In this document: piece after piece, positions 1 to 64,000 of the stretch
Layout: every line of letters starts with the position of its first letter
Numbering within the stretch: the stretch's first letter is position 1
Assembly (NCBI RefSeq): GCF_000348725.1
Contig: NC_020813.1
Span: 2,339,563 to 2,403,562, forward strand
Length of the DNA stretch: 64,000 bases
DNA from: Pseudobdellovibrio exovorus JSS
GTDB taxonomy: Bacteria; Bdellovibrionota; Bdellovibrionia; Bdellovibrionales; Bdellovibrionaceae
Reading direction: 5' to 3'
Position numbers and translations under genes: made by a program
The notes under the pieces: generated by a model
Database searches by the model: none
Told to the model about the DNA's origin: nothing
What the model saw: only the letters and a program-made list of their open reading frames with translations

Positions 1-715
1 GCCCAACTAAGTCTGTCCATGGTCCCACGGTACACACCACGTGATCACAATCAATACCAAAACTTTCTGCGTTCAAAACATCGCTGACTTGCAGCGATCT
101 GACTTTTTGTTCAAAGATCTCGGACGCTGTTACGCGTGTGTAGTTAGCAATCACAGCACCCGCTTCGTGCGCCGAGCGCAAGGTTTCATGCACCAAACGA
201 TCATCATCCATATAGGCATCCGAATACACACAAGAGCCTATAAGGTCAGAGCCACGCACGATAGGCATACGGGATAGCGTTTCTTGTCGCTTCAACTTTT
301 CATGCATTTGTGGTGTACGAAAAAGAGCCAAGATATCGTACAGCCACATCCCCAAACCCATTTTAAAAAGTCCGACACGACTATTTTCAAAAATAGGAAT
401 CATAAAACGAAGTGGATGTACTAAATGCGGCGCAATTTTGAATAACTTCGCTCTTTCGGAAAGAGCTTCAAAGACTAAATGGAAGTCAAAATTTTCAAGA
501 TAACGGATTCCCCCGTGGATTAGCTTGCTGGATCGAGAGGACGTCCCACTGGCAAAGTCACTGGCTTCGACTAAAGCGACTTTTAATCCACGTAAAGCGG
601 CATCACGTGCGACACCGGCCCCAGTAATACCCCCGCCTATGATTAAGATATCAAATTTTTCACTTTTTAGGCGTTGAAGATTTTCTTGTCGTGTTTTGTA
701 GGAGAACTCTTTCAT
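1..715 (-). CDS. glpD: Aerobic glycerol-3-phosphate dehydrogenase, N-terminal part (cut by window edge)
   Basis: The reading frame starts at an ATG at 713-715 and stays open to base 1, giving about 238 residues. The N-terminus carries the FAD-binding dinucleotide fold motif IIGGGITGAGVARDAALRG, followed by the family segment ASDFASGTSSRSSKLIHGG and then IRYLENFDFHLV. These are signatures of the FAD-dependent GlpD/GlpA family, which oxidises glycerol 3-phosphate to dihydroxyacetone phosphate at the inner membrane and passes electrons to quinone. The C-terminal half lies outside the window, so completeness cannot be judged. The acetyltransferase-like gene ends only 21 bases upstream on the same strand, suggesting co-transcription. 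Family assignment is firm; choice between aerobic GlpD and anaerobic GlpA rests on similarity alone. Confidence 0.9.
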   Translation of the reverse strand, partial: MKEFSYKTRQENLQRLKSEKFDILIIGGGITGAGVARDAALRGLKVALVEASDFASGTSSRSSKLIHGGIRYLENFDFHLVFEALSERAKLFKIAPHLVHPLRFMIPIFENSRVGLFKMGLGMWLYDILALFRTPQMHEKLKRQETLSRMPIVRGSDLIGSCVYSDAYMDDDRLVHETLRSAHEAGAVIANYTRVTASEIFEQKVRSLQVSDVLNAESFGIDCDHVVCTVGPWTDLVG

Positions 716-736
716 CTTAAACTCTGCCGCTGATTT

Positions 737-1204
737 CTATTTAGTCGTCTTAAGGTAAATTACATCGCGTTCCCACTCTTTAAATGGAAACGATTGGGTT
801 AAAAATTGGGTTTGTACATCTTTTGAAAAAAGTACTTTTTGAAAATGCTTTTCACGTGACAGCCTATAGGCGATATCGACTAATTCCGTATAGATTTGGT
901 CATTATTCGCACTGACGTATTCTACCCATAGTGACTGTGTTTGCTTATCTAAAAACAAAAGTGGTTGTCCCATAAAAAAACCGACCAGATTTTGATTGGC
1001 ATCAAATGCTAGGAAGCTCCAACCCATTTTGAAGTAATGCTCTAGAGCTTCTTTTCTGAAAAACGAATCCCAAACTTTGATTTGATTTTCAATTTCATCA
1101 GAGTCATCAGAAAACTGTTTTTTATATTCGTAATTGAATACATTTTCAACATCCGCAAGCTGCGCAATTCGATAAGTCACTTGTTGCATCCCTTTATGAG
1201 ACAC
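737..1204 (-). CDS. GNAT-like acetyltransferase, probable
   Basis: The 155-residue protein begins with the pattern typical of GNAT N-acetyltransferases (YRIAQLADVENVFNYEY as strand 1/helix 1) and contains a central strand NLVGFFMGQPLLF, followed by a segment with alternating strand and helix character. The acetyl-CoA pyrophosphate loop (Q/RxxGxG/A) is not obvious, so the call rests on overall layout and is tentative. The listed start is a GTG without a clear ribosome site; an in-frame ATG at 1187-1189 is an alternative. It ends 21 bases before glpD and probably shares its transcript. Substrate unknown. Confidence 0.45.
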   Translation of the reverse strand: MSHKGMQQVTYRIAQLADVENVFNYEYKKQFSDDSDEIENQIKVWDSFFRKEALEHYFKMGWSFLAFDANQNLVGFFMGQPLLFLDKQTQSLWVEYVSANNDQIYTELVDIAYRLSREKHFQKVLFSKDVQTQFLTQSFPFKEWERDVIYLKTTK

Positions 1205-1276
1205 GAAAACACGGGCCGAGCCAAGCCCTGAATTGAGTTTCTCTGTATTCAGGAGTTCTCGACTATTATCCAGTAG

Positions 1277-1293
1277 CAGTTTTAGTAAAACTG
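1277..1293. promoter_or_regulatory. 17-bp perfect palindrome in a divergent intergenic region
   Basis: CAGTTTTAGTAAAACTG reads the same on both strands apart from its single central base. It lies in the 104-base gap between the divergently transcribed acetyltransferase-like gene (minus) and the HAD phosphatase gene (plus), 16 bases upstream of the latter's ATG. The position fits an operator for a dimeric regulator. It has no U-tract, so it is not an obvious terminator. Confidence 0.35.
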
Positions 1294-1308
1294 ATAGAGT
1301 CTATATCT

Positions 1309-2058
1309 ATGAACTACAAGAGTTTTCCATCGGAATATTGGTCAGAAATTGAAAAAACTCTCGGCGTATTGAAGCAGCAAGGAACTCCGCTTATTGCCGC
1401 CTTTGATGCAGATGGAACTCTGTGGGACACAGATTTAGGTGAAAATTTTTTTCAATATCAAATCGACAATAAACTAGTGCCTTTGCCATCTGATCCTTGG
1501 CAACACTATTTGGATATGAAAAAAGTAAATGGTGACCCCAGAGATGCTTACGCATGGTTGGCACAGATCAATCACAGAGTGTCGCTACAGCAAGTGCAAC
1601 AGTGGTCGCAATTAGCTTTTAACACTATTCAACCAAAACCTATTTTCAGTGAACAAAAGAAGTTGATCGATTTATTGCTGAAACATCAGGTTCAAATCTA
1701 TATCGTCACAGCCTCGATTAAATGGGCCGTGGAACCTGGCGCGCGCGCACTGGGATTAACTTTTGACAATGTCATCGGCGTAGAAACCGCCGTTGTCGAT
1801 GGACTCGTCACTCAAGAAAAGCTTTATCCGATTACCTACCGCGAAGGAAAAGTTGAAGCGCTGTTGAAACATACCAACGGACAAGTTCCTTTCTTTGCTT
1901 GCGGAAACTCTATTGGGGATCTAGAACTACTTGCCAGTGCTAGCCATTTAAAATTGGCAGTCAGTGCAGCTTCCCGTGATGACAAACTTTTTAAATCTGA
2001 AAATGAACTTATGACTAAAGCTACTGAAAACAACTGGTGGAGGCATCGTTTTATATGA
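1309..2058 (+). CDS. HAD-superfamily phosphatase (phosphoserine-phosphatase-like)
   Basis: The 249-residue protein has all four HAD motifs: motif I FDADGTLWDTD (nucleophile Asp33 and acid Asp35), motif II threonine in IVTASIKW, a lysine in YREGKVEAL and motif IV GNSIGDLELL. The helical cap between motifs I and II and the overall length fit the HAD-IB group that includes SerB-like phosphatases. It should hydrolyse a small phosphorylated metabolite in the cytoplasm; serine phosphate is possible, but the substrate cannot be read from the sequence. No strong Shine-Dalgarno sequence precedes the ATG. The stop overlaps the start of the next gene as ATGA, so the two are translationally coupled. Confidence 0.8.
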   Translation: MNYKSFPSEYWSEIEKTLGVLKQQGTPLIAAFDADGTLWDTDLGENFFQYQIDNKLVPLPSDPWQHYLDMKKVNGDPRDAYAWLAQINHRVSLQQVQQWSQLAFNTIQPKPIFSEQKKLIDLLLKHQVQIYIVTASIKWAVEPGARALGLTFDNVIGVETAVVDGLVTQEKLYPITYREGKVEALLKHTNGQVPFFACGNSIGDLELLASASHLKLAVSAASRDDKLFKSENELMTKATENNWWRHRFI

Positions 2059-2459
2059 AATCCCTAATTCAAATTCTTGTTAAATTAGCCATCTTAGCCT
2101 GTATCGTTGCGGGTGTTGCTTTAATTGTCAGAAATCTTCCTGATACGAAAACAGAACCACAAGAGGTTGCTCAGCCAGAAGAATTAGCAAATCCTAAAGC
2201 TCAAGCTTTAAGGAAACATCTTTTGGCGTACAATCGCCCAGCTCGTGTTGAAATTATAAATCTGACTCAAAGATTTGCTGGGGATGTAGAAGAAATCAAA
2301 AAAATGACTCTTCCTTTAAACCAAGATTCTAAGTTCTATGTGCGCATTCAGTTTTTCACAGATGAAACCGATCCAGCCGCACCTTTAGTGGCTCAAATGC
2401 GCTTCTTAGATATTAAAAATGATAATTTGTTAAAAGAAGAAAGTATCAATTTAGAGTAG
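2055..2459 (+). CDS. Small membrane-anchored protein of unknown function
   Basis: I place the start at the ATG at 2055, which overlaps the upstream stop (ATGA) and has GGAGG about 12 bases ahead; an in-frame ATG at 2037 is less likely. The 134-residue product has one N-terminal hydrophobic segment (LVKLAILACIVAGVALIV, about residues 8-25), then a Glu/Pro-rich linker and a soluble C-terminal domain of mixed strand and helix. It is probably anchored in the inner membrane with the domain in the periplasm. I recognise no family. Coupling to the HAD phosphatase suggests joint expression but does not reveal a role. Confidence 0.7.
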   Translation: MKSLIQILVKLAILACIVAGVALIVRNLPDTKTEPQEVAQPEELANPKAQALRKHLLAYNRPARVEIINLTQRFAGDVEEIKKMTLPLNQDSKFYVRIQFFTDETDPAAPLVAQMRFLDIKNDNLLKEESINLE

Positions 2460-2483
2460 ACCTTCGCAAAAGATCTACTCTAA
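2451..2483. terminator. Perfect 10-bp inverted repeat between convergent genes
   Basis: TTAGAGTAGA (2451-2460) and TCTACTCTAA (2474-2483) are exact inverted copies with a 13-base loop. The left arm includes the stop codon of the gene at 2055. No T-run follows on either strand, so it is an atypical terminator or an mRNA 3' end-stabilising hairpin between convergent genes. Confidence 0.4.
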
Positions 2484-2507
2484 CACTCAATAGGGAAAGC
2501 TCGCAGA

Positions 2508-3827
2508 TTAGCGAGCCGCCATTAACTTTTCAATCTCGTCGATTTCTTTAGGAACTGATGTTGTTAGGTTATCACAGCCATTTGCTGTCACGACAACATT
2601 ATCTTCAATACGAACACCGATGCCACGTAATTCTGCTGGTGCAGACTTATCATCAGCAGGAATATAAAGACCTGGCTCAATTGTAAAGCACATACCTGGC
2701 TCTAATGGGCGCGCTTCACCTTTGATAAAGTACAGGCCGGCATCGTGCACATCCATACCTAACCAGTGACCGATACCATGTGGATAGTACTTGCGATGTT
2801 CGTTGGCTTTCATAGCATCTTCTTTTTTGCCGCTTAAAAGACCCAGTTCAAACATCAAGTCTGTTAAACGCTCTTCACCCATTTTGTGAAGATCTTTAAA
2901 ATAAATTCCCGGCTTAATACTAGCGATAATTTCTTTTTGAATATCTAGAACACCTTGATAGACCTTGCGCTGTGCCTCTGTAAAGCGCCCGTTAACAGGA
3001 AACGTACGTGTGATATCACCCGAGTAATAGTTGTACTCGGCTCCAGCATCAATCAATAATAAATCGCCATCTTTGCAAACTTGATCGTTGAAGTTGTAGT
3101 GTAAAGTTGTAGCACTGGCTCCAGAGGCAATAATATACGAGTATCCCGGTCGGGCTGAACCACGTTTATGGAACTCGTATGAAAGCACCGCTTGCACTTC
3201 ACGTTCATTAACACCCGGACGAGTAAATTTCATCGCGGCTACATGGGCATCCGCTGAAATTTGACATGCGATTTTTTGATTCGCTAAATCGGCTTCGTCT
3301 TTTTTAAGGCGGAACTCACCTAAAAATGTATCCGCATCTTTTACTGTTAATAAGCCATAACCCGTACGACCAAAAGTGCGCTTTAACTTCAAAAGAATAC
3401 TTTGGAAGTGCTTATCTGCTTCTTCATTTTTATAAAGACGATAATAGATCTCTTCAAAACCTTTTAAAAGTTCTACAGTTTTGCTTTCTAATTGATCGAT
3501 CGTGTAGACTTCATCAATCTGAAATTCTTTTTTAGTTCCTTCTGGACCAAAGCGAAATCCATCCCATGTTTCGCGCTCAACATTTTTTTCACGCACAAAC
3601 ATAACTGTTTCAGGAAAATGACCCGGACGAATAAGCAAGTAACTTTCTGGTTCTTCAAAACCAGTTAAGTAATACATATTCGAGTCTTGACGATAGGGAT
3701 GGTGAACATCGTCATTGCGTGTTTGCTCGGGATGAGCTGCAACTAATAAGGCCGCGCCTTTAAGGGCCTCGGTCACACGTTGACGTCTACGTTTAAAAAT
3801 CTCTGGAGTTTCTGTTGGTTTTCTCAT
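2508..3827 (-). CDS. pepP: Xaa-Pro aminopeptidase (aminopeptidase P, M24B)
   Basis: The 439-residue protein matches the usual length of PepP. It has an N-terminal creatinase-like domain beginning with RRQRVTEALKGAALLVAAHPEQ and a C-terminal pita-bread metallopeptidase domain. The latter shows the metal ligands in LLLIDAGAEYNYYSGDITRT, the HGIGHWLGMDVHD segment, FTIEPGLY and the final RIEDNVVV glutamate. It removes N-terminal residues from peptides with proline in second position and needs two Mn(II) ions. It stands alone between a convergent gene on one side and the patatin-like lipoprotein gene 61 bases downstream. Confidence 0.95.
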   Translation of the reverse strand: MRKPTETPEIFKRRRQRVTEALKGAALLVAAHPEQTRNDDVHHPYRQDSNMYYLTGFEEPESYLLIRPGHFPETVMFVREKNVERETWDGFRFGPEGTKKEFQIDEVYTIDQLESKTVELLKGFEEIYYRLYKNEEADKHFQSILLKLKRTFGRTGYGLLTVKDADTFLGEFRLKKDEADLANQKIACQISADAHVAAMKFTRPGVNEREVQAVLSYEFHKRGSARPGYSYIIASGASATTLHYNFNDQVCKDGDLLLIDAGAEYNYYSGDITRTFPVNGRFTEAQRKVYQGVLDIQKEIIASIKPGIYFKDLHKMGEERLTDLMFELGLLSGKKEDAMKANEHRKYYPHGIGHWLGMDVHDAGLYFIKGEARPLEPGMCFTIEPGLYIPADDKSAPAELRGIGVRIEDNVVVTANGCDNLTTSVPKEIDEIEKLMAAR

Positions 3828-3888
3828 GTGAACCTTTTTGCTCTATGGCCCTAGTATAGGCCATCTGGAGCTTGATGGGCTCTACGGC

Positions 3889-4878
3889 TTAAAGGCCGTA
3901 TTGCGAAGTTAACTTTCGGATCTCATTATAACTGAGCTCACTGCCTTTGGCTATAATTTCACGTTTCTTACCAAGGTCATTGATTCCATAGCTATCTAAA
4001 TTAATCTGGATAATATCGTCCACTCCTGCAATGGCTTTTGACATGGCCGCTGCGGACTTCACCCACAGTATATTCTCGGCAGATAGGTAATCCGCGGTAA
4101 AGGAACGTTTCGTTTTCTGCGCTAACACATTGATTAGAATGACTTTATTTGCACCTGTAGAACGTAAGTGCTGAGCCAGAGCTTCAATGTGATCCATTTC
4201 GGCAACACTTTGCGAATAAGGTTTGCTCAGTGGCGGCTGAGCTAAACAAAATGGCATTAATTTGTTCAATTGACCGCGATTCAACATAAAAACAGACTGC
4301 TGGGCTACATTTAAAGAGGGGCATACAAATGGAACCTTCAGCTCGGCCACACTTTTGTTATCAAACATGGCTTTACTGGATTCATCTAAATTCGCTAAAT
4401 CGCGTACTTTAGAAAGCTCCCATTCCACCTCATTAGATGAAAAATTCATCCCATAAATAGCAGCTACGGCTGATCCCCATTCAAATCCGGCCACAGCATG
4501 AACAGGCCATTTCGCTTTTTCAATTTCTTTTAAAACGCCAATATGGGCCCACGCTTTTGCTCCGCCGCCAGAAAAAATAATACCAATGCGCGGGACTGTG
4601 CGGATCGGAGCTGGTTGTTCAGCCACTATTGGCGGTGTCACTGGCGTTTCAGGTTCTACTTCTGAAGTTTCGTCCCCTGATTCATCCGTTGGAGTCGTCG
4701 GCTGTGTCACTTCGACTGGAGTCTTAGTTGTACCATCTTTTTTAGGAGTGGGCTTCGTCGTACGTGAAGTCGCACACCCCACAACAAAAAGAACTGTCAC
4801 TAAGGAAACAAGTAGTGGAAATTTTGTGTTTTTGTTCGTAGCTTGGTTTTTGGCTTTAGCCGTTGAGATTCTTTCCAT
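3889..4878 (-). CDS. Patatin-like lipoprotein lacking catalytic residues
   Basis: I start it at the ATG at 4876-4878, preceded by AGGAG at 10 bases and giving a lipoprotein signal ending in the lipobox VVGC; it overlaps tlyA by 23 bases. After a Thr/Pro/Glu-rich linker comes a patatin/RssA-type domain starting GIIFSGGGAKAWAHIGVLKEI. Where active patatins have the nucleophile elbow GxSxG, this protein has GFEWGS, so the serine is replaced by glutamate. The later DGG/DGA segment with the catalytic aspartate is also absent (the aligned stretch reads YSQSVAEMDHIEA). It is therefore probably a periplasm-facing lipoprotein pseudoenzyme of about 329 residues. Last gene of the xseA operon. Confidence 0.75.
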   Translation of the reverse strand: MERISTAKAKNQATNKNTKFPLLVSLVTVLFVVGCATSRTTKPTPKKDGTTKTPVEVTQPTTPTDESGDETSEVEPETPVTPPIVAEQPAPIRTVPRIGIIFSGGGAKAWAHIGVLKEIEKAKWPVHAVAGFEWGSAVAAIYGMNFSSNEVEWELSKVRDLANLDESSKAMFDNKSVAELKVPFVCPSLNVAQQSVFMLNRGQLNKLMPFCLAQPPLSKPYSQSVAEMDHIEALAQHLRSTGANKVILINVLAQKTKRSFTADYLSAENILWVKSAAAMSKAIAGVDDIIQINLDSYGINDLGKKREIIAKGSELSYNEIRKLTSQYGL

Positions 4879-5629
4879 AGATAAAAAACTCCTGATTTCC
4901 GTCTTTTCCAGACAACCCCGAGGCAAAGTAATCTTGCACGTGTCCGAAAGTTTGAGTCAGAACATGTCTGATATTTTCTTCAAGCTGAGTATAAACAAAT
5001 TTGTTTTTAACCACACCATTTTTATCCAGATGTTCTGCACCGCACTCGAACTGTGGTTTTACCAAAAACAAATATTGCCCATGGGGTTTTAGATAGTTTT
5101 TCAGATAGGGCACTACCTTTGTCAGAGAGATAAAAGAAACATCCATAACCATAAGATCAAATCCCTCTGCTGGAGCTTGCTTTTTAAATTCCGCATGCTG
5201 CTCGATATCCTTCGCATTTAATCCCTCTATCGCCACAACTCGAGGGTCATTTTTTAACGTAGGATGCAATTGATCATGACCGACGTCCAATCCGACCACG
5301 CGTTTGACTTTATGCTGTAGAAGGCAATTCGTGAAACCACCTGTGGATTGTCCCACATCCAAAGCCACTAGGCCTGCAACATTGAGTTTTAAATGTTCCA
5401 GTGCCGACTCTAGTTTCAGACCAGCGCGTGAAACATATTTTTGCAAATCATTCGGATGAACTTGAATTAAAGAGGCAATGTCGTCAGAAACCTCAAAAGA
5501 AGATTTATTTAAAATGACATTTTGTCCCTGTGAATTGACATAATAAACCGCGTGCTCGGAAATCAAAGCCTGCGCCTGTGTGCGCGACGAAGCTAGCTGG
5601 TTCTGAACCAAAAACACATCTAAGCGCAA
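4856..5629 (-). CDS. tlyA: TlyA-family rRNA (cytidine-2'-O)-methyltransferase
   Basis: The 257-residue product has an N-terminal S4 RNA-binding domain (MRLDVFLVQNQLASSRTQAQ) and an FtsJ-like methyltransferase domain with the SAM motif ALDVGQSTGGFTNCLLQ. Further family segments are VVGLDVGHDQLHP, LMVMDVSFISLTKVVPYL and LVKPQFECG. TlyA enzymes methylate cytidines in 16S and 23S rRNA; members are often annotated as hemolysin A. Its start lies 2 bases after the ispA stop and its end overlaps the next gene by 23 bases, so it is an internal gene of a tightly packed operon. Confidence 0.93.
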   Translation of the reverse strand: MRLDVFLVQNQLASSRTQAQALISEHAVYYVNSQGQNVILNKSSFEVSDDIASLIQVHPNDLQKYVSRAGLKLESALEHLKLNVAGLVALDVGQSTGGFTNCLLQHKVKRVVGLDVGHDQLHPTLKNDPRVVAIEGLNAKDIEQHAEFKKQAPAEGFDLMVMDVSFISLTKVVPYLKNYLKPHGQYLFLVKPQFECGAEHLDKNGVVKNKFVYTQLEENIRHVLTQTFGHVQDYFASGLSGKDGNQEFFIYGKNLNG

Positions 5630-5631
5630 AA

Positions 5632-6492
5632 TTAATTCTTTCTATTAAAGTTAAATTCAATCAGAGCCTGCAATGCCGTTTTGTCACCTACAGAAACTTT
5701 TTGAATCCACTGTTGCGCCTGCTGAGAATGATCTAACAAAGCCGTCACTGTTTTTTCTTTGCCTAAAACACTCAAATAGCTTTTGAAATCTTGTTCTTTA
5801 TCTGTGGCATCCAACAGATCATCTTTAATTTGGAAAGCCATCCCTAAATGAAATGCAAATTCATAGATCGCTACCACATCTTCTTGTTTCGCATCAGCAG
5901 CTAAAGCACCGCCAACGGCCGAAGCTTGGATAAGATGCGCTGTTTTCAGACGATGAATTTTTTGTAGGTCGGCGTAAGTTACTTTTTCTGTCGCCTGCAT
6001 ATCCAATACTTGTCCTGAAACCATTCCCGCAGAACCGATTCGCTCTGATAGGCTGCGTATCATCGCCACGCGTGTTGGAGGAGATAAAAGCTCATCTGAA
6101 GACAGAAGATAAAAGACATCCGTTAAAAGACCATCACCAGCCAGTAGCGCAATATCCTCTGAAAAGACTTTGTGGTTAGTGGGCTTACCTCGTCTGAAAT
6201 CATCATTATCCATACAAGGTAAATCATCGTGAATTAAGGAATAGGTATGAACCATTTCGAGTGCAAGGCACAAAGAACGTATTTTTTGTACTGATTCCGA
6301 AAACAATCGAAAGCATAAAAAGGATAAAAATGGACGGAAGCGTTTCCCACCAGAAAGCAGGCTGTAACTTTGGCTTTCCAAAAGTTTGCTAGCAACTAAC
6401 GGGGACTGCTTTTGCGTTTCTAGGTAATGACTCAGCCACCCCTCAAAACGTTCACAAAACTGCTGCTGCTCTTGCTCTAGCGAATAGTTCAT
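5632..6492 (-). CDS. ispA: Farnesyl (polyprenyl) diphosphate synthase
   Basis: The 286-residue protein carries both aspartate-rich motifs of trans-prenyltransferases: the first in IHDDLPCMDNDDFRRGKP and the second in FQIKDDLLDATD. GGKRFRP near residue 50 binds the isopentenyl diphosphate substrate. Length and the four-residue insertion in the first motif fit bacterial short-chain synthases that make farnesyl or geranyl diphosphate for undecaprenyl phosphate and quinones. It lies 11 bases after xseB. The association of xseB with ispA is the familiar bacterial arrangement; here tlyA rather than dxs follows. Confidence 0.93.
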   Translation of the reverse strand: MNYSLEQEQQQFCERFEGWLSHYLETQKQSPLVASKLLESQSYSLLSGGKRFRPFLSFLCFRLFSESVQKIRSLCLALEMVHTYSLIHDDLPCMDNDDFRRGKPTNHKVFSEDIALLAGDGLLTDVFYLLSSDELLSPPTRVAMIRSLSERIGSAGMVSGQVLDMQATEKVTYADLQKIHRLKTAHLIQASAVGGALAADAKQEDVVAIYEFAFHLGMAFQIKDDLLDATDKEQDFKSYLSVLGKEKTVTALLDHSQQAQQWIQKVSVGDKTALQALIEFNFNRKN

Positions 6493-6503
6493 ATAATGCC
6501 GAT

Positions 6504-6728
6504 CTAAGTTTCGTCTGAATTAAAATCTTCAGTTACGGCTTGGCCTTTGTCGTCTACACTGATGAGCTTTTTAACTTGTGCCTCAGCTTTTGTCAGTTGA
6601 GCATGACAATCGCGCGAAAGTTTAACGCCTTCTTCGAACAGCTTTAAAGACTCATCTAATGCTAGCTCACCGCGCTCCATTTTTTGTACAATCTCTTCTA
6701 GGCGAGATAATTTTTTTTCAAAATCCAT
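6504..6728 (-). CDS. xseB: Exodeoxyribonuclease VII small subunit
   Basis: The 74-residue protein shows the whole XseB pattern: DFEKKLSRLEEIVQKMERGE, LALDESLKLFEEGVKL and a helical tail. XseB monomers wrap around XseA to form the ATP-independent nuclease that degrades single-stranded DNA. It starts 6 bases after the xseA stop. The C-terminal SDET tail is acidic. Confidence 0.95.
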   Translation of the reverse strand: MDFEKKLSRLEEIVQKMERGELALDESLKLFEEGVKLSRDCHAQLTKAEAQVKKLISVDDKGQAVTEDFNSDET

Positions 6729-6734
6729 AGCGCA

Positions 6735-8111
6735 CTACCCTTTCGTACTCTTAGTACCTGTGACTTCGGCAGTTATTACCCCATCCGTCACTTTAATTTC
6801 AATCTCATCATTCTTTTTAATATCTTTTACTGACTTCACGACTTTGGTTCCAGTTGTCGTGATGGAATACCCACGATCCACAACAGCCAGCGGACTGAGT
6901 GAATCCAGCTTACCCATATTGCTCTTCAATCGGTAACTCGCTTGATTCAAGCGGTGATCTATCGAGCGGTTCATAAGAATTTGCATTTTTTCCACGCGAC
7001 TGCGTAGGTTCTGAATAATATCACGTGGTGAAACTAGTTTTTTTTCTAGAAGCTGAATATCTTTTTTCAAATGCAGAAAATAAACTCGAGTCGCCTGTTC
7101 AAGACGCGTCAGTAATTCATCGTTACGGAATGCATAGTCTTGCAATTTTTTCTTAGGGTCCACAAGACGACGACTGGTCAAAACTAAGCTTTGCATTTTT
7201 AATTTTAAAAATTTTTGTAAGCTCGTGTTTAGCATACGATCTAAATGTTGAAGTTTTTGTAGAATCTCGTGCGAGCTTTTTGCTACAAGCTCTGCCGCCG
7301 CCGATGGTGTCGGCGCACGTAAGTCCGCCACAAAGTCACAAATAGTAAAATCAATTTCATGCCCCACAGCGGAAATCACAGGGATCGGACTGGCTGCGAC
7401 TAAGCGAGCAAGTTTTTCATCATTGAAACACCACAGATCTTCCATCGACCCGCCACCGCGACCGATGATGATCACGTCCACAGGTAATTTCACGGCTTGC
7501 GAAAAAGCCTCACATAATGAAGAGGCGGCTGCCGCACCTTGAACAATGGCCGGAACTAGTGTCAGTTCAACATTGCGAGCACGTCGGCGCATCACATTTA
7601 AAATATCTTGAATCGCCGCACCCGTCGGAGACGTCACAATCGCTACATGACGAGGGTATGGTGGGATCTGTCTTTTGCGGGCAGAATCAAACAATCCTTC
7701 GGATTTTAATTTTTCTTTTAATTGCTCGAATTGTTTTTGTAAGGCACCGGCCCCTACAGGCTCCATCGTTTCACAGACAATCTGATAGGTCCCGCGTGGT
7801 TCATAAACTGTGATACGACCACGCACAATCACTTCTAAACCATCGTGTGGTTTAAATTTTAATTTAGCGTTGTGACCACGGAACATGATGGCGGAGATCT
7901 GCGCACGGGAATCTTTTAATGAAAAATAAAAATGTCCAGAACTGTGAGGTTTAAAGTTTGAGACTTCCGCACGTAGCCAAACCTGCCCCAACTGTCCCTC
8001 TAGAGTTTGACGTATATGTGAATTTAATTGTTCGACATTGTAAACCACAGAGTCACGCTGCTGTGACGAAGATTCTGTAGTTTCTGAGGGAAATCCGAAC
8101 TGTTGAGACAT
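6735..8111 (-). CDS. xseA: Exodeoxyribonuclease VII large subunit
   Basis: The 458-residue protein has the N-terminal OB-fold (VWLRAEVSNFKPHSSGHFYF), the catalytic region with HVAIVTSPTGAAIQDIL, IIGRGGGSMEDLW, ISAVGHEIDFTICDF and DLRAPTPSAAAEL, a long coiled-coil middle and the C-terminal SPLAVVDRGYSI segment. Together with XseB it degrades single-stranded DNA from both ends. The stretch before YNVEQLNSHI is Ser/Gln-rich and slightly longer than usual; the ATG has no convincing Shine-Dalgarno sequence, so the true start may lie a little further in. First gene of a five-gene minus-strand operon. Confidence 0.95.
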   Translation of the reverse strand: MSQQFGFPSETTESSSQQRDSVVYNVEQLNSHIRQTLEGQLGQVWLRAEVSNFKPHSSGHFYFSLKDSRAQISAIMFRGHNAKLKFKPHDGLEVIVRGRITVYEPRGTYQIVCETMEPVGAGALQKQFEQLKEKLKSEGLFDSARKRQIPPYPRHVAIVTSPTGAAIQDILNVMRRRARNVELTLVPAIVQGAAAASSLCEAFSQAVKLPVDVIIIGRGGGSMEDLWCFNDEKLARLVAASPIPVISAVGHEIDFTICDFVADLRAPTPSAAAELVAKSSHEILQKLQHLDRMLNTSLQKFLKLKMQSLVLTSRRLVDPKKKLQDYAFRNDELLTRLEQATRVYFLHLKKDIQLLEKKLVSPRDIIQNLRSRVEKMQILMNRSIDHRLNQASYRLKSNMGKLDSLSPLAVVDRGYSITTTGTKVVKSVKDIKKNDEIEIKVTDGVITAEVTGTKSTKG

Positions 8112-8189
8112 GGGAAAAACTTAACAGCCCCAGAGGACAAGTCAACCGCGAAGTCGGTTAATCTTTAAATGAAACTCAGAGGGAAAAGA

Positions 8190-8402
8190 CTACGAGAGCC
8201 AAAGATTTTGTAAGGACCAAATGCCTCCGACATATAGCGAAAGAACCGCTATCTTACGATGTCTTTCAAATGTCATATATTGAGATGGCATACGCTTTTG
8301 GGCCAACGCCACAAGCTGAGGAATTTCAAGCACGAAATTAATGGCTAGACCATAAAGAAACACTACAAATGGGAAATAAAAATCTAACGCTGAAATAGAC
8401 AT
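8190..8402 (-). CDS. Small membrane protein of unknown function
   Basis: The start is chosen at the ATG at 8400-8402 because GGAG lies 8 bases upstream; longer in-frame starts up to 8486 lack such a site. The 70-residue product has two hydrophobic segments: FYFPFVVFLYGLAINFVLEI and, near the C-terminus, IAVLSLYVGGIWSLQNLWL, separated by a basic stretch. It is probably a two-pass inner-membrane protein. No family recognised. Confidence 0.5.
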   Translation of the reverse strand: MSISALDFYFPFVVFLYGLAINFVLEIPQLVALAQKRMPSQYMTFERHRKIAVLSLYVGGIWSLQNLWLS

Positions 8403-8520
8403 CAAAGCTGCTCCCATAAAAGGTTTAAAGCATTTATCATGCCTACTATTCGGCAGCTTTTTTTGCTGTCTGTAGTCCTGTTCCATGGACTTTTTAGAAA
8501 ACTTTCGCTAACCTAAAAAA

Positions 8521-8695
8521 GTAGAGGTTCGAGGGCGTAAGACTCATCGAAAATAAACCTTACAAGCATATTTTTGGGGGCTGTCCCTGACAATGGTGTG
8601 CAAGCTCACCTCGTAGTGAGAAGCCTAAAGTTGTTATCATGGTCACCCACCTTGCGAAACAGAGGTTTACTTTCAGAGTTGCTATCGAATCTTTT
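8521..8695 (+). ncRNA. ssrS: 6S RNA
   Basis: Primary-sequence landmarks of bacterial 6S RNA occur in order: GGGGGCTGTCCCTGAC (compare GCGGGCCAGUCCCCUGAG of E. coli), then the segment GTGAGAAGCCTAAAGTTG (compare GAGAAGCCUUAAAACUG), then TCACCCACCTTG (compare UUCACCUUG). The ends pair as a closing stem: GGTTCGA (8526-8532) with TCGAATC (8685-8691), and inside it GACTC (8541-8545) with GAGTT. A run of nine T follows from about 8692, completing a Rho-independent terminator. 6S RNA binds the housekeeping RNA polymerase holoenzyme as a promoter mimic. The E. coli comparison is from memory, not an alignment run. Confidence 0.8.
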
Positions 8696-8889
8696 TTTTT
8701 GCTTTTTTTACCCTTCTACTGATCCATTTACACAACCTCCTCTTTTCAGCATCTTTTCGTCCCTGAGCTATTCACCTAGTTTTATGTTTTCCTCGTTTGA
8801 ATGACCCGAAACAGCTTATTTTTTAGACTCCTTTCCGATCTTCCTACTTGCTGGCTCTTTTTCAGAGTCAATATGCCACTAAACTGATT

Positions 8890-8905
8890 TGGCTTGAACC
8901 TTGCT
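8890..8905 (+). promoter_or_regulatory. Candidate sigma-54 promoter of the coiled-coil protein gene
   Basis: TGGCTTGAACCTTGCT matches the -24/-12 consensus TGGCACGnnnnTTGCW at all but two positions, with GG and GC exactly 10 bases apart. Transcription would start near 8916, leaving a leader of about 57 bases ahead of the ATG at 8974, which has a good GGGGG ribosome site. An enhancer site for an activator is not recognised. The stretch between the 6S RNA and this site (8700-8889) shows nothing else that I can name. Confidence 0.5.
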
Positions 8906-8973
8906 TAATGCTCTGTCGACTCTAAAAAATTCAGACTTTCTGAATCGGTACAGGGGAAACACACGGGGGAAAC

Positions 8974-11190
8974 ATGAAACTTGTTCGTTCACTTCATTCG
9001 GTTGCAGTCGTTGCGGCCCTATTGGGGGGCTTCGTTGCCGAAGCTAATAATAAAAAAGTAAAAGAAAGCCGCGATTGGTCTTTGTGGGAAAGCACAGTGA
9101 ATAACTCTGTGGTTTGCTACATGCAGGCCAACAAAGATCACTATTACTTCCTGATTATGAAAACCAAAAACAGTCCTAACGTAGAAGTGATGATGCAAAC
9201 GCCGGAAAACAAGCGCGGCGTAACAGGTATGACTGTGACTATCGCAGGTGTTCCCAACCAATTAACTTTTGCTGACATTAACGGTCGCAAAACCCACTAC
9301 TGGGGTATTGGCAAAAATCTTTCTTCTTTCATCAATCAGATGAGAACAGAAAGTCCTAAACTACAAGTGCGTGGCGTGGGCGGATCTAAAGATGAAGCGG
9401 TTGAAATTTCAACTCGTGGATTCGGTGCGATGTTAACAGAAATGCAAAACCGCTGTAATAACGGTGCTGGTTTAGTTAATCCAGAAATGGAAGCCAACTT
9501 CTTAGCGGCAGTTCCTGACTTTGTTAATCCGTTGACGATTGATTTCAACAAAGCCACTCAATTGCGTGGAATCCACGCCGGCGCTTACGCTGATGCCAAC
9601 CAGATCGTGATGACTCAGGCGGAATTAGCTAACGCCATCAAAAAGTACCAACCTTTAACTGACGAATTAAATCAAAACCGCTCGACAGCGTCTTACATTC
9701 AGAACACATCGTTACCTCAGGCTCAAAGTTCTTTGGCACAGGCTCAAAGAATCCAAGCTGAAGGCCGCGGCGAAATCAGCCGCATTGATGCTCAGATTCC
9801 GGGATTGAATACTAAAATTCAAAATTCACAAAAGGCACACGACACAGCACGTGCCGCATTGGCTCCGCACGAGCCTGAGTTCAACAGATTGAATTCAGGT
9901 CTGTCAGGTGCCCAGTCTAATTTAAGTCAAGCCCAAAGCCGCTTAGCTTACATTGAAGACCGCCTGCGTACAGGTTCCCAAAGGATTTCGTCTTTAAGCT
10001 ATGAAGCCAACACTTTGGAAAGAAGTCTTTCACAAAAGCGCAACGACATGAGCTACGCTCAGTCCGCTTATGATCGCGCTTCACGCGAGCGTTCAAGCTA
10101 CAATGTCTCTTACGAAAGAGACCGCCGTCTGCGCGGACACTTCGAGTACTCACGTCTGCAATCTGATCTACGTTCTGCTGACAACAACTTGCGTTCAGCT
10201 GAAATGCAAGAGCAACAAGCCCGTCGTGAACGCGACCAGATCGACTCACAATTACGTCAATGCCGCGTTCAACCGATGATGGCTGAGGGTGATATGACTG
10301 TGGCGCAAGTTCGCCCTGACGGCCCGGGCTTCGGTGGTCCCGGTGGTCCTCGCCCTCCAGGTGGTGGACCGGGCGGACCTCGTCCTCCGGGTGGTGGCGG
10401 TCCTGGCCACGGTGGCCCGGGTGGTCCTCGTCCTCCAGGCGGCCCGGGTGGACCAGTGCCTCCGACTCCTCCAGCTCCACGCGACTGCAGTCACTTAGAG
10501 CGCTCGTTATTATCAGCTAACCAAAACTTAGAACGTGCAAAAGATGCAGTCAGATCAGCAAGCAATCAACGCAATATGGTCAGCTCGCGCATCAACCAGA
10601 TCGAAAGACAGATCGACAACGAAGTGAACAGTGAATACAGCGTCTTAGTAAATCGCGAAGATCAAGCACGTCGTGAATTAGACCGTATCGCGAACTCTCT
10701 GCGCAGTGATGAATCGCGCATTTCACAAATTCGCTACACTGAATTGCCAGCTTTAGAGCGTGAACAATCTAGCCTGACAAACGAAAGACCTTCAACTCAG
10801 CAGGCGATTTCACAGGCACAAGCTGACATCAGCCGTATCAACCAAGAGCTGACTCGCTTTAAATCTTCAACTGGTTGGGATCGCAAGGCTGAATCAGTAC
10901 AAAGCACTCGTGCTCAATTAGAAACGGATCAAAGAAACTTAGCCAATGCTCAGGCACAGAAAAGTTCTTTACAGCGTCAGCTTGAAACTGCGATCGCACA
11001 AGAGCCGCAACTGCGCGCGCAAGTGGATTCGTTGAATGCACAGTTGAATTCTTTGAACGCCCGTGCGAACGAATTGAACCGCGGACTTGCAAACTTACCG
11101 GCAGAGCGTGCCCCATATGATGCCCGCATCAGTTCATTACAAACCAACTTACGCGCAAGACAAATCGAGTTTTTAAACTTGCTTCGCTAG
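8974..11190 (+). CDS. Exported coiled-coil protein with Gly/Pro-rich hinge
   Basis: The 738-residue protein starts with a signal peptide (cleavage probably near AEANNKK, residue about 25). Residues about 35-170 form a globular domain with paired cysteines that vaguely recalls the IalB family (RDWSLWES...VVCYMQ). Residues about 215-435 and 500-738 are long heptad-like helices rich in Gln, Ala, Ser and Arg. Between them lies a hinge built from repeats of GGPRPPGG (about residues 450-495). It is probably a periplasmic or surface-exposed fibrous protein, function unknown. The gene is monocistronic: sigma-54-like site upstream, strong terminator downstream. The hinge DNA (about 10320-10480) is far more GC-rich than its surroundings. 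Confidence 0.75.
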   Translation: MKLVRSLHSVAVVAALLGGFVAEANNKKVKESRDWSLWESTVNNSVVCYMQANKDHYYFLIMKTKNSPNVEVMMQTPENKRGVTGMTVTIAGVPNQLTFADINGRKTHYWGIGKNLSSFINQMRTESPKLQVRGVGGSKDEAVEISTRGFGAMLTEMQNRCNNGAGLVNPEMEANFLAAVPDFVNPLTIDFNKATQLRGIHAGAYADANQIVMTQAELANAIKKYQPLTDELNQNRSTASYIQNTSLPQAQSSLAQAQRIQAEGRGEISRIDAQIPGLNTKIQNSQKAHDTARAALAPHEPEFNRLNSGLSGAQSNLSQAQSRLAYIEDRLRTGSQRISSLSYEANTLERSLSQKRNDMSYAQSAYDRASRERSSYNVSYERDRRLRGHFEYSRLQSDLRSADNNLRSAEMQEQQARRERDQIDSQLRQCRVQPMMAEGDMTVAQVRPDGPGFGGPGGPRPPGGGPGGPRPPGGGGPGHGGPGGPRPPGGPGGPVPPTPPAPRDCSHLERSLLSANQNLERAKDAVRSASNQRNMVSSRINQIERQIDNEVNSEYSVLVNREDQARRELDRIANSLRSDESRISQIRYTELPALEREQSSLTNERPSTQQAISQAQADISRINQELTRFKSSTGWDRKAESVQSTRAQLETDQRNLANAQAQKSSLQRQLETAIAQEPQLRAQVDSLNAQLNSLNARANELNRGLANLPAERAPYDARISSLQTNLRARQIEFLNLLR

Positions 11191-11213
11191 GTCTGTTGAG
11201 ATTTTAATTCTTG

Positions 11214-11251
11214 AAAGGGATTCGATCATGTCGAATCCCTTTTTTTATTTT
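11214..11251 (+). terminator. Rho-independent terminator of the coiled-coil gene
   Basis: AAAGGGATTCGA and TCGAATCCCTTT form a perfect 12-bp stem with a 5-base loop, followed by a T-run. It lies 24 bases after the stop codon. Confidence 0.9.
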
Positions 11252-11264
11252 GTTAGTTTCTTTA

Positions 11265-11289
11265 TGTCTCGTAGTGAGACACTTTTTTT
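11265..11289 (+). terminator. Second terminator-like hairpin
   Basis: TGTCTC-GTAGT-GAGACA forms a 6-bp stem with 5-base loop followed by CTTTTTTTG. It lies 14 bases after the first terminator and may act as a back-up or end a short separate transcript. Confidence 0.5.
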
Positions 11290-11388
11290 GAAATACTCTT
11301 ATTTTTCGACTGATCACATGCGCTTTCTGGTCCTTCTGACAGTCCAGATCGCTCGAGTCTTTTCGCAAAATTACCGATAAATTTAAGA

Positions 11389-13488
11389 GTGAAAAATCGT
11401 TATTTTAACCTGTGTTTATTAATACTTGCGCTGATTTGGGTGGGAGCTTGTACTCCGATCCAGAACTCGCGTTTTAATGAATACCTTTCGCAGAAATACG
11501 AAATTCCAGAATGTAAACAGCACTACACCTATGCCTCTAAAACATCTCTTGTCGGAACTGCCGTGTTCTACAAGCGTGGTGTGAATCTTGTGTTACAAGG
11601 TGGTGAATTAAAAAATATGACACTGGGCGATCCCTTAGCTACACCACTTCCTATTCGTTTCGCTGAAGTGGCGGTTTACGATTCTAAGAATCAAATCATT
11701 CAATGTGGTAAAACCGATAATAACGGAAATCTAAAAGCTTTAGATGCTGTTTCTAATTTAGAAATTCCAGCCATTGCGGGCAACTACACTGCCAGAATTT
11801 TTTCGCGTATCAATCACACGTTAACTTTTGCCGGAAAACCTGATTTTGCAGTCAATGTTGCTGTCAAAAAAGATAAGTACACAAATGAGCTTCACTCTTT
11901 AAGCGCCTCTTTTTCTTCTAATGCGCGCGACGATAGCAGTGTTCGCCTAGTCGCCTATGCCCGTCAGACAGATTCAATGGATGTGGAGGGTGGTGCGTTC
12001 AACATCTTGAATAATATGTACACGGCGTACAACTACATTCGCTCGAATACGGGTATCACCAATACGACTTGCTTAAGCGAAAAACTAAATGTCTACTGGC
12101 GCATCGGATTTAATCCTGCTCAGTATATCTACCCCGATCTAGATCCTTCTGGTTTAGGCAATGGTAGTTTTTACGATCAATCTAATAACTCGCTTTATAT
12201 CACAGGTGGCCGTTTAGGAAATATCTCGTTGGAAGTGACGAATCACTTTGACGATTACGTCACTATACACGAATTAGGTCATCATATCGAAAATGTCTGT
12301 GGCTCATTAAGAACCCCAGGCGGTTCACATCAAATCATTACACGTATCGATCCCCGTTTAGCATGGGCTGAAGGCTGGGCTAATTATTTTGCGGCACAGG
12401 TGATGTACAATTCGATTCAACAGTTAAATCCTGAATTTACAACTAAGATGGCCACGTCCGGAATCACCGATACGAATTGGACTTATCTTTTTGCCTCAGA
12501 GGGTTTTTCAGACTCCGTACAAAACATTGGTAGCGGCGGCGGATTTATGTTTGATCTGAAAAAGCCTGGAAATAATCCGGACTCATGGCAAAGCGGTATT
12601 TTCTTTGGACAACCTTTCGATAAAGTTGATCCTTCCCGCTACTTTGGTGAAGGTCACTTCCGTGAAGGTGCTATCACACGTGGACTATTTAAGTTTACCA
12701 ATGCCTGTGGTGCGAACTGTATTTCTTCAGGGAATGAAATTCCTTTTAGCTATATTTGGTCTGCCATGAATAAGCAAACTGGCATTGGACAATTACAGTA
12801 CATTTACAAAAGCTCTTTAAACTTGTTTGAACTGATTAAGTCATCACTAGGCGCAGCGACATGGAATAGTGTTTATCGCACCTTCAACGCCGCAGTGACT
12901 TCGGAAGCCTTACATTTATTCTCGGATGGGTATTACAACTCGGGCAGTGTTTATTCATGGATTCCTTATGGAACTTATTTAACAACAGTGACCGCTGGAT
13001 CTTGTTCCCAAACGCTTAGAATTGAACCACGCTCAGACGACCCAGTTCTAACAGGAACTAATTCAGATCAACGCTACTCAAATCACTTTTATACTTTAGA
13101 TTTAAATTACCTCAGTAATGTCAGCGAACTCAGTGTGACTTTTACCAAGACTGTTTCTGGCGGAACCGACACCGAGTTTGATTTACTTTTATATGATGGC
13201 AGCAACTACTTCTCTGTCGATGATTACAGTTGTACCACTCAGCGCGATGCCTATGGCACATGCTTAGGTTCGTTTGCTCCGAGCCGTGGTATTAACGAGT
13301 ATGTCGTCCGCTATGACCGCCGCGCGGGTGCGATTAATACGAAAACAATCCGTGACTTAAATACTTTAAATAAGAATCGCCGTTATTTATTAAATATCCG
13401 TGCTTACACAGCGAATAAATCTATCAACTCACTAACAGAGTACGAGTACAGAATAACCAACCAAAATGGAGATAACATATGTCCATAA
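11389..13488 (+). CDS. HExxH zinc-metalloprotease lipoprotein, copy 1 of tandem module
   Basis: The frame starts with GTG at 11389. The 699-residue product has a lipoprotein signal with lipobox VGAC (Cys21). An N-terminal beta-rich domain (about 55-165) contains PIRFAEVAVYDSKNQIIQCG. The catalytic domain has HELGHH at residues 294-299 and the downstream glutamate in LAWAEGWANYF (Glu328), a gluzincin-like layout. The C-terminal domain (about 530-699) starts with a YSNHFYTLDLN segment and ends in a repeat-like RYLLNIRAYT region, and may bind substrate or surface. It should be a cell-surface or periplasmic lipoprotein protease; substrate unknown. It is a paralog of the gene at 14053 and overlaps its small partner by 10 bases. 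Confidence 0.75.
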   Translation: MKNRYFNLCLLILALIWVGACTPIQNSRFNEYLSQKYEIPECKQHYTYASKTSLVGTAVFYKRGVNLVLQGGELKNMTLGDPLATPLPIRFAEVAVYDSKNQIIQCGKTDNNGNLKALDAVSNLEIPAIAGNYTARIFSRINHTLTFAGKPDFAVNVAVKKDKYTNELHSLSASFSSNARDDSSVRLVAYARQTDSMDVEGGAFNILNNMYTAYNYIRSNTGITNTTCLSEKLNVYWRIGFNPAQYIYPDLDPSGLGNGSFYDQSNNSLYITGGRLGNISLEVTNHFDDYVTIHELGHHIENVCGSLRTPGGSHQIITRIDPRLAWAEGWANYFAAQVMYNSIQQLNPEFTTKMATSGITDTNWTYLFASEGFSDSVQNIGSGGGFMFDLKKPGNNPDSWQSGIFFGQPFDKVDPSRYFGEGHFREGAITRGLFKFTNACGANCISSGNEIPFSYIWSAMNKQTGIGQLQYIYKSSLNLFELIKSSLGAATWNSVYRTFNAAVTSEALHLFSDGYYNSGSVYSWIPYGTYLTTVTAGSCSQTLRIEPRSDDPVLTGTNSDQRYSNHFYTLDLNYLSNVSELSVTFTKTVSGGTDTEFDLLLYDGSNYFSVDDYSCTTQRDAYGTCLGSFAPSRGINEYVVRYDRRAGAINTKTIRDLNTLNKNRRYLLNIRAYTANKSINSLTEYEYRITNQNGDNICP

Positions 13489-14018
13489 AAATTCTTGCTT
13501 CGTTTTTTGTCGCCGCTTTCGTGGCCATTTTACTTTATTACACCCAATCATTGGCTCCGAAGTCCTCGACACCTGCTTTTGCTAAATCGAGTTTTGCCTC
13601 TGCAGATATTCCTCGCTCACAATTTAGTAGCAAAGGTGTCGTCAACAGAGTGATTCAAGTCAAAATCACTCACGAAAATGTGAAAAAGAATTCCGACAAA
13701 AATGCCATTCAGGCCGAAGTCAGCATTCCTTTCGACTTTAATGGACCACTTTCTTATCGCTGGAAAATTGGCGAAAATGTCACCGTTATTGAAGGTGAGC
13801 TGACAGGACAATTATCTGAATTGCGTAAAGAGTCTCCGGCTAAATTTAAGATTGTGGTCACAGGATTCAGTTTAGAGTCCAACCACCATGTCGGATTTGA
13901 AATTTTAGGTGAACAAAGTGGCCATCGCATCAGCGGTGACAGCTTAATTGCCTCGGACCCCGAAAGCACTTTTGAGAATGTGGTGCAAAATGTAGAGAAG
14001 ATTAAGGCTTCCAAATAA
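13479..14018 (+). CDS. Membrane-anchored partner protein, copy 1 of tandem module
   Basis: The 179-residue protein has one N-terminal hydrophobic segment (ASFFVAAFVAILLYYT) followed by a beta-rich periplasmic domain. The core YRWKIGENVTVIEGEL...GFSLESNHHVGFEILGE aligns by eye with the protein at 16167. It begins inside the end of the protease gene, so the two are translationally coupled. A role in folding, localising or inhibiting the protease is plausible but is inference from the conserved pairing. A hairpin with a single bulge (14000-14027) spans its stop codon. Confidence 0.65.
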   Translation: MSIKILASFFVAAFVAILLYYTQSLAPKSSTPAFAKSSFASADIPRSQFSSKGVVNRVIQVKITHENVKKNSDKNAIQAEVSIPFDFNGPLSYRWKIGENVTVIEGELTGQLSELRKESPAKFKIVVTGFSLESNHHVGFEILGEQSGHRISGDSLIASDPESTFENVVQNVEKIKASK

Positions 14019-14052
14019 AGCTTAATCATAACCACCACTTAAGGACTTAATT

Positions 14053-16191
14053 TTGAAAAACTTGTTGCACGTACTTCCCTCTTTAATACTTTCAAGCGCG
14101 CTAATCAGCAGTTGTGTGCCATTAAAGATCGACACGCCTGCGCCGACACCAGCTCCGGCGTGTACGTCAGTGGTCCCAGAAGTGGCGGCCTGTAGCCCTA
14201 TTGACTATAGCTCTGTCAGTACGATCACTGTCAGCGGGGAAGCTAAGTTTCAAAAGCGCTCTATTATTCGCAGCGGGAACTCTTTATTTTTAAGCGGCAA
14301 TGCAGATTTAATTGAGCTACCTATTCGTTTTGCTGAAGTTCAAGTTCTAAATAGCTCTGGCTCATTAGTTCAATGTGGCGTTACCGATGGGACCGGACAA
14401 CTGCGCGCTTTTAATGGTTCGTCCGCTTTAACTATTCCAACAACCAGTGGCAGTTATGTCGTCAAAGTTATTTCCCGCACAAATACCACCTTCCCATCCT
14501 CTGGGGCCAGCTTCACAACTAATGCCTCAGTTAAAAAAGATATCTGTACTAATTCCCATCACTCGATTTCCAAGACATTTACTTCTATGGGAACAAATGT
14601 AACGATTCCCACAAATGATCTTTTGGCAACCGCAAAAGAAAATGACGATGTTAGCATCCCCGGTGCTGCATTTAATATTTTAAATAATCTGATAACAACC
14701 TATGAATACCTTTCCTCATCTGTGGGAACGACACAAAATCTAAGCTGCTTAAATCCTAAACTAGACATGTACTGGCAAGCTGGATTTAATCCCGCTCAAT
14801 ATATTTACCCAAATGTCTCACCTGCTGATGTTGATAATGTTTCCTTTTATTTGCGCGGCTATAACGAGTTGTACATCAATGGCGGTAAGCTCGGTGATGT
14901 GAGAAAGGCCGACACAGACCATTTTGATGATGCCGTCGTTATTCATGAAATTGGCCATCATATTGAAAGCGCCTGCGGTAAAGCCGATTCTCCGGGTGGA
15001 GCCCACAACGGTTTATTCCGTATTGATCCACGATTAGCATGGTCTGAAGGTTGGGGAAATTTTTTAGGGGCCCATGTTATTCGTAATAATTTCGATAAGA
15101 TCTACAATAATAGCAGTGCCGTACGCACAGCACTGTCTGGAGTTGCCATTAACAACTCTACAGACTGGAATTTCTATTTAGATACATCTGGATATGCAGG
15201 CGATGCTTTTGTAACCACGCCACGAGAGCTGATTCGATTTGAAATGATTCGCGATGGTACAGATCCCGAACGAGTGGCCACAAACTACCTAGGATACGAC
15301 TACCACTACGACAAAGTTGATGGCACAGCAAATCCAGGTGAAGGGCATTTTCGCGAGGTTTCTATCGCGCGCAGTTTATTTAAAATATCGAACACCTGTG
15401 ATCCGGCAACTCGATGTGTGGCTGAAACGACAGATCCTTCTCCGACAACTTACTTTTCTGAAGTGTGGAAGTCTTTTGTAGATTTAGGACAAGGATCATT
15501 TCCGTTCAGAAGCTCGGTGCGTTTCTATGAAAGATTCAAGGCGGTATTAGCTCCCAACCCGCTACCCGCAGAAGTCACAACTATTTTGACTAACGAAGCT
15601 CAGCAACCACACGGTGACGCTGTTTACACATCAACAGACTTAAATTGGCCCAGCTATGGTATCAAGTTAGTTCCACAGTCCACTGAATGCAAAATACAGT
15701 TCCATCCTCGTAAAGAACCAGCTAAGGCTTACATTCAAGGCTTGGATGATGAACGTTCTGATCCGCGCTATTCAAATCACTTTTACTATGTGGATTTTAA
15801 TACGATTAATGCTAATACCATCACTTTAAGTGCTACACATTTAGCTGGTTCAAATGTGGATTTAGACTTAGCTCTGATGCCAGAGGCTTATCGCTACCCA
15901 GAGAGTCCTTGTATCAACTACAATAGTAGTTATATCTGTACAGCTTATACTAAAGTTCCAGATTCCAACTCGCAATTTATTCGCTATTCAAGAACTAACT
16001 CTACGGCAACATCTCAAACAGAGAGTTTAGTCAATCTTGCGACTCTGCCGAAAACGGCTCGCTACGTTTTAAATTTACGAGCCTACACCGCAGGCTCTGC
16101 GATCACAGTTTCTAATTCCACAGTTTATGAGTATACACTGACGACAAATAATGCAGGAGAATACCTATGTCCAGACAACAGCAATTACTAG
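14053..16191 (+). CDS. HExxH zinc-metalloprotease lipoprotein, copy 2 of tandem module
   Basis: The start is TTG at 14053, with AAGGA 6 bases upstream. The 712-residue product has a lipobox ending ISSC (Cys21, as in copy 1) and the same domains: PIRFAEVQVLNSSGSLVQCG in the N-terminal part, VVIHEIGHHIESACG as zinc motif, LAWSEGWGNFLGAH with the second-shell glutamate, GEGHFREVSIARSLFKI, and the C-terminal SNHFYYVDFN and RYVLNLRAYTAGS segments. It is colinear with copy 1 but considerably diverged, so the duplication is old. It overlaps its own partner gene by 25 bases. Confidence 0.75.
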   Translation: MKNLLHVLPSLILSSALISSCVPLKIDTPAPTPAPACTSVVPEVAACSPIDYSSVSTITVSGEAKFQKRSIIRSGNSLFLSGNADLIELPIRFAEVQVLNSSGSLVQCGVTDGTGQLRAFNGSSALTIPTTSGSYVVKVISRTNTTFPSSGASFTTNASVKKDICTNSHHSISKTFTSMGTNVTIPTNDLLATAKENDDVSIPGAAFNILNNLITTYEYLSSSVGTTQNLSCLNPKLDMYWQAGFNPAQYIYPNVSPADVDNVSFYLRGYNELYINGGKLGDVRKADTDHFDDAVVIHEIGHHIESACGKADSPGGAHNGLFRIDPRLAWSEGWGNFLGAHVIRNNFDKIYNNSSAVRTALSGVAINNSTDWNFYLDTSGYAGDAFVTTPRELIRFEMIRDGTDPERVATNYLGYDYHYDKVDGTANPGEGHFREVSIARSLFKISNTCDPATRCVAETTDPSPTTYFSEVWKSFVDLGQGSFPFRSSVRFYERFKAVLAPNPLPAEVTTILTNEAQQPHGDAVYTSTDLNWPSYGIKLVPQSTECKIQFHPRKEPAKAYIQGLDDERSDPRYSNHFYYVDFNTINANTITLSATHLAGSNVDLDLALMPEAYRYPESPCINYNSSYICTAYTKVPDSNSQFIRYSRTNSTATSQTESLVNLATLPKTARYVLNLRAYTAGSAITVSNSTVYEYTLTTNNAGEYLCPDNSNY

Positions 16192-16769
16192 CATCTATTT
16201 TTGTGTTAATAGCTGGAGGCTTTTTAGGATATCACGGTGTTAAGTGGGCCCAGCCCGATTCGACACAAAATCGCTTTATTGCATCCCAACCCAGAATGAG
16301 CAAGGTGGGTTTAGAACAAACAGCTCGTCACTTCTTCGACATAAAAGTGGACACTCAACAACTCGCTCAAAAAGATGACGACGTTTCCGAAGTAAAAGTT
16401 ATTATAACGGCGATTCGACCTCTTCCAACTGGTTTGATCTACAACTGGCATCTTGCGGAAAATTCGCAAACATTGGAAGGCTCGTTACAAGATCAACTGG
16501 GATCTTTAAATGTTGGTGAGTCGCGTGAGTTGGTTTTAAAACTGCGTGGCTTTTCTAAAGAAAATCGAAAGTATTTGAGTTTTGAAATCAAAGGTGATGT
16601 GAGCAGTATTCCCGTACAACGTGAAGTTTTAATCTCTTCACGTATTGAAGACTCTTTGGAATATGCTATCTATCAAAATGAGCTTAACCAACAAGGCAAT
16701 GCTCAACAAAACACACAAGAGGAATCACCTTCGCGTGGTAAGTTCTCTCCTGAAAATGTGATTCGCTAA
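16167..16769 (+). CDS. Membrane-anchored partner protein, copy 2 of tandem module
   Basis: The 200-residue protein has an N-terminal membrane segment (LLASIFVLIAGGFLGYHGV) and a beta-rich domain with YNWHLAENSQTLEGSL and LRGFSKENRKYLSFEIKGD. These correspond position by position to segments of the 179-residue protein at 13479. It adds a Gln/Asn/Ser-rich C-terminal tail. Its ATG lies within the end of the copy 2 protease gene. Confidence 0.65.
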   Translation: MSRQQQLLASIFVLIAGGFLGYHGVKWAQPDSTQNRFIASQPRMSKVGLEQTARHFFDIKVDTQQLAQKDDDVSEVKVIITAIRPLPTGLIYNWHLAENSQTLEGSLQDQLGSLNVGESRELVLKLRGFSKENRKYLSFEIKGDVSSIPVQREVLISSRIEDSLEYAIYQNELNQQGNAQQNTQEESPSRGKFSPENVIR

Positions 16770-16830
16770 TAGACTCATATGAACTGAGATAACGAGTTTA
16801 CGCTCTGTGTCCGTAAACAGGGCCTGGCAC

Positions 16831-17394
16831 CTAAAGAGGAATCACTTCCACTGATGGGTCAAATTCGTCTTTCAGTATCCCGTCAATAGCCATCAATGTT
16901 CCTGTTGTGGCACTTGGGCACGTTCCACAGGCACCTTGATAGATGACGTACACTTTATTATCTTCAAACTTCACGACTTCAATATCGCCACCATCACCCT
17001 GTAAACCAGGACGGATGGTGCGATCTAAGATCTCTTCGATTCTTTGTAGATCAGGTGAAAGATTTTGGCGTGCAATTTTCTTTTCGTCCAAAACTGTTTG
17101 GTTCGGGTTATGTACTGGCATGCGAGTTTGAATCACAGCACAGACCTGCTTACTCACTTCATCGCTGTCATAGTCAAACTGATGCGTTACTGTGATCACA
17201 TTCTGAAAGAAGTGGACCTGACGAACTCCATCTATTTGGAATAGTGAACTCGCTAAATTATTGTGTTCAGCTTCCTGTTTATCTGAATAGGTCGCTTTTC
17301 CTTCATTCAGCACGGGAAGATTTAATACAAACTTCCATGCCGCAGGATTCGGTGTAGCTTGAACTCGAATTAGAACTTCTTGGCTAGTACTCAT
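16831..17394 (-). CDS. Nfu/NifU-type iron-sulfur carrier protein
   Basis: The 187-residue protein has an N-terminal Nfu_N domain (VQATPNPAAWKFVLNLPVL) and a C-terminal NifU domain with GDGGDIEVV and the cluster-binding CxxC in GACGTCPSATTGTL. Nfu proteins receive [4Fe-4S] clusters from the assembly scaffold and pass them to apo-enzymes. The gene overlaps the sufS stop by four bases and is the last gene of the suf operon, which supports a carrier role for SufBCD-built clusters. Confidence 0.9.
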   Translation of the reverse strand: MSTSQEVLIRVQATPNPAAWKFVLNLPVLNEGKATYSDKQEAEHNNLASSLFQIDGVRQVHFFQNVITVTHQFDYDSDEVSKQVCAVIQTRMPVHNPNQTVLDEKKIARQNLSPDLQRIEEILDRTIRPGLQGDGGDIEVVKFEDNKVYVIYQGACGTCPSATTGTLMAIDGILKDEFDPSVEVIPL

Positions 17395-18623
17395 AACAAC
17401 ATCCTCTTGGCTTTTTTAACACCATCAATAAACTGAGAAATATCATTTTCATTATTATAAATCGAAATCGAAGCACGTGCTGTGCCTGTTATCCCTAACT
17501 TTTTCAATAAAGGCTGTGTGCAGTGATGTCCCACACGAATGGCTACACCCTGCTGATCTAAAATCTGCCCTAAGTCCGCGTGATGGACTCCCTCCATCAC
17601 AAAACTCACGATGGCTGCTTTTTCACGGGCCTCACCGATCAGACGAACTTCAGGAATTTGTTTTAACTCATCTACAGCGATTTTCATCAAGCGCTGTTCG
17701 TGTTCAAAAAGAGCACTGATGTTGTACTGTTGTAAAAAGCGCAGTGACTCTAACGTACCGATAGCCCCTTCGACATGGGGAGTTCCGGCTTCAAACTTAA
17801 ATGGCAAGTGATTGAAGGTTGTCCCCTCAAAATCCACGGCGTGAATCATGCTGCCACCACTTTGGTACGGAGGCATCTTATCTAATAACTCTTTACGGCC
17901 ATACAGAACACCAAAACCGAATGGACCAAACAGTTTATGCGAAGAAAAAGCTAAGAAATCCACGCCTAGAGCTTGAACGTCTACTTTTTTTTGTGAAACA
18001 TACTGAGCGGCATCCAATAACGTCACAGCACCTACAGAGCGCGCTTTAGAAACGATCTTTTTAATCGGAGTTAATGTCCCTAAGATATTGGAACATCCCG
18101 AAAAAGCGACCAGTTTAGTTTTAGATGTAATAGTACTCTCGATAGAAGCCTCGTCGATTTCACCATTAGGCAAAACAGCGATGTACTTCACTGTACAGTT
18201 TTTTTTCTGAGCTAGAACTTGCCATGCCACCATATTTGAATGGTGTTCCATTTCCGTCAGAACAATTTCGTCACCTGCATTTAAGAAGCTGCCATAGCTC
18301 TCTGCAACCAGATTAATACTCTCTGTTGTTCCACGAGTAAAAATCACTTCTTCAATGGAAGAGGCATTTAAGAAAATACGGATCGCCTCACGTGATTTTT
18401 CAAATTCGTCTGTAGCCGCATCACTCAGATAGTGAGCACCACGATGAACATTAGCTGTTTCAAGACTGTAGAACTTAGAAATACGATCAATCACACTTTG
18501 AGGCTTGAGTGTCGTCGCCGCACTGTCTAGATAAACCAGATCACGACCCCGTACTTTTTGTCGGAGCGCTGGGAACTGTTGTCTGATCTCTAGAGTTTGG
18601 CTGTCCGTTTGGTGGCTATCCAT
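17391..18623 (-). CDS. sufS: Cysteine desulfurase SufS
   Basis: The 410-residue PLP enzyme has the group II desulfurase layout. LDSAATTLKPQSVI is the N-terminal segment, HHSNMVAWQ a substrate region, and the PLP lysine is in SSHKLFGPFGFG. The catalytic cysteine in RVGHHCTQPLL is followed by RASISIYN. It mobilises sulfur from cysteine as a persulfide for SufBCD. It overlaps sufD by 8 bases and nfu by 4. No sufE or sufU lies in the operon, so the activating sulfur acceptor is either elsewhere or missing. Confidence 0.95.
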   Translation of the reverse strand: MDSHQTDSQTLEIRQQFPALRQKVRGRDLVYLDSAATTLKPQSVIDRISKFYSLETANVHRGAHYLSDAATDEFEKSREAIRIFLNASSIEEVIFTRGTTESINLVAESYGSFLNAGDEIVLTEMEHHSNMVAWQVLAQKKNCTVKYIAVLPNGEIDEASIESTITSKTKLVAFSGCSNILGTLTPIKKIVSKARSVGAVTLLDAAQYVSQKKVDVQALGVDFLAFSSHKLFGPFGFGVLYGRKELLDKMPPYQSGGSMIHAVDFEGTTFNHLPFKFEAGTPHVEGAIGTLESLRFLQQYNISALFEHEQRLMKIAVDELKQIPEVRLIGEAREKAAIVSFVMEGVHHADLGQILDQQGVAIRVGHHCTQPLLKKLGITGTARASISIYNNENDISQFIDGVKKAKRMLL

Positions 18624-19890
18624 TTTGCACCATACGCTCTAGTTTTTTATTCAGTGAGTTTAAAAGATAGTTCTGTAAAGTTTCATTTTTAACTTTATAG
18701 ACCAACTCTTTCGCAAAACCAAAAGAGAGCATCTTCACCGCTTGGAATTGATTGATCCCACGGCTCAGAAAATAAAAAATTTCTTCTTTATTTAACTGCC
18801 CCACTGTCGATCCGTGCCCCGCCTTAACATCATCCGCATAAATTTCTAATTGAGGAATACTGTCGGCTTGCGCCTGACGAGTTAATAACAGATTATTATT
18901 CAGCTGTTCTGAGTTCGCCTTTTGAGCATCTTGTGCAATACGCACACGTCCACGGAAGACAGAGTGAGCCGCGCCAGACAGAATAGATTTATAGTGCTGA
19001 ACTGACTGATTGTGGCCAACGGCGTGTTCGATAAATGTATAATTATCTAGATGTTGCTGCTCATCTAAGACACCTAAGCCATACACTTCAGCTTCCGCAT
19101 TTTCTTCATTAAATCTTAAATGAAGGTAATTGCGCACCAGACGATTTCCTAAAGATAATGCTAAAGATTGTACCCAAGCTGAAGCCTGCAATGAAATCTG
19201 TACCTGAGAAAAGTGATACGAACCCGCATCTTCATCTTGCAACTGAACGAATGTGAGTCTTGCCGATTTGTCGACCTGCACATTCACATTTAAGTTTATA
19301 GCGTCAGCAGTGGAATTAATGAAGCTCATCGAGTGGACTAGGAGTTTGAGCTCTGAGTTTTCTTCTAAGTGAACGTTCAACTTTTCGCTAAGATAAACTG
19401 AGTTCTTAGACGATTGTACAAAAACCACTTGTACCGGTTTGTCGATTTGACGATGCTTTAAAACCTTTAAATTGATTTTTTTCTGCAAAAAAGCCTGTGC
19501 TAAATTTAAAAGGCGCTCTTCTACATTTTCAGTTGCTGTTGAAAAATCTGACTCTTCTAGTTCAGTGATTTCAATTAAGCCGTCAGCATCATCCGACAGT
19601 GTGTTATTCAAAATACCATTTACAAAAACAAAATTAATAAAATCTGAAGGAAGGTTTTTCGAGACCTCTTGCATCTGCTCGTGAGTCAAATGCATCTCGT
19701 CGTCTTCATGGGACTTCCAGTCTATTTCTTTGAATCCCGTTAACGAAGTAAACTTCCACGCCTCGTCACGACGCGTAGGAAGGCCCTCGGCGACAAAACG
19801 CTCGAAAGACTTCTGGCGCTCTTCATTCGCCTTAACGCTATCTAAAGCGGCGCGATTTTTAAAGTTTAAGTAACTTGTTTCCCAGCTCAT
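18616..19890 (-). CDS. sufD: Fe-S assembly scaffold subunit SufD
   Basis: The 424-residue protein has the beta-helix domain of SufB/SufD and the C-terminal family signature VKAGHGSTVGQLNKEEIFYFLSRGI (residues about 360-385), followed by a helical tail. The N-terminal LPTRRDEAWKFTSL segment is also typical. With SufB and SufC it forms the cluster-building scaffold. It starts one base after the sufC stop and overlaps sufS by 8 bases. Confidence 0.95.
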   Translation of the reverse strand: MSWETSYLNFKNRAALDSVKANEERQKSFERFVAEGLPTRRDEAWKFTSLTGFKEIDWKSHEDDEMHLTHEQMQEVSKNLPSDFINFVFVNGILNNTLSDDADGLIEITELEESDFSTATENVEERLLNLAQAFLQKKINLKVLKHRQIDKPVQVVFVQSSKNSVYLSEKLNVHLEENSELKLLVHSMSFINSTADAINLNVNVQVDKSARLTFVQLQDEDAGSYHFSQVQISLQASAWVQSLALSLGNRLVRNYLHLRFNEENAEAEVYGLGVLDEQQHLDNYTFIEHAVGHNQSVQHYKSILSGAAHSVFRGRVRIAQDAQKANSEQLNNNLLLTRQAQADSIPQLEIYADDVKAGHGSTVGQLNKEEIFYFLSRGINQFQAVKMLSFGFAKELVYKVKNETLQNYLLNSLNKKLERMVQNG

Positions 19891-19891
19891 T

Positions 19892-20644
19892 TTAGTTCAC
19901 CAACCAGTCGTAACCTTTTTTCTCGAGTTCTAAGGCCAACGAAGCGTCCCCGGACTGGATAATCTTTCCACCAGCTAAAACGTGTACAAAGTCAGGCTTG
20001 ATGTAATCTAAAAGTCTTTGATAGTGAGTCACCAGTAAGATTGCATTCTGTTTAGAACGCAATTTATTCACGCCTTCAGCTACAACTCGTAAAGCATCAA
20101 TATCTAGACCAGAATCTGTTTCATCTAACAAAGCTAATCGTGGCGACAACACTGCCATTTGCAGAATCTCGTTACGTTTTTTCTCTCCGCCCGAGAATCC
20201 TACGTTTACAGGTCGCTCAAGATATTCTGGTTTCATCTGCACCACTTTCATTTTTTGGTACAAGAACTCGCGGAACTCACCTTCACTCATCGGTTCAGAT
20301 CCTTGATGCTGTAGAACTGAATTAAAAGCTGTATGTAAAAAGTTAAAATTAGATACACCCGGAACTTCTACCGGATATTGAAAGGCCAAGAAGATACCCT
20401 CTTTAGCGCGCACATCTGGTTCTAGCTCTAATAAGTTTTGCATTTGAAAATTCACTTCGTATTTTACTTCTCCAGAAGTGACTTCATAAGAGGGATGGCC
20501 TGCTAATACCTTAGAAAGTGTGCTTTTTCCTGAACCATTGGGCCCCATGATCGCATGCACTTCGCCTGCATTAATTTTTAAAGACAAACCTTTTAGGATT
20601 TCTTTTTCTTCTACTCTTGCGTGTAAATTCGATATTTCTAACAT
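19892..20644 (-). CDS. sufC: Fe-S assembly ATPase SufC
   Basis: The 250-residue ABC-type ATPase has Walker A GPNGSGKSTLSKVL, the Q-loop in FLAFQYP, signature motif FSGGEKKRNEIL, Walker B LALLDETDSGLDID and an H-loop in LVTHYQRLL. SufC drives conformational change of the SufBCD scaffold. AGGA lies 7 bases ahead of the ATG. Confidence 0.96.
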   Translation of the reverse strand: MLEISNLHARVEEKEILKGLSLKINAGEVHAIMGPNGSGKSTLSKVLAGHPSYEVTSGEVKYEVNFQMQNLLELEPDVRAKEGIFLAFQYPVEVPGVSNFNFLHTAFNSVLQHQGSEPMSEGEFREFLYQKMKVVQMKPEYLERPVNVGFSGGEKKRNEILQMAVLSPRLALLDETDSGLDIDALRVVAEGVNKLRSKQNAILLVTHYQRLLDYIKPDFVHVLAGGKIIQSGDASLALELEKKGYDWLVN

Positions 20645-20657
20645 GTGCAGTCCTGTT

Positions 20658-22082
20658 CTATCCCACTGAATTTTCTAATTTCATTTCAATCAACTTAACG
20701 GCTTCGACCGAGAACTCTAGTGGAAGTTCTTTAAATACTTCCTTACAGAATCCATTCACTAACATCGAAATCGCCTTTTCATTATCCAACCCGCGCGATT
20801 TTAAATAAAAAATCTGATCTTCCGAGATACGCGATGTGGTCGCTTCGTGCTCGAGTGTTGCCGTTTTGTTTTTCACTTCGATGTAGGGGAACGTGTGAGC
20901 ACTTGATCTGTTCCCCACTAACATCGAGTCACATTGCGAGTAATTACGTGCATTTTCAGCAGACGCCATGATCTTCACTTGGCCACGATAGGCATTTGAA
21001 GAATGTCCTGTCGAAATCCCTTTCGAGATAATTGTGCTTTTCGTGTTTTTCCCGATATGGATCATCTTCGTGCCCGTATCTGCCTGCATATAATCGTGAG
21101 TTAATGCAACCGAGTAAAAAGCCCCTTCAGAACTTTCACCTTGTAAAATCACTGATGGGTATTTCCATGTGATCGCCGATCCTGATTCAACCTGCGTCCA
21201 TGAAATTTTAGATTTCTTGCCTTTGCAGATTCCACGCTTTGTCACAAAATTGTAGATTCCGCCTTTACCTTCTTTATCACCCGTGTACCAGTTCTGAACT
21301 GTCGAGTATTTAATTTCGGCATTATCTAAAGCCACTAACTCGACGACCGCTGCATGCAGTTGGTTTTCATCACGCTGAGGTGCTGTACAACCTTCAAGAT
21401 AGTTCACATAGCTGCTTTCTTCTGCCACGATCAGTGTTCTTTCAAACTGGCCTGTCTCTTTCGCGTTAATACGGAAATAAGTGGATAAGTCGATCGGACA
21501 ACGAACCCCTTTTGGAATGTACACAAAAGATCCGTCAGAAAAAACAGCTCCGTTTAAAGCCGCATAGTAATTGTCCGTTGAGGGCACAACCGAGCCTAAG
21601 TATTTTTTTACTAGTTCTGGATGATTTTTTACCGCTTCAGAAATAGAGCAGAAGATCACACCTAGTTGATCCAGCTCTTCATAGCGAGTTGTTGCAATGC
21701 TGACAGAATCAAATACCACATCCACAGCCACGCCCGAGATTCGCTTCTGCTCTGATAACGGAATTCCTAAGCGCTCGAATGTCTTAATTAATTCTGGATC
21801 AAGTTCATCCATAGACTTTGGAGCTTCTTCGCTTTTAGCTTTCGGAGCCGCATAATAAGTCAAAGCTTGGAAATCAATCGGCGGATACTTCACCGCAGCC
21901 CATGTGGGCTCAGTCAATGTCAGCCAATGGCGGTAAGATTTAAGACGGTATTCTAATAACCACTCGGGCTCATTTTTCTTTTGCGAGATCAGGCGAATGA
22001 TCTCTTCACTAAGGCCTTTCGGAAAAGCCTCAGTTTCAATGTCCGTACTAAAACCATATTTGTACTCGTACGACTCAGACAT
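20658..22082 (-). CDS. sufB: Fe-S assembly scaffold subunit SufB
   Basis: I start it at the ATG at 22080-22082, which has GAGG 7 bases ahead; a further in-frame ATG at 22094 lies too deep in the upstream gene. The 474-residue protein has the SufB hallmarks [32 protein letters not shown] (cluster-relevant cysteine), [18 protein letters not shown] and the C-terminal [17 protein letters not shown]. It is the scaffold on which clusters form. It overlaps the regulator gene by 8 bases. Confidence 0.96.
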
Positions 22083-22479
22083 GTAGGACCTCATCTAAAC
22101 TAACAGATTTATAGAACTCTTGAATTTTCTTATTTAAGTTGTTGATCGGAGACATAATATTGCACGTCGATTGAATCTCGCAGGCTTCATCTGAGCTTAA
22201 GCATTTCGTCAACGTCGTATGTCCCTCTAGCATTTCGGAAAGATCATGCAGTGATACTTCAGATAAAGAGCGCGCCAGAATATATCCACCACCCACACCA
22301 TATTCCGCTTTTAATAATCCGCGAGACGAAAGCGCTTGCAACACACGCGCAGTGGTTTCGAACGAAATGTGCATCTGCTCGGCCACCTCTTTTGCGGTGG
22401 TTAACTCTCCGGCAGATTTCTGCGTGATGATCCGCAAGGACATCAGGGCATATTCCATTTTTTTATTCATTTTGTTCAT
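22075..22479 (-). CDS. Rrf2-family regulator with three conserved cysteines
   Basis: The 134-residue protein has an Rrf2 winged-helix domain ([44 protein letters not shown]) and three cysteines in C-x6-C-x5-C spacing ([15 protein letters not shown]). That spacing resembles the cluster ligands of IscR and SufR. It probably senses Fe-S cluster status and controls the suf operon, of which it is the first gene. AGAG lies ahead of the ATG. Whether it acts like IscR or SufR cannot be told from sequence alone. Confidence 0.88.
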
Positions 22480-22995
22480 AAAAATCTCTTTAATATCAGC
22501 TAGTTAAGATAATATCACAACCAGCTAATTTTAGCCTCTTTAAAATACGCACATTTTTATCGTATTTAACGAAAGGAAAATTATATGAGATTTAAATGAA
22601 AAGCAAATGAAAACCTTAAAGCAAACAGGGGCCTATTCAATAGAGCTTATGACCCTATAGATCTTACTTAATAGAATTGGTTTTACTGTCCATGGATTGG
22701 CCGGTTTTTATAAAGAGAAATAGGATACCTCTGTGGTTTTTTACGGACCTTATTATTCACTTCACACAATATATTATGTATAAAGCGCAGATTTGAGCTG
22801 TCTAAAAATTGATTGTTTAATATGCAAAACAGGCTTCAGAGACAATACACGACACTTTTGAACCCCAAATCCTGTAAATAATTTATGAACGTCTACAAAA
22901 TTACTGTCGAAAATAAAAATAGATTCCTTTATTTGGGCCTGTGGTGCTAAACCCTGTTTCAACAACAAAAACACACAAACCTTAGGGGGGTTTTG
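22480..22995. other. Divergent intergenic region with no recognised gene
   Basis: About 515 AT-rich bases lie between the suf operon and the exported-protein gene. Next to the suf side there are repeated AGCTA/TAGCT elements (around 22498-22530) that could be part of the regulator's operator, but they do not match a known IscR site closely. A TATAAAG box near 22777 and the GGGGGG ribosome site near 22985 belong to the right-hand gene. No tRNA, riboswitch or convincing small ORF was seen. Confidence 0.4.
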
Positions 22996-23709
22996 ATGAA
23001 AAGTTTGACGCTTGTATTAGTAGCCACTTTGTTAACGTCTTTTTCTGCTCAAGCAGGAAGTAACAGCGATCGCAGAGCCCTGACTTTAGGATCTGTTGAA
23101 ACAACTGATGTTACTGATCAATATCCTCAACACGCAGTAACTGATCGCGAACTTTATGAATCAGAACTTTTAGGTCAGTTAAATGGTATCAGCGCTAAAT
23201 TGACTGCTGCAGAAGCCATCGTAGACCAAGTGATCAACATCGGAACAAAAGTTTGGAATGTGGTAGAAAAAGCTCGTCCCGTTTCAAACTACAACAGCTC
23301 ACGTGCAACTGCTTTACCACAGGGTGCATTAGCTTGGTCACAACTTGAAGGTTGGCAACAACCCGTAACTCGCGTTTACAGTGCTAGCTACAAAAACTTA
23401 ATGGGTGTAGAAGTCGCTCGTTTAGTTTACCGCGTGACTTTGTTATACGGTGGAAGCGTTGAAGGTGTAGGTCGTTACATTGGTTACGCATCAGTTGAAC
23501 CAGTTGATGTTAACGTATTACCAATGTGGCAATTAGACGCTACAGCTTCAGTAGACTCTGTATACAATATGGGTACAAGCCGCAGCCCAGTTGCTGGTAT
23601 GATCTTGAATGTTAGCTGGCAAGTTCGCAGCGTGTTGTCTGACAGACGTCAAAGCGACACTCTAACTTTAGATGCTAACGGAAATATTCGCCAAACTACT
23701 CGTAGATAA
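22996..23709 (+). CDS. Exported protein of unknown function
   Basis: The ATG at 22996 follows a very strong AGGGGGG site; the codon before it is TTG. The 237-residue product has a signal peptide (LTLVLVATLLTSFSAQA, cleavage after AQA at about residue 20) and a mature, beta-rich domain with many Tyr, Val and Ser residues. The strong ribosome site and regular codon choice suggest high expression. I recognise no family. It converges with the next gene and the two stop regions overlap by 14 bases. Confidence 0.65.
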   Translation: MKSLTLVLVATLLTSFSAQAGSNSDRRALTLGSVETTDVTDQYPQHAVTDRELYESELLGQLNGISAKLTAAEAIVDQVINIGTKVWNVVEKARPVSNYNSSRATALPQGALAWSQLEGWQQPVTRVYSASYKNLMGVEVARLVYRVTLLYGGSVEGVGRYIGYASVEPVDVNVLPMWQLDATASVDSVYNMGTSRSPVAGMILNVSWQVRSVLSDRRQSDTLTLDANGNIRQTTRR

Positions 23710-24451
23710 TTATTCCTAAAGGTTCCAACTGTAGGGCTGACTGAATCTGATCAGGTTCAATAGGCCCTACAAGTATTTTCTTCTTCCTTCTTTTCATCTC
23801 AGCCAAAAGCTCTTCATTAAAAAAATCATGTTGACGAATTTTCAAAGGCTGTAAAATCACATCCGCACGAAACGAAACCGCTTCTATCAAATGCATCGAC
23901 TGCATCGCAACGATTTTTAAAATTTCAGGTTGTGTCGTTGCAAATACTAAAGCCGGCGCAATTTCTTTTAAGGCCTTCATCGGAGCTTCATACGGACTGG
24001 TCACAATAAAATTGTCACCTTTAGCCAAACCCATTTGCTCTAGATTATGTATAAATACTTGGTGAACAGCATGTGCATTTTCAATGATATTAAGGACTAA
24101 TTTTTTGTTTTTGAGTTGCTCCGTTACATCAGACAAAAGAATCACATCATTTTTAACTTCGTCATAGTTAAACAGACGAATCGGTCTTTCTGTACTTTGC
24201 CATTGGCGACGAGGGATCACTAGCTTCTGATCAAAGGTGACCGAGATATCTAAAAACAGATTCTCTTTACCAGCCAAAGCCTGATCTAAATGCTCAAACG
24301 AGGGTTTAGAAAAAATAATCGGCTCTGCGGATTGCTGTAACATCGGGTGATTGTACTCAGTATAACTTAAAGAGCGCCCCCAGTACTTCACAGTCAGAAA
24401 GCAAACAAAAGACATCAACAACGTAAGGATGGTAACGACAATAATTCTCAT
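23696..24451 (-). CDS. Degenerate GDPD-like membrane-anchored protein
   Basis: The 251-residue protein starts with a membrane segment (VVTILTLLMSFVCFLTV). Its remaining pattern recalls the glycerophosphodiester phosphodiesterase barrel: LFLDISVTFDQKLVIPRR corresponds to the ELDVxxTxDGxxVVxHD strand, KKLVLNIIEN to the xxxIEIK strand and a final GIIIYE to GIITD. The catalytic HRG, the ExD pair and the HD are all missing or replaced, so it is probably not an active phosphodiesterase. It follows the lytic transglycosylase-like gene by 23 bases on the same strand. The family call is a visual inference. Confidence 0.45.
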   Translation of the reverse strand: MRIIVVTILTLLMSFVCFLTVKYWGRSLSYTEYNHPMLQQSAEPIIFSKPSFEHLDQALAGKENLFLDISVTFDQKLVIPRRQWQSTERPIRLFNYDEVKNDVILLSDVTEQLKNKKLVLNIIENAHAVHQVFIHNLEQMGLAKGDNFIVTSPYEAPMKALKEIAPALVFATTQPEILKIVAMQSMHLIEAVSFRADVILQPLKIRQHDFFNEELLAEMKRRKKKILVGPIEPDQIQSALQLEPLGIIIYE

Positions 24452-24474
24452 GTCGTCAAGACTAGCAATATTGC

Positions 24475-25563
24475 TTACATCTCACCACAGGAATTACCCA
24501 TATGGCGCTGTACATAATCTCCGGCTGCTGCCATATCCGACACATAAGTGGCTCCATGAATGACAGCATATTCAGCAAATGACATGTTTCGTATTTTTGC
24601 TTTTTTCAATGCTTCACGCTTTGAGGGTTCTAATCTTAAGATTTTTTTGACCTGCGACAAGTTCTGATTCAAATCTAAATCTTGTTCTGTGATTTGATGT
24701 GAAACCTGTTTACGATTTTGTGCATAACCACTTAATAGACGCTTCGTTCCCGTCATCCCGCGATTATAAGCCAAATACGTCAACTGACGCTTCAATCGTG
24801 GAGTTAAAACATCATAGACTTCAGGCAAATCAGACAAAGCGCGATCTAAGGTGATCTGATCCAGCATCGTATGAAGATAATTAAAGAGCATGGCGCGATA
24901 TGGGTTTTTAGGAAGAGAAATCATCGAGCAGCGCTTTTGCACAGAAAAAGCATCGACATTAAAATGTCCTACCACACTGGAAATGCGCTGACATGAGGGA
25001 CGAGAGCTTTCTAATAATACACGGCGGGTTCTTTCAACTAAGTTGTTCGCTGTCACACGCTTAATGCCATTCGCGGTAAACTGAGAAATCCCCGAATCGA
25101 ATCCGGTTTTATTGATCGCGTTTATATGAAAACCGCTTTCAATCATAATCTGCAAATAGAACTCACGCGGATCTAAATTAAAACAGTCCATCACATCGTG
25201 GTAGGCATTGTAAGACAACATCACATAGGGTTCACTCATACACGGACGATTGCTGGAAATCGTCGGACGCGCTTCTTCACTAGCACATTGAGCATAGTGA
25301 CCAGAAAAATTTCTTTGTGCGAACTGCACACACTTAATAGGAATACGTTTATCTTGTTGATGTTCATTCGATGTCAAATACTCTGGCGACATCAAAGCTA
25401 AAGCTGGCTCAAGATACAGTCTTTTTTCATTGGAGCATTGTTCAAAAGTCACACGTTCTGCAGTGGGATTTCTTTTTACAGACGAAGGTTCACGGACCGA
25501 TTTTTGCGTACACTGAACCAATAGCAGAGCTAGTACAGTTATTAAGAGGTAAGGGGTTTTCAC
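24475..25563 (-). CDS. Lytic-transglycosylase-like lipoprotein (SLT fold)
   Basis: I start it at the GTG at 25561-25563. This gives a clean lipoprotein signal (VKTPYLLITVLALLLVQC) with Cys18; longer frames run through tolQ and are not credible. The 362-residue protein contains IMIESGFHINAINKTGFDSG followed by ISQFTANGI, which matches the catalytic-glutamate region of SLT lytic transglycosylases (ESxxNPxAxSxxGxxGLMQ). A second helical region includes LTYLAYNRGMTGTKRLL, like the AYNxG motif. It probably cleaves peptidoglycan at the outer membrane. Its start lies only 37 bases from the tolQ ATG, so the promoters must overlap coding sequence. Confidence 0.7.
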   Translation of the reverse strand: MKTPYLLITVLALLLVQCTQKSVREPSSVKRNPTAERVTFEQCSNEKRLYLEPALALMSPEYLTSNEHQQDKRIPIKCVQFAQRNFSGHYAQCASEEARPTISSNRPCMSEPYVMLSYNAYHDVMDCFNLDPREFYLQIMIESGFHINAINKTGFDSGISQFTANGIKRVTANNLVERTRRVLLESSRPSCQRISSVVGHFNVDAFSVQKRCSMISLPKNPYRAMLFNYLHTMLDQITLDRALSDLPEVYDVLTPRLKRQLTYLAYNRGMTGTKRLLSGYAQNRKQVSHQITEQDLDLNQNLSQVKKILRLEPSKREALKKAKIRNMSFAEYAVIHGATYVSDMAAAGDYVQRHMGNSCGEM

Positions 25564-25600
25564 CTTGCTCAAAATTTTTTTTCGATTTACGATTTTTTCA

Positions 25601-26392
25601 ATGAAAAACATCTTGAACAACAACACCTCGATCGTTTTCCTTTCACTCTTAATTCTAGCACAAAAAGGCTTTGCAGCGTCTCCCCCGACCTCTACTAACG
25701 TCGGTACCGAGATGAATGCTTTGAACAGTTTGTTACAAGCTAGCTTTGTCGTGCAATTGACAATTCTGATTCTGATCAGTTTATCTATCCTAAGCTGGGC
25801 TATTGGCTGGTCGAAATACCAACAGTTTAAAAAAATCAAAGCCGCCAATGCTGAATTCGACAATTTGTTCTGGGCGACAAGCTCTTTTGATTCTCTTTTT
25901 GAAAAGGTAGATAACTTTTCAGAAAGTCCGCATGCGCGCGTTTTCAAAGCGGCTTATTTAGAAATGAAAAAAATTGCTGAGTCTCCGTTGATGAATAAAT
26001 CCCATGGCGACAATCCGCAGTTAACAGGCTTAGATAATTTAGAGCGCTCTTTACGCAAAGCCTCTGAAAATGAAATCGCCAATATGGAAGGACGCCTGAC
26101 TATTCTTGCCTCTACAGGTTCTACTGGTCCCTTCATCGGCCTTTTCGGTACTGTTTGGGGAATTATGGGCTCTTTCCATCAAATCGGTGTGACAGGTTCT
26201 GCCAGCTTGGCCGCAGTGGCTCCGGGTATTTCTGAAGCCTTGATTGCAACGGCTATCGGTCTTGCTGCCGCTATCCCTGCCGTTATGATTTACAACAACT
26301 GTATTTCTGTGATTCGTAAAGAAGAAGTTTCACTGAATAACTTCAGCACTGATTTTTTAAACATCGTTAAACGTAATTTTTTTAAAGGTTAA
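25601..26392 (+). CDS. tolQ: TolQ/ExbB-family proton channel protein
   Basis: The product has the three TolQ membrane segments: [21 protein letters not shown], then after a cytoplasmic loop [17 protein letters not shown] and [23 protein letters not shown]. These carry the conserved threonine and glutamate of the proton path. From the ATG at 25601 it has an extra N-terminal hydrophobic segment ending FAASPPTS that looks like a cleavable signal; an internal ATG at 25712 would give the usual TolQ start. No strong ribosome site settles this. It energises outer-membrane constriction with TolR and TolA. Confidence 0.88.
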
Positions 26393-26397
26393 ACGAC

Positions 26398-26814
26398 ATG
26401 GGAATGCAGACTTCTAAAGGCGGATCTTCGCGCATGGCAATGAGTGAAATCAATGTGACCCCTTTCGTGGACGTCATGTTGGTGTTACTTGTTATCTTCA
26501 TGGTCGCAACGCCTATGATGCAGCAAGGGTTGGATGTTAATTTACCTAAAACCGCATCCACTGGAGTTTCATTAAATGAAGATCCTTTTGTTTTAGTCAT
26601 CGACGCCAAAGGACGCATTAAAGCCGGGAAATCGGAAATGAAACAAGCCGACCTTGGCGCCAAGATCAAAGCAATTTTTGAAACACGTAAAAACAAACAA
26701 GTGTACATTCAAGCGGATAAAGATGTGGACTACGGAACAGTGGCCTACGTCATGGGTGAAATTCGTACAGCTGGTATTCTGAATATCAGCCTGATCACGA
26801 TTCCGAAAGACTAA
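26398..26814 (+). CDS. tolR: TolR/ExbD-family protein
   Basis: The 138-residue protein starts with a short cytoplasmic part and [21 protein letters not shown], containing the conserved membrane aspartate that carries protons. A periplasmic domain follows, with [18 protein letters not shown]. It starts 5 bases after the tolQ stop. Confidence 0.93.
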
Positions 26815-26826
26815 TAGAGGACAAGA

Positions 26827-27690
26827 GTGCCAAAGAACATGCCTAACAAATCACAACCAGATGATTTGAAAAGAAGTATTGGGATCTCCATACTTCTTCA
26901 TGGCATTCTTATTTCTCTATTTGCTATTCGCTCTTTATTTTTTTCTGAACCTCTTATCGACTTATCACAGGCGATTACTGTCAGTGTGGGCGAACTTCCC
27001 GACAACAATCGCTTACCGCCGAAAGCACAACCCGCGCAGGCTGTAGCCAAAGAAGAACCCGCACCAGCGAAACCAGAGCCAGTGGCTGAACCGGAGCCAG
27101 AGCCTGCTCCTAAGCCTGTAGCTAAACCGGAGCCAGCTCCACCAGCAGCTCCTAAAGAAACAGTTAAGGCAGAGCCAGACAAAACTAAAATGCCTCCGAA
27201 AAATATAGCGAAAGACGATGAAGTCAACTTAGAGAAAAGCCGTGCACGCCAACGTGAAGCTTTAAATCGTCTGAAAACTCAATCCGCATTGGAAAAAATT
27301 CGCCAAGACGTCAAAAATGAATCTGCAACGCGTGTTCGCAATAGTAATGCGGCTCCAATGCCGACACGTGTGATTGCAGCAGGAAGTGCGCTGAGTGGCT
27401 TAGATCAGTTGCAAGCCAATGACTATTTAAGTGCTGTGGATCGCAATATCAAACAAGTGTGGACACTGCCACAGTGGCTGATGAATAAACCATATAAGAC
27501 TCAAGTCCTCGTGAAGATTAGTACCCAAGGCCAAATTCTTTCTACAGATATTATTTCCTCTAGCGGAAACAGCAGCTATGACCAATACTGTCTTGAGGCC
27601 GTAGAAAAGGCAGCGCCTTTTCCTCAAGTGCCCGACAAGTTAAGTGAAAAATTTCGCGTAGATGGAATTGTGATCGGGTTCCCAGAATAA
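26827..27690 (+). CDS. tolA: TolA/TonB-family energy transducer
   Basis: The 287-residue protein starts with GTG (an in-frame ATG lies four codons on). It has one membrane segment (IGISILLHGILISLFAIRSL), a Pro/Glu/Ala/Lys-rich spacer (about residues 60-135), a helical stretch and a C-terminal TonB-like domain. That domain has YLSAVDRNIKQVW, TQVLVKISTQGQILSTDI and EAVEKAAPFPQVP. It spans the periplasm and couples TolQR to TolB. Placement between tolR and tolB supports TolA rather than TonB. Confidence 0.9.
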   Translation: MPKNMPNKSQPDDLKRSIGISILLHGILISLFAIRSLFFSEPLIDLSQAITVSVGELPDNNRLPPKAQPAQAVAKEEPAPAKPEPVAEPEPEPAPKPVAKPEPAPPAAPKETVKAEPDKTKMPPKNIAKDDEVNLEKSRARQREALNRLKTQSALEKIRQDVKNESATRVRNSNAAPMPTRVIAAGSALSGLDQLQANDYLSAVDRNIKQVWTLPQWLMNKPYKTQVLVKISTQGQILSTDIISSSGNSSYDQYCLEAVEKAAPFPQVPDKLSEKFRVDGIVIGFPE

Positions 27691-27716
27691 ATCTAACCAT
27701 AAAGGAAGCTCAGAAT

Positions 27717-29111
27717 ATGAAAGCATTTATTCAAACTTTTTTTATTTTTGCTTTAGCATTTACTTTTAACTCTTATTCGTATGCGCAACAGGCCTACATC
27801 AAGGCCGGAGAAGCCCAAGCGAAAAGAAGTAATTTGGCTTACCCACTTTTTAACAACCTAGGCAGCAATGACAGTGGTGTGGCTACTGCTGCTGCAGCTG
27901 ATATTTACAACACATCAAAAAGTAATTTCGAGTTGTCGTCTTACTTTGTGATTATGTCGAATCAAGCTTATTTGGAAGATCCTGCTAAGACATCTTTGAA
28001 GCCGGCTCCGGCAGATAGCAAAGGTTTTAAATTTGAACCCTTGAAAACTATTGGTGCCGAATTCCTCATTCGCTCGGGGTATTCTGTCAGTGGACAGGAT
28101 ATCAATGTGGAAATGTATCTTTACCATGTCGGCGAAGGGCGTTTGATTTTGGGTAAGCGCTACCGCGCTCCTTTAGCACAAGCCAAACAAATCGGGCACA
28201 CTCTATCCAACGATGTCATTGAGGCTCTAACAGGAACTCGAGCTCCGTTTATGGCGAAGATCGTTACCGCTTACGAAGTCGACAGCACGGGCTCAAAAGA
28301 AATTGCGATTATGAATTGGGATGGCTCTGGCTTCCAACAAGCAACCAGTCATAAATCCATTGCTCTGTCCCCGTCATGGTCTCCGGATGGAAAAAAAATC
28401 ACGTACTCTGTTTTTTCAAAACTCAGACAGAGCTCTGGCAAAAGTCTTTCGAATGTTTCCCTTTATGTTCTAGATTTAGCCACCAACAAACGTGTTCTGA
28501 CTTCTTACAGACCAGGATTGAATTCAGGAGCTGTTTTTTCACGTGATGGAAAGTTCCTGTTTTTAGGAATGTCGATGGGAAGTGGCTCTGCCGATATTTA
28601 TAAAATTAATCTAAAAGGTGAAATCGAAACACGTTTAACAAATGGCCCTGCAGGTGCCATTAATGTTGAACCGACATTAAGCCCCGATGGAACAAAGGTC
28701 GCTTTTTCATCTGAGCGCGGTGGTCGCCCCATGATCTATGTGATGAACACTGACGGCAGCAATGTGAAGCGTTTAACCTTCCAAGGAAAGTACAATGCTT
28801 CACCTTCATGGTCTCCGGATGGAAAAAAAATCGCCTTTGCAGGACAAGATGGAGCTAACTTCGACATCTTCGTGATGAATGCAGATGGGTCAGGTTTAAA
28901 GCGTCTGACCTCAGCGACAAAGGCCAATGGTCGTCCTGCGAATAACGAAGATCCGAGCTTTTCACCGGACAGTCGTTATATCGTCTACACAAGCAACCGC
29001 ACGGGCTCTAATCAGATTTATATTTCCACTGTGGATGGCGGCGAAGAGCGCCGCGTCACCAATGACAATAGGAACTATTATAGGCCCAAATGGTCGATCA
29101 ACTTAGAGTAA
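27717..29111 (+). CDS. tolB: Tol-Pal system beta-propeller protein TolB
   Basis: The 464-residue exported protein has a signal peptide ending SYAQQ, the N-terminal alpha/beta domain (about residues 25-160) and a six-bladed propeller. Recurrent blade motifs are SWSPDGKKITYS, TLSPDGTKVAFSS, SWSPDGKKIAFAG and SFSPDSRYIVYTS. Length and order after TolA fit TolB. Pal, its usual partner, does not follow; two cyclophilin genes do. Confidence 0.95.
   Translation: MKAFIQTFFIFALAFTFNSYSYAQQAYIKAGEAQAKRSNLAYPLFNNLGSNDSGVATAAAADIYNTSKSNFELSSYFVIMSNQAYLEDPAKTSLKPAPADSKGFKFEPLKTIGAEFLIRSGYSVSGQDINVEMYLYHVGEGRLILGKRYRAPLAQAKQIGHTLSNDVIEALTGTRAPFMAKIVTAYEVDSTGSKEIAIMNWDGSGFQQATSHKSIALSPSWSPDGKKITYSVFSKLRQSSGKSLSNVSLYVLDLATNKRVLTSYRPGLNSGAVFSRDGKFLFLGMSMGSGSADIYKINLKGEIETRLTNGPAGAINVEPTLSPDGTKVAFSSERGGRPMIYVMNTDGSNVKRLTFQGKYNASPSWSPDGKKIAFAGQDGANFDIFVMNADGSGLKRLTSATKANGRPANNEDPSFSPDSRYIVYTSNRTGSNQIYISTVDGGEERRVTNDNRNYYRPKWSINLE
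28374..28832 (+). repeat. Exact 27-bp direct repeat inside tolB
   Basis: Bases 28374-28400 and 28806-28832 are identical over 27 positions, encode the same SWSPDGKKI blade motif, and include a run of eight A. At this length, identity at the DNA level exceeds what the protein repeat demands and suggests recent duplication or gene conversion between propeller blades. Confidence 0.85.
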
Positions 29112-29157
29112 CTTTTAAGCACTGGTAGTCTGCCTATTGACCGGATAATCGGGTTTT

Positions 29158-29175
29158 TATAGACCTAAGTCTATA
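29158..29175. promoter_or_regulatory. Dyad around a candidate -10 box ahead of the exported cyclophilin
   Basis: TATAGAC-CTAA-GTCTATA is a perfect 7-bp inverted repeat whose last base is the A of the ATG at 29175. Its left arm could serve as a -10 box (TATAGA) with TTGACC 15 bases upstream. If so, the mRNA would have almost no leader, and no Shine-Dalgarno sequence is visible. A regulator binding here would block both transcription and translation start. Confidence 0.3.
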
Positions 29176-29846
29176 TGAAAACAAATATCCGTAAGCAGAC
29201 TGCCAAAAGTCAAAATGCCTTAGTTTTGTTCATCTACGTTTTAGCCTTCGCACTTCTAAGCTGGTCACAGGCCCGCGCTGAAGAAGCTCCTGCGACAGCG
29301 GCAACTGAAACCAAAAAAGTAGAAGTGGTCAGTCCTGAAGTGGTCATCGACACCAACTTGGGAAAAATCACTGTTCGATTGAATGCGGAGCATGCTCCTA
29401 TTTCAACTGAGAACTTTTTGAAATACGTTGAAAAGAAACACTATGATGGTTTGATCTTTCATCGCGTAATCAAAGACTTCATGGTTCAAGGTGGCGGATT
29501 TACTCCAGATATGAAAGAACGCGATTCAAAATTTGATCCTATCAAAAATGAAGCGAAGAATGGTCTTTCTAACATGCGCGGAACTATCGCTATGGCCCGC
29601 ACAAATGAAATTGATTCCGCGACATCACAGTTCTTCATCAACGTTGTCGACAATCAACGCTTAGATCACGTGAATAACTCTCGCTACGGCTACGCTGTTT
29701 TCGGAAAAGTTATTTCGGGTATGGATGTTGTAGATAAAATTCGCGACTCTAAAACTGAGTCTAAAGCAGGGCACGATGATGTTCCTGTTAAACCTGTAAC
29801 CATCAAATCTATCCGCTTAGTAAAAGCACCAGCAAAAGGAAAGTAA
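29175..29846 (+). CDS. Exported cyclophilin-type peptidyl-prolyl isomerase
   Basis: The 223-residue protein has a long-n-region signal peptide (hydrophobic core [15 protein letters not shown], probable cleavage after ARA), an Ala/Glu/Lys-rich linker and a cyclophilin domain. The domain shows [33 protein letters not shown] and [17 protein letters not shown]. It catalyses cis-trans isomerisation of prolyl bonds in the periplasm. It follows tolB by 63 bases and precedes a cytoplasmic paralog by 2 bases. Confidence 0.92.
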
Positions 29847-29848
29847 TC

Positions 29849-30355
29849 ATGTTCGCATTATTCGAAACTAACAGAGGCGAATTCAAAGTAAAATTATTCC
29901 ATGACCGCGTTCCCAACACAGTTGAAAACTTCGTGGGTTTAGCTGAAGGGACAAAAGAATTTATCGATCCTAATACTGGCGAAAAAACAAAAAGACCTTT
30001 CTATGATGGTTTGATTTTTCACCGCGTGATCAAAGACTTTATGATTCAAGGTGGCTGCCCGTTGAAAAATGGAACTGGCGGACCAGGTTATAAATTCGCT
30101 GATGAAATCGTAGCTGGACAAAACAAACACGATAAACCGGGTATGTTATCGATGGCGAATGCTGGCCCTAACACAAATGGCAGCCAATTCTTTATCACAA
30201 CAGTTGCGACTCCTTGGTTAGACCGCGGCCACACTATTTTCGGTGAAGTGGTTGAAGGTTACGACGTTGTCGACACTATCGGTAATACCAAAACAGCTCC
30301 GGGTGATCGCCCACTAGAACCAATCGTGATCAACAAGGTGACGATCCAACGCTAG
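29849..30355 (+). CDS. Cytoplasmic cyclophilin-type peptidyl-prolyl isomerase
   Basis: The 168-residue protein has no signal peptide and contains [34 protein letters not shown] and [17 protein letters not shown], the full catalytic core of bacterial PpiB-type enzymes. It is paired with the exported paralog immediately upstream and the two share a transcript ended by the terminator at 30385. Confidence 0.93.
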
Positions 30356-30384
30356 TTTTTTTCGACAAGACAATTTTTGAAAAT

Positions 30385-30419
30385 AAAAAAGGTGCCAGAT
30401 GGGCGCCTTTTTTATTTTG
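30385..30419 (+). terminator. Rho-independent terminator after the cyclophilin genes
   Basis: AAAAAAGGTGCC and GGCGCCTTTTTT form a 12-bp stem with one G-U pair and a 5-base loop, followed by ATTTT. The flanking A and T runs could let it serve both strands, also ending readthrough from the minus side. Confidence 0.9.
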
Positions 30420-30461
30420 TGAATCTGTCTTCTGCCGAAAGTTAGGTGTTGGTATAATGTG

Positions 30462-31742
30462 TTAAACCGATTCTAAAATAGCCGAAATTCCCATTCCGCC
30501 TGCTGTACAAATGGAAATTAATCCGCGCTTCTTGCCACTTTCACTTAAAAGCTTAGCTAGAGTTCCTGCGATACGCGCGCCTGTGGCTCCGAATGGATGA
30601 CCTAAGGCTAAGCTGCTGCCCACAGTGTTCAATTTACTGCGATCAATAGAACCCAACGGAGCTGAACGTCCTAGAACATCACGACAGTACTCAGCAGACT
30701 CCCACGCTTTCATATTACACAGAACTTGTCCCGCGAAAGCTTCATGGATTTCAAAAAAGTCAAAATCTTGGAATGTCAGGCGATTGCGCTCTAACATTTT
30801 CGATACAGCCTTTGTGGGTGCCATCAATAGCCCAGCTCCATGAACAAAGTCCACAGCTGCGACCTGCACATCAACAACTTTCGCCAACGGCTTCAAACCC
30901 AGCTTTGAAGCTGTGTCCGCATTGCCCATCAACACGCAGGCCGAGCCATCTGTTAACGGAGAACTATTCCCCGCGGTTAAGGTCCCCTGCCCGCTGGTTT
31001 TATCAAAAGCCGGTTTTAATTTTGCTAATTTTTCGACTGTCGTGTCACCGCGCAAAGTTTGATCGCGTTTCACACCTTTAAATTCAGTGACTAAGTCATC
31101 GTAGAATCCGCGTTCGTAAGCTGCCGCTCCGTTTTTATGACTGAGGTAGGCCAACTGATCTTGGTCTTCGCGGGAAATACCCCACTCTTTGACCATGAGT
31201 TCTGTGTGCTCACCCATCGACATCAACGTGCGTTTTTCAACGACCGCTGGCGGAGTTGGAATAAGAGCTTTAAATGACAGATGTTTCATCGCCGACAATT
31301 TTTCGCCGAAAGTGCGCGCCTTATTCATATCTAACAAGAAACTTTTCATCTGTTGTGAAACTTCAATTGGCAAATCACTGTTAGTATCTAAGCCACCTGC
31401 GATCGCAAGATTGATTTGGCCCGCCCCGATTTTCAAAGCTGTGTGCCAAATCGTTTCTAAACTTGTACCACAGGCTCTTTGCACATTGTAAGCGGGCGTC
31501 TCGGGATGTAGTTCTGTATCTAGTACACATTCACGCGCCAGATTCCAATCTGTCGAGCTGTTCATCACCATTCCTAGGGCCACATCATCTAAAACTTTTC
31601 CCTGTAAATTTGCCTTTTTGATCAAGGCATTCAGTGATGCCACCATCAGCTCTTTACGACCGACATCAGAGTAAAGCGTTTGGCTTTTTGCGAAAGGGAC
31701 ACGGGCACTCGAAAGAATAAATGCATCTGTATTTGATTTCAT
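30462..31742 (-). CDS. Thiolase (acetyl-CoA C-acyltransferase)
   Basis: The start is the ATG at 31740-31742, with GAGG about 7 bases upstream; an earlier in-frame GTG is less likely. The 426-residue protein has the nucleophilic cysteine in QRACGTSLETIWH, the histidine in LALGHPFGATGARI and the second cysteine in CTAGGMGISAI. FADB-type sequence features suggest a degradative 3-ketoacyl-CoA thiolase of the FadI kind, but no fatty-acid oxidation partner gene is adjacent, so a biosynthetic acetyl-CoA acetyltransferase role is not excluded. Confidence 0.9.
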   Translation of the reverse strand: MKSNTDAFILSSARVPFAKSQTLYSDVGRKELMVASLNALIKKANLQGKVLDDVALGMVMNSSTDWNLARECVLDTELHPETPAYNVQRACGTSLETIWHTALKIGAGQINLAIAGGLDTNSDLPIEVSQQMKSFLLDMNKARTFGEKLSAMKHLSFKALIPTPPAVVEKRTLMSMGEHTELMVKEWGISREDQDQLAYLSHKNGAAAYERGFYDDLVTEFKGVKRDQTLRGDTTVEKLAKLKPAFDKTSGQGTLTAGNSSPLTDGSACVLMGNADTASKLGLKPLAKVVDVQVAAVDFVHGAGLLMAPTKAVSKMLERNRLTFQDFDFFEIHEAFAGQVLCNMKAWESAEYCRDVLGRSAPLGSIDRSKLNTVGSSLALGHPFGATGARIAGTLAKLLSESGKKRGLISICTAGGMGISAILESV

Positions 31743-31873
31743 GGAAGACCTCACTTGTTAACACTTCAACATATCCTATGACAAAAGTGGCGCATGTCAC
31801 TTCTAGTCTCGACCTGAAACACTGAGATCAAATTTAAGCCCCTCTGACAGCTGGTCTTTCGTATGAACTTTGC

Positions 31874-31926
31874 AAGGGACTGTATATGGAGTTTTGGTTT
31901 TTCAAACAAAGCAAAAGGGACTGTAT
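31874..31926 (+). repeat. Duplicated ribosome-binding segment
   Basis: AAGGGACTGTAT occurs at 31874-31885 and again at 31915-31926. Each copy is followed by an in-frame ATG (31886 and 31931), so the same ribosome site precedes two possible starts of the gene that follows, 45 bases apart. Confidence 0.7.
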
Positions 31927-31930
31927 CACT

Positions 31931-34885
31931 ATGAAACACTTTTTGATGAGTTGGATTTTGATCTTCGGAAGTGCGGCTTTTGCCGGAGCACCACAAATGG
32001 ATGGTACAACCACAGATGGAAAACCCGTCGTGATGTTAGTTCTTCCTGACAGTGATAACCATGTGAAAGCTGGTGCCGTTACGTTTGAAACAACTCCGCA
32101 AAGAGCTGATGCTCTTACTATTTTAAGAAATGAATTGAACCGCCAAGCGGCTGAACACCAAGCTCAAAATGAAAAAGATGGCGTTTTCAAAAGCACAACT
32201 AAAAGATTTCCCGCTGAATCTGTATCTTTCTTTATCGCCATCGGCGCTGTTACCTTTAACTCGATGTGGATCAAGTCCCATGGTGATCCAACTCAGATGA
32301 CTCGTCACTTAGAGTCAATCAAAGATCCTATCGCTCACTTGTCATTCTATGCTTTCATGCAAACACAAGGTTTCTATATGGACTTCAGAAGTCGCCAAAA
32401 GGGATTGAACGCGATGGATGAAAATACGCGCCGTCAGATGATGCGCCGTTTGAGCTATCAAGGTATGGCCGTGGGTTCTTTAGCTTCGAGCATCGTGGCT
32501 GACTTAGGCCACAGTGCTAAACAGTGTGTGGATACGTGGTTAAAAGGCAAAAAAGACGAGTACTCTTTGATGGCTTGTAATGAAGCGTGGTCACAGTGGA
32601 CTGTGCGCAATAAGTTTTCTCAGTATTTCCCACAGATTTTAACAATGTGGGCGGCGCAGGCAGCAACGGAATTCGTTGAAGCCCGTGGAAGCGCAGCTTT
32701 CAGCCGCGTGAGTGCGTCGGCATTTATGCAAAAGATCTTACGCCGTGAATTTCTAGTGAACTCGGCCTATAAAATCGTAGGTGCCGATACCGTGATGACT
32801 TTTGCTGGTGGTGGCTGGTTCTTGAAAAGCATCAAAGTGGTGGGTAAAGTTACACGCTTTAGTATGTTCGTGGGAATCGATCAATTGTTATCGAACTACA
32901 CTTATCGTCCGATCAACAACTTGCTAAAGCCTATGCTGTTCGACTTTGATGTGATGTCGCTTAATAACAGTTGGTCGCAGGCGGATCGCGCCAACTGGAA
33001 TTCAACGAATCCTCAAGATGCAGAAAAATTTGTTAAGAAAATTAAAAATTTCGACAAACAATTACAACAGTGGCGCGCCCATCTGAACCAAGATGCTGAA
33101 GCCGATCTTGCGGGATGGATGGAGCAGACAAAAGAGATCCTGAATCAAATCGACTATGCCTATAAGTTCTATAAAGGTTTTTCGAATAGTATGTTCGAGA
33201 CTTTACAAATCGGGCATCAGATCCATACAAATCAATTGAATCACACGGCAGCCACAGTTATCACACGCTATCCGTTAAGAACTCTGCCTTTCTATGGAGT
33301 AAAACCGGGTGCTTATCAAGCCATCGGTGCGCGCCTAGAAGATTTTTATCTGATTGATCCAAACGAGTTGGCTCAACGTCAAAAAGAACACGTGCTGTCG
33401 ATGGGCCGCCAATATACAGGCCGCGCCAACGATTTAAAACAAACTGAAAAAGATTACTTTAATCGTATCGTCACGAAACTTAAAAGTGGCAATGACAACA
33501 CCATGGCTTCTGGTCTTAATGACCTGAACCGCGTGATCGCGGAATATCAAAGACAAGTCACGAGCAATAAAGCTGGTTACTCGTCTCACTCAACGGCTTA
33601 TGTCACTCTTTTGTATGGTTTAAAGCGTGATTTAGGAAACCCACAACCTGTAATCTATCCTTTTGCTGGTTATGTGCAGGCGTTCTCGGCTTACGAGGCT
33701 AACCAAGTAACAGCTAAAGCTGCTGGTTTTGGTAAATGGTCGATCTCGCAAAAATATCGCTTCAATAAGGAAGCGGATTTGATGATGTACCAATTGATCT
33801 GCGGAAATGAAAAAGGCCGTCTACATAAAATCCAATTGGCTGGTGTGAATTTCACGACGCCACAATTTGAACCACCGACTTTACTTAAACAGGATCGCAA
33901 CCGCGACTCTTTCTGTAATAGCTGGCGCAATACGGGCGATCTTTACTCAACACAAATCGCTGGTAAGTCTTTACGTGACTATGTCTTAGCTAATTTAAAT
34001 TATGGTGCTGTCGGTGATTTCCGCACTATGGACAGTGAAAAGATGACTGTGTTTGAGCGTTGGTGGTTAGCAAAAGCCAAAGCTCCGCTACAAGGTCAAT
34101 TTAAAGAATTCGATCAAAAATATAAACGTGTTGTTGATGTGGCTTACAACAACTTCTTTGACCATCGCTCATTCTACAAATGGTTAGTGGATAATTTAAA
34201 TCAAAGCCGTTATTTACCAAAAAGTATGGAATCCAGCTTGAAGTTTGAATCGAATCTTTACTTACAACTTTTGAATCGTTCCGTGATGAATGGACAAGTG
34301 GCGACTCCTCGCGAAGAAAGCATGCTTTCACGTATCTGGAATACAGCAACAATAAGTCCTTTTAATTATATGCAATACGTGCGTAAAGATTCAGAGAAAG
34401 ATAACTATAATTCAATGTATCGCAATTCTCCGGCAGAAATTCGCCGTCTGCATCAACTGCTGAATGGATACTTTGATTTCTTCCGTAATCCTAACTTGAA
34501 CTTTAACAATTACATTGCTCACTCGAAAAAACTAGACATCGCGATTAATGATGTACTGGTACTAGCAGGCTTAAAGCGTGTGGCTGGAGAACAATTTGAA
34601 GATGATTTGATCTTAGATCAGTCAGCTCCGGCAGCGACAGGCACCGAGAACTCTCAGAAAGTCTATGAAGACGTGCAGATTTCTCAGCCGAACTTCAAAC
34701 AGCAAGTGGCGATTGCAGCCGTTCAAGGTGTTCGCTCTGTAGAGGCAGAAATCCGCCGCTTTATCCGCATGCGGGTCGCTTTGGCTCAGACATTAGATTT
34801 TGAAACGGCTGAATTTATGAATGATTACAACAACACGGTGGCTCCTAGACGAGTCGGTCATGGCCATGCCTACGGAGGCAATTAG
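31931..34885 (+). CDS. Large exported protein of unknown function
   Basis: From the ATG at 31931 the 984-residue protein has a compact signal peptide (MKHFLMSWILIFGSAAFAG). The upstream ATG at 31886 would add 15 residues. The mature part is mostly helical with many aromatic and basic residues. It contains scattered hydrophobic stretches (about residues 70-95 and 300-325) that may be membrane-associated, and few cysteines (about seven). I see no catalytic motif and recognise no family. It is followed by another small exported protein, suggesting a lineage-specific secreted pair. Confidence 0.65.
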   Translation: MKHFLMSWILIFGSAAFAGAPQMDGTTTDGKPVVMLVLPDSDNHVKAGAVTFETTPQRADALTILRNELNRQAAEHQAQNEKDGVFKSTTKRFPAESVSFFIAIGAVTFNSMWIKSHGDPTQMTRHLESIKDPIAHLSFYAFMQTQGFYMDFRSRQKGLNAMDENTRRQMMRRLSYQGMAVGSLASSIVADLGHSAKQCVDTWLKGKKDEYSLMACNEAWSQWTVRNKFSQYFPQILTMWAAQAATEFVEARGSAAFSRVSASAFMQKILRREFLVNSAYKIVGADTVMTFAGGGWFLKSIKVVGKVTRFSMFVGIDQLLSNYTYRPINNLLKPMLFDFDVMSLNNSWSQADRANWNSTNPQDAEKFVKKIKNFDKQLQQWRAHLNQDAEADLAGWMEQTKEILNQIDYAYKFYKGFSNSMFETLQIGHQIHTNQLNHTAATVITRYPLRTLPFYGVKPGAYQAIGARLEDFYLIDPNELAQRQKEHVLSMGRQYTGRANDLKQTEKDYFNRIVTKLKSGNDNTMASGLNDLNRVIAEYQRQVTSNKAGYSSHSTAYVTLLYGLKRDLGNPQPVIYPFAGYVQAFSAYEANQVTAKAAGFGKWSISQKYRFNKEADLMMYQLICGNEKGRLHKIQLAGVNFTTPQFEPPTLLKQDRNRDSFCNSWRNTGDLYSTQIAGKSLRDYVLANLNYGAVGDFRTMDSEKMTVFERWWLAKAKAPLQGQFKEFDQKYKRVVDVAYNNFFDHRSFYKWLVDNLNQSRYLPKSMESSLKFESNLYLQLLNRSVMNGQVATPREESMLSRIWNTATISPFNYMQYVRKDSEKDNYNSMYRNSPAEIRRLHQLLNGYFDFFRNPNLNFNNYIAHSKKLDIAINDVLVLAGLKRVAGEQFEDDLILDQSAPAATGTENSQKVYEDVQISQPNFKQQVAIAAVQGVRSVEAEIRRFIRMRVALAQTLDFETAEFMNDYNNTVAPRRVGHGHAYGGN

Positions 34886-35040
34886 ATTGTCGAGTGATTT
34901 GACAGGAACGACCATTTTGCGAAAAAGCCTACTAAAACCAGAGGCTAGCGTTCCTAAGAATCACTATATTGGTTTAGAAACTAAAAAACTGGGTACAAAA
35001 TTTGATAGTCAGATTCTGTCCCTTTATAAAGAGGTTTGAA

Positions 35041-35661
35041 ATGAGAAGCTTATTATTAGTAGTAGTTCTGTTAGCATCCCAAACTGTGTTTTCACAGGTT
35101 CGAAGAATAACCCCAGCTGAAGCCCGCACTCGCGTCGAGCGCTCGACCACGTACCAAGAGATCATGGCTGTGCGTAACTCAGGACGCGAAATCACGCGCG
35201 ATGCCAGACTTATGGAGAAAGTGAACCGCATGATCGAATTGAACATGCGTGATGTGATCCCTCTTTCTGCCGATGGACGTGGAAAACTAGTCAAACTTAT
35301 CAATGTTAGCCCTACTGATGTATTAACTCAGGTTTTACATCTGACTTCTGTTGTGAAAGACACCAGCACACCAGCGGCAACACGTGAAAGTGCAAGAAAA
35401 GCTCTGGATCTGATGATCAAATCCGCACACAACGTGAACTCATTGGCTGTGAATTCAGCACAGGCCCGTGCACAGGAACTTTTAGTTACGAAAATTATTG
35501 AGCTTTCAAATAAGATTTCCACTTTAAGCTTCGGTACAGCCTCGCGTGATTTCGTCAGCAAATATGAACGCGCATTAATCGAAGGTAAAACAGTTGATGA
35601 AGCTATTCGTATTGCTTCGAATGGCAAATTCACTGAGCGTGACCTTCGCGAGTGCACATAA
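35041..35661 (+). CDS. Small exported helical protein of unknown function
   Basis: The start is the ATG at 35041 with GAGG 6 bases ahead. The 206-residue product has a signal peptide (SLLLVVVLLASQTVFSQ) and an Arg/Ala/Ser-rich, all-helical mature part ending in a cysteine. Upstream, TTGATA and TATAAA with 17-base spacing (35002-35030) look like a vegetative promoter, but this would place transcription start within about 5 bases of the ATG, so it may be coincidental. It follows the large exported protein by 155 bases. Confidence 0.6.
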   Translation: MRSLLLVVVLLASQTVFSQVRRITPAEARTRVERSTTYQEIMAVRNSGREITRDARLMEKVNRMIELNMRDVIPLSADGRGKLVKLINVSPTDVLTQVLHLTSVVKDTSTPAATRESARKALDLMIKSAHNVNSLAVNSAQARAQELLVTKIIELSNKISTLSFGTASRDFVSKYERALIEGKTVDEAIRIASNGKFTERDLRECT

Positions 35662-35700
35662 AGCTTTCTAGTTAAACCATTACAGGATAGACTCAAGTGC

Positions 35701-36273
35701 ATGTTTGAGTTTCTGATCAACACCGACCACAACTTATTTACGACAATCAATTCGGCATTCACCCACCCTTGGGCGGATGCCTTTTTCTTTTGGGTCACAG
35801 ATCTTCATAAAACTATTTATTTCAAAATCCTAATTGTTCCATTTGTTGTTTTTCTATTTATCCGCAAGTTCAAACTCAAAGGCCTTTTGCTGTTTTTTGT
35901 TTTAATTCTTGCCCTTGGACTTAACGATTTTATTGGCGGTCGAGTTAAACATGTCGTCGAGCGCGAGCGCCCCTTTTCCACCTCGGGCGTAGAGGCCATA
36001 CAGAGATCACGCGCTGGAGGCTATAGCTTCCCGTCCAATCACTCTTCCAATATGTTTACTTTTGCAGCCTATACCTCTTACTTTATTCCACAGGCGAAAG
36101 TTCCTCTTTATCTTATTGCCGCTAGTGTTGGCTATAGTCGCGTTTATAACGGAGTCCACTTTCCATCCGATGTGATTTGTGGTTCAATCTTTGGTTGGTT
36201 GTGGGGAAATTTATTTGCTCGCTTGAGCCAAAGAATTCTGCAAGCCCTACAAAACAGAAAGAAGACTACATGA
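35701..36273 (+). CDS. PAP2-family membrane phosphatase
   Basis: The 190-residue polytopic protein shows the three PAP2 motifs: KHVVERERP (KxxxxxxRP), FPSNHSSNM (PSGH with Gly replaced by Asn) and SRVYNGVHFPSDV (SRxxxxxHxxxD). Such enzymes dephosphorylate lipid pyrophosphates such as undecaprenyl pyrophosphate, phosphatidylglycerol phosphate or lipid A. Its stop overlaps the epimerase start (ATGA). The neighbouring MtgA gene makes recycling of the undecaprenyl carrier for cell-wall synthesis an attractive role, by inference. Confidence 0.88.
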   Translation: MFEFLINTDHNLFTTINSAFTHPWADAFFFWVTDLHKTIYFKILIVPFVVFLFIRKFKLKGLLLFFVLILALGLNDFIGGRVKHVVERERPFSTSGVEAIQRSRAGGYSFPSNHSSNMFTFAAYTSYFIPQAKVPLYLIAASVGYSRVYNGVHFPSDVICGSIFGWLWGNLFARLSQRILQALQNRKKTT

Positions 36274-37253
36274 AAGTCATCGTCACAGGAGCTAACGGAT
36301 TTTTAGGAGCATGGCTCACTAAGCGTCTGATCGCAGAAGGTCATGAAACCTATGCCCTTGTACGTAAGAATAGTGACTTGAGCGAACTTGAAGGTTGCAC
36401 TCCGAACTACATTTACGGGGACGTGACAGACAAATCCTCTTTACGTGAAGCTTTCAAAGACAAAGATATCGTTTTTCACCTTGCGGGAGTGGTCGCTTAC
36501 AAAAAGGCTGACCGCCCACTGATGGAAAAAGTGAATGTTCAAGGGACTCAGAATGTCGTGGACGCTTGCTATGAAGTCGGCGTTCCTCAACTTCTGCATG
36601 TTTCGTCTGTAGTCGCCATCGGGGCTTCTTTTAAACCGCAGGCCCTTAATGAAAGCTCAAGCTACAACATCAAATCTTTAGACCTCGGCTATTTTGAAAC
36701 CAAGCGCTTGGCAGAAGAAATTGTACTGCAGGCTGTGGCGCAAAATAAAATTCGCGCCGTCTGTGTGAACCCCAGCACCATTTATGGTTTCGGTGATGCC
36801 AAAAAGGGAAGCCGTAAAACCCAGGTGAAAGTGGCCAATGAAAGCTTTCCATTCTACACCAGCGGTGGAGTCAGTATTGTCGCTGTCGAAGATGTCATTG
36901 ATGGTATCCTTTTAGCCTTGAAGCACGGACGCAATGGCGAACGCTATATTCTATCCGGTGAAAATATCACCATTAAAGAACTCTTCCAAAAAATTGCAAC
37001 CTGCGCTGGCGTTAAGCCTCCGCAGGTATATCTGCCCAACTGGTTATTGCATGTTATCGGCTTTATCGGGGATGCGATGACATCCATGGGCCTCAAAGCC
37101 GATGTTAGTCGCGAAAATGCCTACACCGCCACCATGTTTCACTGGTTTGATTCTAGCAAAGCTCAACAGGAACTCGGGTTCAAACCTCGCCCTGCAGATG
37201 AGGCTATCGCCAATAGTGTGCGCTGGATGAAAGATAATGGTTTCATCAAATGA
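36270..37253 (+). CDS. NAD-dependent epimerase/dehydratase (extended SDR)
   Basis: I start it at the ATG at 36270, overlapping the PAP2 stop. The 327-residue protein has the nucleotide-binding TGANGFLG motif, IVFHLAGVVAYKKA, and the catalytic Tyr-Lys pair in GYFETKRLAEE, with serine in LLHVSSVVAIG. Sequence flavour (NPSTIYGFGD, SGENITIKE) recalls the sugar-epimerase or dihydroflavonol-reductase-like group often linked to lipid or hopanoid modification. Substrate not determinable. Its stop overlaps mtgA as ATGA. Confidence 0.85.
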   Translation: MKVIVTGANGFLGAWLTKRLIAEGHETYALVRKNSDLSELEGCTPNYIYGDVTDKSSLREAFKDKDIVFHLAGVVAYKKADRPLMEKVNVQGTQNVVDACYEVGVPQLLHVSSVVAIGASFKPQALNESSSYNIKSLDLGYFETKRLAEEIVLQAVAQNKIRAVCVNPSTIYGFGDAKKGSRKTQVKVANESFPFYTSGGVSIVAVEDVIDGILLALKHGRNGERYILSGENITIKELFQKIATCAGVKPPQVYLPNWLLHVIGFIGDAMTSMGLKADVSRENAYTATMFHWFDSSKAQQELGFKPRPADEAIANSVRWMKDNGFIK

Positions 37254-38218
37254 AAACTCTATTGAAGGTTTGGTTACTTCTTTGTGTACTTTGTCTTTTC
37301 GGATTTTGGATCTGGTTTCCATCAGCCGAAAAAATTAAAGGCTGTATGACCACCTCTATGTACGATGTTGAACTTTGCCCGAAGTCAAAAAACTATGTCC
37401 CACTTTCGCAAATTTCCCGCCACTTACAAAATGCAGTGATTTTAACTGAAGACTCCGCTTTTTATCAGCACAATGGTTTTGACCAAGAGGGCATTCAGCA
37501 CTGCTGGGAAAAAATGAAGCAAGAATGGCGCATTTCGTGTGGTGGATCTACGATCACACAGCAATTAGCTAAAAACATGTTTCTGACAAAAGATAAAAAC
37601 TTTGCACGTAAAGGCGTCGAAGCCTTGATTGCTATGCGGATAGAAAAGACTTTGAAAAAATCCGAGATCTTAGAGCGCTACCTCAATGTGGTTCAATTTG
37701 GAAAAAATATTTTTGGCGTTAAAGCGGCCGCACAGTTCTATTTCAAAAAGCACCCCAGTCAGTTAAATCCAAATGAAGCGGCTTTTTTGGCGATGGTTTT
37801 GCCGAATCCGGAAAAGTACTCTCAATCTTTCTTTAGAAAAGACCTTACCCGCTTTGCCCGTCGCCGCATCAAACACATTGTGACGAGCCTACATCGCTAT
37901 GGACGGCTTAACGATGGCCTCTACCAACAATCACTGGCGCAAATAGATTTTTTTTTAAGAAGCGGTCAGCAAAACCCCCACTCGCCGGAAGATGAAGTCG
38001 AGCTGACCGCAGAAGATTTAGCTGAAATGGAAACTGTTGCAGAACAGGATCAGTCCCTTGAAAAGAAAAACCATGATACAGGTGCAGACACTGCGGGCGA
38101 CCTGCATGAAGGCTCTCCAGCGAGCTCTATAGAGACTACAGAGCCGCTAGTAAATGATGCTACCGACACCGCTCCTATAGAGCCGGACGTAGTTTCGCCT
38201 TCCCAAGAAGAACCTTAG
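37250..38218 (+). CDS. mtgA: Monofunctional peptidoglycan glycosyltransferase with acidic tail
   Basis: The 322-residue protein has one membrane anchor (residues about 5-23) and a GT51 domain with TEDSAFYQHNGFD (catalytic Glu67), GGSTITQQLAKNMFL, and KSEILERYLNVVQFG, so all key motifs are present. It polymerises lipid II into glycan strands. After the domain (about residue 235) it carries an unusual tail of about 85 residues rich in Glu, Asp, Thr, Ser and Pro, exposed to the periplasm. Last gene of the PAP2-epimerase-mtgA unit. Confidence 0.92.
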   Translation: MKTLLKVWLLLCVLCLFGFWIWFPSAEKIKGCMTTSMYDVELCPKSKNYVPLSQISRHLQNAVILTEDSAFYQHNGFDQEGIQHCWEKMKQEWRISCGGSTITQQLAKNMFLTKDKNFARKGVEALIAMRIEKTLKKSEILERYLNVVQFGKNIFGVKAAAQFYFKKHPSQLNPNEAAFLAMVLPNPEKYSQSFFRKDLTRFARRRIKHIVTSLHRYGRLNDGLYQQSLAQIDFFLRSGQQNPHSPEDEVELTAEDLAEMETVAEQDQSLEKKNHDTGADTAGDLHEGSPASSIETTEPLVNDATDTAPIEPDVVSPSQEEP

Positions 38219-38552
38219 AGCCACTTGTCTTTATTTTTTGTATATTTCTAGTGAGCTACAGCAAACCCTCATGCTTTTCGAATCTAAAAAGCCAGCGAAT
38301 CAATTTACGAATGCGCTTTTCATATTGAAATTTATAAAACCAGTAGGCTTTGCGAACGGGAAAGAAAAGATAGGTTTTCCCAACATAATAACTACTTGTA
38401 CAGAGATCATAAAAGAAACTATTAATCCATTACGAAAATGAATGGTCGTGCCTTTGCACAATTAACTCGGATCGTATTTGATTTTGCTGAAGTGATATCT
38501 GTTTTTACATCAAGATTGCGAACTCTGCCGAGTACAAAGAGTTTAAGATAAT
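38219..38552. other. Intergenic stretch without a supported gene
   Basis: These AT-rich bases lie between mtgA and the bidirectional terminator before typA. On the minus strand 38256-38426 is open for 57 codons and encodes an aromatic, basic sequence, but the frame has no ATG, GTG or TTG near its start, so I do not call a gene. No tRNA or riboswitch was seen. Confidence 0.4.
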
Positions 38553-38585
38553 AAAAAAGGGCCTGTTATGGCCCTTTTTTATTTA
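38553..38585. terminator. Bidirectional Rho-independent terminator
   Basis: AAAAAAGGGCC and GGCCCTTTTTT form a perfect 11-bp stem with the loop TGTTAT; A and T runs flank it, so it can end transcription from mtgA on the plus strand and typA on the minus strand. Confidence 0.9.
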
Positions 38586-38608
38586 TCTCTCTACATTTGA
38601 GACACTAA

Positions 38609-40426
38609 TTATTTTTTATCTTTTTGTGGTTTTGGACGTTTATGTGGGTCCAATTCACGGCAACGTAGACGGATGTTTTTCGGTGTCACTTCGATAAGCT
38701 CAGAGTCTTTGATCCACTCCATCGCTTTTTCAAGTGTCATCGGCTTAACAGGAACAAGGCGAATCGCCTCATCACTTCCAGATGCACGTACGTTTGTTAA
38801 TTTTTTCTCTTCCGTGATATTCACGATCAAGTCGTTATCTTTTGCGTGCTCGCCTACGATCATACCCTCGTAAACATCTTGTCCGTGAGTCACGAACATA
38901 ATACCGCGCTCTTGTTTCATCCAAATAGCGTAAGATGTTGCAACACCTTTACGATCTGAAATCATCGCACCATTAATACGAGATGTGATCTCGCCACGGT
39001 AGTCATCCCAACCATCAAATTGAGTATTCAACAAACCAGTACCACGAGTGTCAGTTAAGAACTCAGAACGATAACCGATCAAACCACGTGAAGGAATACG
39101 GAATTCTAAACGTGTACGACCAGAACCTTTTTGTACCATGTTCGTCATAACACCTTTACGCATACCCAACTTTTCAGTTACGGCACCAACGAAAGCATCT
39201 TCAATATCGATAACTGCGATTTCCATTGGCTCAAGTTTGCGACCACCTTCATTTTTGAATTCAACCGATGGTTTAGAAACTAATAACTCGAAACCTTCAC
39301 GGCGCATTTGCTCGATCAAAACACCTAATTGCATCTCGCCACGACCGATAACTTTGAAAGCATCTGTGCTGTCTGTTTTTTCTACGCGTAAGGCCACGTT
39401 GTACAACAACTCGTGATCTAAGCGTTCTAGAATTTTACGAGAGGTAACGCTTTTACCTTCCATACCGGCAAAAGGGCCGTTATTCACCGAGAACACCATG
39501 CCGACTGTCGGCTCTTCCACGCGGATACGCTCCATCGGACGAGGCTCAGTTGCTGATGTGATAGTATCACCGATAGTGAAGTCTTCTAAACCCGCTACAA
39601 CGGCCATATCACCGGCACCAATTTCTTCGGCTGGTATCTGAGAGTTCACATGGTATTGGAATAAAGCAGACACTTTAACTTTTTTCTGAGCGTTAGCTTG
39701 AATACACAAAACCTCATCGCCCACTTTGATTTTACCTGAACGGATACGACCAATCGCCAAACGACCTACGTATTCATTGTAGCCAATGTTAGAAACCATC
39801 AATTGCAATGGTTGTTCCATTTCAACTTTTGGTGGAGGAACTAAATTTACGATAGCATCGTAAAGAACTTCCAATGAATTTGTTTTTACTTCTGGATCTA
39901 ACGTCGCCATACCTTCACGAGCTACTGCGTATACAGTGTGGAAATCACATTGCTCTTCAGTTGCATCTAGATCGATGAAAAGGTCGAAAATTTCATTGTG
40001 TACTTCTTGAATACGAGCATCTGAACGATCGATCTTATTGATACAAACGATAACTTTGATGTTTTGCTCTAAGGCTTTTTTCAATACGAAACGAGTTTGT
40101 GGCAATGGACCTTCTGAAGCATCACAAAGTAAGATCGCACCATCCACCATGTTCAATACACGTTCAACCTCACCGCCGAAGTCACTATGGCCCGGAGTAT
40201 CGATGATGTTGATTTTAATATCTTTGTAAGTGAAAGACGCATTCTTCGCTGCGATCGTGATTCCACGCTCACGCTCAAGATCCATAGAGTCCATCATACG
40301 CTCTTCTACAGCTTGGTTTTCGCGGAATGTTCCCGCTTGCTTGATAAGATGGTCAACTAGTGTTGTCTTACCGTGGTCAACGTGCGCGATAATCGCGATA
40401 TTTCTGATTTTCTTTGGATCTTGCAT
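38609..40426 (-). CDS. typA: Ribosome-associated GTPase TypA/BipA
   Basis: The 605-residue protein has the usual length and motifs: G1 [15 protein letters not shown]2/G3 [12 protein letters not shown] and [19 protein letters not shown]4 [10 protein letters not shown], and the BipA-specific C-terminal region with [19 protein letters not shown]. It binds ribosomes and supports 50S assembly and stress adaptation. It is monocistronic. Confidence 0.97.
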
Positions 40427-40580
40427 TTTACTTCCTTCGTTAAACTAAGCCTTCTAAAAACTAATAAAACCAAATTTAAACACAGCGAACCCCTGACGGG
40501 CTTCACTGCTTTTACCGCTGTGGTTCCCGCTTTACCAAACTTCAAATCCTCTGAAGTTTTGTCACCTGCATGTAACAGGA

Positions 40581-41624
40581 TTAACCGTGGCCCCCCATAA
40601 GGAATTCCTCATGGCTGGTGTCTTCTTGATCAATATCTCCGATTGAGTCGAAGAACTCTAACGCACAAGACAGCACTTCGTCATTATTCTTCAACTGAAA
40701 AATGGATTTTCTGAAGGCCGAAGCCCCCGGATAGCCCGTCGAGAACCAAGAAGCAAATTTTTTAAGCTGAATTTGGGTGATATGTTCAGAGCTTTGGGCC
40801 TTTATCGCTTCACTCAGATCCCTGAAAATACCCGCATAGTTGCGTTTCAGGTCATCACGAAGTGGCTGCCCTTTCCATAGGCTTAGGGCATCAGCGAAGA
40901 TTAAAGGGTTTTTAAGGGCTCCTCGGCCGATCAAAACACCATCACAGCCGGAGTCTTTCAATCTTGAAACAGCTTTTTGTGGAGTCAGAATATCGCCATT
41001 GCCTAAGACAGGAATCTTCGTTTTAGCTTTTACATCTGTGATAAAGTCCCAATCCGCAAGTCCCGCATAGCCAGCGGCGCGAGTACGCCCATGGATGGCA
41101 ACCCATGTAATTCCTTCATCATAAGCCAGATTGCACACGTCCAAAGCGTTGCGCGAGTTTTGCTCCCAGCCCGTGCGGATCTTGATCGTCACTGGAATTT
41201 TGACCGCTTTCACTGTGCTCGCCAGCACTTTGCGCATCAGATCCAGATCTTTCATCATCGCCGAACCCGCACCTTTTTTAACAACTTTCGGGACAGGACA
41301 GCCGAAGTTCAGATCCACAAAATCAGCGCCGTGCTCTTCTGCCACTTTTGCCGCTTTTGCAATGATTTCTGGATCTTCCCCGAAGAGCTGAATCCCTATT
41401 GGGCGTTGGCTTTCCTCGTAACTCATCAGAGCCAATGTTCTTTCTGATTTGTATTCAATACCAGTCGCCGAAACCAGCTCGGTCACAACCACACTGGCAT
41501 CTAACTTACGCATAAAACTGCGAAACGCATGATCGGTGATTCCCGCCATCGGAGCCAGAACAAAAGGGTTCTTTTTTAAGGCTTCTAAAGGATGAATGTG
41601 AATAGGGGTCGATTGCGCTGACAT
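40581..41624 (-). CDS. dusB: tRNA-dihydrouridine synthase
   Basis: The 347-residue flavoprotein has VLAPMAGITDHAFRSFMR, the catalytic cysteine in DLNFGCPVPKVVKKGAGSAMM, IKIRTGWEQNSRN, HGRTRAAGYAG and GNGDILTPQKA followed by GVLIGRGALKNP. These fit the DusB type, which reduces uridines in tRNA with NADPH. It lies between typA and the first radical SAM gene. Confidence 0.93.
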   Translation of the reverse strand: MSAQSTPIHIHPLEALKKNPFVLAPMAGITDHAFRSFMRKLDASVVVTELVSATGIEYKSERTLALMSYEESQRPIGIQLFGEDPEIIAKAAKVAEEHGADFVDLNFGCPVPKVVKKGAGSAMMKDLDLMRKVLASTVKAVKIPVTIKIRTGWEQNSRNALDVCNLAYDEGITWVAIHGRTRAAGYAGLADWDFITDVKAKTKIPVLGNGDILTPQKAVSRLKDSGCDGVLIGRGALKNPLIFADALSLWKGQPLRDDLKRNYAGIFRDLSEAIKAQSSEHITQIQLKKFASWFSTGYPGASAFRKSIFQLKNNDEVLSCALEFFDSIGDIDQEDTSHEEFLMGGHG

Positions 41625-41690
41625 AAGGGGGTTTTATGCCAAAAAAGTGAATTAAAGCCAATCTCTTTCCGTACTGAATTATTTTTTGTT

Positions 41691-41710
41691 CAGTCTTATT
41701 CAGTCTTATT
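41691..41710. repeat. 10-bp tandem duplication at the end of a radical SAM gene
   Basis: CAGTCTTATT is present twice without spacer. The stop codon of the minus-strand gene at 41696 lies within the outer copy, so the duplication shapes the protein's last residues. Confidence 0.8.
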
Positions 41711-42979
41711 CTGTACTTCAGGGGATGACAACGAATCTGTTCCCTCTTGAGGTCTTTTTGTACTGAGCTGGTGTGTGAAAATCTTATCTATACCCGAGGC
41801 CTTGCCACATGTATCTGCACAGTGTTTTAAACGTCCGTCCAATGTGCTCGGCAAGGACCATGTGTCGGCATACAGTCGATCCAGATGACCTTCCTTTAAA
41901 ATTGTTTCAAGAGAGTATTTGTTCAAATCAAATTTATCCCAGCCATATTCTTCCATGTGATGATGCAGTTGTAGTGTGGCCTCTTCATCAAAGATAGAAT
42001 TCAATTGTAACCCCACATAACAACAAGGGAAGACCCTTCCAAAATTATCAATAAAAATTTCTTTAGATGAACCTACCTGAGATTTACATCTTATTTGGCA
42101 AGAGGCTTCTTCACTTTTGCGCTCCCCTTCCTCTACATGTTTAAATCTGTCCCGATAGAAATTTGCTGATCGCTCAAAATAGTTTGCATCTTCAATTTTT
42201 TTATTTTTCTTCAATCGCTGATATTGCTGTGGATTAAAGGATGCCGTAGGCCTGTATTCTTCCGCCGAAGGATTTTCAAGACTCCTATTTTCTGGCTGAA
42301 CGGGAGCTTCAATCCAATAATCTACAGAACCTTTCTCATTTAACACCGGTAATGAAATTAACGAGTGTCCATTATCTACTCCCATCGCTTTCTTGGGAAT
42401 AAATTCGCGAAACCCCATTTTTTTACTTAGCTCTAAAGCTTCTTGAACCTGATGCTCATTATGTTTAAAAATCAAGTAGTCCCATTTGGCAACACCTCCA
42501 GCACCAATAAAAGACTCGATATTTCTGATCAAATCCTTCCACACCACATTTCGTCTGTACAAGTGATTGGTATCTTCTAGTCCATCAACACTAAAAGTAA
42601 TATACCAGTTCAATGATGTCTGACTCGCAAATAAGAGTCCTATTTTTTTCCACCAATCTGAGCTGCGAATCCCACCATTAGTGTTAATCCCTATACTTGT
42701 ACAATCTGAAGTCGCAGCAATATATTGGCAAATCTCATAAAGATCTCGTGCTGATACGGGGTCGCCATGCACTCCGCAAAAAAATATAATTTTACACTTT
42801 TTAATAATTTCTGCTGGGAAATAATTCTTAAATTTTTCTAGTGTAATTTGACCAAGAGTTAAATCCGGTCTTAGCAATGGACTATTTCTATAAAATCGCA
42901 CGCAGGTAGGACATGCAGCATTACATACATTGGTCAGCTCGATATGCAATCGGTCTACGTCCTCGTAACTCCAAAACAT
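41696..42979 (-). CDS. Radical SAM protein with C-terminal SPASM-like domain (paralog A1)
   Basis: The 427-residue protein carries the radical SAM cluster motif CNAACPTC (Cys-x3-Cys-x2-Cys) near residue 20. A CGVHGDP segment occupies the GGE position, and TFSVDGLEDTNHLYRR sits in the barrel. Its C-terminal cysteine cluster has CQIRCKS, FPCCYVG and CADTCGK, as expected of a SPASM auxiliary-cluster domain. It is closely similar over its whole length to the protein at 44606; together they bracket the gene at 43081. The reaction is unknown. SPASM proteins modify peptides, proteins or sugars. The gene is divergent from 43081 with about 100 bases between. Confidence 0.88.
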   Translation of the reverse strand: MFWSYEDVDRLHIELTNVCNAACPTCVRFYRNSPLLRPDLTLGQITLEKFKNYFPAEIIKKCKIIFFCGVHGDPVSARDLYEICQYIAATSDCTSIGINTNGGIRSSDWWKKIGLLFASQTSLNWYITFSVDGLEDTNHLYRRNVVWKDLIRNIESFIGAGGVAKWDYLIFKHNEHQVQEALELSKKMGFREFIPKKAMGVDNGHSLISLPVLNEKGSVDYWIEAPVQPENRSLENPSAEEYRPTASFNPQQYQRLKKNKKIEDANYFERSANFYRDRFKHVEEGERKSEEASCQIRCKSQVGSSKEIFIDNFGRVFPCCYVGLQLNSIFDEEATLQLHHHMEEYGWDKFDLNKYSLETILKEGHLDRLYADTWSLPSTLDGRLKHCADTCGKASGIDKIFTHQLSTKRPQEGTDSLSSPEVQNKTE

Positions 42980-43028
42980 AAGACTTATCTATTACTTAAA
43001 TCTCAAAACGAGTCAACAAAAACCAGTT

Positions 43029-43054
43029 TTGCTACTTGTGAACACTTGCTACTT
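43029..43054 (+). promoter_or_regulatory. Direct repeat and -10 box before a radical SAM gene
   Basis: TTGCTACTT occurs at 43029-43037 and 43046-43054 (17 bases start to start), immediately followed by TATACT (43054-43059), which could be a -10 box for the gene at 43081. The repeat lies in the divergent gap and may bind a regulator. Confidence 0.35.
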
Positions 43055-43080
43055 ATACTGTATTATCATTAAATAAATTT

Positions 43081-44613
43081 ATGTTAAAAAGAATCTTCTC
43101 GTCCATTGCTGAGTCTCCATCACAATCAAGCTCAGTATTCCTCGAGGCGAGCATCAAGCTATTGCATGAACTCAAGCAGCTCAATGCTCCTCGATCCGTA
43201 TTCGAGAACCAGTTCAGCCAACTTTTTCATAATCTAACGACCGAACAACTCCAGACATTTACGACCATTGGCACTTCATTAACAGAAGACTTATCAGGTC
43301 ATATTCAGTTTTTAAATAATTTATTCTCGTCACTGGAAAGTACCTCAGCTGAAGAAAGACGCCTCGTCTATAACCGACTTTACCCACAATCCGAAAAGTA
43401 TATAAATTTATTCTATTCGGATAAGTCTTTCTGTACCGCTCCGTGGTTAGGCATCAATATACATCCTGAAGGAAAAGTCTTCCCTTGTTGCGCTTATGAA
43501 CAGAGCATGCCACTTGGACACATCTCTAAAAACTCCATCGAGGAAATACGTTCTGGTACGACATTCGATCAAATCAGATCATTGATGGCTTCAGGAAAAA
43601 AGGTCGGCGGCTGCAAAAGCTGCTACACAACAGACGATGTCGGAGGAGATAATCTAAAGTCCCATCTTAGAAACATTCATGAAAAGTATGTCCCTTTACT
43701 GGGATTACAAAATCAATTACCCATATTTTATCTAGATGTTCAATTTTCCAACCTATGCAACCTCAGATGTCGTATCTGTGGTCCAACATTTAGCTCGAGT
43801 TGGATTAATGAGCACAAAAGTCTTTTCAACTCTGCCGAGCATGATTACAAACTTCATGGCATAAAAAAAGATCATCCATCGCAATGGCAACTTTTGTTAG
43901 ACTCTATTGACTATCTAGACGAAGTTTACATCTGGGGTGGAGAGCCCCTCATGACACCTGAACACTACGATTTCTTAGAGCGACTTATTGCAAAAGGAAG
44001 AACCGACGTTAAGCTCAGATACAGCACTAATTTTTCGAACCTCTATATAGACAAAAAAAATATTATCGAGCTGTGGAAAAAATTTAAAAACCTTTCTATT
44101 GGCGCAAGTCTTGACGGAACAGAAAAAAGAATTGAGTACATGCGCAAGGGAGTCAATTGGCAACAAGTTATTGAGAACAGAAAGATCCTACAAAAAGAAG
44201 TCCCACATGCTTATTTCTTTATTGCCTGTGCTACCAGTATGTACAACATTTGGCATATTCCTGACTTTTTTAAAGAGTGGGTCGAAATGGATTATGTTCA
44301 AGAGAGCGGCTTTTGTGTGAATATCCTTACCGTTCCGGACTATCTTTCTGCACAAGTCCTACCACCTGACATAAAACTACAAGTAACAGAAAAAACCAAT
44401 TCCCTTATTCAAGATTTCATTAGACCAAAATTCGGATTGAATTCAATTTCAGAGAAAAGATTCGCAGCGGCTTTGGAGTTTATGAATCAAAAAGATGAGT
44501 CCCAAAAAATATCTGCTTTTTTTAAATATAATCAAAAGTTGGACTTATCACGTAAGGAAAGTTTCTTTGATGTTTTCCCAGAACTCATATCTTTAAAGAC
44601 GTATACTAATTAG
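43081..44613 (+). CDS. Radical SAM protein with N-terminal twitch-type cluster domain (B1)
   Basis: The 510-residue protein has a helical N-terminal region of about 110 residues. A twitch/SPASM-like domain follows, with cysteines at FCTAPWLG (118), PCC (136-137) and CKSC (178, 181). The radical SAM motif CNLRCRIC (Cys226, 230, 233), WGGEPLM and SLDGTEKRIEYMR are next. It ends with the motif SRKESFFDVFPEL, shared in modified form with most other N-twitch proteins of this locus. Architecture matches the NCBI group of twitch-domain radical SAM proteins, whose chemistry is undescribed to my knowledge. Its end overlaps the convergent A2 gene by 8 bases. Confidence 0.87.
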   Translation: MLKRIFSSIAESPSQSSSVFLEASIKLLHELKQLNAPRSVFENQFSQLFHNLTTEQLQTFTTIGTSLTEDLSGHIQFLNNLFSSLESTSAEERRLVYNRLYPQSEKYINLFYSDKSFCTAPWLGINIHPEGKVFPCCAYEQSMPLGHISKNSIEEIRSGTTFDQIRSLMASGKKVGGCKSCYTTDDVGGDNLKSHLRNIHEKYVPLLGLQNQLPIFYLDVQFSNLCNLRCRICGPTFSSSWINEHKSLFNSAEHDYKLHGIKKDHPSQWQLLLDSIDYLDEVYIWGGEPLMTPEHYDFLERLIAKGRTDVKLRYSTNFSNLYIDKKNIIELWKKFKNLSIGASLDGTEKRIEYMRKGVNWQQVIENRKILQKEVPHAYFFIACATSMYNIWHIPDFFKEWVEMDYVQESGFCVNILTVPDYLSAQVLPPDIKLQVTEKTNSLIQDFIRPKFGLNSISEKRFAAALEFMNQKDESQKISAFFKYNQKLDLSRKESFFDVFPELISLKTYTN

Positions 44614-45835
44614 ATTTCTTTTCTTTATTGTTTAAGTGATGTGTAAATATCTTATCAATACCAGATACCTTACCACACATATTTACACAGTACTCTAAAC
44701 GCCCCTCTAACATACTCGGTTTAGCCCATGAATCGGCGAACAGGCGATCTAAATGGCCTGCCGCTAAGATTTCTTTAAGAGAGCTTTTATTCAAATCGAA
44801 ATGTTCCCATCCATACTCTTCCATATGGTGATGTAACTGTAGAGCAGGATCATCCGTAAAAACCGCATTTAATTGAGATCCAACATAGCAACAGGGGAAC
44901 ACTCTACCAAAATTATCGACAAAAATTTCTTTCGCCTGTGGCCCTATTTTCGACTTACAATTAATCTGACAAGAGTCAGCCCCCACGGCCTTGTCCTTTT
45001 TACGTCTATTTCTATAAAAGTCTGATACTAATTTACTATAGTTATATTCGTTTGCTTTTCTTGCTTTCAAATCTTTGTATTGATCCGGCTTAAATGTTTT
45101 TTCATAAGGGGGAAGCTGACCTTGAGGATTTTCTAAGTTTCTATTCTCTGGTCGAACAGGTGCTTCAATCCAATAATCGACCTGTCCCTCTGCATTCACA
45201 GCAGGCATAGGAATAAGATTAACCCCATCATCTACGCCCACAGCCTTTTTAGGTACAAACTCTTGGAATCCCATACTTTTGCTAAGTTGCATCGCCTCAT
45301 CAATTTGATGTTCGTTATGTTTAAAAATTAAAAAATCCCAATACGCTTTTCCTCCTGCACTAATAAATGCAGTGGCATTTGCCATAAGATCTTCCCATAC
45401 TACTTTTCGTCGGTATAAATGGTTTGTATCCTGTAAACCATCTATACTAAATGTTACATGCCACTCTTTATCTGCTCTAGAGGCGAAGAGCTTTCCTAAC
45501 TCATACCACCATTCAGGTTTACGTGCCCCGCCATTCGTGTTCATTCGTACAATAATATTTTCAGACGAATTTGCTATGTATTGAAATATCTCTAATGTGT
45601 CTCGGGCTACAGAAGGATCACCATGAACACCGCAGAATAAAGCCAACCTACATTGCTTTAGAATTTCAGATGGAAAATATTGCTGGAATTTTTCCAATGT
45701 AATTTGTCCAAGAGTTAAATCTGGTCGCAGTAACGGACTATTACGATAAAATCTTAAGCATACGGGGCAAGCGGCATTGCAAACATTAGTCAGTTCAATA
45801 TGTATTTGATTTATCTGTTCAGAACTCCAAAACAT
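44606..45835 (-). CDS. Radical SAM protein with C-terminal SPASM-like domain (paralog A2)
   Basis: I start it at the ATG at 45833-45835, which aligns with the A1 N-terminus (MFWSSEQ versus MFWSYED) and lies 4 bases after the upstream stop; a GTG at 45856 is the alternative. The protein of about 409 residues has CNAACPVC, CGVHGDP, TFSIDGLQDTNHLYRR and the C-terminal cysteines CQINCKS, FPCCYVG, CVNMCGK. It differs from A1 mainly in loops and the tail, so A1 and A2 arose by duplication and probably act on related substrates. It is co-oriented with, and likely co-transcribed with, the kinase fusion gene upstream. Confidence 0.87.
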   Translation of the reverse strand: MFWSSEQINQIHIELTNVCNAACPVCLRFYRNSPLLRPDLTLGQITLEKFQQYFPSEILKQCRLALFCGVHGDPSVARDTLEIFQYIANSSENIIVRMNTNGGARKPEWWYELGKLFASRADKEWHVTFSIDGLQDTNHLYRRKVVWEDLMANATAFISAGGKAYWDFLIFKHNEHQIDEAMQLSKSMGFQEFVPKKAVGVDDGVNLIPMPAVNAEGQVDYWIEAPVRPENRNLENPQGQLPPYEKTFKPDQYKDLKARKANEYNYSKLVSDFYRNRRKKDKAVGADSCQINCKSKIGPQAKEIFVDNFGRVFPCCYVGSQLNAVFTDDPALQLHHHMEEYGWEHFDLNKSSLKEILAAGHLDRLFADSWAKPSMLEGRLEYCVNMCGKVSGIDKIFTHHLNNKEKKSN

Positions 45836-45839
45836 ACTT

Positions 45840-47279
45840 TTATAACTTCTCTTCACTTAAAATAGTTTCTAATAACTGTTGGCCTAATACATACAACATT
45901 TTATCAAATGGGTTCTTATGCAATGCCGACATGTTGATATAAATTAAAGCAGCTAGCAGACGAACTCTCGCCACAGAAAACCCACGATCTGCGATAAAGT
46001 TTTCAAGGTAATGCATGACTTCTTCTTTATGTTCATGTCCCTCATAAAAAATCTCACAAGAATTTTCTGATTCAAGATAAGAGAATTTACTCTGTTTAAT
46101 TGAGTCATAATTGACATTTATGCCAGCCCAGAGTTTGGCAAAGTCATAATAAATATCCCCATAACTTATTTCTCCACCAAAATCCTGTCGCCAATCGATC
46201 AGACAAAATTTATTTTTTTCTTTATCAAAAATTATATTATCCGGCTGCAGGTCCCCATGTATAAATGAAGGATGCCCCGCGAACACATCCTTCCAAGGAA
46301 AAATTTTGAATAGCTCGGGCAAAGGCCTGATACGTTTCGAATTGACGATCTGTATATTAAAATTGGAATACTTTTTATTAAATTGCTGAACTCTATGTAG
46401 AGTCTTATCATAATAAAATTTTTTGCATATATCTTGTATATTAACGTGGCCATTGCTGATATCACGCCACAAATTATTTTCAAGCCAATGAATAAGCTGT
46501 TTAAATCTTTCCAAACTTGAATCGCGATACAGTGTCAATCCCGGTTGGTATTTATATGAAAAAAATGAGTTTTGATGCCTTTCTATTTCTGGAAAGATAT
46601 TCGAAACAAGGCGCGATTTTTCGACTCGGCATTGTGCCACACGGCTATCCTCAAAAAATTTAACTACCCTATTGTTGAATATGTAGAGTTGCTCATCTGG
46701 CTTACCGAAATCATACGCAGCCTCCAATGAGTTCATATTATGAAGGCTTTCCTCTGATGAAACATTCGTTGCTGCCATCAATATTTGTTCTGTTTTAAAC
46801 TGATCTTTTATTGCTTGTGCAGTTTCTTCTAAAGAAATATCTAAAGTTATATTTGGTCTATTATCTAAAACCCACAATAGCTGCAAGACATCCAGTTGAA
46901 GAGCACACGCTAACGAATTCCCACATACACCAATCCAATTTGACGGCGACGATGCCACATCAGAATGGATGATAAAATCTGCAGAAACCAGCAGAATCTT
47001 TTCTTCTTTTGGCAATCTAGTTAACCAGTCCTTTATCTCTTTTGTAGAGCTATTTAGGTAGCTGAACTGACAATCTGGATGAGCGACACTAAGATAATCT
47101 TGTATTTGTGAAGACATGTTGTCCGTGACAACAAAAAAGGTGTCCTTATCTGAACATTTCTCCAGAACGTGACTGATCAATGCTTTTTGCTGATATGGTC
47201 GTAGGACTTTCGCGAAAGATTCCTGCGAGGCTCGCTCTTGCTCGGATATCTTTTCTATAGCAAAAATCAACACTTTCAT
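45840..47279 (-). CDS. Fusion of degenerate nucleotidyltransferase and choline-kinase-like phosphotransferase
   Basis: I start it at the ATG at 47277-47279 (AAAGG at 6 bases). The 479-residue protein has an N-terminal half (about 1-220) patterned like sugar or choline-phosphate nucleotidyltransferases. It includes KALISHVLEK and QIQDYLSVAHPDCQFSYL, which closely parallel the stand-alone enzyme at 51786, but the GxGxRM nucleotide loop is missing. The C-terminal half has the APH/choline kinase motifs FIHGDLQPDNIIF and LIDWRQDFGGEISYGDIYYD. The kinase should be active, the nucleotidyltransferase probably not. LicA/LicC-like pairs of this sort serve surface-glycan decoration. Confidence 0.8.
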   Translation of the reverse strand: MKVLIFAIEKISEQERASQESFAKVLRPYQQKALISHVLEKCSDKDTFFVVTDNMSSQIQDYLSVAHPDCQFSYLNSSTKEIKDWLTRLPKEEKILLVSADFIIHSDVASSPSNWIGVCGNSLACALQLDVLQLLWVLDNRPNITLDISLEETAQAIKDQFKTEQILMAATNVSSEESLHNMNSLEAAYDFGKPDEQLYIFNNRVVKFFEDSRVAQCRVEKSRLVSNIFPEIERHQNSFFSYKYQPGLTLYRDSSLERFKQLIHWLENNLWRDISNGHVNIQDICKKFYYDKTLHRVQQFNKKYSNFNIQIVNSKRIRPLPELFKIFPWKDVFAGHPSFIHGDLQPDNIIFDKEKNKFCLIDWRQDFGGEISYGDIYYDFAKLWAGINVNYDSIKQSKFSYLESENSCEIFYEGHEHKEEVMHYLENFIADRGFSVARVRLLAALIYINMSALHKNPFDKMLYVLGQQLLETILSEEKL

Positions 47280-47478
47280 ACGAAACCTTTCGACCACGTT
47301 TCAATGTACTAAAGTTAAAGCTCTCGAACAAGCGTAAACATTTTCTTGATTGCACATTGTGCTCACTTTCTTCATACTCTAGCATAACGACTTAAAAGAC
47401 ATTATTTTGTTACACGATAGATGCCTCGTTATCGCTCTTTCTGAACCATAACGACCTCCTATACAAACAAGGATTATT

Positions 47479-48651
47479 GTGGCTGCATTTAGAAAAATTC
47501 TTATAATTAATACTCTTGGGATTCTTAGCATTTTAATCGCAGGGGAGATCTTTTTACGCCACAACCCTAAGGAGCCCGTTACGCTGAATGTGGATAATCC
47601 AGCAACATTTCAGCCTATCCTTACACCATCCGAACTTTTAGAAAAGTATGGCATTGATGTTAATTTTCAAATTGATCCAGAAAGGAAGGCAATTGACGAA
47701 AAAATTTTAAGTCTAACTCATCCTACAATTGATCTTTCTTACTCACCAGATATTGGGAAACTTTTTACGTCTTCAACTCTTCCAGCATCTGCCAAGATAA
47801 CAAAAAAATTTATGCCGCCAAATGAAAATTATTTTGTTTACGATGTCGAATATAAACTAGACACATATAAACGCCGTGTGACCGAGCATCAAGACAAGAA
47901 GACTACCACAACGAAATTCTTTTTAGCTCTTGGAGATTCGTATACCTTTGGTGAAGGCGTTACGACTGGGTTCGACTATCCATCACAGCTAGCAAAAATT
48001 TTACCAAATAACTGGATGGTCTACAATTTTGGTCACCCTGGATACGGAATCAATGATCTGCTCTATAAAATTGAAACAGAACCCCATGCACTTGCAGGAG
48101 TGAAAGAAGCCTCTGGAATTGTCGTTTGGTACTTTATACCTGCACATCTAGAAAGGTTTTTCTGTCCGCTTTCCTGCTACAATGAAGACTTTGGACGCTA
48201 CATCCTACATAAACCCTATTACACAAGTGAACAGGGTAAACTTATATACCATGGACGCTTTACGGATCGCCTTACCCTCTGGCACAAACTCTTAAGTTAT
48301 CTTAATCGATCGCATCTATTCCAATACTTATATAAGATGTTTCCTGTCGACTACTCAGAGGAAGAGTTAGACACCTTTGCCGATGCTTTTGTCCAATTAA
48401 AAGAAAACCTCTCTGAACAAAAACAGATAGAGAAATTTTATTTTATTTCTACTTTTAATTTCAAAAATAAAGACGAATTGTTTCAACGTCTGCGCAACAA
48501 AGAAATTGATGTCGTCGATTTAACTAACATACCCTTCTATGCAATTCCACATAACACCCTTCCTTTTGACAATCACCCTACAGCGAATTTTTATCATGCC
48601 TTAAGCAAAGTGATTAAAGTGGACCTTATTGACACATTAAAACCCAAGTGA
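47479..48651 (+). CDS. Membrane-anchored SGNH-hydrolase-like protein (1 of 3)
   Basis: The start is GTG with AAGGA 6 bases ahead. The 390-residue protein has an N-terminal anchor (ILIINTLGILSILIAGEIFL), a linker of about 110 residues and an SGNH fold beginning with FFLALGDSYTFGEGV, where the serine is the nucleophile. PFDNHPTANFYHAL near the end supplies Asp and His. Such proteins hydrolyse esters or transfer acyl groups to or from polysaccharides in the periplasm. It is a plus-strand single gene between two minus-strand groups, with direct CATAACGAC repeats (47383, 47447) upstream. Confidence 0.78.
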   Translation: MAAFRKILIINTLGILSILIAGEIFLRHNPKEPVTLNVDNPATFQPILTPSELLEKYGIDVNFQIDPERKAIDEKILSLTHPTIDLSYSPDIGKLFTSSTLPASAKITKKFMPPNENYFVYDVEYKLDTYKRRVTEHQDKKTTTTKFFLALGDSYTFGEGVTTGFDYPSQLAKILPNNWMVYNFGHPGYGINDLLYKIETEPHALAGVKEASGIVVWYFIPAHLERFFCPLSCYNEDFGRYILHKPYYTSEQGKLIYHGRFTDRLTLWHKLLSYLNRSHLFQYLYKMFPVDYSEEELDTFADAFVQLKENLSEQKQIEKFYFISTFNFKNKDELFQRLRNKEIDVVDLTNIPFYAIPHNTLPFDNHPTANFYHALSKVIKVDLIDTLKPK

Positions 48652-48657
48652 AGTGAA

Positions 48658-50301
48658 TTACTTCACAGGCAGAATGTTTTGTCGTTGCAAATCGGTGATT
48701 AATTTCTCAACTAGAATTTGACTGCCTAGAGGCGTCATATGTCCAAAATCTTCAGCAAAGTTATCATTAAAAATGGCATCAAATCCTTTTTGTTCAACTG
48801 CTGTTTGGAAATTGTTCTGATTATCAACAAAAGCTATGCTTTTAAAGTCTACCAATAGAGTTTTTAATTCCTCGATACTCCTCATAGGATACTGCATGGC
48901 TACATGTTGGATCTTTTTCCCCTCGATGATCTTCGCAATTTGGACATAGTTTTCACGCGTTGGCGGAAATAATAAGAAGTTTTTCTTCCAATAACGAATA
49001 TCTTTACCCTCAGATTCGTATTTTTTCCCCTGAGCTTTATATATCTCGGACTTAACATCTATTAGGTTCTGATTATTGGGATACTTCCGCAAAGCCTCAT
49101 CTACAAATTTTTCCGCATTAACCCAGTCTTTCTGTGTTTGATAGAAAGCGATCAAATCTTTCCAAATAAAAAAGCCCATATCAGTTGGGTCATTCAATCC
49201 TATTTTTAAAATTTTTTCAGAATCTTTAAATCTTCCTTCGTTTCTATAGATACGAGCTAATGATACGATGACATTTCCATCAACGCTTCCGAGGCGAATC
49301 GCCTTTTCAAGATAACCTTTAGCTTCGACTTGAGTATCTTTCTGACTTTCCAGACTACAACCCAGTATCTTTAATGCCTCAATATTTTCAGGGTTGCTCT
49401 GCAAAGCCATTCTAGAATATTTCTGAGCTAGGCTTTGTCCATAACGATCTGATATACCAAAAGCAAAATGATATAAACTTGCAACTCTTACTTGAGCCAA
49501 ATCACTCGGATTACCTTTGACATAATCCTCAAAAAATTTTTCAGCCTCGTTTTTATTACCTATTTCTAGCAAAGCTTGCCCCAAGTTGAACCTTATATAA
49601 TTAGGAAGCTCTTCAAAGTTGAGCGCGCTTTTATATGCTTGAACAGCTTCCAGAAATCTCTTCGAACGAAACTCCCGTTCTGCCTGTTCCAGTAGCTCAC
49701 GTTCGCTATCGCTTAAAAGCCTGATAGCTTCATAGTCCGTTTTCAGAAAGTTACGTTTTTCTACAGAGAGAGCTTGTTCTTCCTCTGGTTTTTGCGTTTG
49801 ATTGTTTTTAAGCAAATCAAGATTGTGTCGTATCAACGTATAAAGTTTGTACAATTTAGAATACTTTAGAAGACCTGTTTCTCCACGAATCTGCCAACTG
49901 TCATTAATCCCTACCATAGTGATAACTATGTCTGGTTTATATAAGATCAAAAGACTTTCTAATGAAAGTGCAATCTTCTGGGTATCACTGCCAGCAACAC
50001 CTTCATTTATGACATAATAGGTATTCGATCCATAAAGAGCATCTAGCTTTCTTTGCAAAACTGCGGGATACGAGTCCCCTAACCCCCAAGCAGTCGTGGA
50101 TTCTCCGATACAAAGTATTACTTTACTTTCATTGCTTTTTTCTGAGGTGGAAGAAGCTATGGTCTTTGGATTATATGTCCGCTGTACATAATTGTAACCC
50201 CAACCTACCATGTATAATAAGGCTTCTGTTAACAACAGACCTAAAACCACCAAAAATATTTTTTGTAGCCAGCTTGTATGAACTTTAAGATCACGCCTCA
50301 T
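48658..50301 (-). CDS. SGNH-hydrolase-like protein with TPR repeats (2 of 3)
   Basis: The start is uncertain: the ATG at 50299-50301 has GGA 8 bases ahead and overlaps the upstream gene by 11 bases; ATG at 50313 and TTG at 50322 are alternatives. It has a membrane anchor, then VILCIGESTTAWGLGDSYP with the nucleophile serine, MVGINDSW with the oxyanion Asn, about six TPR-like helical repeats inserted in the fold (about residues 200-420), and a final EDFGHMTPLGSQIL with Asp and His. The insertion of TPRs between catalytic blocks is unusual and suggests docking of a protein partner. Confidence 0.78.
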   Translation of the reverse strand: MRRDLKVHTSWLQKIFLVVLGLLLTEALLYMVGWGYNYVQRTYNPKTIASSTSEKSNESKVILCIGESTTAWGLGDSYPAVLQRKLDALYGSNTYYVINEGVAGSDTQKIALSLESLLILYKPDIVITMVGINDSWQIRGETGLLKYSKLYKLYTLIRHNLDLLKNNQTQKPEEEQALSVEKRNFLKTDYEAIRLLSDSERELLEQAEREFRSKRFLEAVQAYKSALNFEELPNYIRFNLGQALLEIGNKNEAEKFFEDYVKGNPSDLAQVRVASLYHFAFGISDRYGQSLAQKYSRMALQSNPENIEALKILGCSLESQKDTQVEAKGYLEKAIRLGSVDGNVIVSLARIYRNEGRFKDSEKILKIGLNDPTDMGFFIWKDLIAFYQTQKDWVNAEKFVDEALRKYPNNQNLIDVKSEIYKAQGKKYESEGKDIRYWKKNFLLFPPTRENYVQIAKIIEGKKIQHVAMQYPMRSIEELKTLLVDFKSIAFVDNQNNFQTAVEQKGFDAIFNDNFAEDFGHMTPLGSQILVEKLITDLQRQNILPVK

Positions 50302-51775
50302 GATCAATTCCATTTTTTTCAAAGCGCTGAACTAGGTAGATTAACAGGCCAAAAGTAAAAAATAGGAAAATTGAGTATATATATTTTAAATATCCAGCCG
50401 GGGCCAATATAAATAATATCGGCAATCGTATAGCTACTAGAACGGCCATGCTAGCTAATACAGAGTAACTTTTAAAAAGTAAAAGCATCATAATAGTAAA
50501 ACAAAGAGGTAAAAGATAAGAGCCGAAAACTTTTACAAAAAGAATCTCGTTGTTAATACTAGCACTTAGAAGATTTTTATACCTTACAGCAAAGTTAGAA
50601 ATCGGATAATCCTCACTTTTCAAAGACAATCGAGTCATAAATTCAGAAAAATCTTCGGGACTTTCTCGTAATGTATCTTGGAAGAAAAGAGGCCATGGCT
50701 CACCCAAATTCAACATACTTCTTGTTAGATATATCCTATTATCTAAGACAATCCTCCAGTTTTCTAGCAAAAGTACATGCGCACTTTTTTTGAATTTTTC
50801 CATTTGCTCAGAACTAATGTCCCAGTTTACTTTTCCGTGGTGAAACGGATCGATATCCACAGGATTAAATTTTGACTTTAAAGATTCTGTACTAATAACA
50901 GCATCTATGTTCGAAATATGCTCTTCTGATATTTCAGAAATTGGCTTTTCATAAAAAATTTGGCTTAGTGGCAAAACGTATGTTGTCAGTTGATAGTGAT
51001 ACGAGTAAGGGTTCGTATTTAGGTACTGTGGCAGTAATTTATAATACCCAAAGCCTAGCAACAATACGGATACAATATAAACTCTTAATTGGCTCCAATT
51101 CCACTGTTTTAGCCAATAGAATAAAATTGGCACGACTACTAAATAAACTTTAGCTTCTTGGCGAAGATCTCCCAAGACAACAACCAGAGCGGAAAAAAGT
51201 ATGACATCAATGATACCTGTTATTTTTGAGATAAAGCACATTCCTAATAGCATCAATAGTAAAGAGAACAAAGTGTCCCTATTTTGAAACAACAATAATC
51301 CTTGATTGAAGGGATGAAGAGCCAAAAGAAAAAAACCAGCACATAAGAGCAACTTCTTTTTTTCTGATAAATTTGCCTTATCTAAAAAGCTCAATGCCTT
51401 GAACGACAAATACAAAAATAATAGAATGTTCATGATCGTTGGAAAACTTAAGCCACCTGTAATCATCATTCCTACAGATAAGAAAAAGGAGTAGGTCAAA
51501 GATTGCCATCCCCATGCATTTCCTTTGGTTAGCTCTGTTAAGGCAAACCCATCATCCACACTTGTAAAACCCGGTATGAACATATAGAAAAGCAATCCAT
51601 ACGAACAGCACAAAGCTAGAGCAAAAAATTTAATCTTTGTGTTCTTAATTTTTAAAAACTGCTTATAAAGACAGTATACACCCAGAGGAATTAAAAAGAT
51701 TATTGTTATGTACGCAAGTATTTCACATATCTTAACAAATGGTGACGCTGAAAAGTAATGTAATCCACTTAACAT
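50291..51775 (-). CDS. Polytopic membrane protein, possible GT-C glycosyltransferase
   Basis: The 494-residue protein has about ten hydrophobic segments and an early extracytoplasmic loop FTSVDDGFALTELTKG. An acidic pair in the first loop is typical of GT-C glycosyltransferases, which use polyprenyl-phosphate sugars. A large soluble loop (about residues 270-400) follows. The rest is not recognised, so the glycosyltransferase call is tentative; an O-antigen polymerase- or ligase-type protein is an alternative. The DNA is strongly AT-rich (the 60 bases from 50341 contain 16 G or C). It lies 10 bases after the nucleotidyltransferase gene. Confidence 0.6.
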   Translation of the reverse strand: MLSGLHYFSASPFVKICEILAYITIIFLIPLGVYCLYKQFLKIKNTKIKFFALALCCSYGLLFYMFIPGFTSVDDGFALTELTKGNAWGWQSLTYSFFLSVGMMITGGLSFPTIMNILLFLYLSFKALSFLDKANLSEKKKLLLCAGFFLLALHPFNQGLLLFQNRDTLFSLLLMLLGMCFISKITGIIDVILFSALVVVLGDLRQEAKVYLVVVPILFYWLKQWNWSQLRVYIVSVLLLGFGYYKLLPQYLNTNPYSYHYQLTTYVLPLSQIFYEKPISEISEEHISNIDAVISTESLKSKFNPVDIDPFHHGKVNWDISSEQMEKFKKSAHVLLLENWRIVLDNRIYLTRSMLNLGEPWPLFFQDTLRESPEDFSEFMTRLSLKSEDYPISNFAVRYKNLLSASINNEILFVKVFGSYLLPLCFTIMMLLLFKSYSVLASMAVLVAIRLPILFILAPAGYLKYIYSIFLFFTFGLLIYLVQRFEKNGIDHEA

Positions 51776-51785
51776 TCTAATAATC

Positions 51786-52583
51786 CTATTTTTCGATTTT
51801 TTCTAATGGAAATTTAAGATTACGATTTTCAACAAAGTAGCAGATTTCATTTTCGCTATTAAGAGCTCGCTTTAAATCATTCGGTGCAACAGCAAGATAC
51901 TTTTCCTCAGTACCAACATCTGTCCAGTTGATATCAATCGTATTTAAAACATCTGATTTCACTATTTCATTAAATCCTGCGGCTAATTGCTTTTCTTTAG
52001 AGTCTTCAGTTTTTTCTGCGACAAGACCTTTCCAAAATAAATCTTTGGACTTTATAAAGGCTAGACCTGTAAAAGCTTTTGATTGTACATCTGTTACCAA
52101 GACCTTATCTCGTATCTCGGTTACGCGGTCAGATTGTAAAATGACATTACAGTAATTTTTCGTCTCATCCGTATCAATGGATGACACAGCCAACCAGTTT
52201 TTATCAATTGGAAAGCTCTGAGTATCATCAGTCCATAGTGTATCCGCTGTAACAAGGTAAAATGCTCTGGTTAAAGCTTCCTTGCAACACAAAACGGAAT
52301 GTCCGGGGCCACTACCTATTCCATTATAATTTTCGACTGTGACATAGGTCACTAGTAACGCAGGATGAGCCAATGACAGATATTGTTTTACTTGCTCTGC
52401 CTTGTTCCCTACGGCGATCACAAATTCTGTACCTTGTGGGAACTTCGCGATTATATGGCTTAATACTGCTTTTCTATCTAACGGAAAAAGTGACTTATTT
52501 AGCGTTTTTGCCAAACTTCCCATTCTTTTCCCCTGTCCTGCGGCTAGGATACAAACCTGTGGTAATTGTATTTTGTTACTCAT
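51786..52583 (-). CDS. LicC-like nucleotidyltransferase
   Basis: The 265-residue protein has the intact nucleotide-binding start VCILAAGQGKRMGSLAKTLN followed by KSLFPL with the catalytic lysine. HSVLCCKEALTRAFYLV and TADTLW supply the metal aspartate, and GLAFIKSKDLFW follows. It resembles CTP:phosphocholine cytidylyltransferases and related sugar-1-phosphate enzymes. Substrate unknown. It overlaps the SGNH gene start at 52580 as ATGA and shares a segment (xLSHxxxK...QYLSLAHP) with the kinase fusion at 45840, suggesting the two act in one pathway. Confidence 0.85.
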   Translation of the reverse strand: MSNKIQLPQVCILAAGQGKRMGSLAKTLNKSLFPLDRKAVLSHIIAKFPQGTEFVIAVGNKAEQVKQYLSLAHPALLVTYVTVENYNGIGSGPGHSVLCCKEALTRAFYLVTADTLWTDDTQSFPIDKNWLAVSSIDTDETKNYCNVILQSDRVTEIRDKVLVTDVQSKAFTGLAFIKSKDLFWKGLVAEKTEDSKEKQLAAGFNEIVKSDVLNTIDINWTDVGTEEKYLAVAPNDLKRALNSENEICYFVENRNLKFPLEKIEK

Positions 52584-53683
52584 TTAACTATTTTCGCCAA
52601 TTCTCGAGCCAGCTCGCGTCCTAGAATTTCTGAAGCATGCTCATTAAAGTGAACTGGATCTTTATAGACTGGTCCTGCATCAGCTAATATTCCTCTGTAG
52701 TCAAGATAGTCCAATAACCCTTGTTTTTTAAATTCAATCAACCCTTTTAGAACCAAAGAATAGAAGTGTTCAAAGGCTTCTTCTCGACGACGTACATCTT
52801 CTATCCATCTGTGCAAGTCATCCATGTTTCCATACCATTCATTTTCTATAACTGTCAGCTCACCACCATAGTAATAGTTCGGCTGAAGCACCACCACATA
52901 TTTAGAACCTTTTTTGTTAGCCAACAGCGCTGTCGCTAAAACATTATTTAGAAAGTTGTCAGCAACTTCTTGAATCAACTGTGATGACGGACCTTCTAAA
53001 GTCGTTTGAAAAGGGTCATGTATATCAGATGACAATTGAATAGGAGATGCTGGTTTCGTCTTAGACGTCATCACATGATAAAGTGTAAAAATATTACTTT
53101 TCCGAACAAAGTTTTTAACCTTTTCCGATGTCTTATCAGGATCTGGGTAACCTTTTTTAAAAACTAACTCAAAGGCATAGTTAAATTCATGATTTCCAAT
53201 AGGAAGAGTTCTGAACAAATAAAAATAGGCATCATTAAAACCCGTTAATGAAATAATCACCTGAGGAATTATTTTTTTGTTAAAAATATAATTCTTATAA
53301 GACGCAGACTCTTGATTAGAAACATAGCCTGGCACACCCAGATTAATTAAATTTGTTTCGCTCCCCCATTTTGCCTTTAGGTCATCTTCTAAATAACGGA
53401 AAAATGCTCTTTCCCTGTCAACAACACCCACTCCATTCGCAGTCGAGCCCCCAAGAAGCACTATCGACTTCGGATTTAATCGATCCATTTGGCCATACAT
53501 AGGATATGGATAAGCACGAAACCCCAAGTACGGATCGTAATCATACGAAGTCATGTAACTATAGTTATATATATGGTCTGGTTTTTTAATATAAAGGAAG
53601 CTCAATGACGCGAGCAATTCCATAAGGACCAAAATAGCTGTAAGAACCGCTACATTTATCAAAAGAACTTTAAATTTTGACAT
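52580..53683 (-). CDS. Membrane-anchored SGNH-hydrolase-like protein (3 of 3)
   Basis: I start it at the ATG at 53681-53683, which places the anchor (VLLINVAVLTAILVLMELLASL) at the N-terminus; a TTG at 53722 is possible. The 367-residue protein has KSIVLLGGSTANGVGV with the serine, SLTGFNDAYFYL with the Asn, and the C-terminal DPVHFNEHASEIL with Asp and His, so the SGNH catalytic set is complete. It probably acts as an esterase or acyltransferase in the periplasm. Its stop is coupled to the nucleotidyltransferase gene. Confidence 0.8.
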   Translation of the reverse strand: MSKFKVLLINVAVLTAILVLMELLASLSFLYIKKPDHIYNYSYMTSYDYDPYLGFRAYPYPMYGQMDRLNPKSIVLLGGSTANGVGVVDRERAFFRYLEDDLKAKWGSETNLINLGVPGYVSNQESASYKNYIFNKKIIPQVIISLTGFNDAYFYLFRTLPIGNHEFNYAFELVFKKGYPDPDKTSEKVKNFVRKSNIFTLYHVMTSKTKPASPIQLSSDIHDPFQTTLEGPSSQLIQEVADNFLNNVLATALLANKKGSKYVVVLQPNYYYGGELTVIENEWYGNMDDLHRWIEDVRRREEAFEHFYSLVLKGLIEFKKQGLLDYLDYRGILADAGPVYKDPVHFNEHASEILGRELARELAKIVK

Positions 53684-53821
53684 AGGTTTATCGTAGAACC
53701 TCTCTATCTGAAATTCGACCAATATCTCGTGACGCGCTGCTGTTATTGGGACAGTCTCAAATCACTACAATCTACATTGTATCTATACATTTTCCCTTCT
53801 TGAAAATAGAATTTGAATAGA

Positions 53822-54988
53822 ATGTTCTTCAGAAAAAAAAGTCCTATTCCGAGTAAGTCCACTGCAGATTATCGTGCCACTCGATACACTCCCTCCAATA
53901 AAACTGTCACTTACTTTGATAATTCAAAACACTACGAAGTCTTGAAAAAAGTTACCTGCTCTACTCCATTCACAGCATTTCATATAAATCCAGATGGCAA
54001 TATAGCTAACTGCTGTTTCTATTGGATGCCCACTTTTATCGGTAATATTACAGAAACAAGTCTACTGAAGATTATAGATGGCACTGTCTCGCGCGAGGCC
54101 AAGCAATCCGTGCAGGATGGTTCGTTTAAAATGTGCGACTCGAATATCTGTCCTGTTATGATTGACTATATCCATGCAGGAAAAGTGACCGAGCCATTAA
54201 TGCCTCTAGAAAAACTTCCAGAAATTAATCAGAAAAAACTTCTTCTTTTTTTAGATTACGATCAATCTTGTAATTTATATTGTGGCTCTTGCCGGAATGA
54301 GCGGATATTACACTCTTTAAATAATGCTCCTGCGAAACTTTTGCAGATACACGAAGCTGTCACTCGACAAATTCAAGAGTTGTTAGAAGGTGGCTACCAA
54401 CTAACTTTGCAAATTACCAGCTCTGGTGATGGATTTGCTTCACCTTTCTATTGGAGCTTTCTGCAAAATATCAAACAAGATGATAACTTTAAAATTCGTT
54501 TCGCTACCAATGGTACCCTGATGACACGTGAACGATTAATGCATCCGTATGCTCAGAAAATCGATCATATTGAAGTTTCTATTGATGCCGCCTGCGAATC
54601 GACTTATGAAAAAATTCGACGTGGCGGCAACTTCAAAGCACTTGTAAAAAATTTGAATAATTTAGATTCCATGATTTCAAATCGTGAATTAACCAACATC
54701 GGTAAGTGGAATATGAATTTTGTAGTTCAAAAAGATAACTATAAAGAAATGGCTGATTTTGCCCGCTGGGCTTTATCCTATAAAAACCTCAATCGTGTAT
54801 GGTATCTACTTATCTATGATTGGGGACATTTATCACCTCAAGAATTTGCTTCTAAAGCCGTTTGGTATGAAGATCACCCAGAACATCAAGATTTCTTAAC
54901 AGCGTTGAAGGACCCCGTATTTGATGATCCTCGTATATTTTTAGGGAATGTCGGCGCACATCGAAAGAAAGCTTTCGCTCAAATATAA
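53822..54988 (+). CDS. Radical SAM protein with N-terminal cluster domain and variant GGE motif
   Basis: The start is the ATG at 53822 (TTG at 53813 is possible). The 388-residue protein has an N-terminal iron-sulfur segment: CSTPFTAFHINPDGNIANCC, then CDSNICPV. The radical SAM motif is CNLYCGSC. In place of GGEP it reads SSGDGFASPFYW, a variant of the SAM-binding segment. SIDAACESTYEKIRRGG follows in the barrel. It lacks the C-terminal FxxxFPEL motif of the other N-twitch proteins, so it forms a separate subgroup in this locus. It is convergent with the gene at 54998. Confidence 0.85.
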   Translation: MFFRKKSPIPSKSTADYRATRYTPSNKTVTYFDNSKHYEVLKKVTCSTPFTAFHINPDGNIANCCFYWMPTFIGNITETSLLKIIDGTVSREAKQSVQDGSFKMCDSNICPVMIDYIHAGKVTEPLMPLEKLPEINQKKLLLFLDYDQSCNLYCGSCRNERILHSLNNAPAKLLQIHEAVTRQIQELLEGGYQLTLQITSSGDGFASPFYWSFLQNIKQDDNFKIRFATNGTLMTRERLMHPYAQKIDHIEVSIDAACESTYEKIRRGGNFKALVKNLNNLDSMISNRELTNIGKWNMNFVVQKDNYKEMADFARWALSYKNLNRVWYLLIYDWGHLSPQEFASKAVWYEDHPEHQDFLTALKDPVFDDPRIFLGNVGAHRKKAFAQI

Positions 54989-54997
54989 ATAACCACC

Positions 54998-56371
54998 CTA
55001 GGAGTTCCACCACTGGGACAAGGCTGGATTTCTTTCGTAAATCTGTTCTATAGTTAAACGGGATTCTTCCCCATCTTTTCTATAGCGAGCTAATCTACGT
55101 TGTTGATCACGTCCTCGTAAAAAGCCCTCTTGATAAGTGTCAGGATAAGCTTCTTCAAATGTAGGACGATTTTTCATTTCTTTTAGTGTTTCCACCAAGA
55201 CCATTGTTTTTGAATTGGCCTTGGGTTCGATTTCACGAAGCAAATCATCTAGAATAGAATGTAAGACTTTTTTTGGAGCCGCAAAAGGCGAAAGTACGAT
55301 GCTTGGATCAAAAGCAAAAACGATTTTCACATACATCTTCACATCAAGTTCTATAGCTAAATCGTGAAGCTCTTTCATTCCGAAGAGACCTGGTAACGTC
55401 AAAGTGACATCCATGATAAGAGAGTCTGCACCTCTTTTTTTCATGTAAGGCAGGCCGCTTTTGAAGTTTTCTAGCCACTTTTCCCAATTAAGTCCAGTTC
55501 GGACAAACTCTCCGACCTTACCCGCAGCATCAATACTCGCGCACACATTGTAAGATTTAAAGTGAGGTAAAATATCATCGAATAGATGAACGCCTTTATG
55601 AACTATTTTACTGAGGTTCGTATTATACCGAACATGTACATTTTTAGAAAATCCAAGGTCTACCAAATCTTGCATGTACCGCCAGTGCTGTTCCCACATC
55701 AACGGCTCACCACCAACCCAGTAGATTTCTTCCATAGTACCGCTGGTAATAGCCCGAGCAAATTCCTGTTCCACCACTTCACGCTGAAACTTTTTAATTT
55801 CAGCATTTATATGTGGCTGCATCCAGATATCACGATTAGGATCCCACTCTGAATACTGACGTTTTTCTTGCTCCCAGCTAGACGAGAGTGGCTCGCCGCA
55901 CATGCGACACTTGAAATTACATGTATTGGCTAATCGGTAATCGTATGAAACTGGTCTCATGCTTGTTCGACCTGTATCATCCGTTAAATCATAGGCTTTC
56001 TGAATATGATGTGGAAAAAGGACCTTATTGAAGTAACTTTTGTAGGTATAGATATTCAATACCTGTTCGTTACAAACCATACACTCTGCTGGGGCTTCAC
56101 CAGAAAGCATCTTTCGACGTATTGAACGCATATGATCGCTATTCCAATGTTCTTCTAATGTAAGAGGCTGATACGACGCTGTTTTTCCTTCACCAGCCTG
56201 ATCAATGTACTGCTGCATGAACGAATGTTGCTCTCGACTAGCACAGCACATACGTCTTTCGGATTGAGGCGAAATATAGGTGTGAGTCCACGGCGCTATA
56301 CAAAACGCGTTGTTCTTCGAAAACGGAATTCGTTTTTTGATTTTTTGATCGTCGTCTTGTCCGTTAGCCAT
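54998..56371 (-). CDS. N-twitch radical SAM protein
   Basis: The ATG at 56369-56371 has AGGA 6 bases ahead. The 457-residue protein has the twitch cysteines in FCIAPWTHTYISPQSERRMCC and ECMVCNEQ, the radical SAM motif CNFKCRMC followed by GEPLSSSWEQE, WVGGEPLMW, and SIDAAGKVGEFVRTG. The C-terminal region has FEEAYPDTYQEGFLRGRDQQ, a diverged form of the tail motif. The GxxSSxW segment after the cluster motif is shared with several other members (SSSWINE, SSKWTTD, SSRWGQD). Confidence 0.87.
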   Translation of the reverse strand: MANGQDDDQKIKKRIPFSKNNAFCIAPWTHTYISPQSERRMCCASREQHSFMQQYIDQAGEGKTASYQPLTLEEHWNSDHMRSIRRKMLSGEAPAECMVCNEQVLNIYTYKSYFNKVLFPHHIQKAYDLTDDTGRTSMRPVSYDYRLANTCNFKCRMCGEPLSSSWEQEKRQYSEWDPNRDIWMQPHINAEIKKFQREVVEQEFARAITSGTMEEIYWVGGEPLMWEQHWRYMQDLVDLGFSKNVHVRYNTNLSKIVHKGVHLFDDILPHFKSYNVCASIDAAGKVGEFVRTGLNWEKWLENFKSGLPYMKKRGADSLIMDVTLTLPGLFGMKELHDLAIELDVKMYVKIVFAFDPSIVLSPFAAPKKVLHSILDDLLREIEPKANSKTMVLVETLKEMKNRPTFEEAYPDTYQEGFLRGRDQQRRLARYRKDGEESRLTIEQIYERNPALSQWWNS

Positions 56372-56467
56372 TACCAATCCTAGCAGCTAAATCCTACCAT
56401 CTGTTCTGCTGCAAAAAGAAACTTAAATTATTTGAAATGGCGCATTAGCTGTGGGAGAGTCATCTTA

Positions 56468-57697
56468 ATGGACTCAAAAACAATTTGCGTGCTGGCATGG
56501 AATCATCTTGCAACTCATCCCGGTGGAGAGGTCAGTCTTTGTTGTATCTCGGACCATCGTGATGCCGCCAGCATGGCTAAGAACAGTCAATCGCAGTTGT
56601 TAAATCTTACAAAAAATTCTTTAGATGAAATTTTGAATAGTGAAGTTTTCTGTAATACGCGCAAACAAATGCTGGAAGGCAAACGCCCGCCAATCTGTGA
56701 AGTCTGTTATCGCCATGAAGACGCTGGTTTACAAAGCAAAAGACAATATGAAAATGCTCAATACCCTAAAACTTTGAAACAAGTTAAATCCCGAACAGAC
56801 ACATCTGGTGCTGTGTCTTTAGATCTTGAATTCTTAGAACTCAGACTCGGCAATCTTTGTAATTTAAAATGTCGTACATGTAATCCCGCTTCAAGCTCGA
56901 AATGGACAACAGACTATGAGGCTCTTAGTTCAGAGTTGAATTACCTAACTCAATATAATTGTAAAAACGAAGGCTTTTCATGGCCTGAAAAATCAGAGGT
57001 CTGGGACGGCTTACTTACAGCATCTTCCAAGAGTCTAAAAACCATCTACATTAATGGCGGCGAGCCAATGCTCAGCCAAAAACACTTTTCTTTTTTACAA
57101 AGCCTTATTGAAAAAGGCGATGCTAAAAAAATCGAATTAATCTATAGCATTAACTGCACTCTTCTTTCCCCTAAAGCCCTTGATCTGTGGCCTCATTTCA
57201 AAAAAGTTGTCGTTAAAGTTTCTGTAGATGATTTGGATAAACGAAACAAATATATCCGATATCCAGCTGACTGGAATGCCATCGAAAAAAATCTGCAAAC
57301 TTTGAAAAAGCTCCCTCTTGAGCTTTCACTTATGCAAACAGTCAGCGCCTATAACTTCTACTATCTTGATGAGTACTGGAGCTGGGCTCAACACCTGAAC
57401 CTACCTGTAGCTTACAACTACGTAAACGATCCAGAGTACCTAGGACCCAAGGCCTTACCTTTGCCTATACGGCAGAAAAAAATAGCTCAATTGAAAGGCC
57501 ACATAGCCTCTGATAAATGGAATGAGCTACATAGCCTATTTTCAAATACAGATTATCCCGAGCTGACCAACAAGTTTATTGAGTACACGCGCTCATTAGA
57601 CCGCTTACGTAAAGAGCGCTTCACAGAAGTCTTCCCAGAGCTAGCTGCCGAATTTTCTCAGCCTGAGTGCTTTGAAGTGTCTAATGCGTCGCAATGA
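56468..57697 (+). CDS. N-twitch radical SAM protein
   Basis: I start it at the ATG at 56468 (GGGAG about 10 bases ahead); the in-frame ATG at 56432 would add an atypical N-terminus. The 409-residue protein has CVLAWNHLATHPGGEVSLCC and CEVCYRHED as twitch cysteines, CNLKCRTC as the radical SAM motif followed by SSSKWTTD, INGGEPML, and VSVDDLDKRNKYIRYP. It ends with the tail motif RLRKERFTEVFPEL. It is divergent from the gene at 54998 with about 96 bases between and is followed by two related genes on the same strand. Confidence 0.87.
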   Translation: MDSKTICVLAWNHLATHPGGEVSLCCISDHRDAASMAKNSQSQLLNLTKNSLDEILNSEVFCNTRKQMLEGKRPPICEVCYRHEDAGLQSKRQYENAQYPKTLKQVKSRTDTSGAVSLDLEFLELRLGNLCNLKCRTCNPASSSKWTTDYEALSSELNYLTQYNCKNEGFSWPEKSEVWDGLLTASSKSLKTIYINGGEPMLSQKHFSFLQSLIEKGDAKKIELIYSINCTLLSPKALDLWPHFKKVVVKVSVDDLDKRNKYIRYPADWNAIEKNLQTLKKLPLELSLMQTVSAYNFYYLDEYWSWAQHLNLPVAYNYVNDPEYLGPKALPLPIRQKKIAQLKGHIASDKWNELHSLFSNTDYPELTNKFIEYTRSLDRLRKERFTEVFPELAAEFSQPECFEVSNASQ

Positions 57698-57780
57698 CTT
57701 TCAATTTAAAATTTCATTTTGAAACATGAGTTTATAATCTAACTGAAACTAATTTTTGTGGTACACTTAGCAAATTACGA

Positions 57781-59244
57781 ATGAAAAAGCCCAATGAGTC
57801 TTACTTAGACTATAAAAAACGAGTTATTGATCCTATCTCTGATAGCTTCTGTGGAGCTAAGTGGTATAACGCTTCGATTTGGCTAGGACATGGAGCTTCT
57901 ACTAGCTGCCACCATCCTCCGGCTCACAAAATTCCACTGAATGAACTTCATCAGAATCCACGTTCACTTCATAACACCATTCACAAAAAAACCATGCGTG
58001 CCTTGATGTTGAAAGGGGAACGCCCCCCCGAATGCGAATACTGTTGGAAAATCGAAGATATCAAACGTGGTAATGTTAGTGATCGTGTATTTAAAACGGT
58101 TATTTATGATGATGAGCTTTTAAAAGAAGCCCAGAACTCCCCCCCTTCGGCTGATATCAATCTTAGAACTTTAGAAATTGCTTTTGAGCGCACTTGTAAC
58201 TTTGCTTGCTCATACTGTAATGCTGGTTTCAGCTCAAGATGGGGACAAGATATCAAGCAAAATGGTCCCTATCAGAATTTACTTACAGATGGCGCCGGAG
58301 CCTATCATCACGATGGCAGCTGGGCCGAGCCTTATAAAAAAGGTGAATATAATCCCTATGTCGAAGCCTTTTGGAAGTGGTGGCCAGAACTATCACAAAC
58401 CTTACAGGAATTACGTATCACGGGTGGCGAACCTTTGATGTCAGATGAGGTTTGGAAACTCTTTGATTACTTTAAGACCCATGGTAGCCCAGAGCAGATG
58501 ACCTTTTCTATCAATTCAAATCTGGGCGCTAAAGCTGATTTAATTGATCGACTTATTGAACGTAGCCATTACGTTAAGAACTTTCAACTTTACACCAGCT
58601 GCGAAACAACTGGATTACAAGCTGAATATATTCGTGATGGATTAGATTACGAATACTACAAAAGTAACGTCATCAAAATCTGTAAGAATGCAAACATCAA
58701 GTCTTTGAATATCATGATGACCATCAACTCTTTGTGTTTATTCGGCATTACAGATTTCTTGGATTGGATGCTCTCGGTAAAAAAAGAGTTTGGCTATTTT
58801 TTCCCTGTTTTTAGCGTCAATATTTTGCGCTTTCCCAGCTTTATGAGTCCATTGGCTCTACCCGATGAAGTCAAAGCGGAAAGACAACGCGCCATTCAAC
58901 AGTGGATTGTAGCCAATGAACAAAATTCCCTCTTACACGAGATGGAAATTGAAGGCTTAAAGCGTTTAGTAGACTATCTTGATGTCGTAAAAACTCCCCA
59001 TAAGAAAGCCACGGATGATCAAGCTCGATTATGGAAAGACTTCAAATCATTCTATTTACAATATGATAAAAGACGTAAAAAAGATTTCGTCACGACATTT
59101 CCTGAACTAGCTGAATGGTTTAATCAAATTCCAGATCAAAATTTAAAAACAAAGCAACCCCTGATCAATGGCGATGCTACCGAAGGTTTTCACGACCCAG
59201 ACTGGGTAAAAAAAGAAGCCAAAAAAGCTGGTCTTATTAAATGA
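57781..59244 (+). CDS. N-twitch radical SAM protein, CHHPP subgroup (1 of 3)
   Basis: The 487-residue protein has the twitch segments SFCGAKWYNASIWLGHG, SCHHPPAHKIPL and CEYCWKIED, then the radical SAM motif CNFACSYC followed by SSRWGQD, ITGGEPLM and SCETTGLQAEYIRDG. The tail motif is YDKRRKKDFVTTFPEL. An extra lysine-rich segment of about 35 residues follows. Two histidines next to a twitch cysteine (CHHPP) are a hallmark of this subgroup. No clear ribosome site precedes the ATG. The stop overlaps the next start as ATGA. Confidence 0.87.
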   Translation: MKKPNESYLDYKKRVIDPISDSFCGAKWYNASIWLGHGASTSCHHPPAHKIPLNELHQNPRSLHNTIHKKTMRALMLKGERPPECEYCWKIEDIKRGNVSDRVFKTVIYDDELLKEAQNSPPSADINLRTLEIAFERTCNFACSYCNAGFSSRWGQDIKQNGPYQNLLTDGAGAYHHDGSWAEPYKKGEYNPYVEAFWKWWPELSQTLQELRITGGEPLMSDEVWKLFDYFKTHGSPEQMTFSINSNLGAKADLIDRLIERSHYVKNFQLYTSCETTGLQAEYIRDGLDYEYYKSNVIKICKNANIKSLNIMMTINSLCLFGITDFLDWMLSVKKEFGYFFPVFSVNILRFPSFMSPLALPDEVKAERQRAIQQWIVANEQNSLLHEMEIEGLKRLVDYLDVVKTPHKKATDDQARLWKDFKSFYLQYDKRRKKDFVTTFPELAEWFNQIPDQNLKTKQPLINGDATEGFHDPDWVKKEAKKAGLIK

Positions 59245-60587
59245 AGAAGAATAACGAAACCTACTTGCAATACAAACAGCGAGTTATCGATCCGGTTTCG
59301 TCATCTTTCTGTGCGGCAAAATGGTACAATGCAACCATCTGGTTAGGCAGTGGGCGTACCGTCAGCTGTCACCACCCCCCAGCCCATCAGATCTCTATCG
59401 ACGAGATCAAAAAAAATCCACGTGCTATCCATAATACTCCTGTGAAAAAAAAGTGCCGTGCACAAATGCAAAAAGGTGAACGTCCTAGCGAATGTGAGTA
59501 TTGCTGGAGAATTGAAGATATCCATCGTGACAATATTAGCGATCGAGTCTTCAAGACCATGATTTACTCAGAGGAAGATCTGCAAAAAATCGCAACTCTA
59601 CCTGCTGATCAAGATGTAAATTTAAAAACATTGGAAATCGCCTTTGATCGGACCTGCAACTTCGCCTGTTCCTATTGTAGTCCAACCTACAGCACAAAAT
59701 GGGTCCAAGATATTCGCCAACAAGGACCATATAAAAACTTCTTAACAAAAGAAGGCGTTGAGTACACTTCGGATAGCCCATGGGCCGCACCTTTCAAATC
59801 CACTGAGCAAAATCCCTATATTGAAGCTTTCTGGAAATGGTGGCCAGAACTCTCCCAAAGCTTACAGGAAATTCGCATCACAGGCGGGGAACCTCTGATG
59901 TCAGCTGATGTCTGGAAATTTTTTGATTTCTTCGAAAAAAACCCTTCAGATATGCTCTTTTCGATGAATTCAAATTTGGGTAGCCCAAGAGCACTGATAG
60001 AAAAACTAGCTCAAAAGAGTCATTTCTTAAATAAGATGGATGTGTACACGAGCTGTGAGTCCACATTCGGACAGGCCGAATATATCCGTGACGGAATGGA
60101 TTTCAATCATTACTTATCCAATGTCCACTACCTATTAGAAAATGCAAAAATACGCTCGTTGCATTTTATGATGACGATCAACTCTTTATGTTTATACTCC
60201 ATAACCGATTTTATCGAAATCGTGATGGGACTGAAGTCTCAATATGGTAGCGCCTGTGGTTATGTCACTTTGAATATTTTACGCCACCCTGGTTTTATGA
60301 GTCCATTAGCCTTGCCAGATGAATTACGCGATGCTCGTCATAGACAAATAAAAGGATGGTTTGAAAAAAACAAAGACTCTCAGTTTTTAGCTGAAATTGA
60401 AAGAGACTCTATTCAGCGTCTTATTGACTACTTAGAAGTGGTTAAAACTCCTTACGAAAACTTTCAAGAGAAAGAACGCCTTTGGAAAGACATGAAATCT
60501 TTCTATCAACAGTATGACAAAAGACGTAATAAAGATATTACCCAGACATTCCCAAAAGAATTCGTCGACTGGTATCAGTCCGTATAA
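59241..60587 (+). CDS. N-twitch radical SAM protein, CHHPP subgroup (2 of 3)
   Basis: The 448-residue protein is a close tandem paralog of the preceding one. It shares SFCAAKWYNATIWLGSG, SCHHPPAHQISI, CEYCWRIEDIHRDN, CNFACSYC, ITGGEPLM, SCESTFGQAEYIRDG and NSLCLYSITDF, and ends YDKRRNKDITQTFPKEFVDW. Translational coupling (ATGA at 59241-59244) suggests the two act together, perhaps as a heterodimer, by inference. It is convergent with the gene at 60616. Confidence 0.87.
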   Translation: MKKNNETYLQYKQRVIDPVSSSFCAAKWYNATIWLGSGRTVSCHHPPAHQISIDEIKKNPRAIHNTPVKKKCRAQMQKGERPSECEYCWRIEDIHRDNISDRVFKTMIYSEEDLQKIATLPADQDVNLKTLEIAFDRTCNFACSYCSPTYSTKWVQDIRQQGPYKNFLTKEGVEYTSDSPWAAPFKSTEQNPYIEAFWKWWPELSQSLQEIRITGGEPLMSADVWKFFDFFEKNPSDMLFSMNSNLGSPRALIEKLAQKSHFLNKMDVYTSCESTFGQAEYIRDGMDFNHYLSNVHYLLENAKIRSLHFMMTINSLCLYSITDFIEIVMGLKSQYGSACGYVTLNILRHPGFMSPLALPDELRDARHRQIKGWFEKNKDSQFLAEIERDSIQRLIDYLEVVKTPYENFQEKERLWKDMKSFYQQYDKRRNKDITQTFPKEFVDWYQSV

Positions 60588-60615
60588 ATAGAAGCGATTA
60601 CTGCTTTTAAAAAAT

Positions 60616-61812
60616 TTAATCGTCTAAGCGATGTTTGAAACACCACTGACAACGGGGGTCCCGCGGAGATCGGGTTAGTAATTGTTTTCTGAAGTCCAAA
60701 TATTTAGGTGAATTCCAAATAGATCCTAAATCCTGTGATTTTAAATTTCCCATAACCAACATGTCAGGATACATCATATGATTACAGGTGCCCACTTTCG
60801 CCTCATAATCAACATAGATAAAGCTCATCGGTTTAAAACACTTTTGATGTACAGAAACACGACGTGTATCAATAATCGCCCTGTCGATTTCTTGCATGTT
60901 ATTTTCATTCCAGTATTTTTCATCTAGAACACCGAAGTTAGGATTCTGAGGATACACATAACGGCTCACTTCACGAATAAGCTCTGGATTGATTTTTTCT
61001 GTAAATAGATGATTATTAAAAATCACGCTAACACCAAGAGCTTTACCCGCTTCTAGAGCTTCTAAACTAAATTTTTGAATAGCTGATTTATTATAAGCTT
61101 CAATATCGGTTTGAAAATGCCAGCCTTGTACAATCTTAAACTGTACTTCTGGCACTTCGTAGCGATGGGCCAGCTCTACAATCGCCTTCATTTCATGAAT
61201 ATTGTCTTTTTGGATCGTCGAAATAAAATAAATAAACCCTTTACCATATTTCCGGCGCGCCTCTTTTATCGCCTCTAAGTTCTTTTGAATAATAGAAAAC
61301 TTACTGCGTACACGGATCTTTTCAAACGTCTCGGCCGTTCCACCATCACAGGAAAACCCTAATGAAAACCCCATCTTCATTAAACGATCCCACATCTGAG
61401 GCTTAGGCACCCCCAGATTAGTTACTAAATGCCAATCGACATATGGGAATTTTTCTAGATACTCTAGTGCTTCATCCCAATAAGACAAAATCGTAGTTTC
61501 ACCAAAACCGCGTAAGTCCACAAACGTCGCCAAGGGAAATAGCTGATCTGCGAGCTTTTTAAAAGTCTCGATAGGCATGTTCAAGTTAGTATCGTACTTT
61601 TGGAACTTCTTTTCCCATGACTGTGGGCACATAACACATTTAAAGTTACAGTTCTGGGTCAGTTCGACTATGGCCTTGAATGGCAAACTTTCTGGCTGAA
61701 TCTTTCCTTGCTCATATTCAGACCAAGATAATCTGATATTTTGAACTTTGCGTTTCCAAATTTCTAAAAGTTCAGCCTCAGAATAAGAAGGAATGTTATC
61801 TAATATCGCCAT
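60616..61812 (-). CDS. Radical SAM/SPASM protein of classical layout
   Basis: The 398-residue protein has the radical SAM motif CNFKCVMC near residue 55. RGFGET takes the GGE position and SCDGGTAETFEKIRV sits in the barrel. A C-terminal SPASM domain has CFKPMSFIYVDYEAKVGTC followed by LGSIWNSPKYLDFRKQL and CQWCFKH. This is the layout of classical SPASM enzymes, different from the A1/A2 pair and from the N-twitch proteins. It starts one base after the stop of the upstream gene, with GAGG inside that gene. Confidence 0.88.
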   Translation of the reverse strand: MAILDNIPSYSEAELLEIWKRKVQNIRLSWSEYEQGKIQPESLPFKAIVELTQNCNFKCVMCPQSWEKKFQKYDTNLNMPIETFKKLADQLFPLATFVDLRGFGETTILSYWDEALEYLEKFPYVDWHLVTNLGVPKPQMWDRLMKMGFSLGFSCDGGTAETFEKIRVRSKFSIIQKNLEAIKEARRKYGKGFIYFISTIQKDNIHEMKAIVELAHRYEVPEVQFKIVQGWHFQTDIEAYNKSAIQKFSLEALEAGKALGVSVIFNNHLFTEKINPELIREVSRYVYPQNPNFGVLDEKYWNENNMQEIDRAIIDTRRVSVHQKCFKPMSFIYVDYEAKVGTCNHMMYPDMLVMGNLKSQDLGSIWNSPKYLDFRKQLLTRSPRDPRCQWCFKHRLDD

Positions 61813-61813
61813 A

Positions 61814-63964
61814 CTAGATCAGCCCTCTTTCGTGATGTCTTTGACATAACTCCCAGAATTCTTTCATTTCTGGGAATGTCTGAACAAAATTGGTCTGGCG
61901 ACGGCGATCGTGTTCTGAAAAAAACTGATAGAACCGCGATCTTTGAGTATGTAGAAAACTATCTGAGACCGGCTGGCGCATCCATTCTTGTATACGCTTC
62001 ATTTTAATTACATGGTGATCCAAAAAGCCCATTTCTGTACTTCCTGAATTGAGCCAATGGTTTTCCTCGATATAGTGAACTATATCTTCTAAGTAGCCTT
62101 GATATTCAGATGGTAAAACTTTAACTGTTTGATACTCAGGATGTCTTAAATACGCAAAATCAATATCTAACGGAAAAATTCGACGAGCATGACGTTGTCT
62201 GAGGTTAACTTCCATAACTTTTTTAAGAAGATCTTTAAATGAAGTTATGCTCAAAGCGTTGAACGTACACATAATATAAACTTTCATCTGCGGCACACTT
62301 TGAAGAAGCTTTTCTAAATTCTGCCAAAAGTATTCATTCTTTAATCCGTGACGTATATATTCAGCACGTGGACCAAAAGCATCAATACTCGTAAAGACTT
62401 CGACTGTTTTTACTGATTTTTTTTCATATACCTCACGACATAAATCAATAAACTTGTCGACTAGTACAGGAGGAGCACCCAAATTTGTATTAATAGAAAG
62501 ACTCATGTTTGGGATAGGCTCTTCTACTAAGCTTTCTAAAACCTTGAATGTACTTGGCGAAAGTAATGGCTCGCCACCCGTAATGCGCAAAGTATGAATA
62601 TCGTCTTTTAAGTGTGGCCACCATTTCCAAAAAGTTTGAACATACTTATTATCTTCTTCTTTTATAATTTCCTTAGTGCTGGCCCCTGACATTGTTTGAT
62701 AGTTTCCAAACTTATTCAGTTCTTCAGCCCATGTCGAAGAATAATCAGCAGAACAATAGCTGCACTTGAACTGGCACTTATTACTAAAACTGATCTCAAT
62801 ATATCGAGGGTTAATTTTTTCTGAATATGGATTCTTAACGATAGTTTCAAACTGATTTAATGAATATGGTGCCGCCGACTTAATAATTCTATCGCTAACT
62901 TCATTACTTTTTAAGTCCTCAATATTCCAACAATAATCGCACTCAGAAGGACGCTTGCCCTGTATCATCATTTTGCGTTGCTTGATTTTATAATCTGTAT
63001 TGTGCAAAGAAGAGAAGTTCTCATCTAATTTTTGTGTCGGTATCTTATGCACTGGAGGATGGTGACAAGAATGGGTAGTTCCACTTTCTAGATGAAGAGT
63101 TGTTGTCGTCCATTTAGCCAAGCAAAAGGTCGGACTAACTTTGTTCAACTGATTTTTTGTCGCCACCAAAGTTTTTTCAGTTATCTGAGGGTCAAATTGA
63201 GCACAGTAATCCCAAAAATCTTTCAAGAATGGAAAACTATATAAAAAGCTTTTCCCGTCTTCTTGTTCTTTTTTTAAAAGTGCCAGACAAGTATTAATAT
63301 TGAGTTTACGTTTTTCTGGCAAGCTGATGCCATTTAAAGACTGGTGATGAATGGCCTCCACATGATCAACATCTGAACTCTGGTAGCCAGTTAAGTGAGC
63401 GCGCTCTGAAGAAAGCCTTTGTGACAAAAAATCTTTTAAAATTTGCAGTTGTCCCAGAACCTCTTCCGTTCCTTCTTTTAGAAGCATCCACGGAGCCTGC
63501 GTTTTCTCAACAAAGTTAATGCAAATAGGTAACACCCTATTATGGTCACTAAAGCCCGAGCGTTTAAAACGCCCATTCAAATCTAAAATTTTTTCTAAGT
63601 TAAATGAAAAATTATAAATCGAAATTAAATCCAGTTCGTAATCCAAATTCCATGTTAATTGCTCATGTCCTTCTAGAAAGACAGAAAGGACCTGCCAAAA
63701 CCTTTCTTCATTCCCACCAATAGCAAAAAAATCTAAATACGCCTGTGAAGGAGGGATCTTGGTTTTAATTTGTATTTGAGGCTTATTTCTTAAAAGCTTG
63801 ACCAGTTGCGAGGCTGATTTTAAATCCGAGTTTAAGAGCACCCCTAATGGCAAGTTTATAAGATACTCTTGCGAATCCCGAGATTCGAAGTCGCTCGCTA
63901 GCTTTTTCTCTATTTCAGAAAAAGATAATAAATTTTCTTGGATATCTATTATCGCCTGTTTCAA
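61814..63964 (-). CDS. N-twitch radical SAM protein, CHHPP subgroup (3 of 3), with N-terminal degenerate half-barrel
   Basis: The frame starts with TTG at 63962-63964; an in-frame stop lies about ten codons further out, so it cannot begin outside the window. Residues about 275-716 form a complete CHHPP-type enzyme. It has FCLAKW (Cys281), SCHHPPVHKIPT (Cys300), ECDYCW (Cys342, 345), CQFKCSYC (Cys397, 401, 404), ITGGEPLL, SIDAFGPRAEYIRHG and the tail HDRRRQTNFVQTFPEM. Residues about 36-254 lack any cluster motif but align by eye, in order, with residues about 491-707 of the same protein. It is probably co-transcribed with the gene at 60616. Confidence 0.85.
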   Translation of the reverse strand: MKQAIIDIQENLLSFSEIEKKLASDFESRDSQEYLINLPLGVLLNSDLKSASQLVKLLRNKPQIQIKTKIPPSQAYLDFFAIGGNEERFWQVLSVFLEGHEQLTWNLDYELDLISIYNFSFNLEKILDLNGRFKRSGFSDHNRVLPICINFVEKTQAPWMLLKEGTEEVLGQLQILKDFLSQRLSSERAHLTGYQSSDVDHVEAIHHQSLNGISLPEKRKLNINTCLALLKKEQEDGKSFLYSFPFLKDFWDYCAQFDPQITEKTLVATKNQLNKVSPTFCLAKWTTTTLHLESGTTHSCHHPPVHKIPTQKLDENFSSLHNTDYKIKQRKMMIQGKRPSECDYCWNIEDLKSNEVSDRIIKSAAPYSLNQFETIVKNPYSEKINPRYIEISFSNKCQFKCSYCSADYSSTWAEELNKFGNYQTMSGASTKEIIKEEDNKYVQTFWKWWPHLKDDIHTLRITGGEPLLSPSTFKVLESLVEEPIPNMSLSINTNLGAPPVLVDKFIDLCREVYEKKSVKTVEVFTSIDAFGPRAEYIRHGLKNEYFWQNLEKLLQSVPQMKVYIMCTFNALSITSFKDLLKKVMEVNLRQRHARRIFPLDIDFAYLRHPEYQTVKVLPSEYQGYLEDIVHYIEENHWLNSGSTEMGFLDHHVIKMKRIQEWMRQPVSDSFLHTQRSRFYQFFSEHDRRRQTNFVQTFPEMKEFWELCQRHHERGLI

Positions 63965-64000
63965 ATTCTTTCTCTGTATGAATGTAATGAACTCTTAGAT

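Follow-up and report, generated by a model that had tools for sequence, protein, structure and literature searches.

The window analysed here is a 64,000-nucleotide stretch of the Pseudobdellovibrio exovorus JSS chromosome, and between positions 41,696 and 63,964 it carries ten radical SAM (rSAM) genes interspersed with genes for three membrane-anchored SGNH proteins, a nucleotidyltransferase, a kinase and a polytopic membrane protein (Table 1; genes are named by their first position). The CxxxCxxC motif is present in all ten rSAM reading frames and PF04055 is detected in all ten products, in some cases slightly below the curated cut-off (41696 is among those under it). Cysteines of an auxiliary cluster lie N-terminal to the rSAM domain in seven of them (43081, 53813, 54998, 56432, 57781, 59241 and 61814) and C-terminal to it in three (41696, 44606 and 60616). 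Both the number of rSAM proteins and this seven-to-three division agree exactly with the original prediction, which is also broadly borne out for the three SGNH proteins (PF13472 matches, one N-terminal TM segment each), the polytopic protein (50291) and the nucleotidyltransferase (51786).

Table 1. Genes of the rSAM island within the window.
Feature	Positions	Strand	Evidence
rSAM subfamily S1	41696..42979	-	CxxxCxxC at 19; C-terminal SPASM-like cysteines C..C, CC, C...C
N-twitch rSAM subfamily A	43081..44613	+	NF033640 368.8 bits; SPASM, Radical_SAM above cut-off
rSAM subfamily S1	44606..45856	-	C-terminal SPASM-like cysteines
APH-type small-molecule kinase, degenerated N-terminal nucleotidyltransferase domain	45840..47297	-	PF01636 above cut-off
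SGNH-fold protein, N-terminal TM	47479..48651	+	PF13472 weak; GDS block; one TM
SGNH-fold protein + TPR repeats, N-terminal TM	48658..50322	-	PF13472, TPR above cut-off; GES, DxxH
Polytopic membrane protein	50291..51775	-	∼nine predicted hydrophobic segments
Single-domain nucleotidyltransferase	51786..52583	-	PF12804, PF00483 above cut-off
SGNH-fold protein, N-terminal TM	52580..53722	-	PF13472 weak; GGS, DxxH
N-twitch rSAM subfamily B	53813..54988	+	SPASM N-terminal 35 bits; PF04055 37 bits
N-twitch rSAM subfamily C	54998..56377	-	NF033640 310.3 bits
N-twitch rSAM subfamily D	56432..57697	+	NF033640 379.2 bits
N-twitch rSAM subfamily E	57781..59244	+	NF033640 323 bits
N-twitch rSAM subfamily E	59241..60587	+	NF033640 294.3 bits
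rSAM/SPASM protein, C-terminal SPASM	60616..61812	-	PF04055 51.1, SPASM 44.9 bits
N-twitch rSAM subfamily F	61814..63964	-	NF033640 335.6 bits over 277-704

These genes are concentrated far beyond the genomic background, 10 of the 25 PF04055 matches in the 2.66-Mb genome falling within this 22 kb (binomial P ∼5e-15) and three of its five SGNH proteins (PF13472) within the island (P ∼6e-6). The island measures ∼25 kb, is bounded by dus and a nitroreductase gene, has lower GC, is 97.8% coding with a largest gap of 181 bp, and its genes alternate in strand. As had been foreseen, the locus continues beyond the right edge of the window, by ∼2.7 kb containing a GT2 glycosyltransferase gene and two other ORFs before the nitroreductase gene is reached. 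GT2 (L006:8587-9429) is the only recognised glycosyltransferase of the island and is missing from the empty sites of relatives. With GT2, the NTP transferase and the kinase, a single locus combines a glycosyltransferase with nucleotide-activation enzymes, as a glycan-decoration locus would.

The dus-nitroreductase interval spans ∼25 kb here versus only 58-75 bp in three congeners, which represent the empty site, and it holds different inserts among congeners, including another island in G012. The island thus occupies a variable site, an observation that goes beyond the original prediction. An origin as a prophage remnant was rejected because no integrase or structural family occurs among the Pfam/NCBIfam matches of the island, and a plasmid origin was rejected because 57781 has no match in PLSDB.

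Six of the ten rSAM enzymes (43081, 54998, 56432, 57781, 59241 and 61814; 294-379 bits) reach the curated 170 bits that define membership in NF033640 (N_Twi_rSAM, 'twitch domain-containing radical SAM protein'), and 53813 (44 bits), 41696 (37), 44606 (48) and 60616 (79) fall below it; most members are rSAM proteins by profile search, as originally proposed. The family name carries no function, its definition is silent on array structure, subfamilies and neighbours, and to our knowledge no substrate or reaction is known for any member. Two genes are local duplicates, 41696 of 44606 (62% identity) and 59241 of 57781 (57% identity; sisters in the tree with support 84). The G012 island encodes a protein 61% identical to 53813, and 61814 has an N-terminal extension of ∼270 residues that is also found in the G012 and G005 islands (55-56% over ∼606 residues). 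Fold-level support for the rSAM domain comes from the model of one protein, 57781, for which AlphaFold2 predicts an rSAM fold (pLDDT 90.6, best Z 13.9). The N-terminal cysteines of 57781, at residues 24, 43, 85 and 88, would hold a second [4Fe-4S] cluster. SPASM/twitch rSAM enzymes that act on sugars or aminoglycosides include BtrN, SpeY, AprD4, NeoN and HygY, which have an rSAM core and auxiliary-cluster cysteines in common with the island enzymes. In that group the auxiliary domain is C-terminal, whereas it is N-terminal in the island N-twitch enzymes, and a pathway of the BtrN/SpeY/AprD4 kind usually employs one or two such enzymes, as against at least five in the island.

Relatives of these enzymes were found in a sample of 80 retrieved IMG/VR contigs from uncultured aquatic phages, all 80 of which contain arrays comprising the full set or a subset of N-twitch subfamilies A, C, D, E and F, with identities to the island proteins of up to 55-57% (55-56% for 57781, 54% for 54998, whose cellular relatives reach 59%, and 43% for 56432). 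Every viral locus has 2-8 rSAMs, at least three in 70 of the 80, and in 77 all lie on one strand. Subfamily E is present in 79 loci, F in 69, A in 52, C in 49 and D in 47, and the commonest adjacency is F then E (60 occurrences). A closer alignment was used for pattern scans, the 19-sequence profile being too divergent for this purpose. All but one of the viral proteins assigned to A and C-F (342 of 343) retain the complete twitch and rSAM cysteine pattern. The S1 pair has distant relatives (30-33% identity) in 10 viral loci, and it, 53813 and 60616 are rare or distant in phage cassettes. INPHARED phages yielded no match for 57781 and distant N-twitch matches for 56432, and a single-protein scan of genome contigs gave no match. 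On sequence comparison, and beyond what the original prediction could show, the array is a recurrent cassette common to phages and this bacterium, and subfamilies A and C-F are not a private expansion.

The viral arrays often adjoin T4-type tail-fibre genes, GT8/GT-A enzymes, SGNH proteins and NodU-type carbamoyltransferases. Glycosyltransferases, GT7 among them, are the most constant neighbours, GT-like genes occurring in 68 of the 80 loci and SGNH-like families in only 30. Viral neighbour family vf2 matches glycogenin/GT8 (E 8e-8). For vf1, also found in bacterial arrays, a GT-A-like assignment rests on a model with Z up to 9.3 over ∼140 residues, values of 8-9 being barely above the common level, and a PDB profile search with this family returned no glycosyltransferase. 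The named Vibrio phage K566 carries four such rSAMs interleaved with glycosyltransferase genes in the order rSAM-GT8-rSAM-rSAM-GT4-like, with rSAM-GT8 on the opposite strand and PagP nearby; its rSAM genes are VPHK566_0303, 0305, 0306 and 0308. Arrays of the five subfamilies are also present in other Bdellovibrionota, where glycosyltransferases, SGNH proteins and carbamoyltransferases again adjoin them, and NDP-sugar enzymes stand next to rSAM arrays in other bacteria and in phages. Epimerases, UDP-glucose dehydrogenase and a carbamoyltransferase also lie near rSAM arrays. A study of the host recognition cluster of T4-like pelagimyophages mentions radical-SAM cassettes in passing, without analysis (PMC7029224, 2020). 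That cluster resembles the viral arrays described here, but it belongs to a phage, whereas the window is bacterial chromosome with membrane-anchored SGNH proteins, and the Pfam/NCBIfam matches of its island include no tail-fibre family. The literature search found no paper combining 'Bdellovibrio exovorus' and 'radical SAM', and the latter term is absent from PMC11656739.

The kinase fusion of the original prediction, 45840, calls for a correction: beside its kinase part (PF01636) it has a nucleotidyltransferase domain that is degenerated and related to 51786. Aligned with intact fusions from relatives and a viral contig, 45840 keeps HGDLQPDN and IDWR and has lost AAGxGxR, the G005 fusion shares 49% identity with 51786 in its N-terminal half, and each product retains the motif of one active half. 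The two look like halves of one ancestral nucleotidyltransferase-kinase fusion split by complementary degeneration. The best PDB match of 51786 is a glucose-1-phosphate thymidylyltransferase (E 8.7e-6), with further matches spread across sugar-1-phosphate and alcohol-phosphate nucleotidyltransferases, and the 45840 kinase is nearest APH. The intact fusion, a cupin and a GatZ/KbaZ-like module are common to G012, G005, L119, L145 and the viral L167. Because searches of this genome found neither the cupin nor the GatZ/KbaZ-like partner, an empty result that is weak by itself, the compound activated here may differ from that of these relatives. The kinase-nucleotidyltransferase activation pairs AmgK/MurU and, in the CDP-choline pathway, LicA/LicC likewise combine an APH-type kinase with a MobA-like nucleotidyltransferase; they differ from the present system in that its relatives have a single fused protein, some with a cupin, and the window version is split.

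Among the membrane proteins, 48658 has a 36% identical counterpart in the G012 island and 50291 a homologue in the G010 island; the latter has no Pfam or NCBIfam match and is a candidate GT-C-type transferase. Membrane-anchored SGNH proteins are also a component of MBOAT-SGNH O-acetylation systems of the AlgI/AlgJ type, from which the island differs in that its proteins within the window have no MBOAT match (PF03062). In one congener, a locus that includes an N-twitch rSAM also pairs an MBOAT gene with SGNH-like genes.

Taken with its neighbours, the locus is best read as a horizontally exchanged glycan-modification island whose rSAM enzymes would edit unactivated C-H positions of sugars, a reading to which we assign a probability of about 0.6. 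The original prediction of surface glycan decoration with radical chemistry still fits best and is strengthened by comparison, since arrays elsewhere have glycosyltransferases, NDP-sugar enzymes, SGNH proteins and carbamoyltransferases as neighbours. Judged by gene neighbourhoods, the association of rSAM arrays with glycan genes is well supported; for the substrate and chemistry of the island rSAMs we infer sugars and radical editing, and the product would be a glycan, with acyl groups added, at the cell surface. The kinase and nucleotidyltransferase would activate a sugar or sugar-like alcohol, which GT2, and perhaps 50291, would assemble into a glycan or glycolipid. Each rSAM would generate a 5'-deoxyadenosyl radical from SAM at the CxxxCxxC cluster, the radical would remove the hydrogen of an unactivated C-H bond at a particular sugar position, and the auxiliary cluster would relay an electron, leaving the sugar epimerised, oxidised or dehydrated; the subfamilies would represent successive steps or successive positions. 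Acyl groups would afterwards be trimmed or relocated outside the membrane by the anchored SGNH proteins. In a phage such a cassette would probably serve to alter the O-chain of the host or the surface of the virion, and in the predator to remodel the glycan on its own surface, perhaps to counter phages or for self-recognition. The stronger proposal, that an ordered set of paralogous N-twitch rSAMs edits carbohydrate C-H positions successively, generates diverse sugars through radical chemistry and constitutes both a new class of glycan biosynthesis and a surface-switching cassette circulating among phages and predatory bacteria, is tentative and somewhat short of even odds.

The rSAMs might instead modify proteins or peptides, namely tail-fibre proteins in phages and a surface protein encoded elsewhere in the predator. 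SPASM/twitch rSAMs are best known as peptide maturases, phage arrays often come after tail-fibre-like genes, and the RiPP maturase SkfB heads the fold matches of 57781 when these are ranked by Z. SkfB is, however, tied with BlsE and DesII, and the closest folds include both peptide enzymes (SkfB, SuiB) and sugar or nucleotide-sugar enzymes (BlsE, DesII), with SpeY and AprD4 also among the matches, so that the modelled fold does not separate sugar from peptide substrates. A RiPP pathway within the island was rejected, the absence of a precursor noted originally being borne out by the lack of space for one: the gaps hold only spurious ORFs of at most 24 residues. No RRE/PqqD, peptidase or peptide exporter occurs among the Pfam/NCBIfam matches of the island proteins, the bacterial island has no recognised tail-fibre gene, and glycosyltransferases are the steadiest neighbours of the phage arrays and, in K566, alternate with the rSAM genes, so modification of proteins or peptides is considered unlikely.

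Less likely still is a small-molecule pathway in which the rSAMs build a diffusible natural product or signal, for example an anti-phage or anti-competitor metabolite. By sequence reading, some bacterial arrays also include genes resembling those for aminotransferases, amidinotransferases, aconitases and 2OG oxygenases, some have B12-binding rSAMs, and 2OG-Fe oxygenases lie near viral arrays; viperin-model matches are weak and all below cut-off. Against this, Pfam/NCBIfam searches identified no NRPS, PKS or exporter in the window island, the nucleotidyltransferase-kinase pair suggests an activated donor, and a surface polymer better fits the membrane-anchored SGNH proteins and GT2. The view that the rSAM genes are unrelated, gathered by chance at an insertion hot spot and share no pathway could draw on the different inserts at this site in congeners, the alternating strands and the differing phylogenetic reach of S1, B and 60616. 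It is very improbable and largely contradicted by the repeated co-occurrence of five subfamilies, in favoured adjacencies, across phages and several bacteria, which makes the association recurrent and not random; near-complete cysteine conservation in viral members and retention of one activity motif by each split fusion half also argue against it.

Phages and bacteria alter surface glycans to escape or exploit each other, mostly by means of known glycosyltransferases and acetylases. If a glycan-modification island is the correct reading, at least five radical enzymes common to aquatic phages and predatory bacteria would represent a previously unknown layer of carbohydrate chemistry in that contest, N_Twi_rSAM, a large family without a function, would gain one, and K566 would provide a test system.

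All ten proteins predicted to be radical SAM (rSAM) enzymes carry the CxxxCxxC motif and match PF04055, and their auxiliary cysteines lie as originally described, N-terminal in seven (N-twitch) and C-terminal in three. Within the single-contig genome of 2,657,893 bases, of which the window is bases 2339563-2403562, the island stretch comprises 0.84% of the sequence and holds 10 of 25 PF04055 matches and 3 of 5 SGNH matches. The left boundary of the island is dus. The original prediction that the locus passes the right window edge is borne out by a GT2 glycosyltransferase gene and two more ORFs, and the island ends at a gene reading as nitroreductase, followed by one reading as mltG. The dus-to-nitroreductase spacing is only 58-75 bp in congeners G008, G007, and G003, other congeners have unrelated inserts at this site, and congener G012 has an rSAM island there with a GT2 51% identical. 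Identity of dus among congeners is 80-88%, versus mostly 25-63% for island rSAM genes and their best relatives; per-gene GC content is lower in the island (34-41%) than in most of the flank (42-45%) or in dus (48%). The island is variable and was probably acquired. Of four congeners, at least three have a separate N-twitch rSAM gene beside an apparent ATP synthase operon, and the contig of the fourth ends early; G008 has a seven-gene rSAM array at this spot, a second insertion hot spot.

A member scoring above the curated cut-off (NF033640) is found in 44 of 153 genomes of the phylum versus none of 14 control genomes; in sister genus g6 none is detected at E 1e-40 among 14 listed genomes. Gene orders in two bacterial loci are E-C-D-A-D...F-E (L101) and E-D-C-E (L099), and neighbors of bacterial arrays are mixed, with GT2 the top family (6 of 126 proteins) and carbamoyltransferase and B12-binding domains next. 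The same arrays occur on contigs titled as Pelagibacter, Flavobacterium, and Flavobacteriales MAGs (L104, L106, L140), which may be misbinned or viral.

A query of IMG/VR with the subfamily E alignment gave at least 594 relatives among 600 pattern hits, from which the best 80 loci, all on uncultured contigs, were retained; ORFs throughout the analysis were called mechanically. Although these loci were chosen on E alone, every one contains at least one further rSAM gene; 70 contain at least three, and in 77 all rSAM genes are on the same strand. Each rSAM gene was labeled after the window enzyme giving its best BLAST score. Subfamily E is present in 79 of these loci and F in 69, with A (52), C (49), and D (47) less widespread. 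The succession F-E is seen 60 times, and among longer orders F-E-A-D-C and F-E-C-D are frequent. All five subfamilies are present in the window, and on this sequence evidence the array is common to island and phages. The best viral identity to E is 56% among the matches listed, and the best cellular relatives, mostly Bdellovibrionota MAGs, are about equally close (54-57%). In the E tree, built by a quick method and having several long branches, viral and bacterial sequences are intermixed; the label switches six times, and well-supported branches require at least three of these switches.

The viral neighborhoods point to glycans. Tail-fibre-like genes precede many arrays (phrog_19602; weak gp36), one such family, vf7, being in 24 of 80 loci, and at least one of neighbor families vf1, vf2, vf13, and vf16 is found in 68 of 80. 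Family vf2 matches glycogenin (GT8, E 8e-8), vf13 is GT7, and vf16 appears glycosyltransferase-like on reading. The AlphaFold2 model of vf1 (pLDDT 87) has a GT-A-like N-terminal fold matching glycosyltransferases and nucleotidyltransferases (Z 8-9), with D66 and D68 invariant in a DGD motif. Other recurring neighbors are nucleotide-sugar dehydrogenases, epimerases, and NodU-type carbamoyltransferases. Vibrio phage K566 carries, in order, rSAM, GT8, rSAM, rSAM, and GT4-like genes, followed by rSAM and GT8 on the opposite strand; a PagP gene lies nearby. A pelagimyophage study mentions radical SAM cassettes inside the host recognition cluster and argues that GT8 enzymes modify the O-chain (PMC7029224). 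A literature search, most subscription journals lying outside its coverage, turned up no description of the array, of its subfamilies, or of sharing between predator and phage.

A nucleotidyltransferase-kinase fusion is encoded in G012, G005, loci L119 and L145, and viral contig L167. The L119 and L167 proteins also begin with a cupin domain, and a GatZ/KbaZ-like gene lies near the fusion; neither the cupin nor the GatZ/KbaZ-like partner was found in the window's genome. Here 45840 keeps kinase motifs HGDLQPDN and IDWR and has lost AAGxGxR of the nucleotidyltransferase part, and 51786 is a nucleotidyltransferase with intact motifs and no kinase part. Because these losses are complementary, they suggest that both activities are still under selection.

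Coordinates of island boundaries, extensions, and related loci
Feature	Location	Observation
dus	40581-41624	
Subfamily F enzyme	61814-63964	Conserved N-terminal extension, residues 1-270, also in G012 and G005
GT2 glycosyltransferase	L006:8587-9429	
Two ORFs beyond window	L007:17715-19332	Adjoining, overlapping; read like paralogous phytanoyl-CoA-dioxygenase-type oxygenases
N-twitch rSAM gene at conserved place	L058:8984-10492 (G000:C1 ~2,640,000); L071:7973-9370; L078:1831-3231; L043:6236-16018	
Larger array, L039 and L040	G053:C1:738000-776999	>15 rSAM ORFs in <40 kb; neighbors 2OG-oxygenase-like, amidinotransferase-like, aminotransferase-like
Viral fusion locus	L167:12182-17454	Several SGNH-like genes, cupin-nucleotidyltransferase-kinase fusion, GatZ/KbaZ-like gene
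VPHK566_0308 (Vibrio phage K566)	L234:17355-18617	Annotated hypothetical; N-twitch and rSAM cysteine pattern complete; 142 bits against NF033640

Of 343 viral members of subfamilies A and C-F, 342 have every cysteine of the twitch and rSAM pattern, so these enzymes look selected to carry two clusters. The structure model of 57781 (subfamily E) has the rSAM fold; its nearest matches, SkfB, BlsE, and DesII, score within roughly one Z unit of each other. In two-cluster rSAM enzymes generally, hydrogen is abstracted and the second cluster can pass an electron, leading to epimerization, dehydrogenation, or dehydration. The subfamilies may share one glycan as substrate, each taking a successive sugar position or residue.
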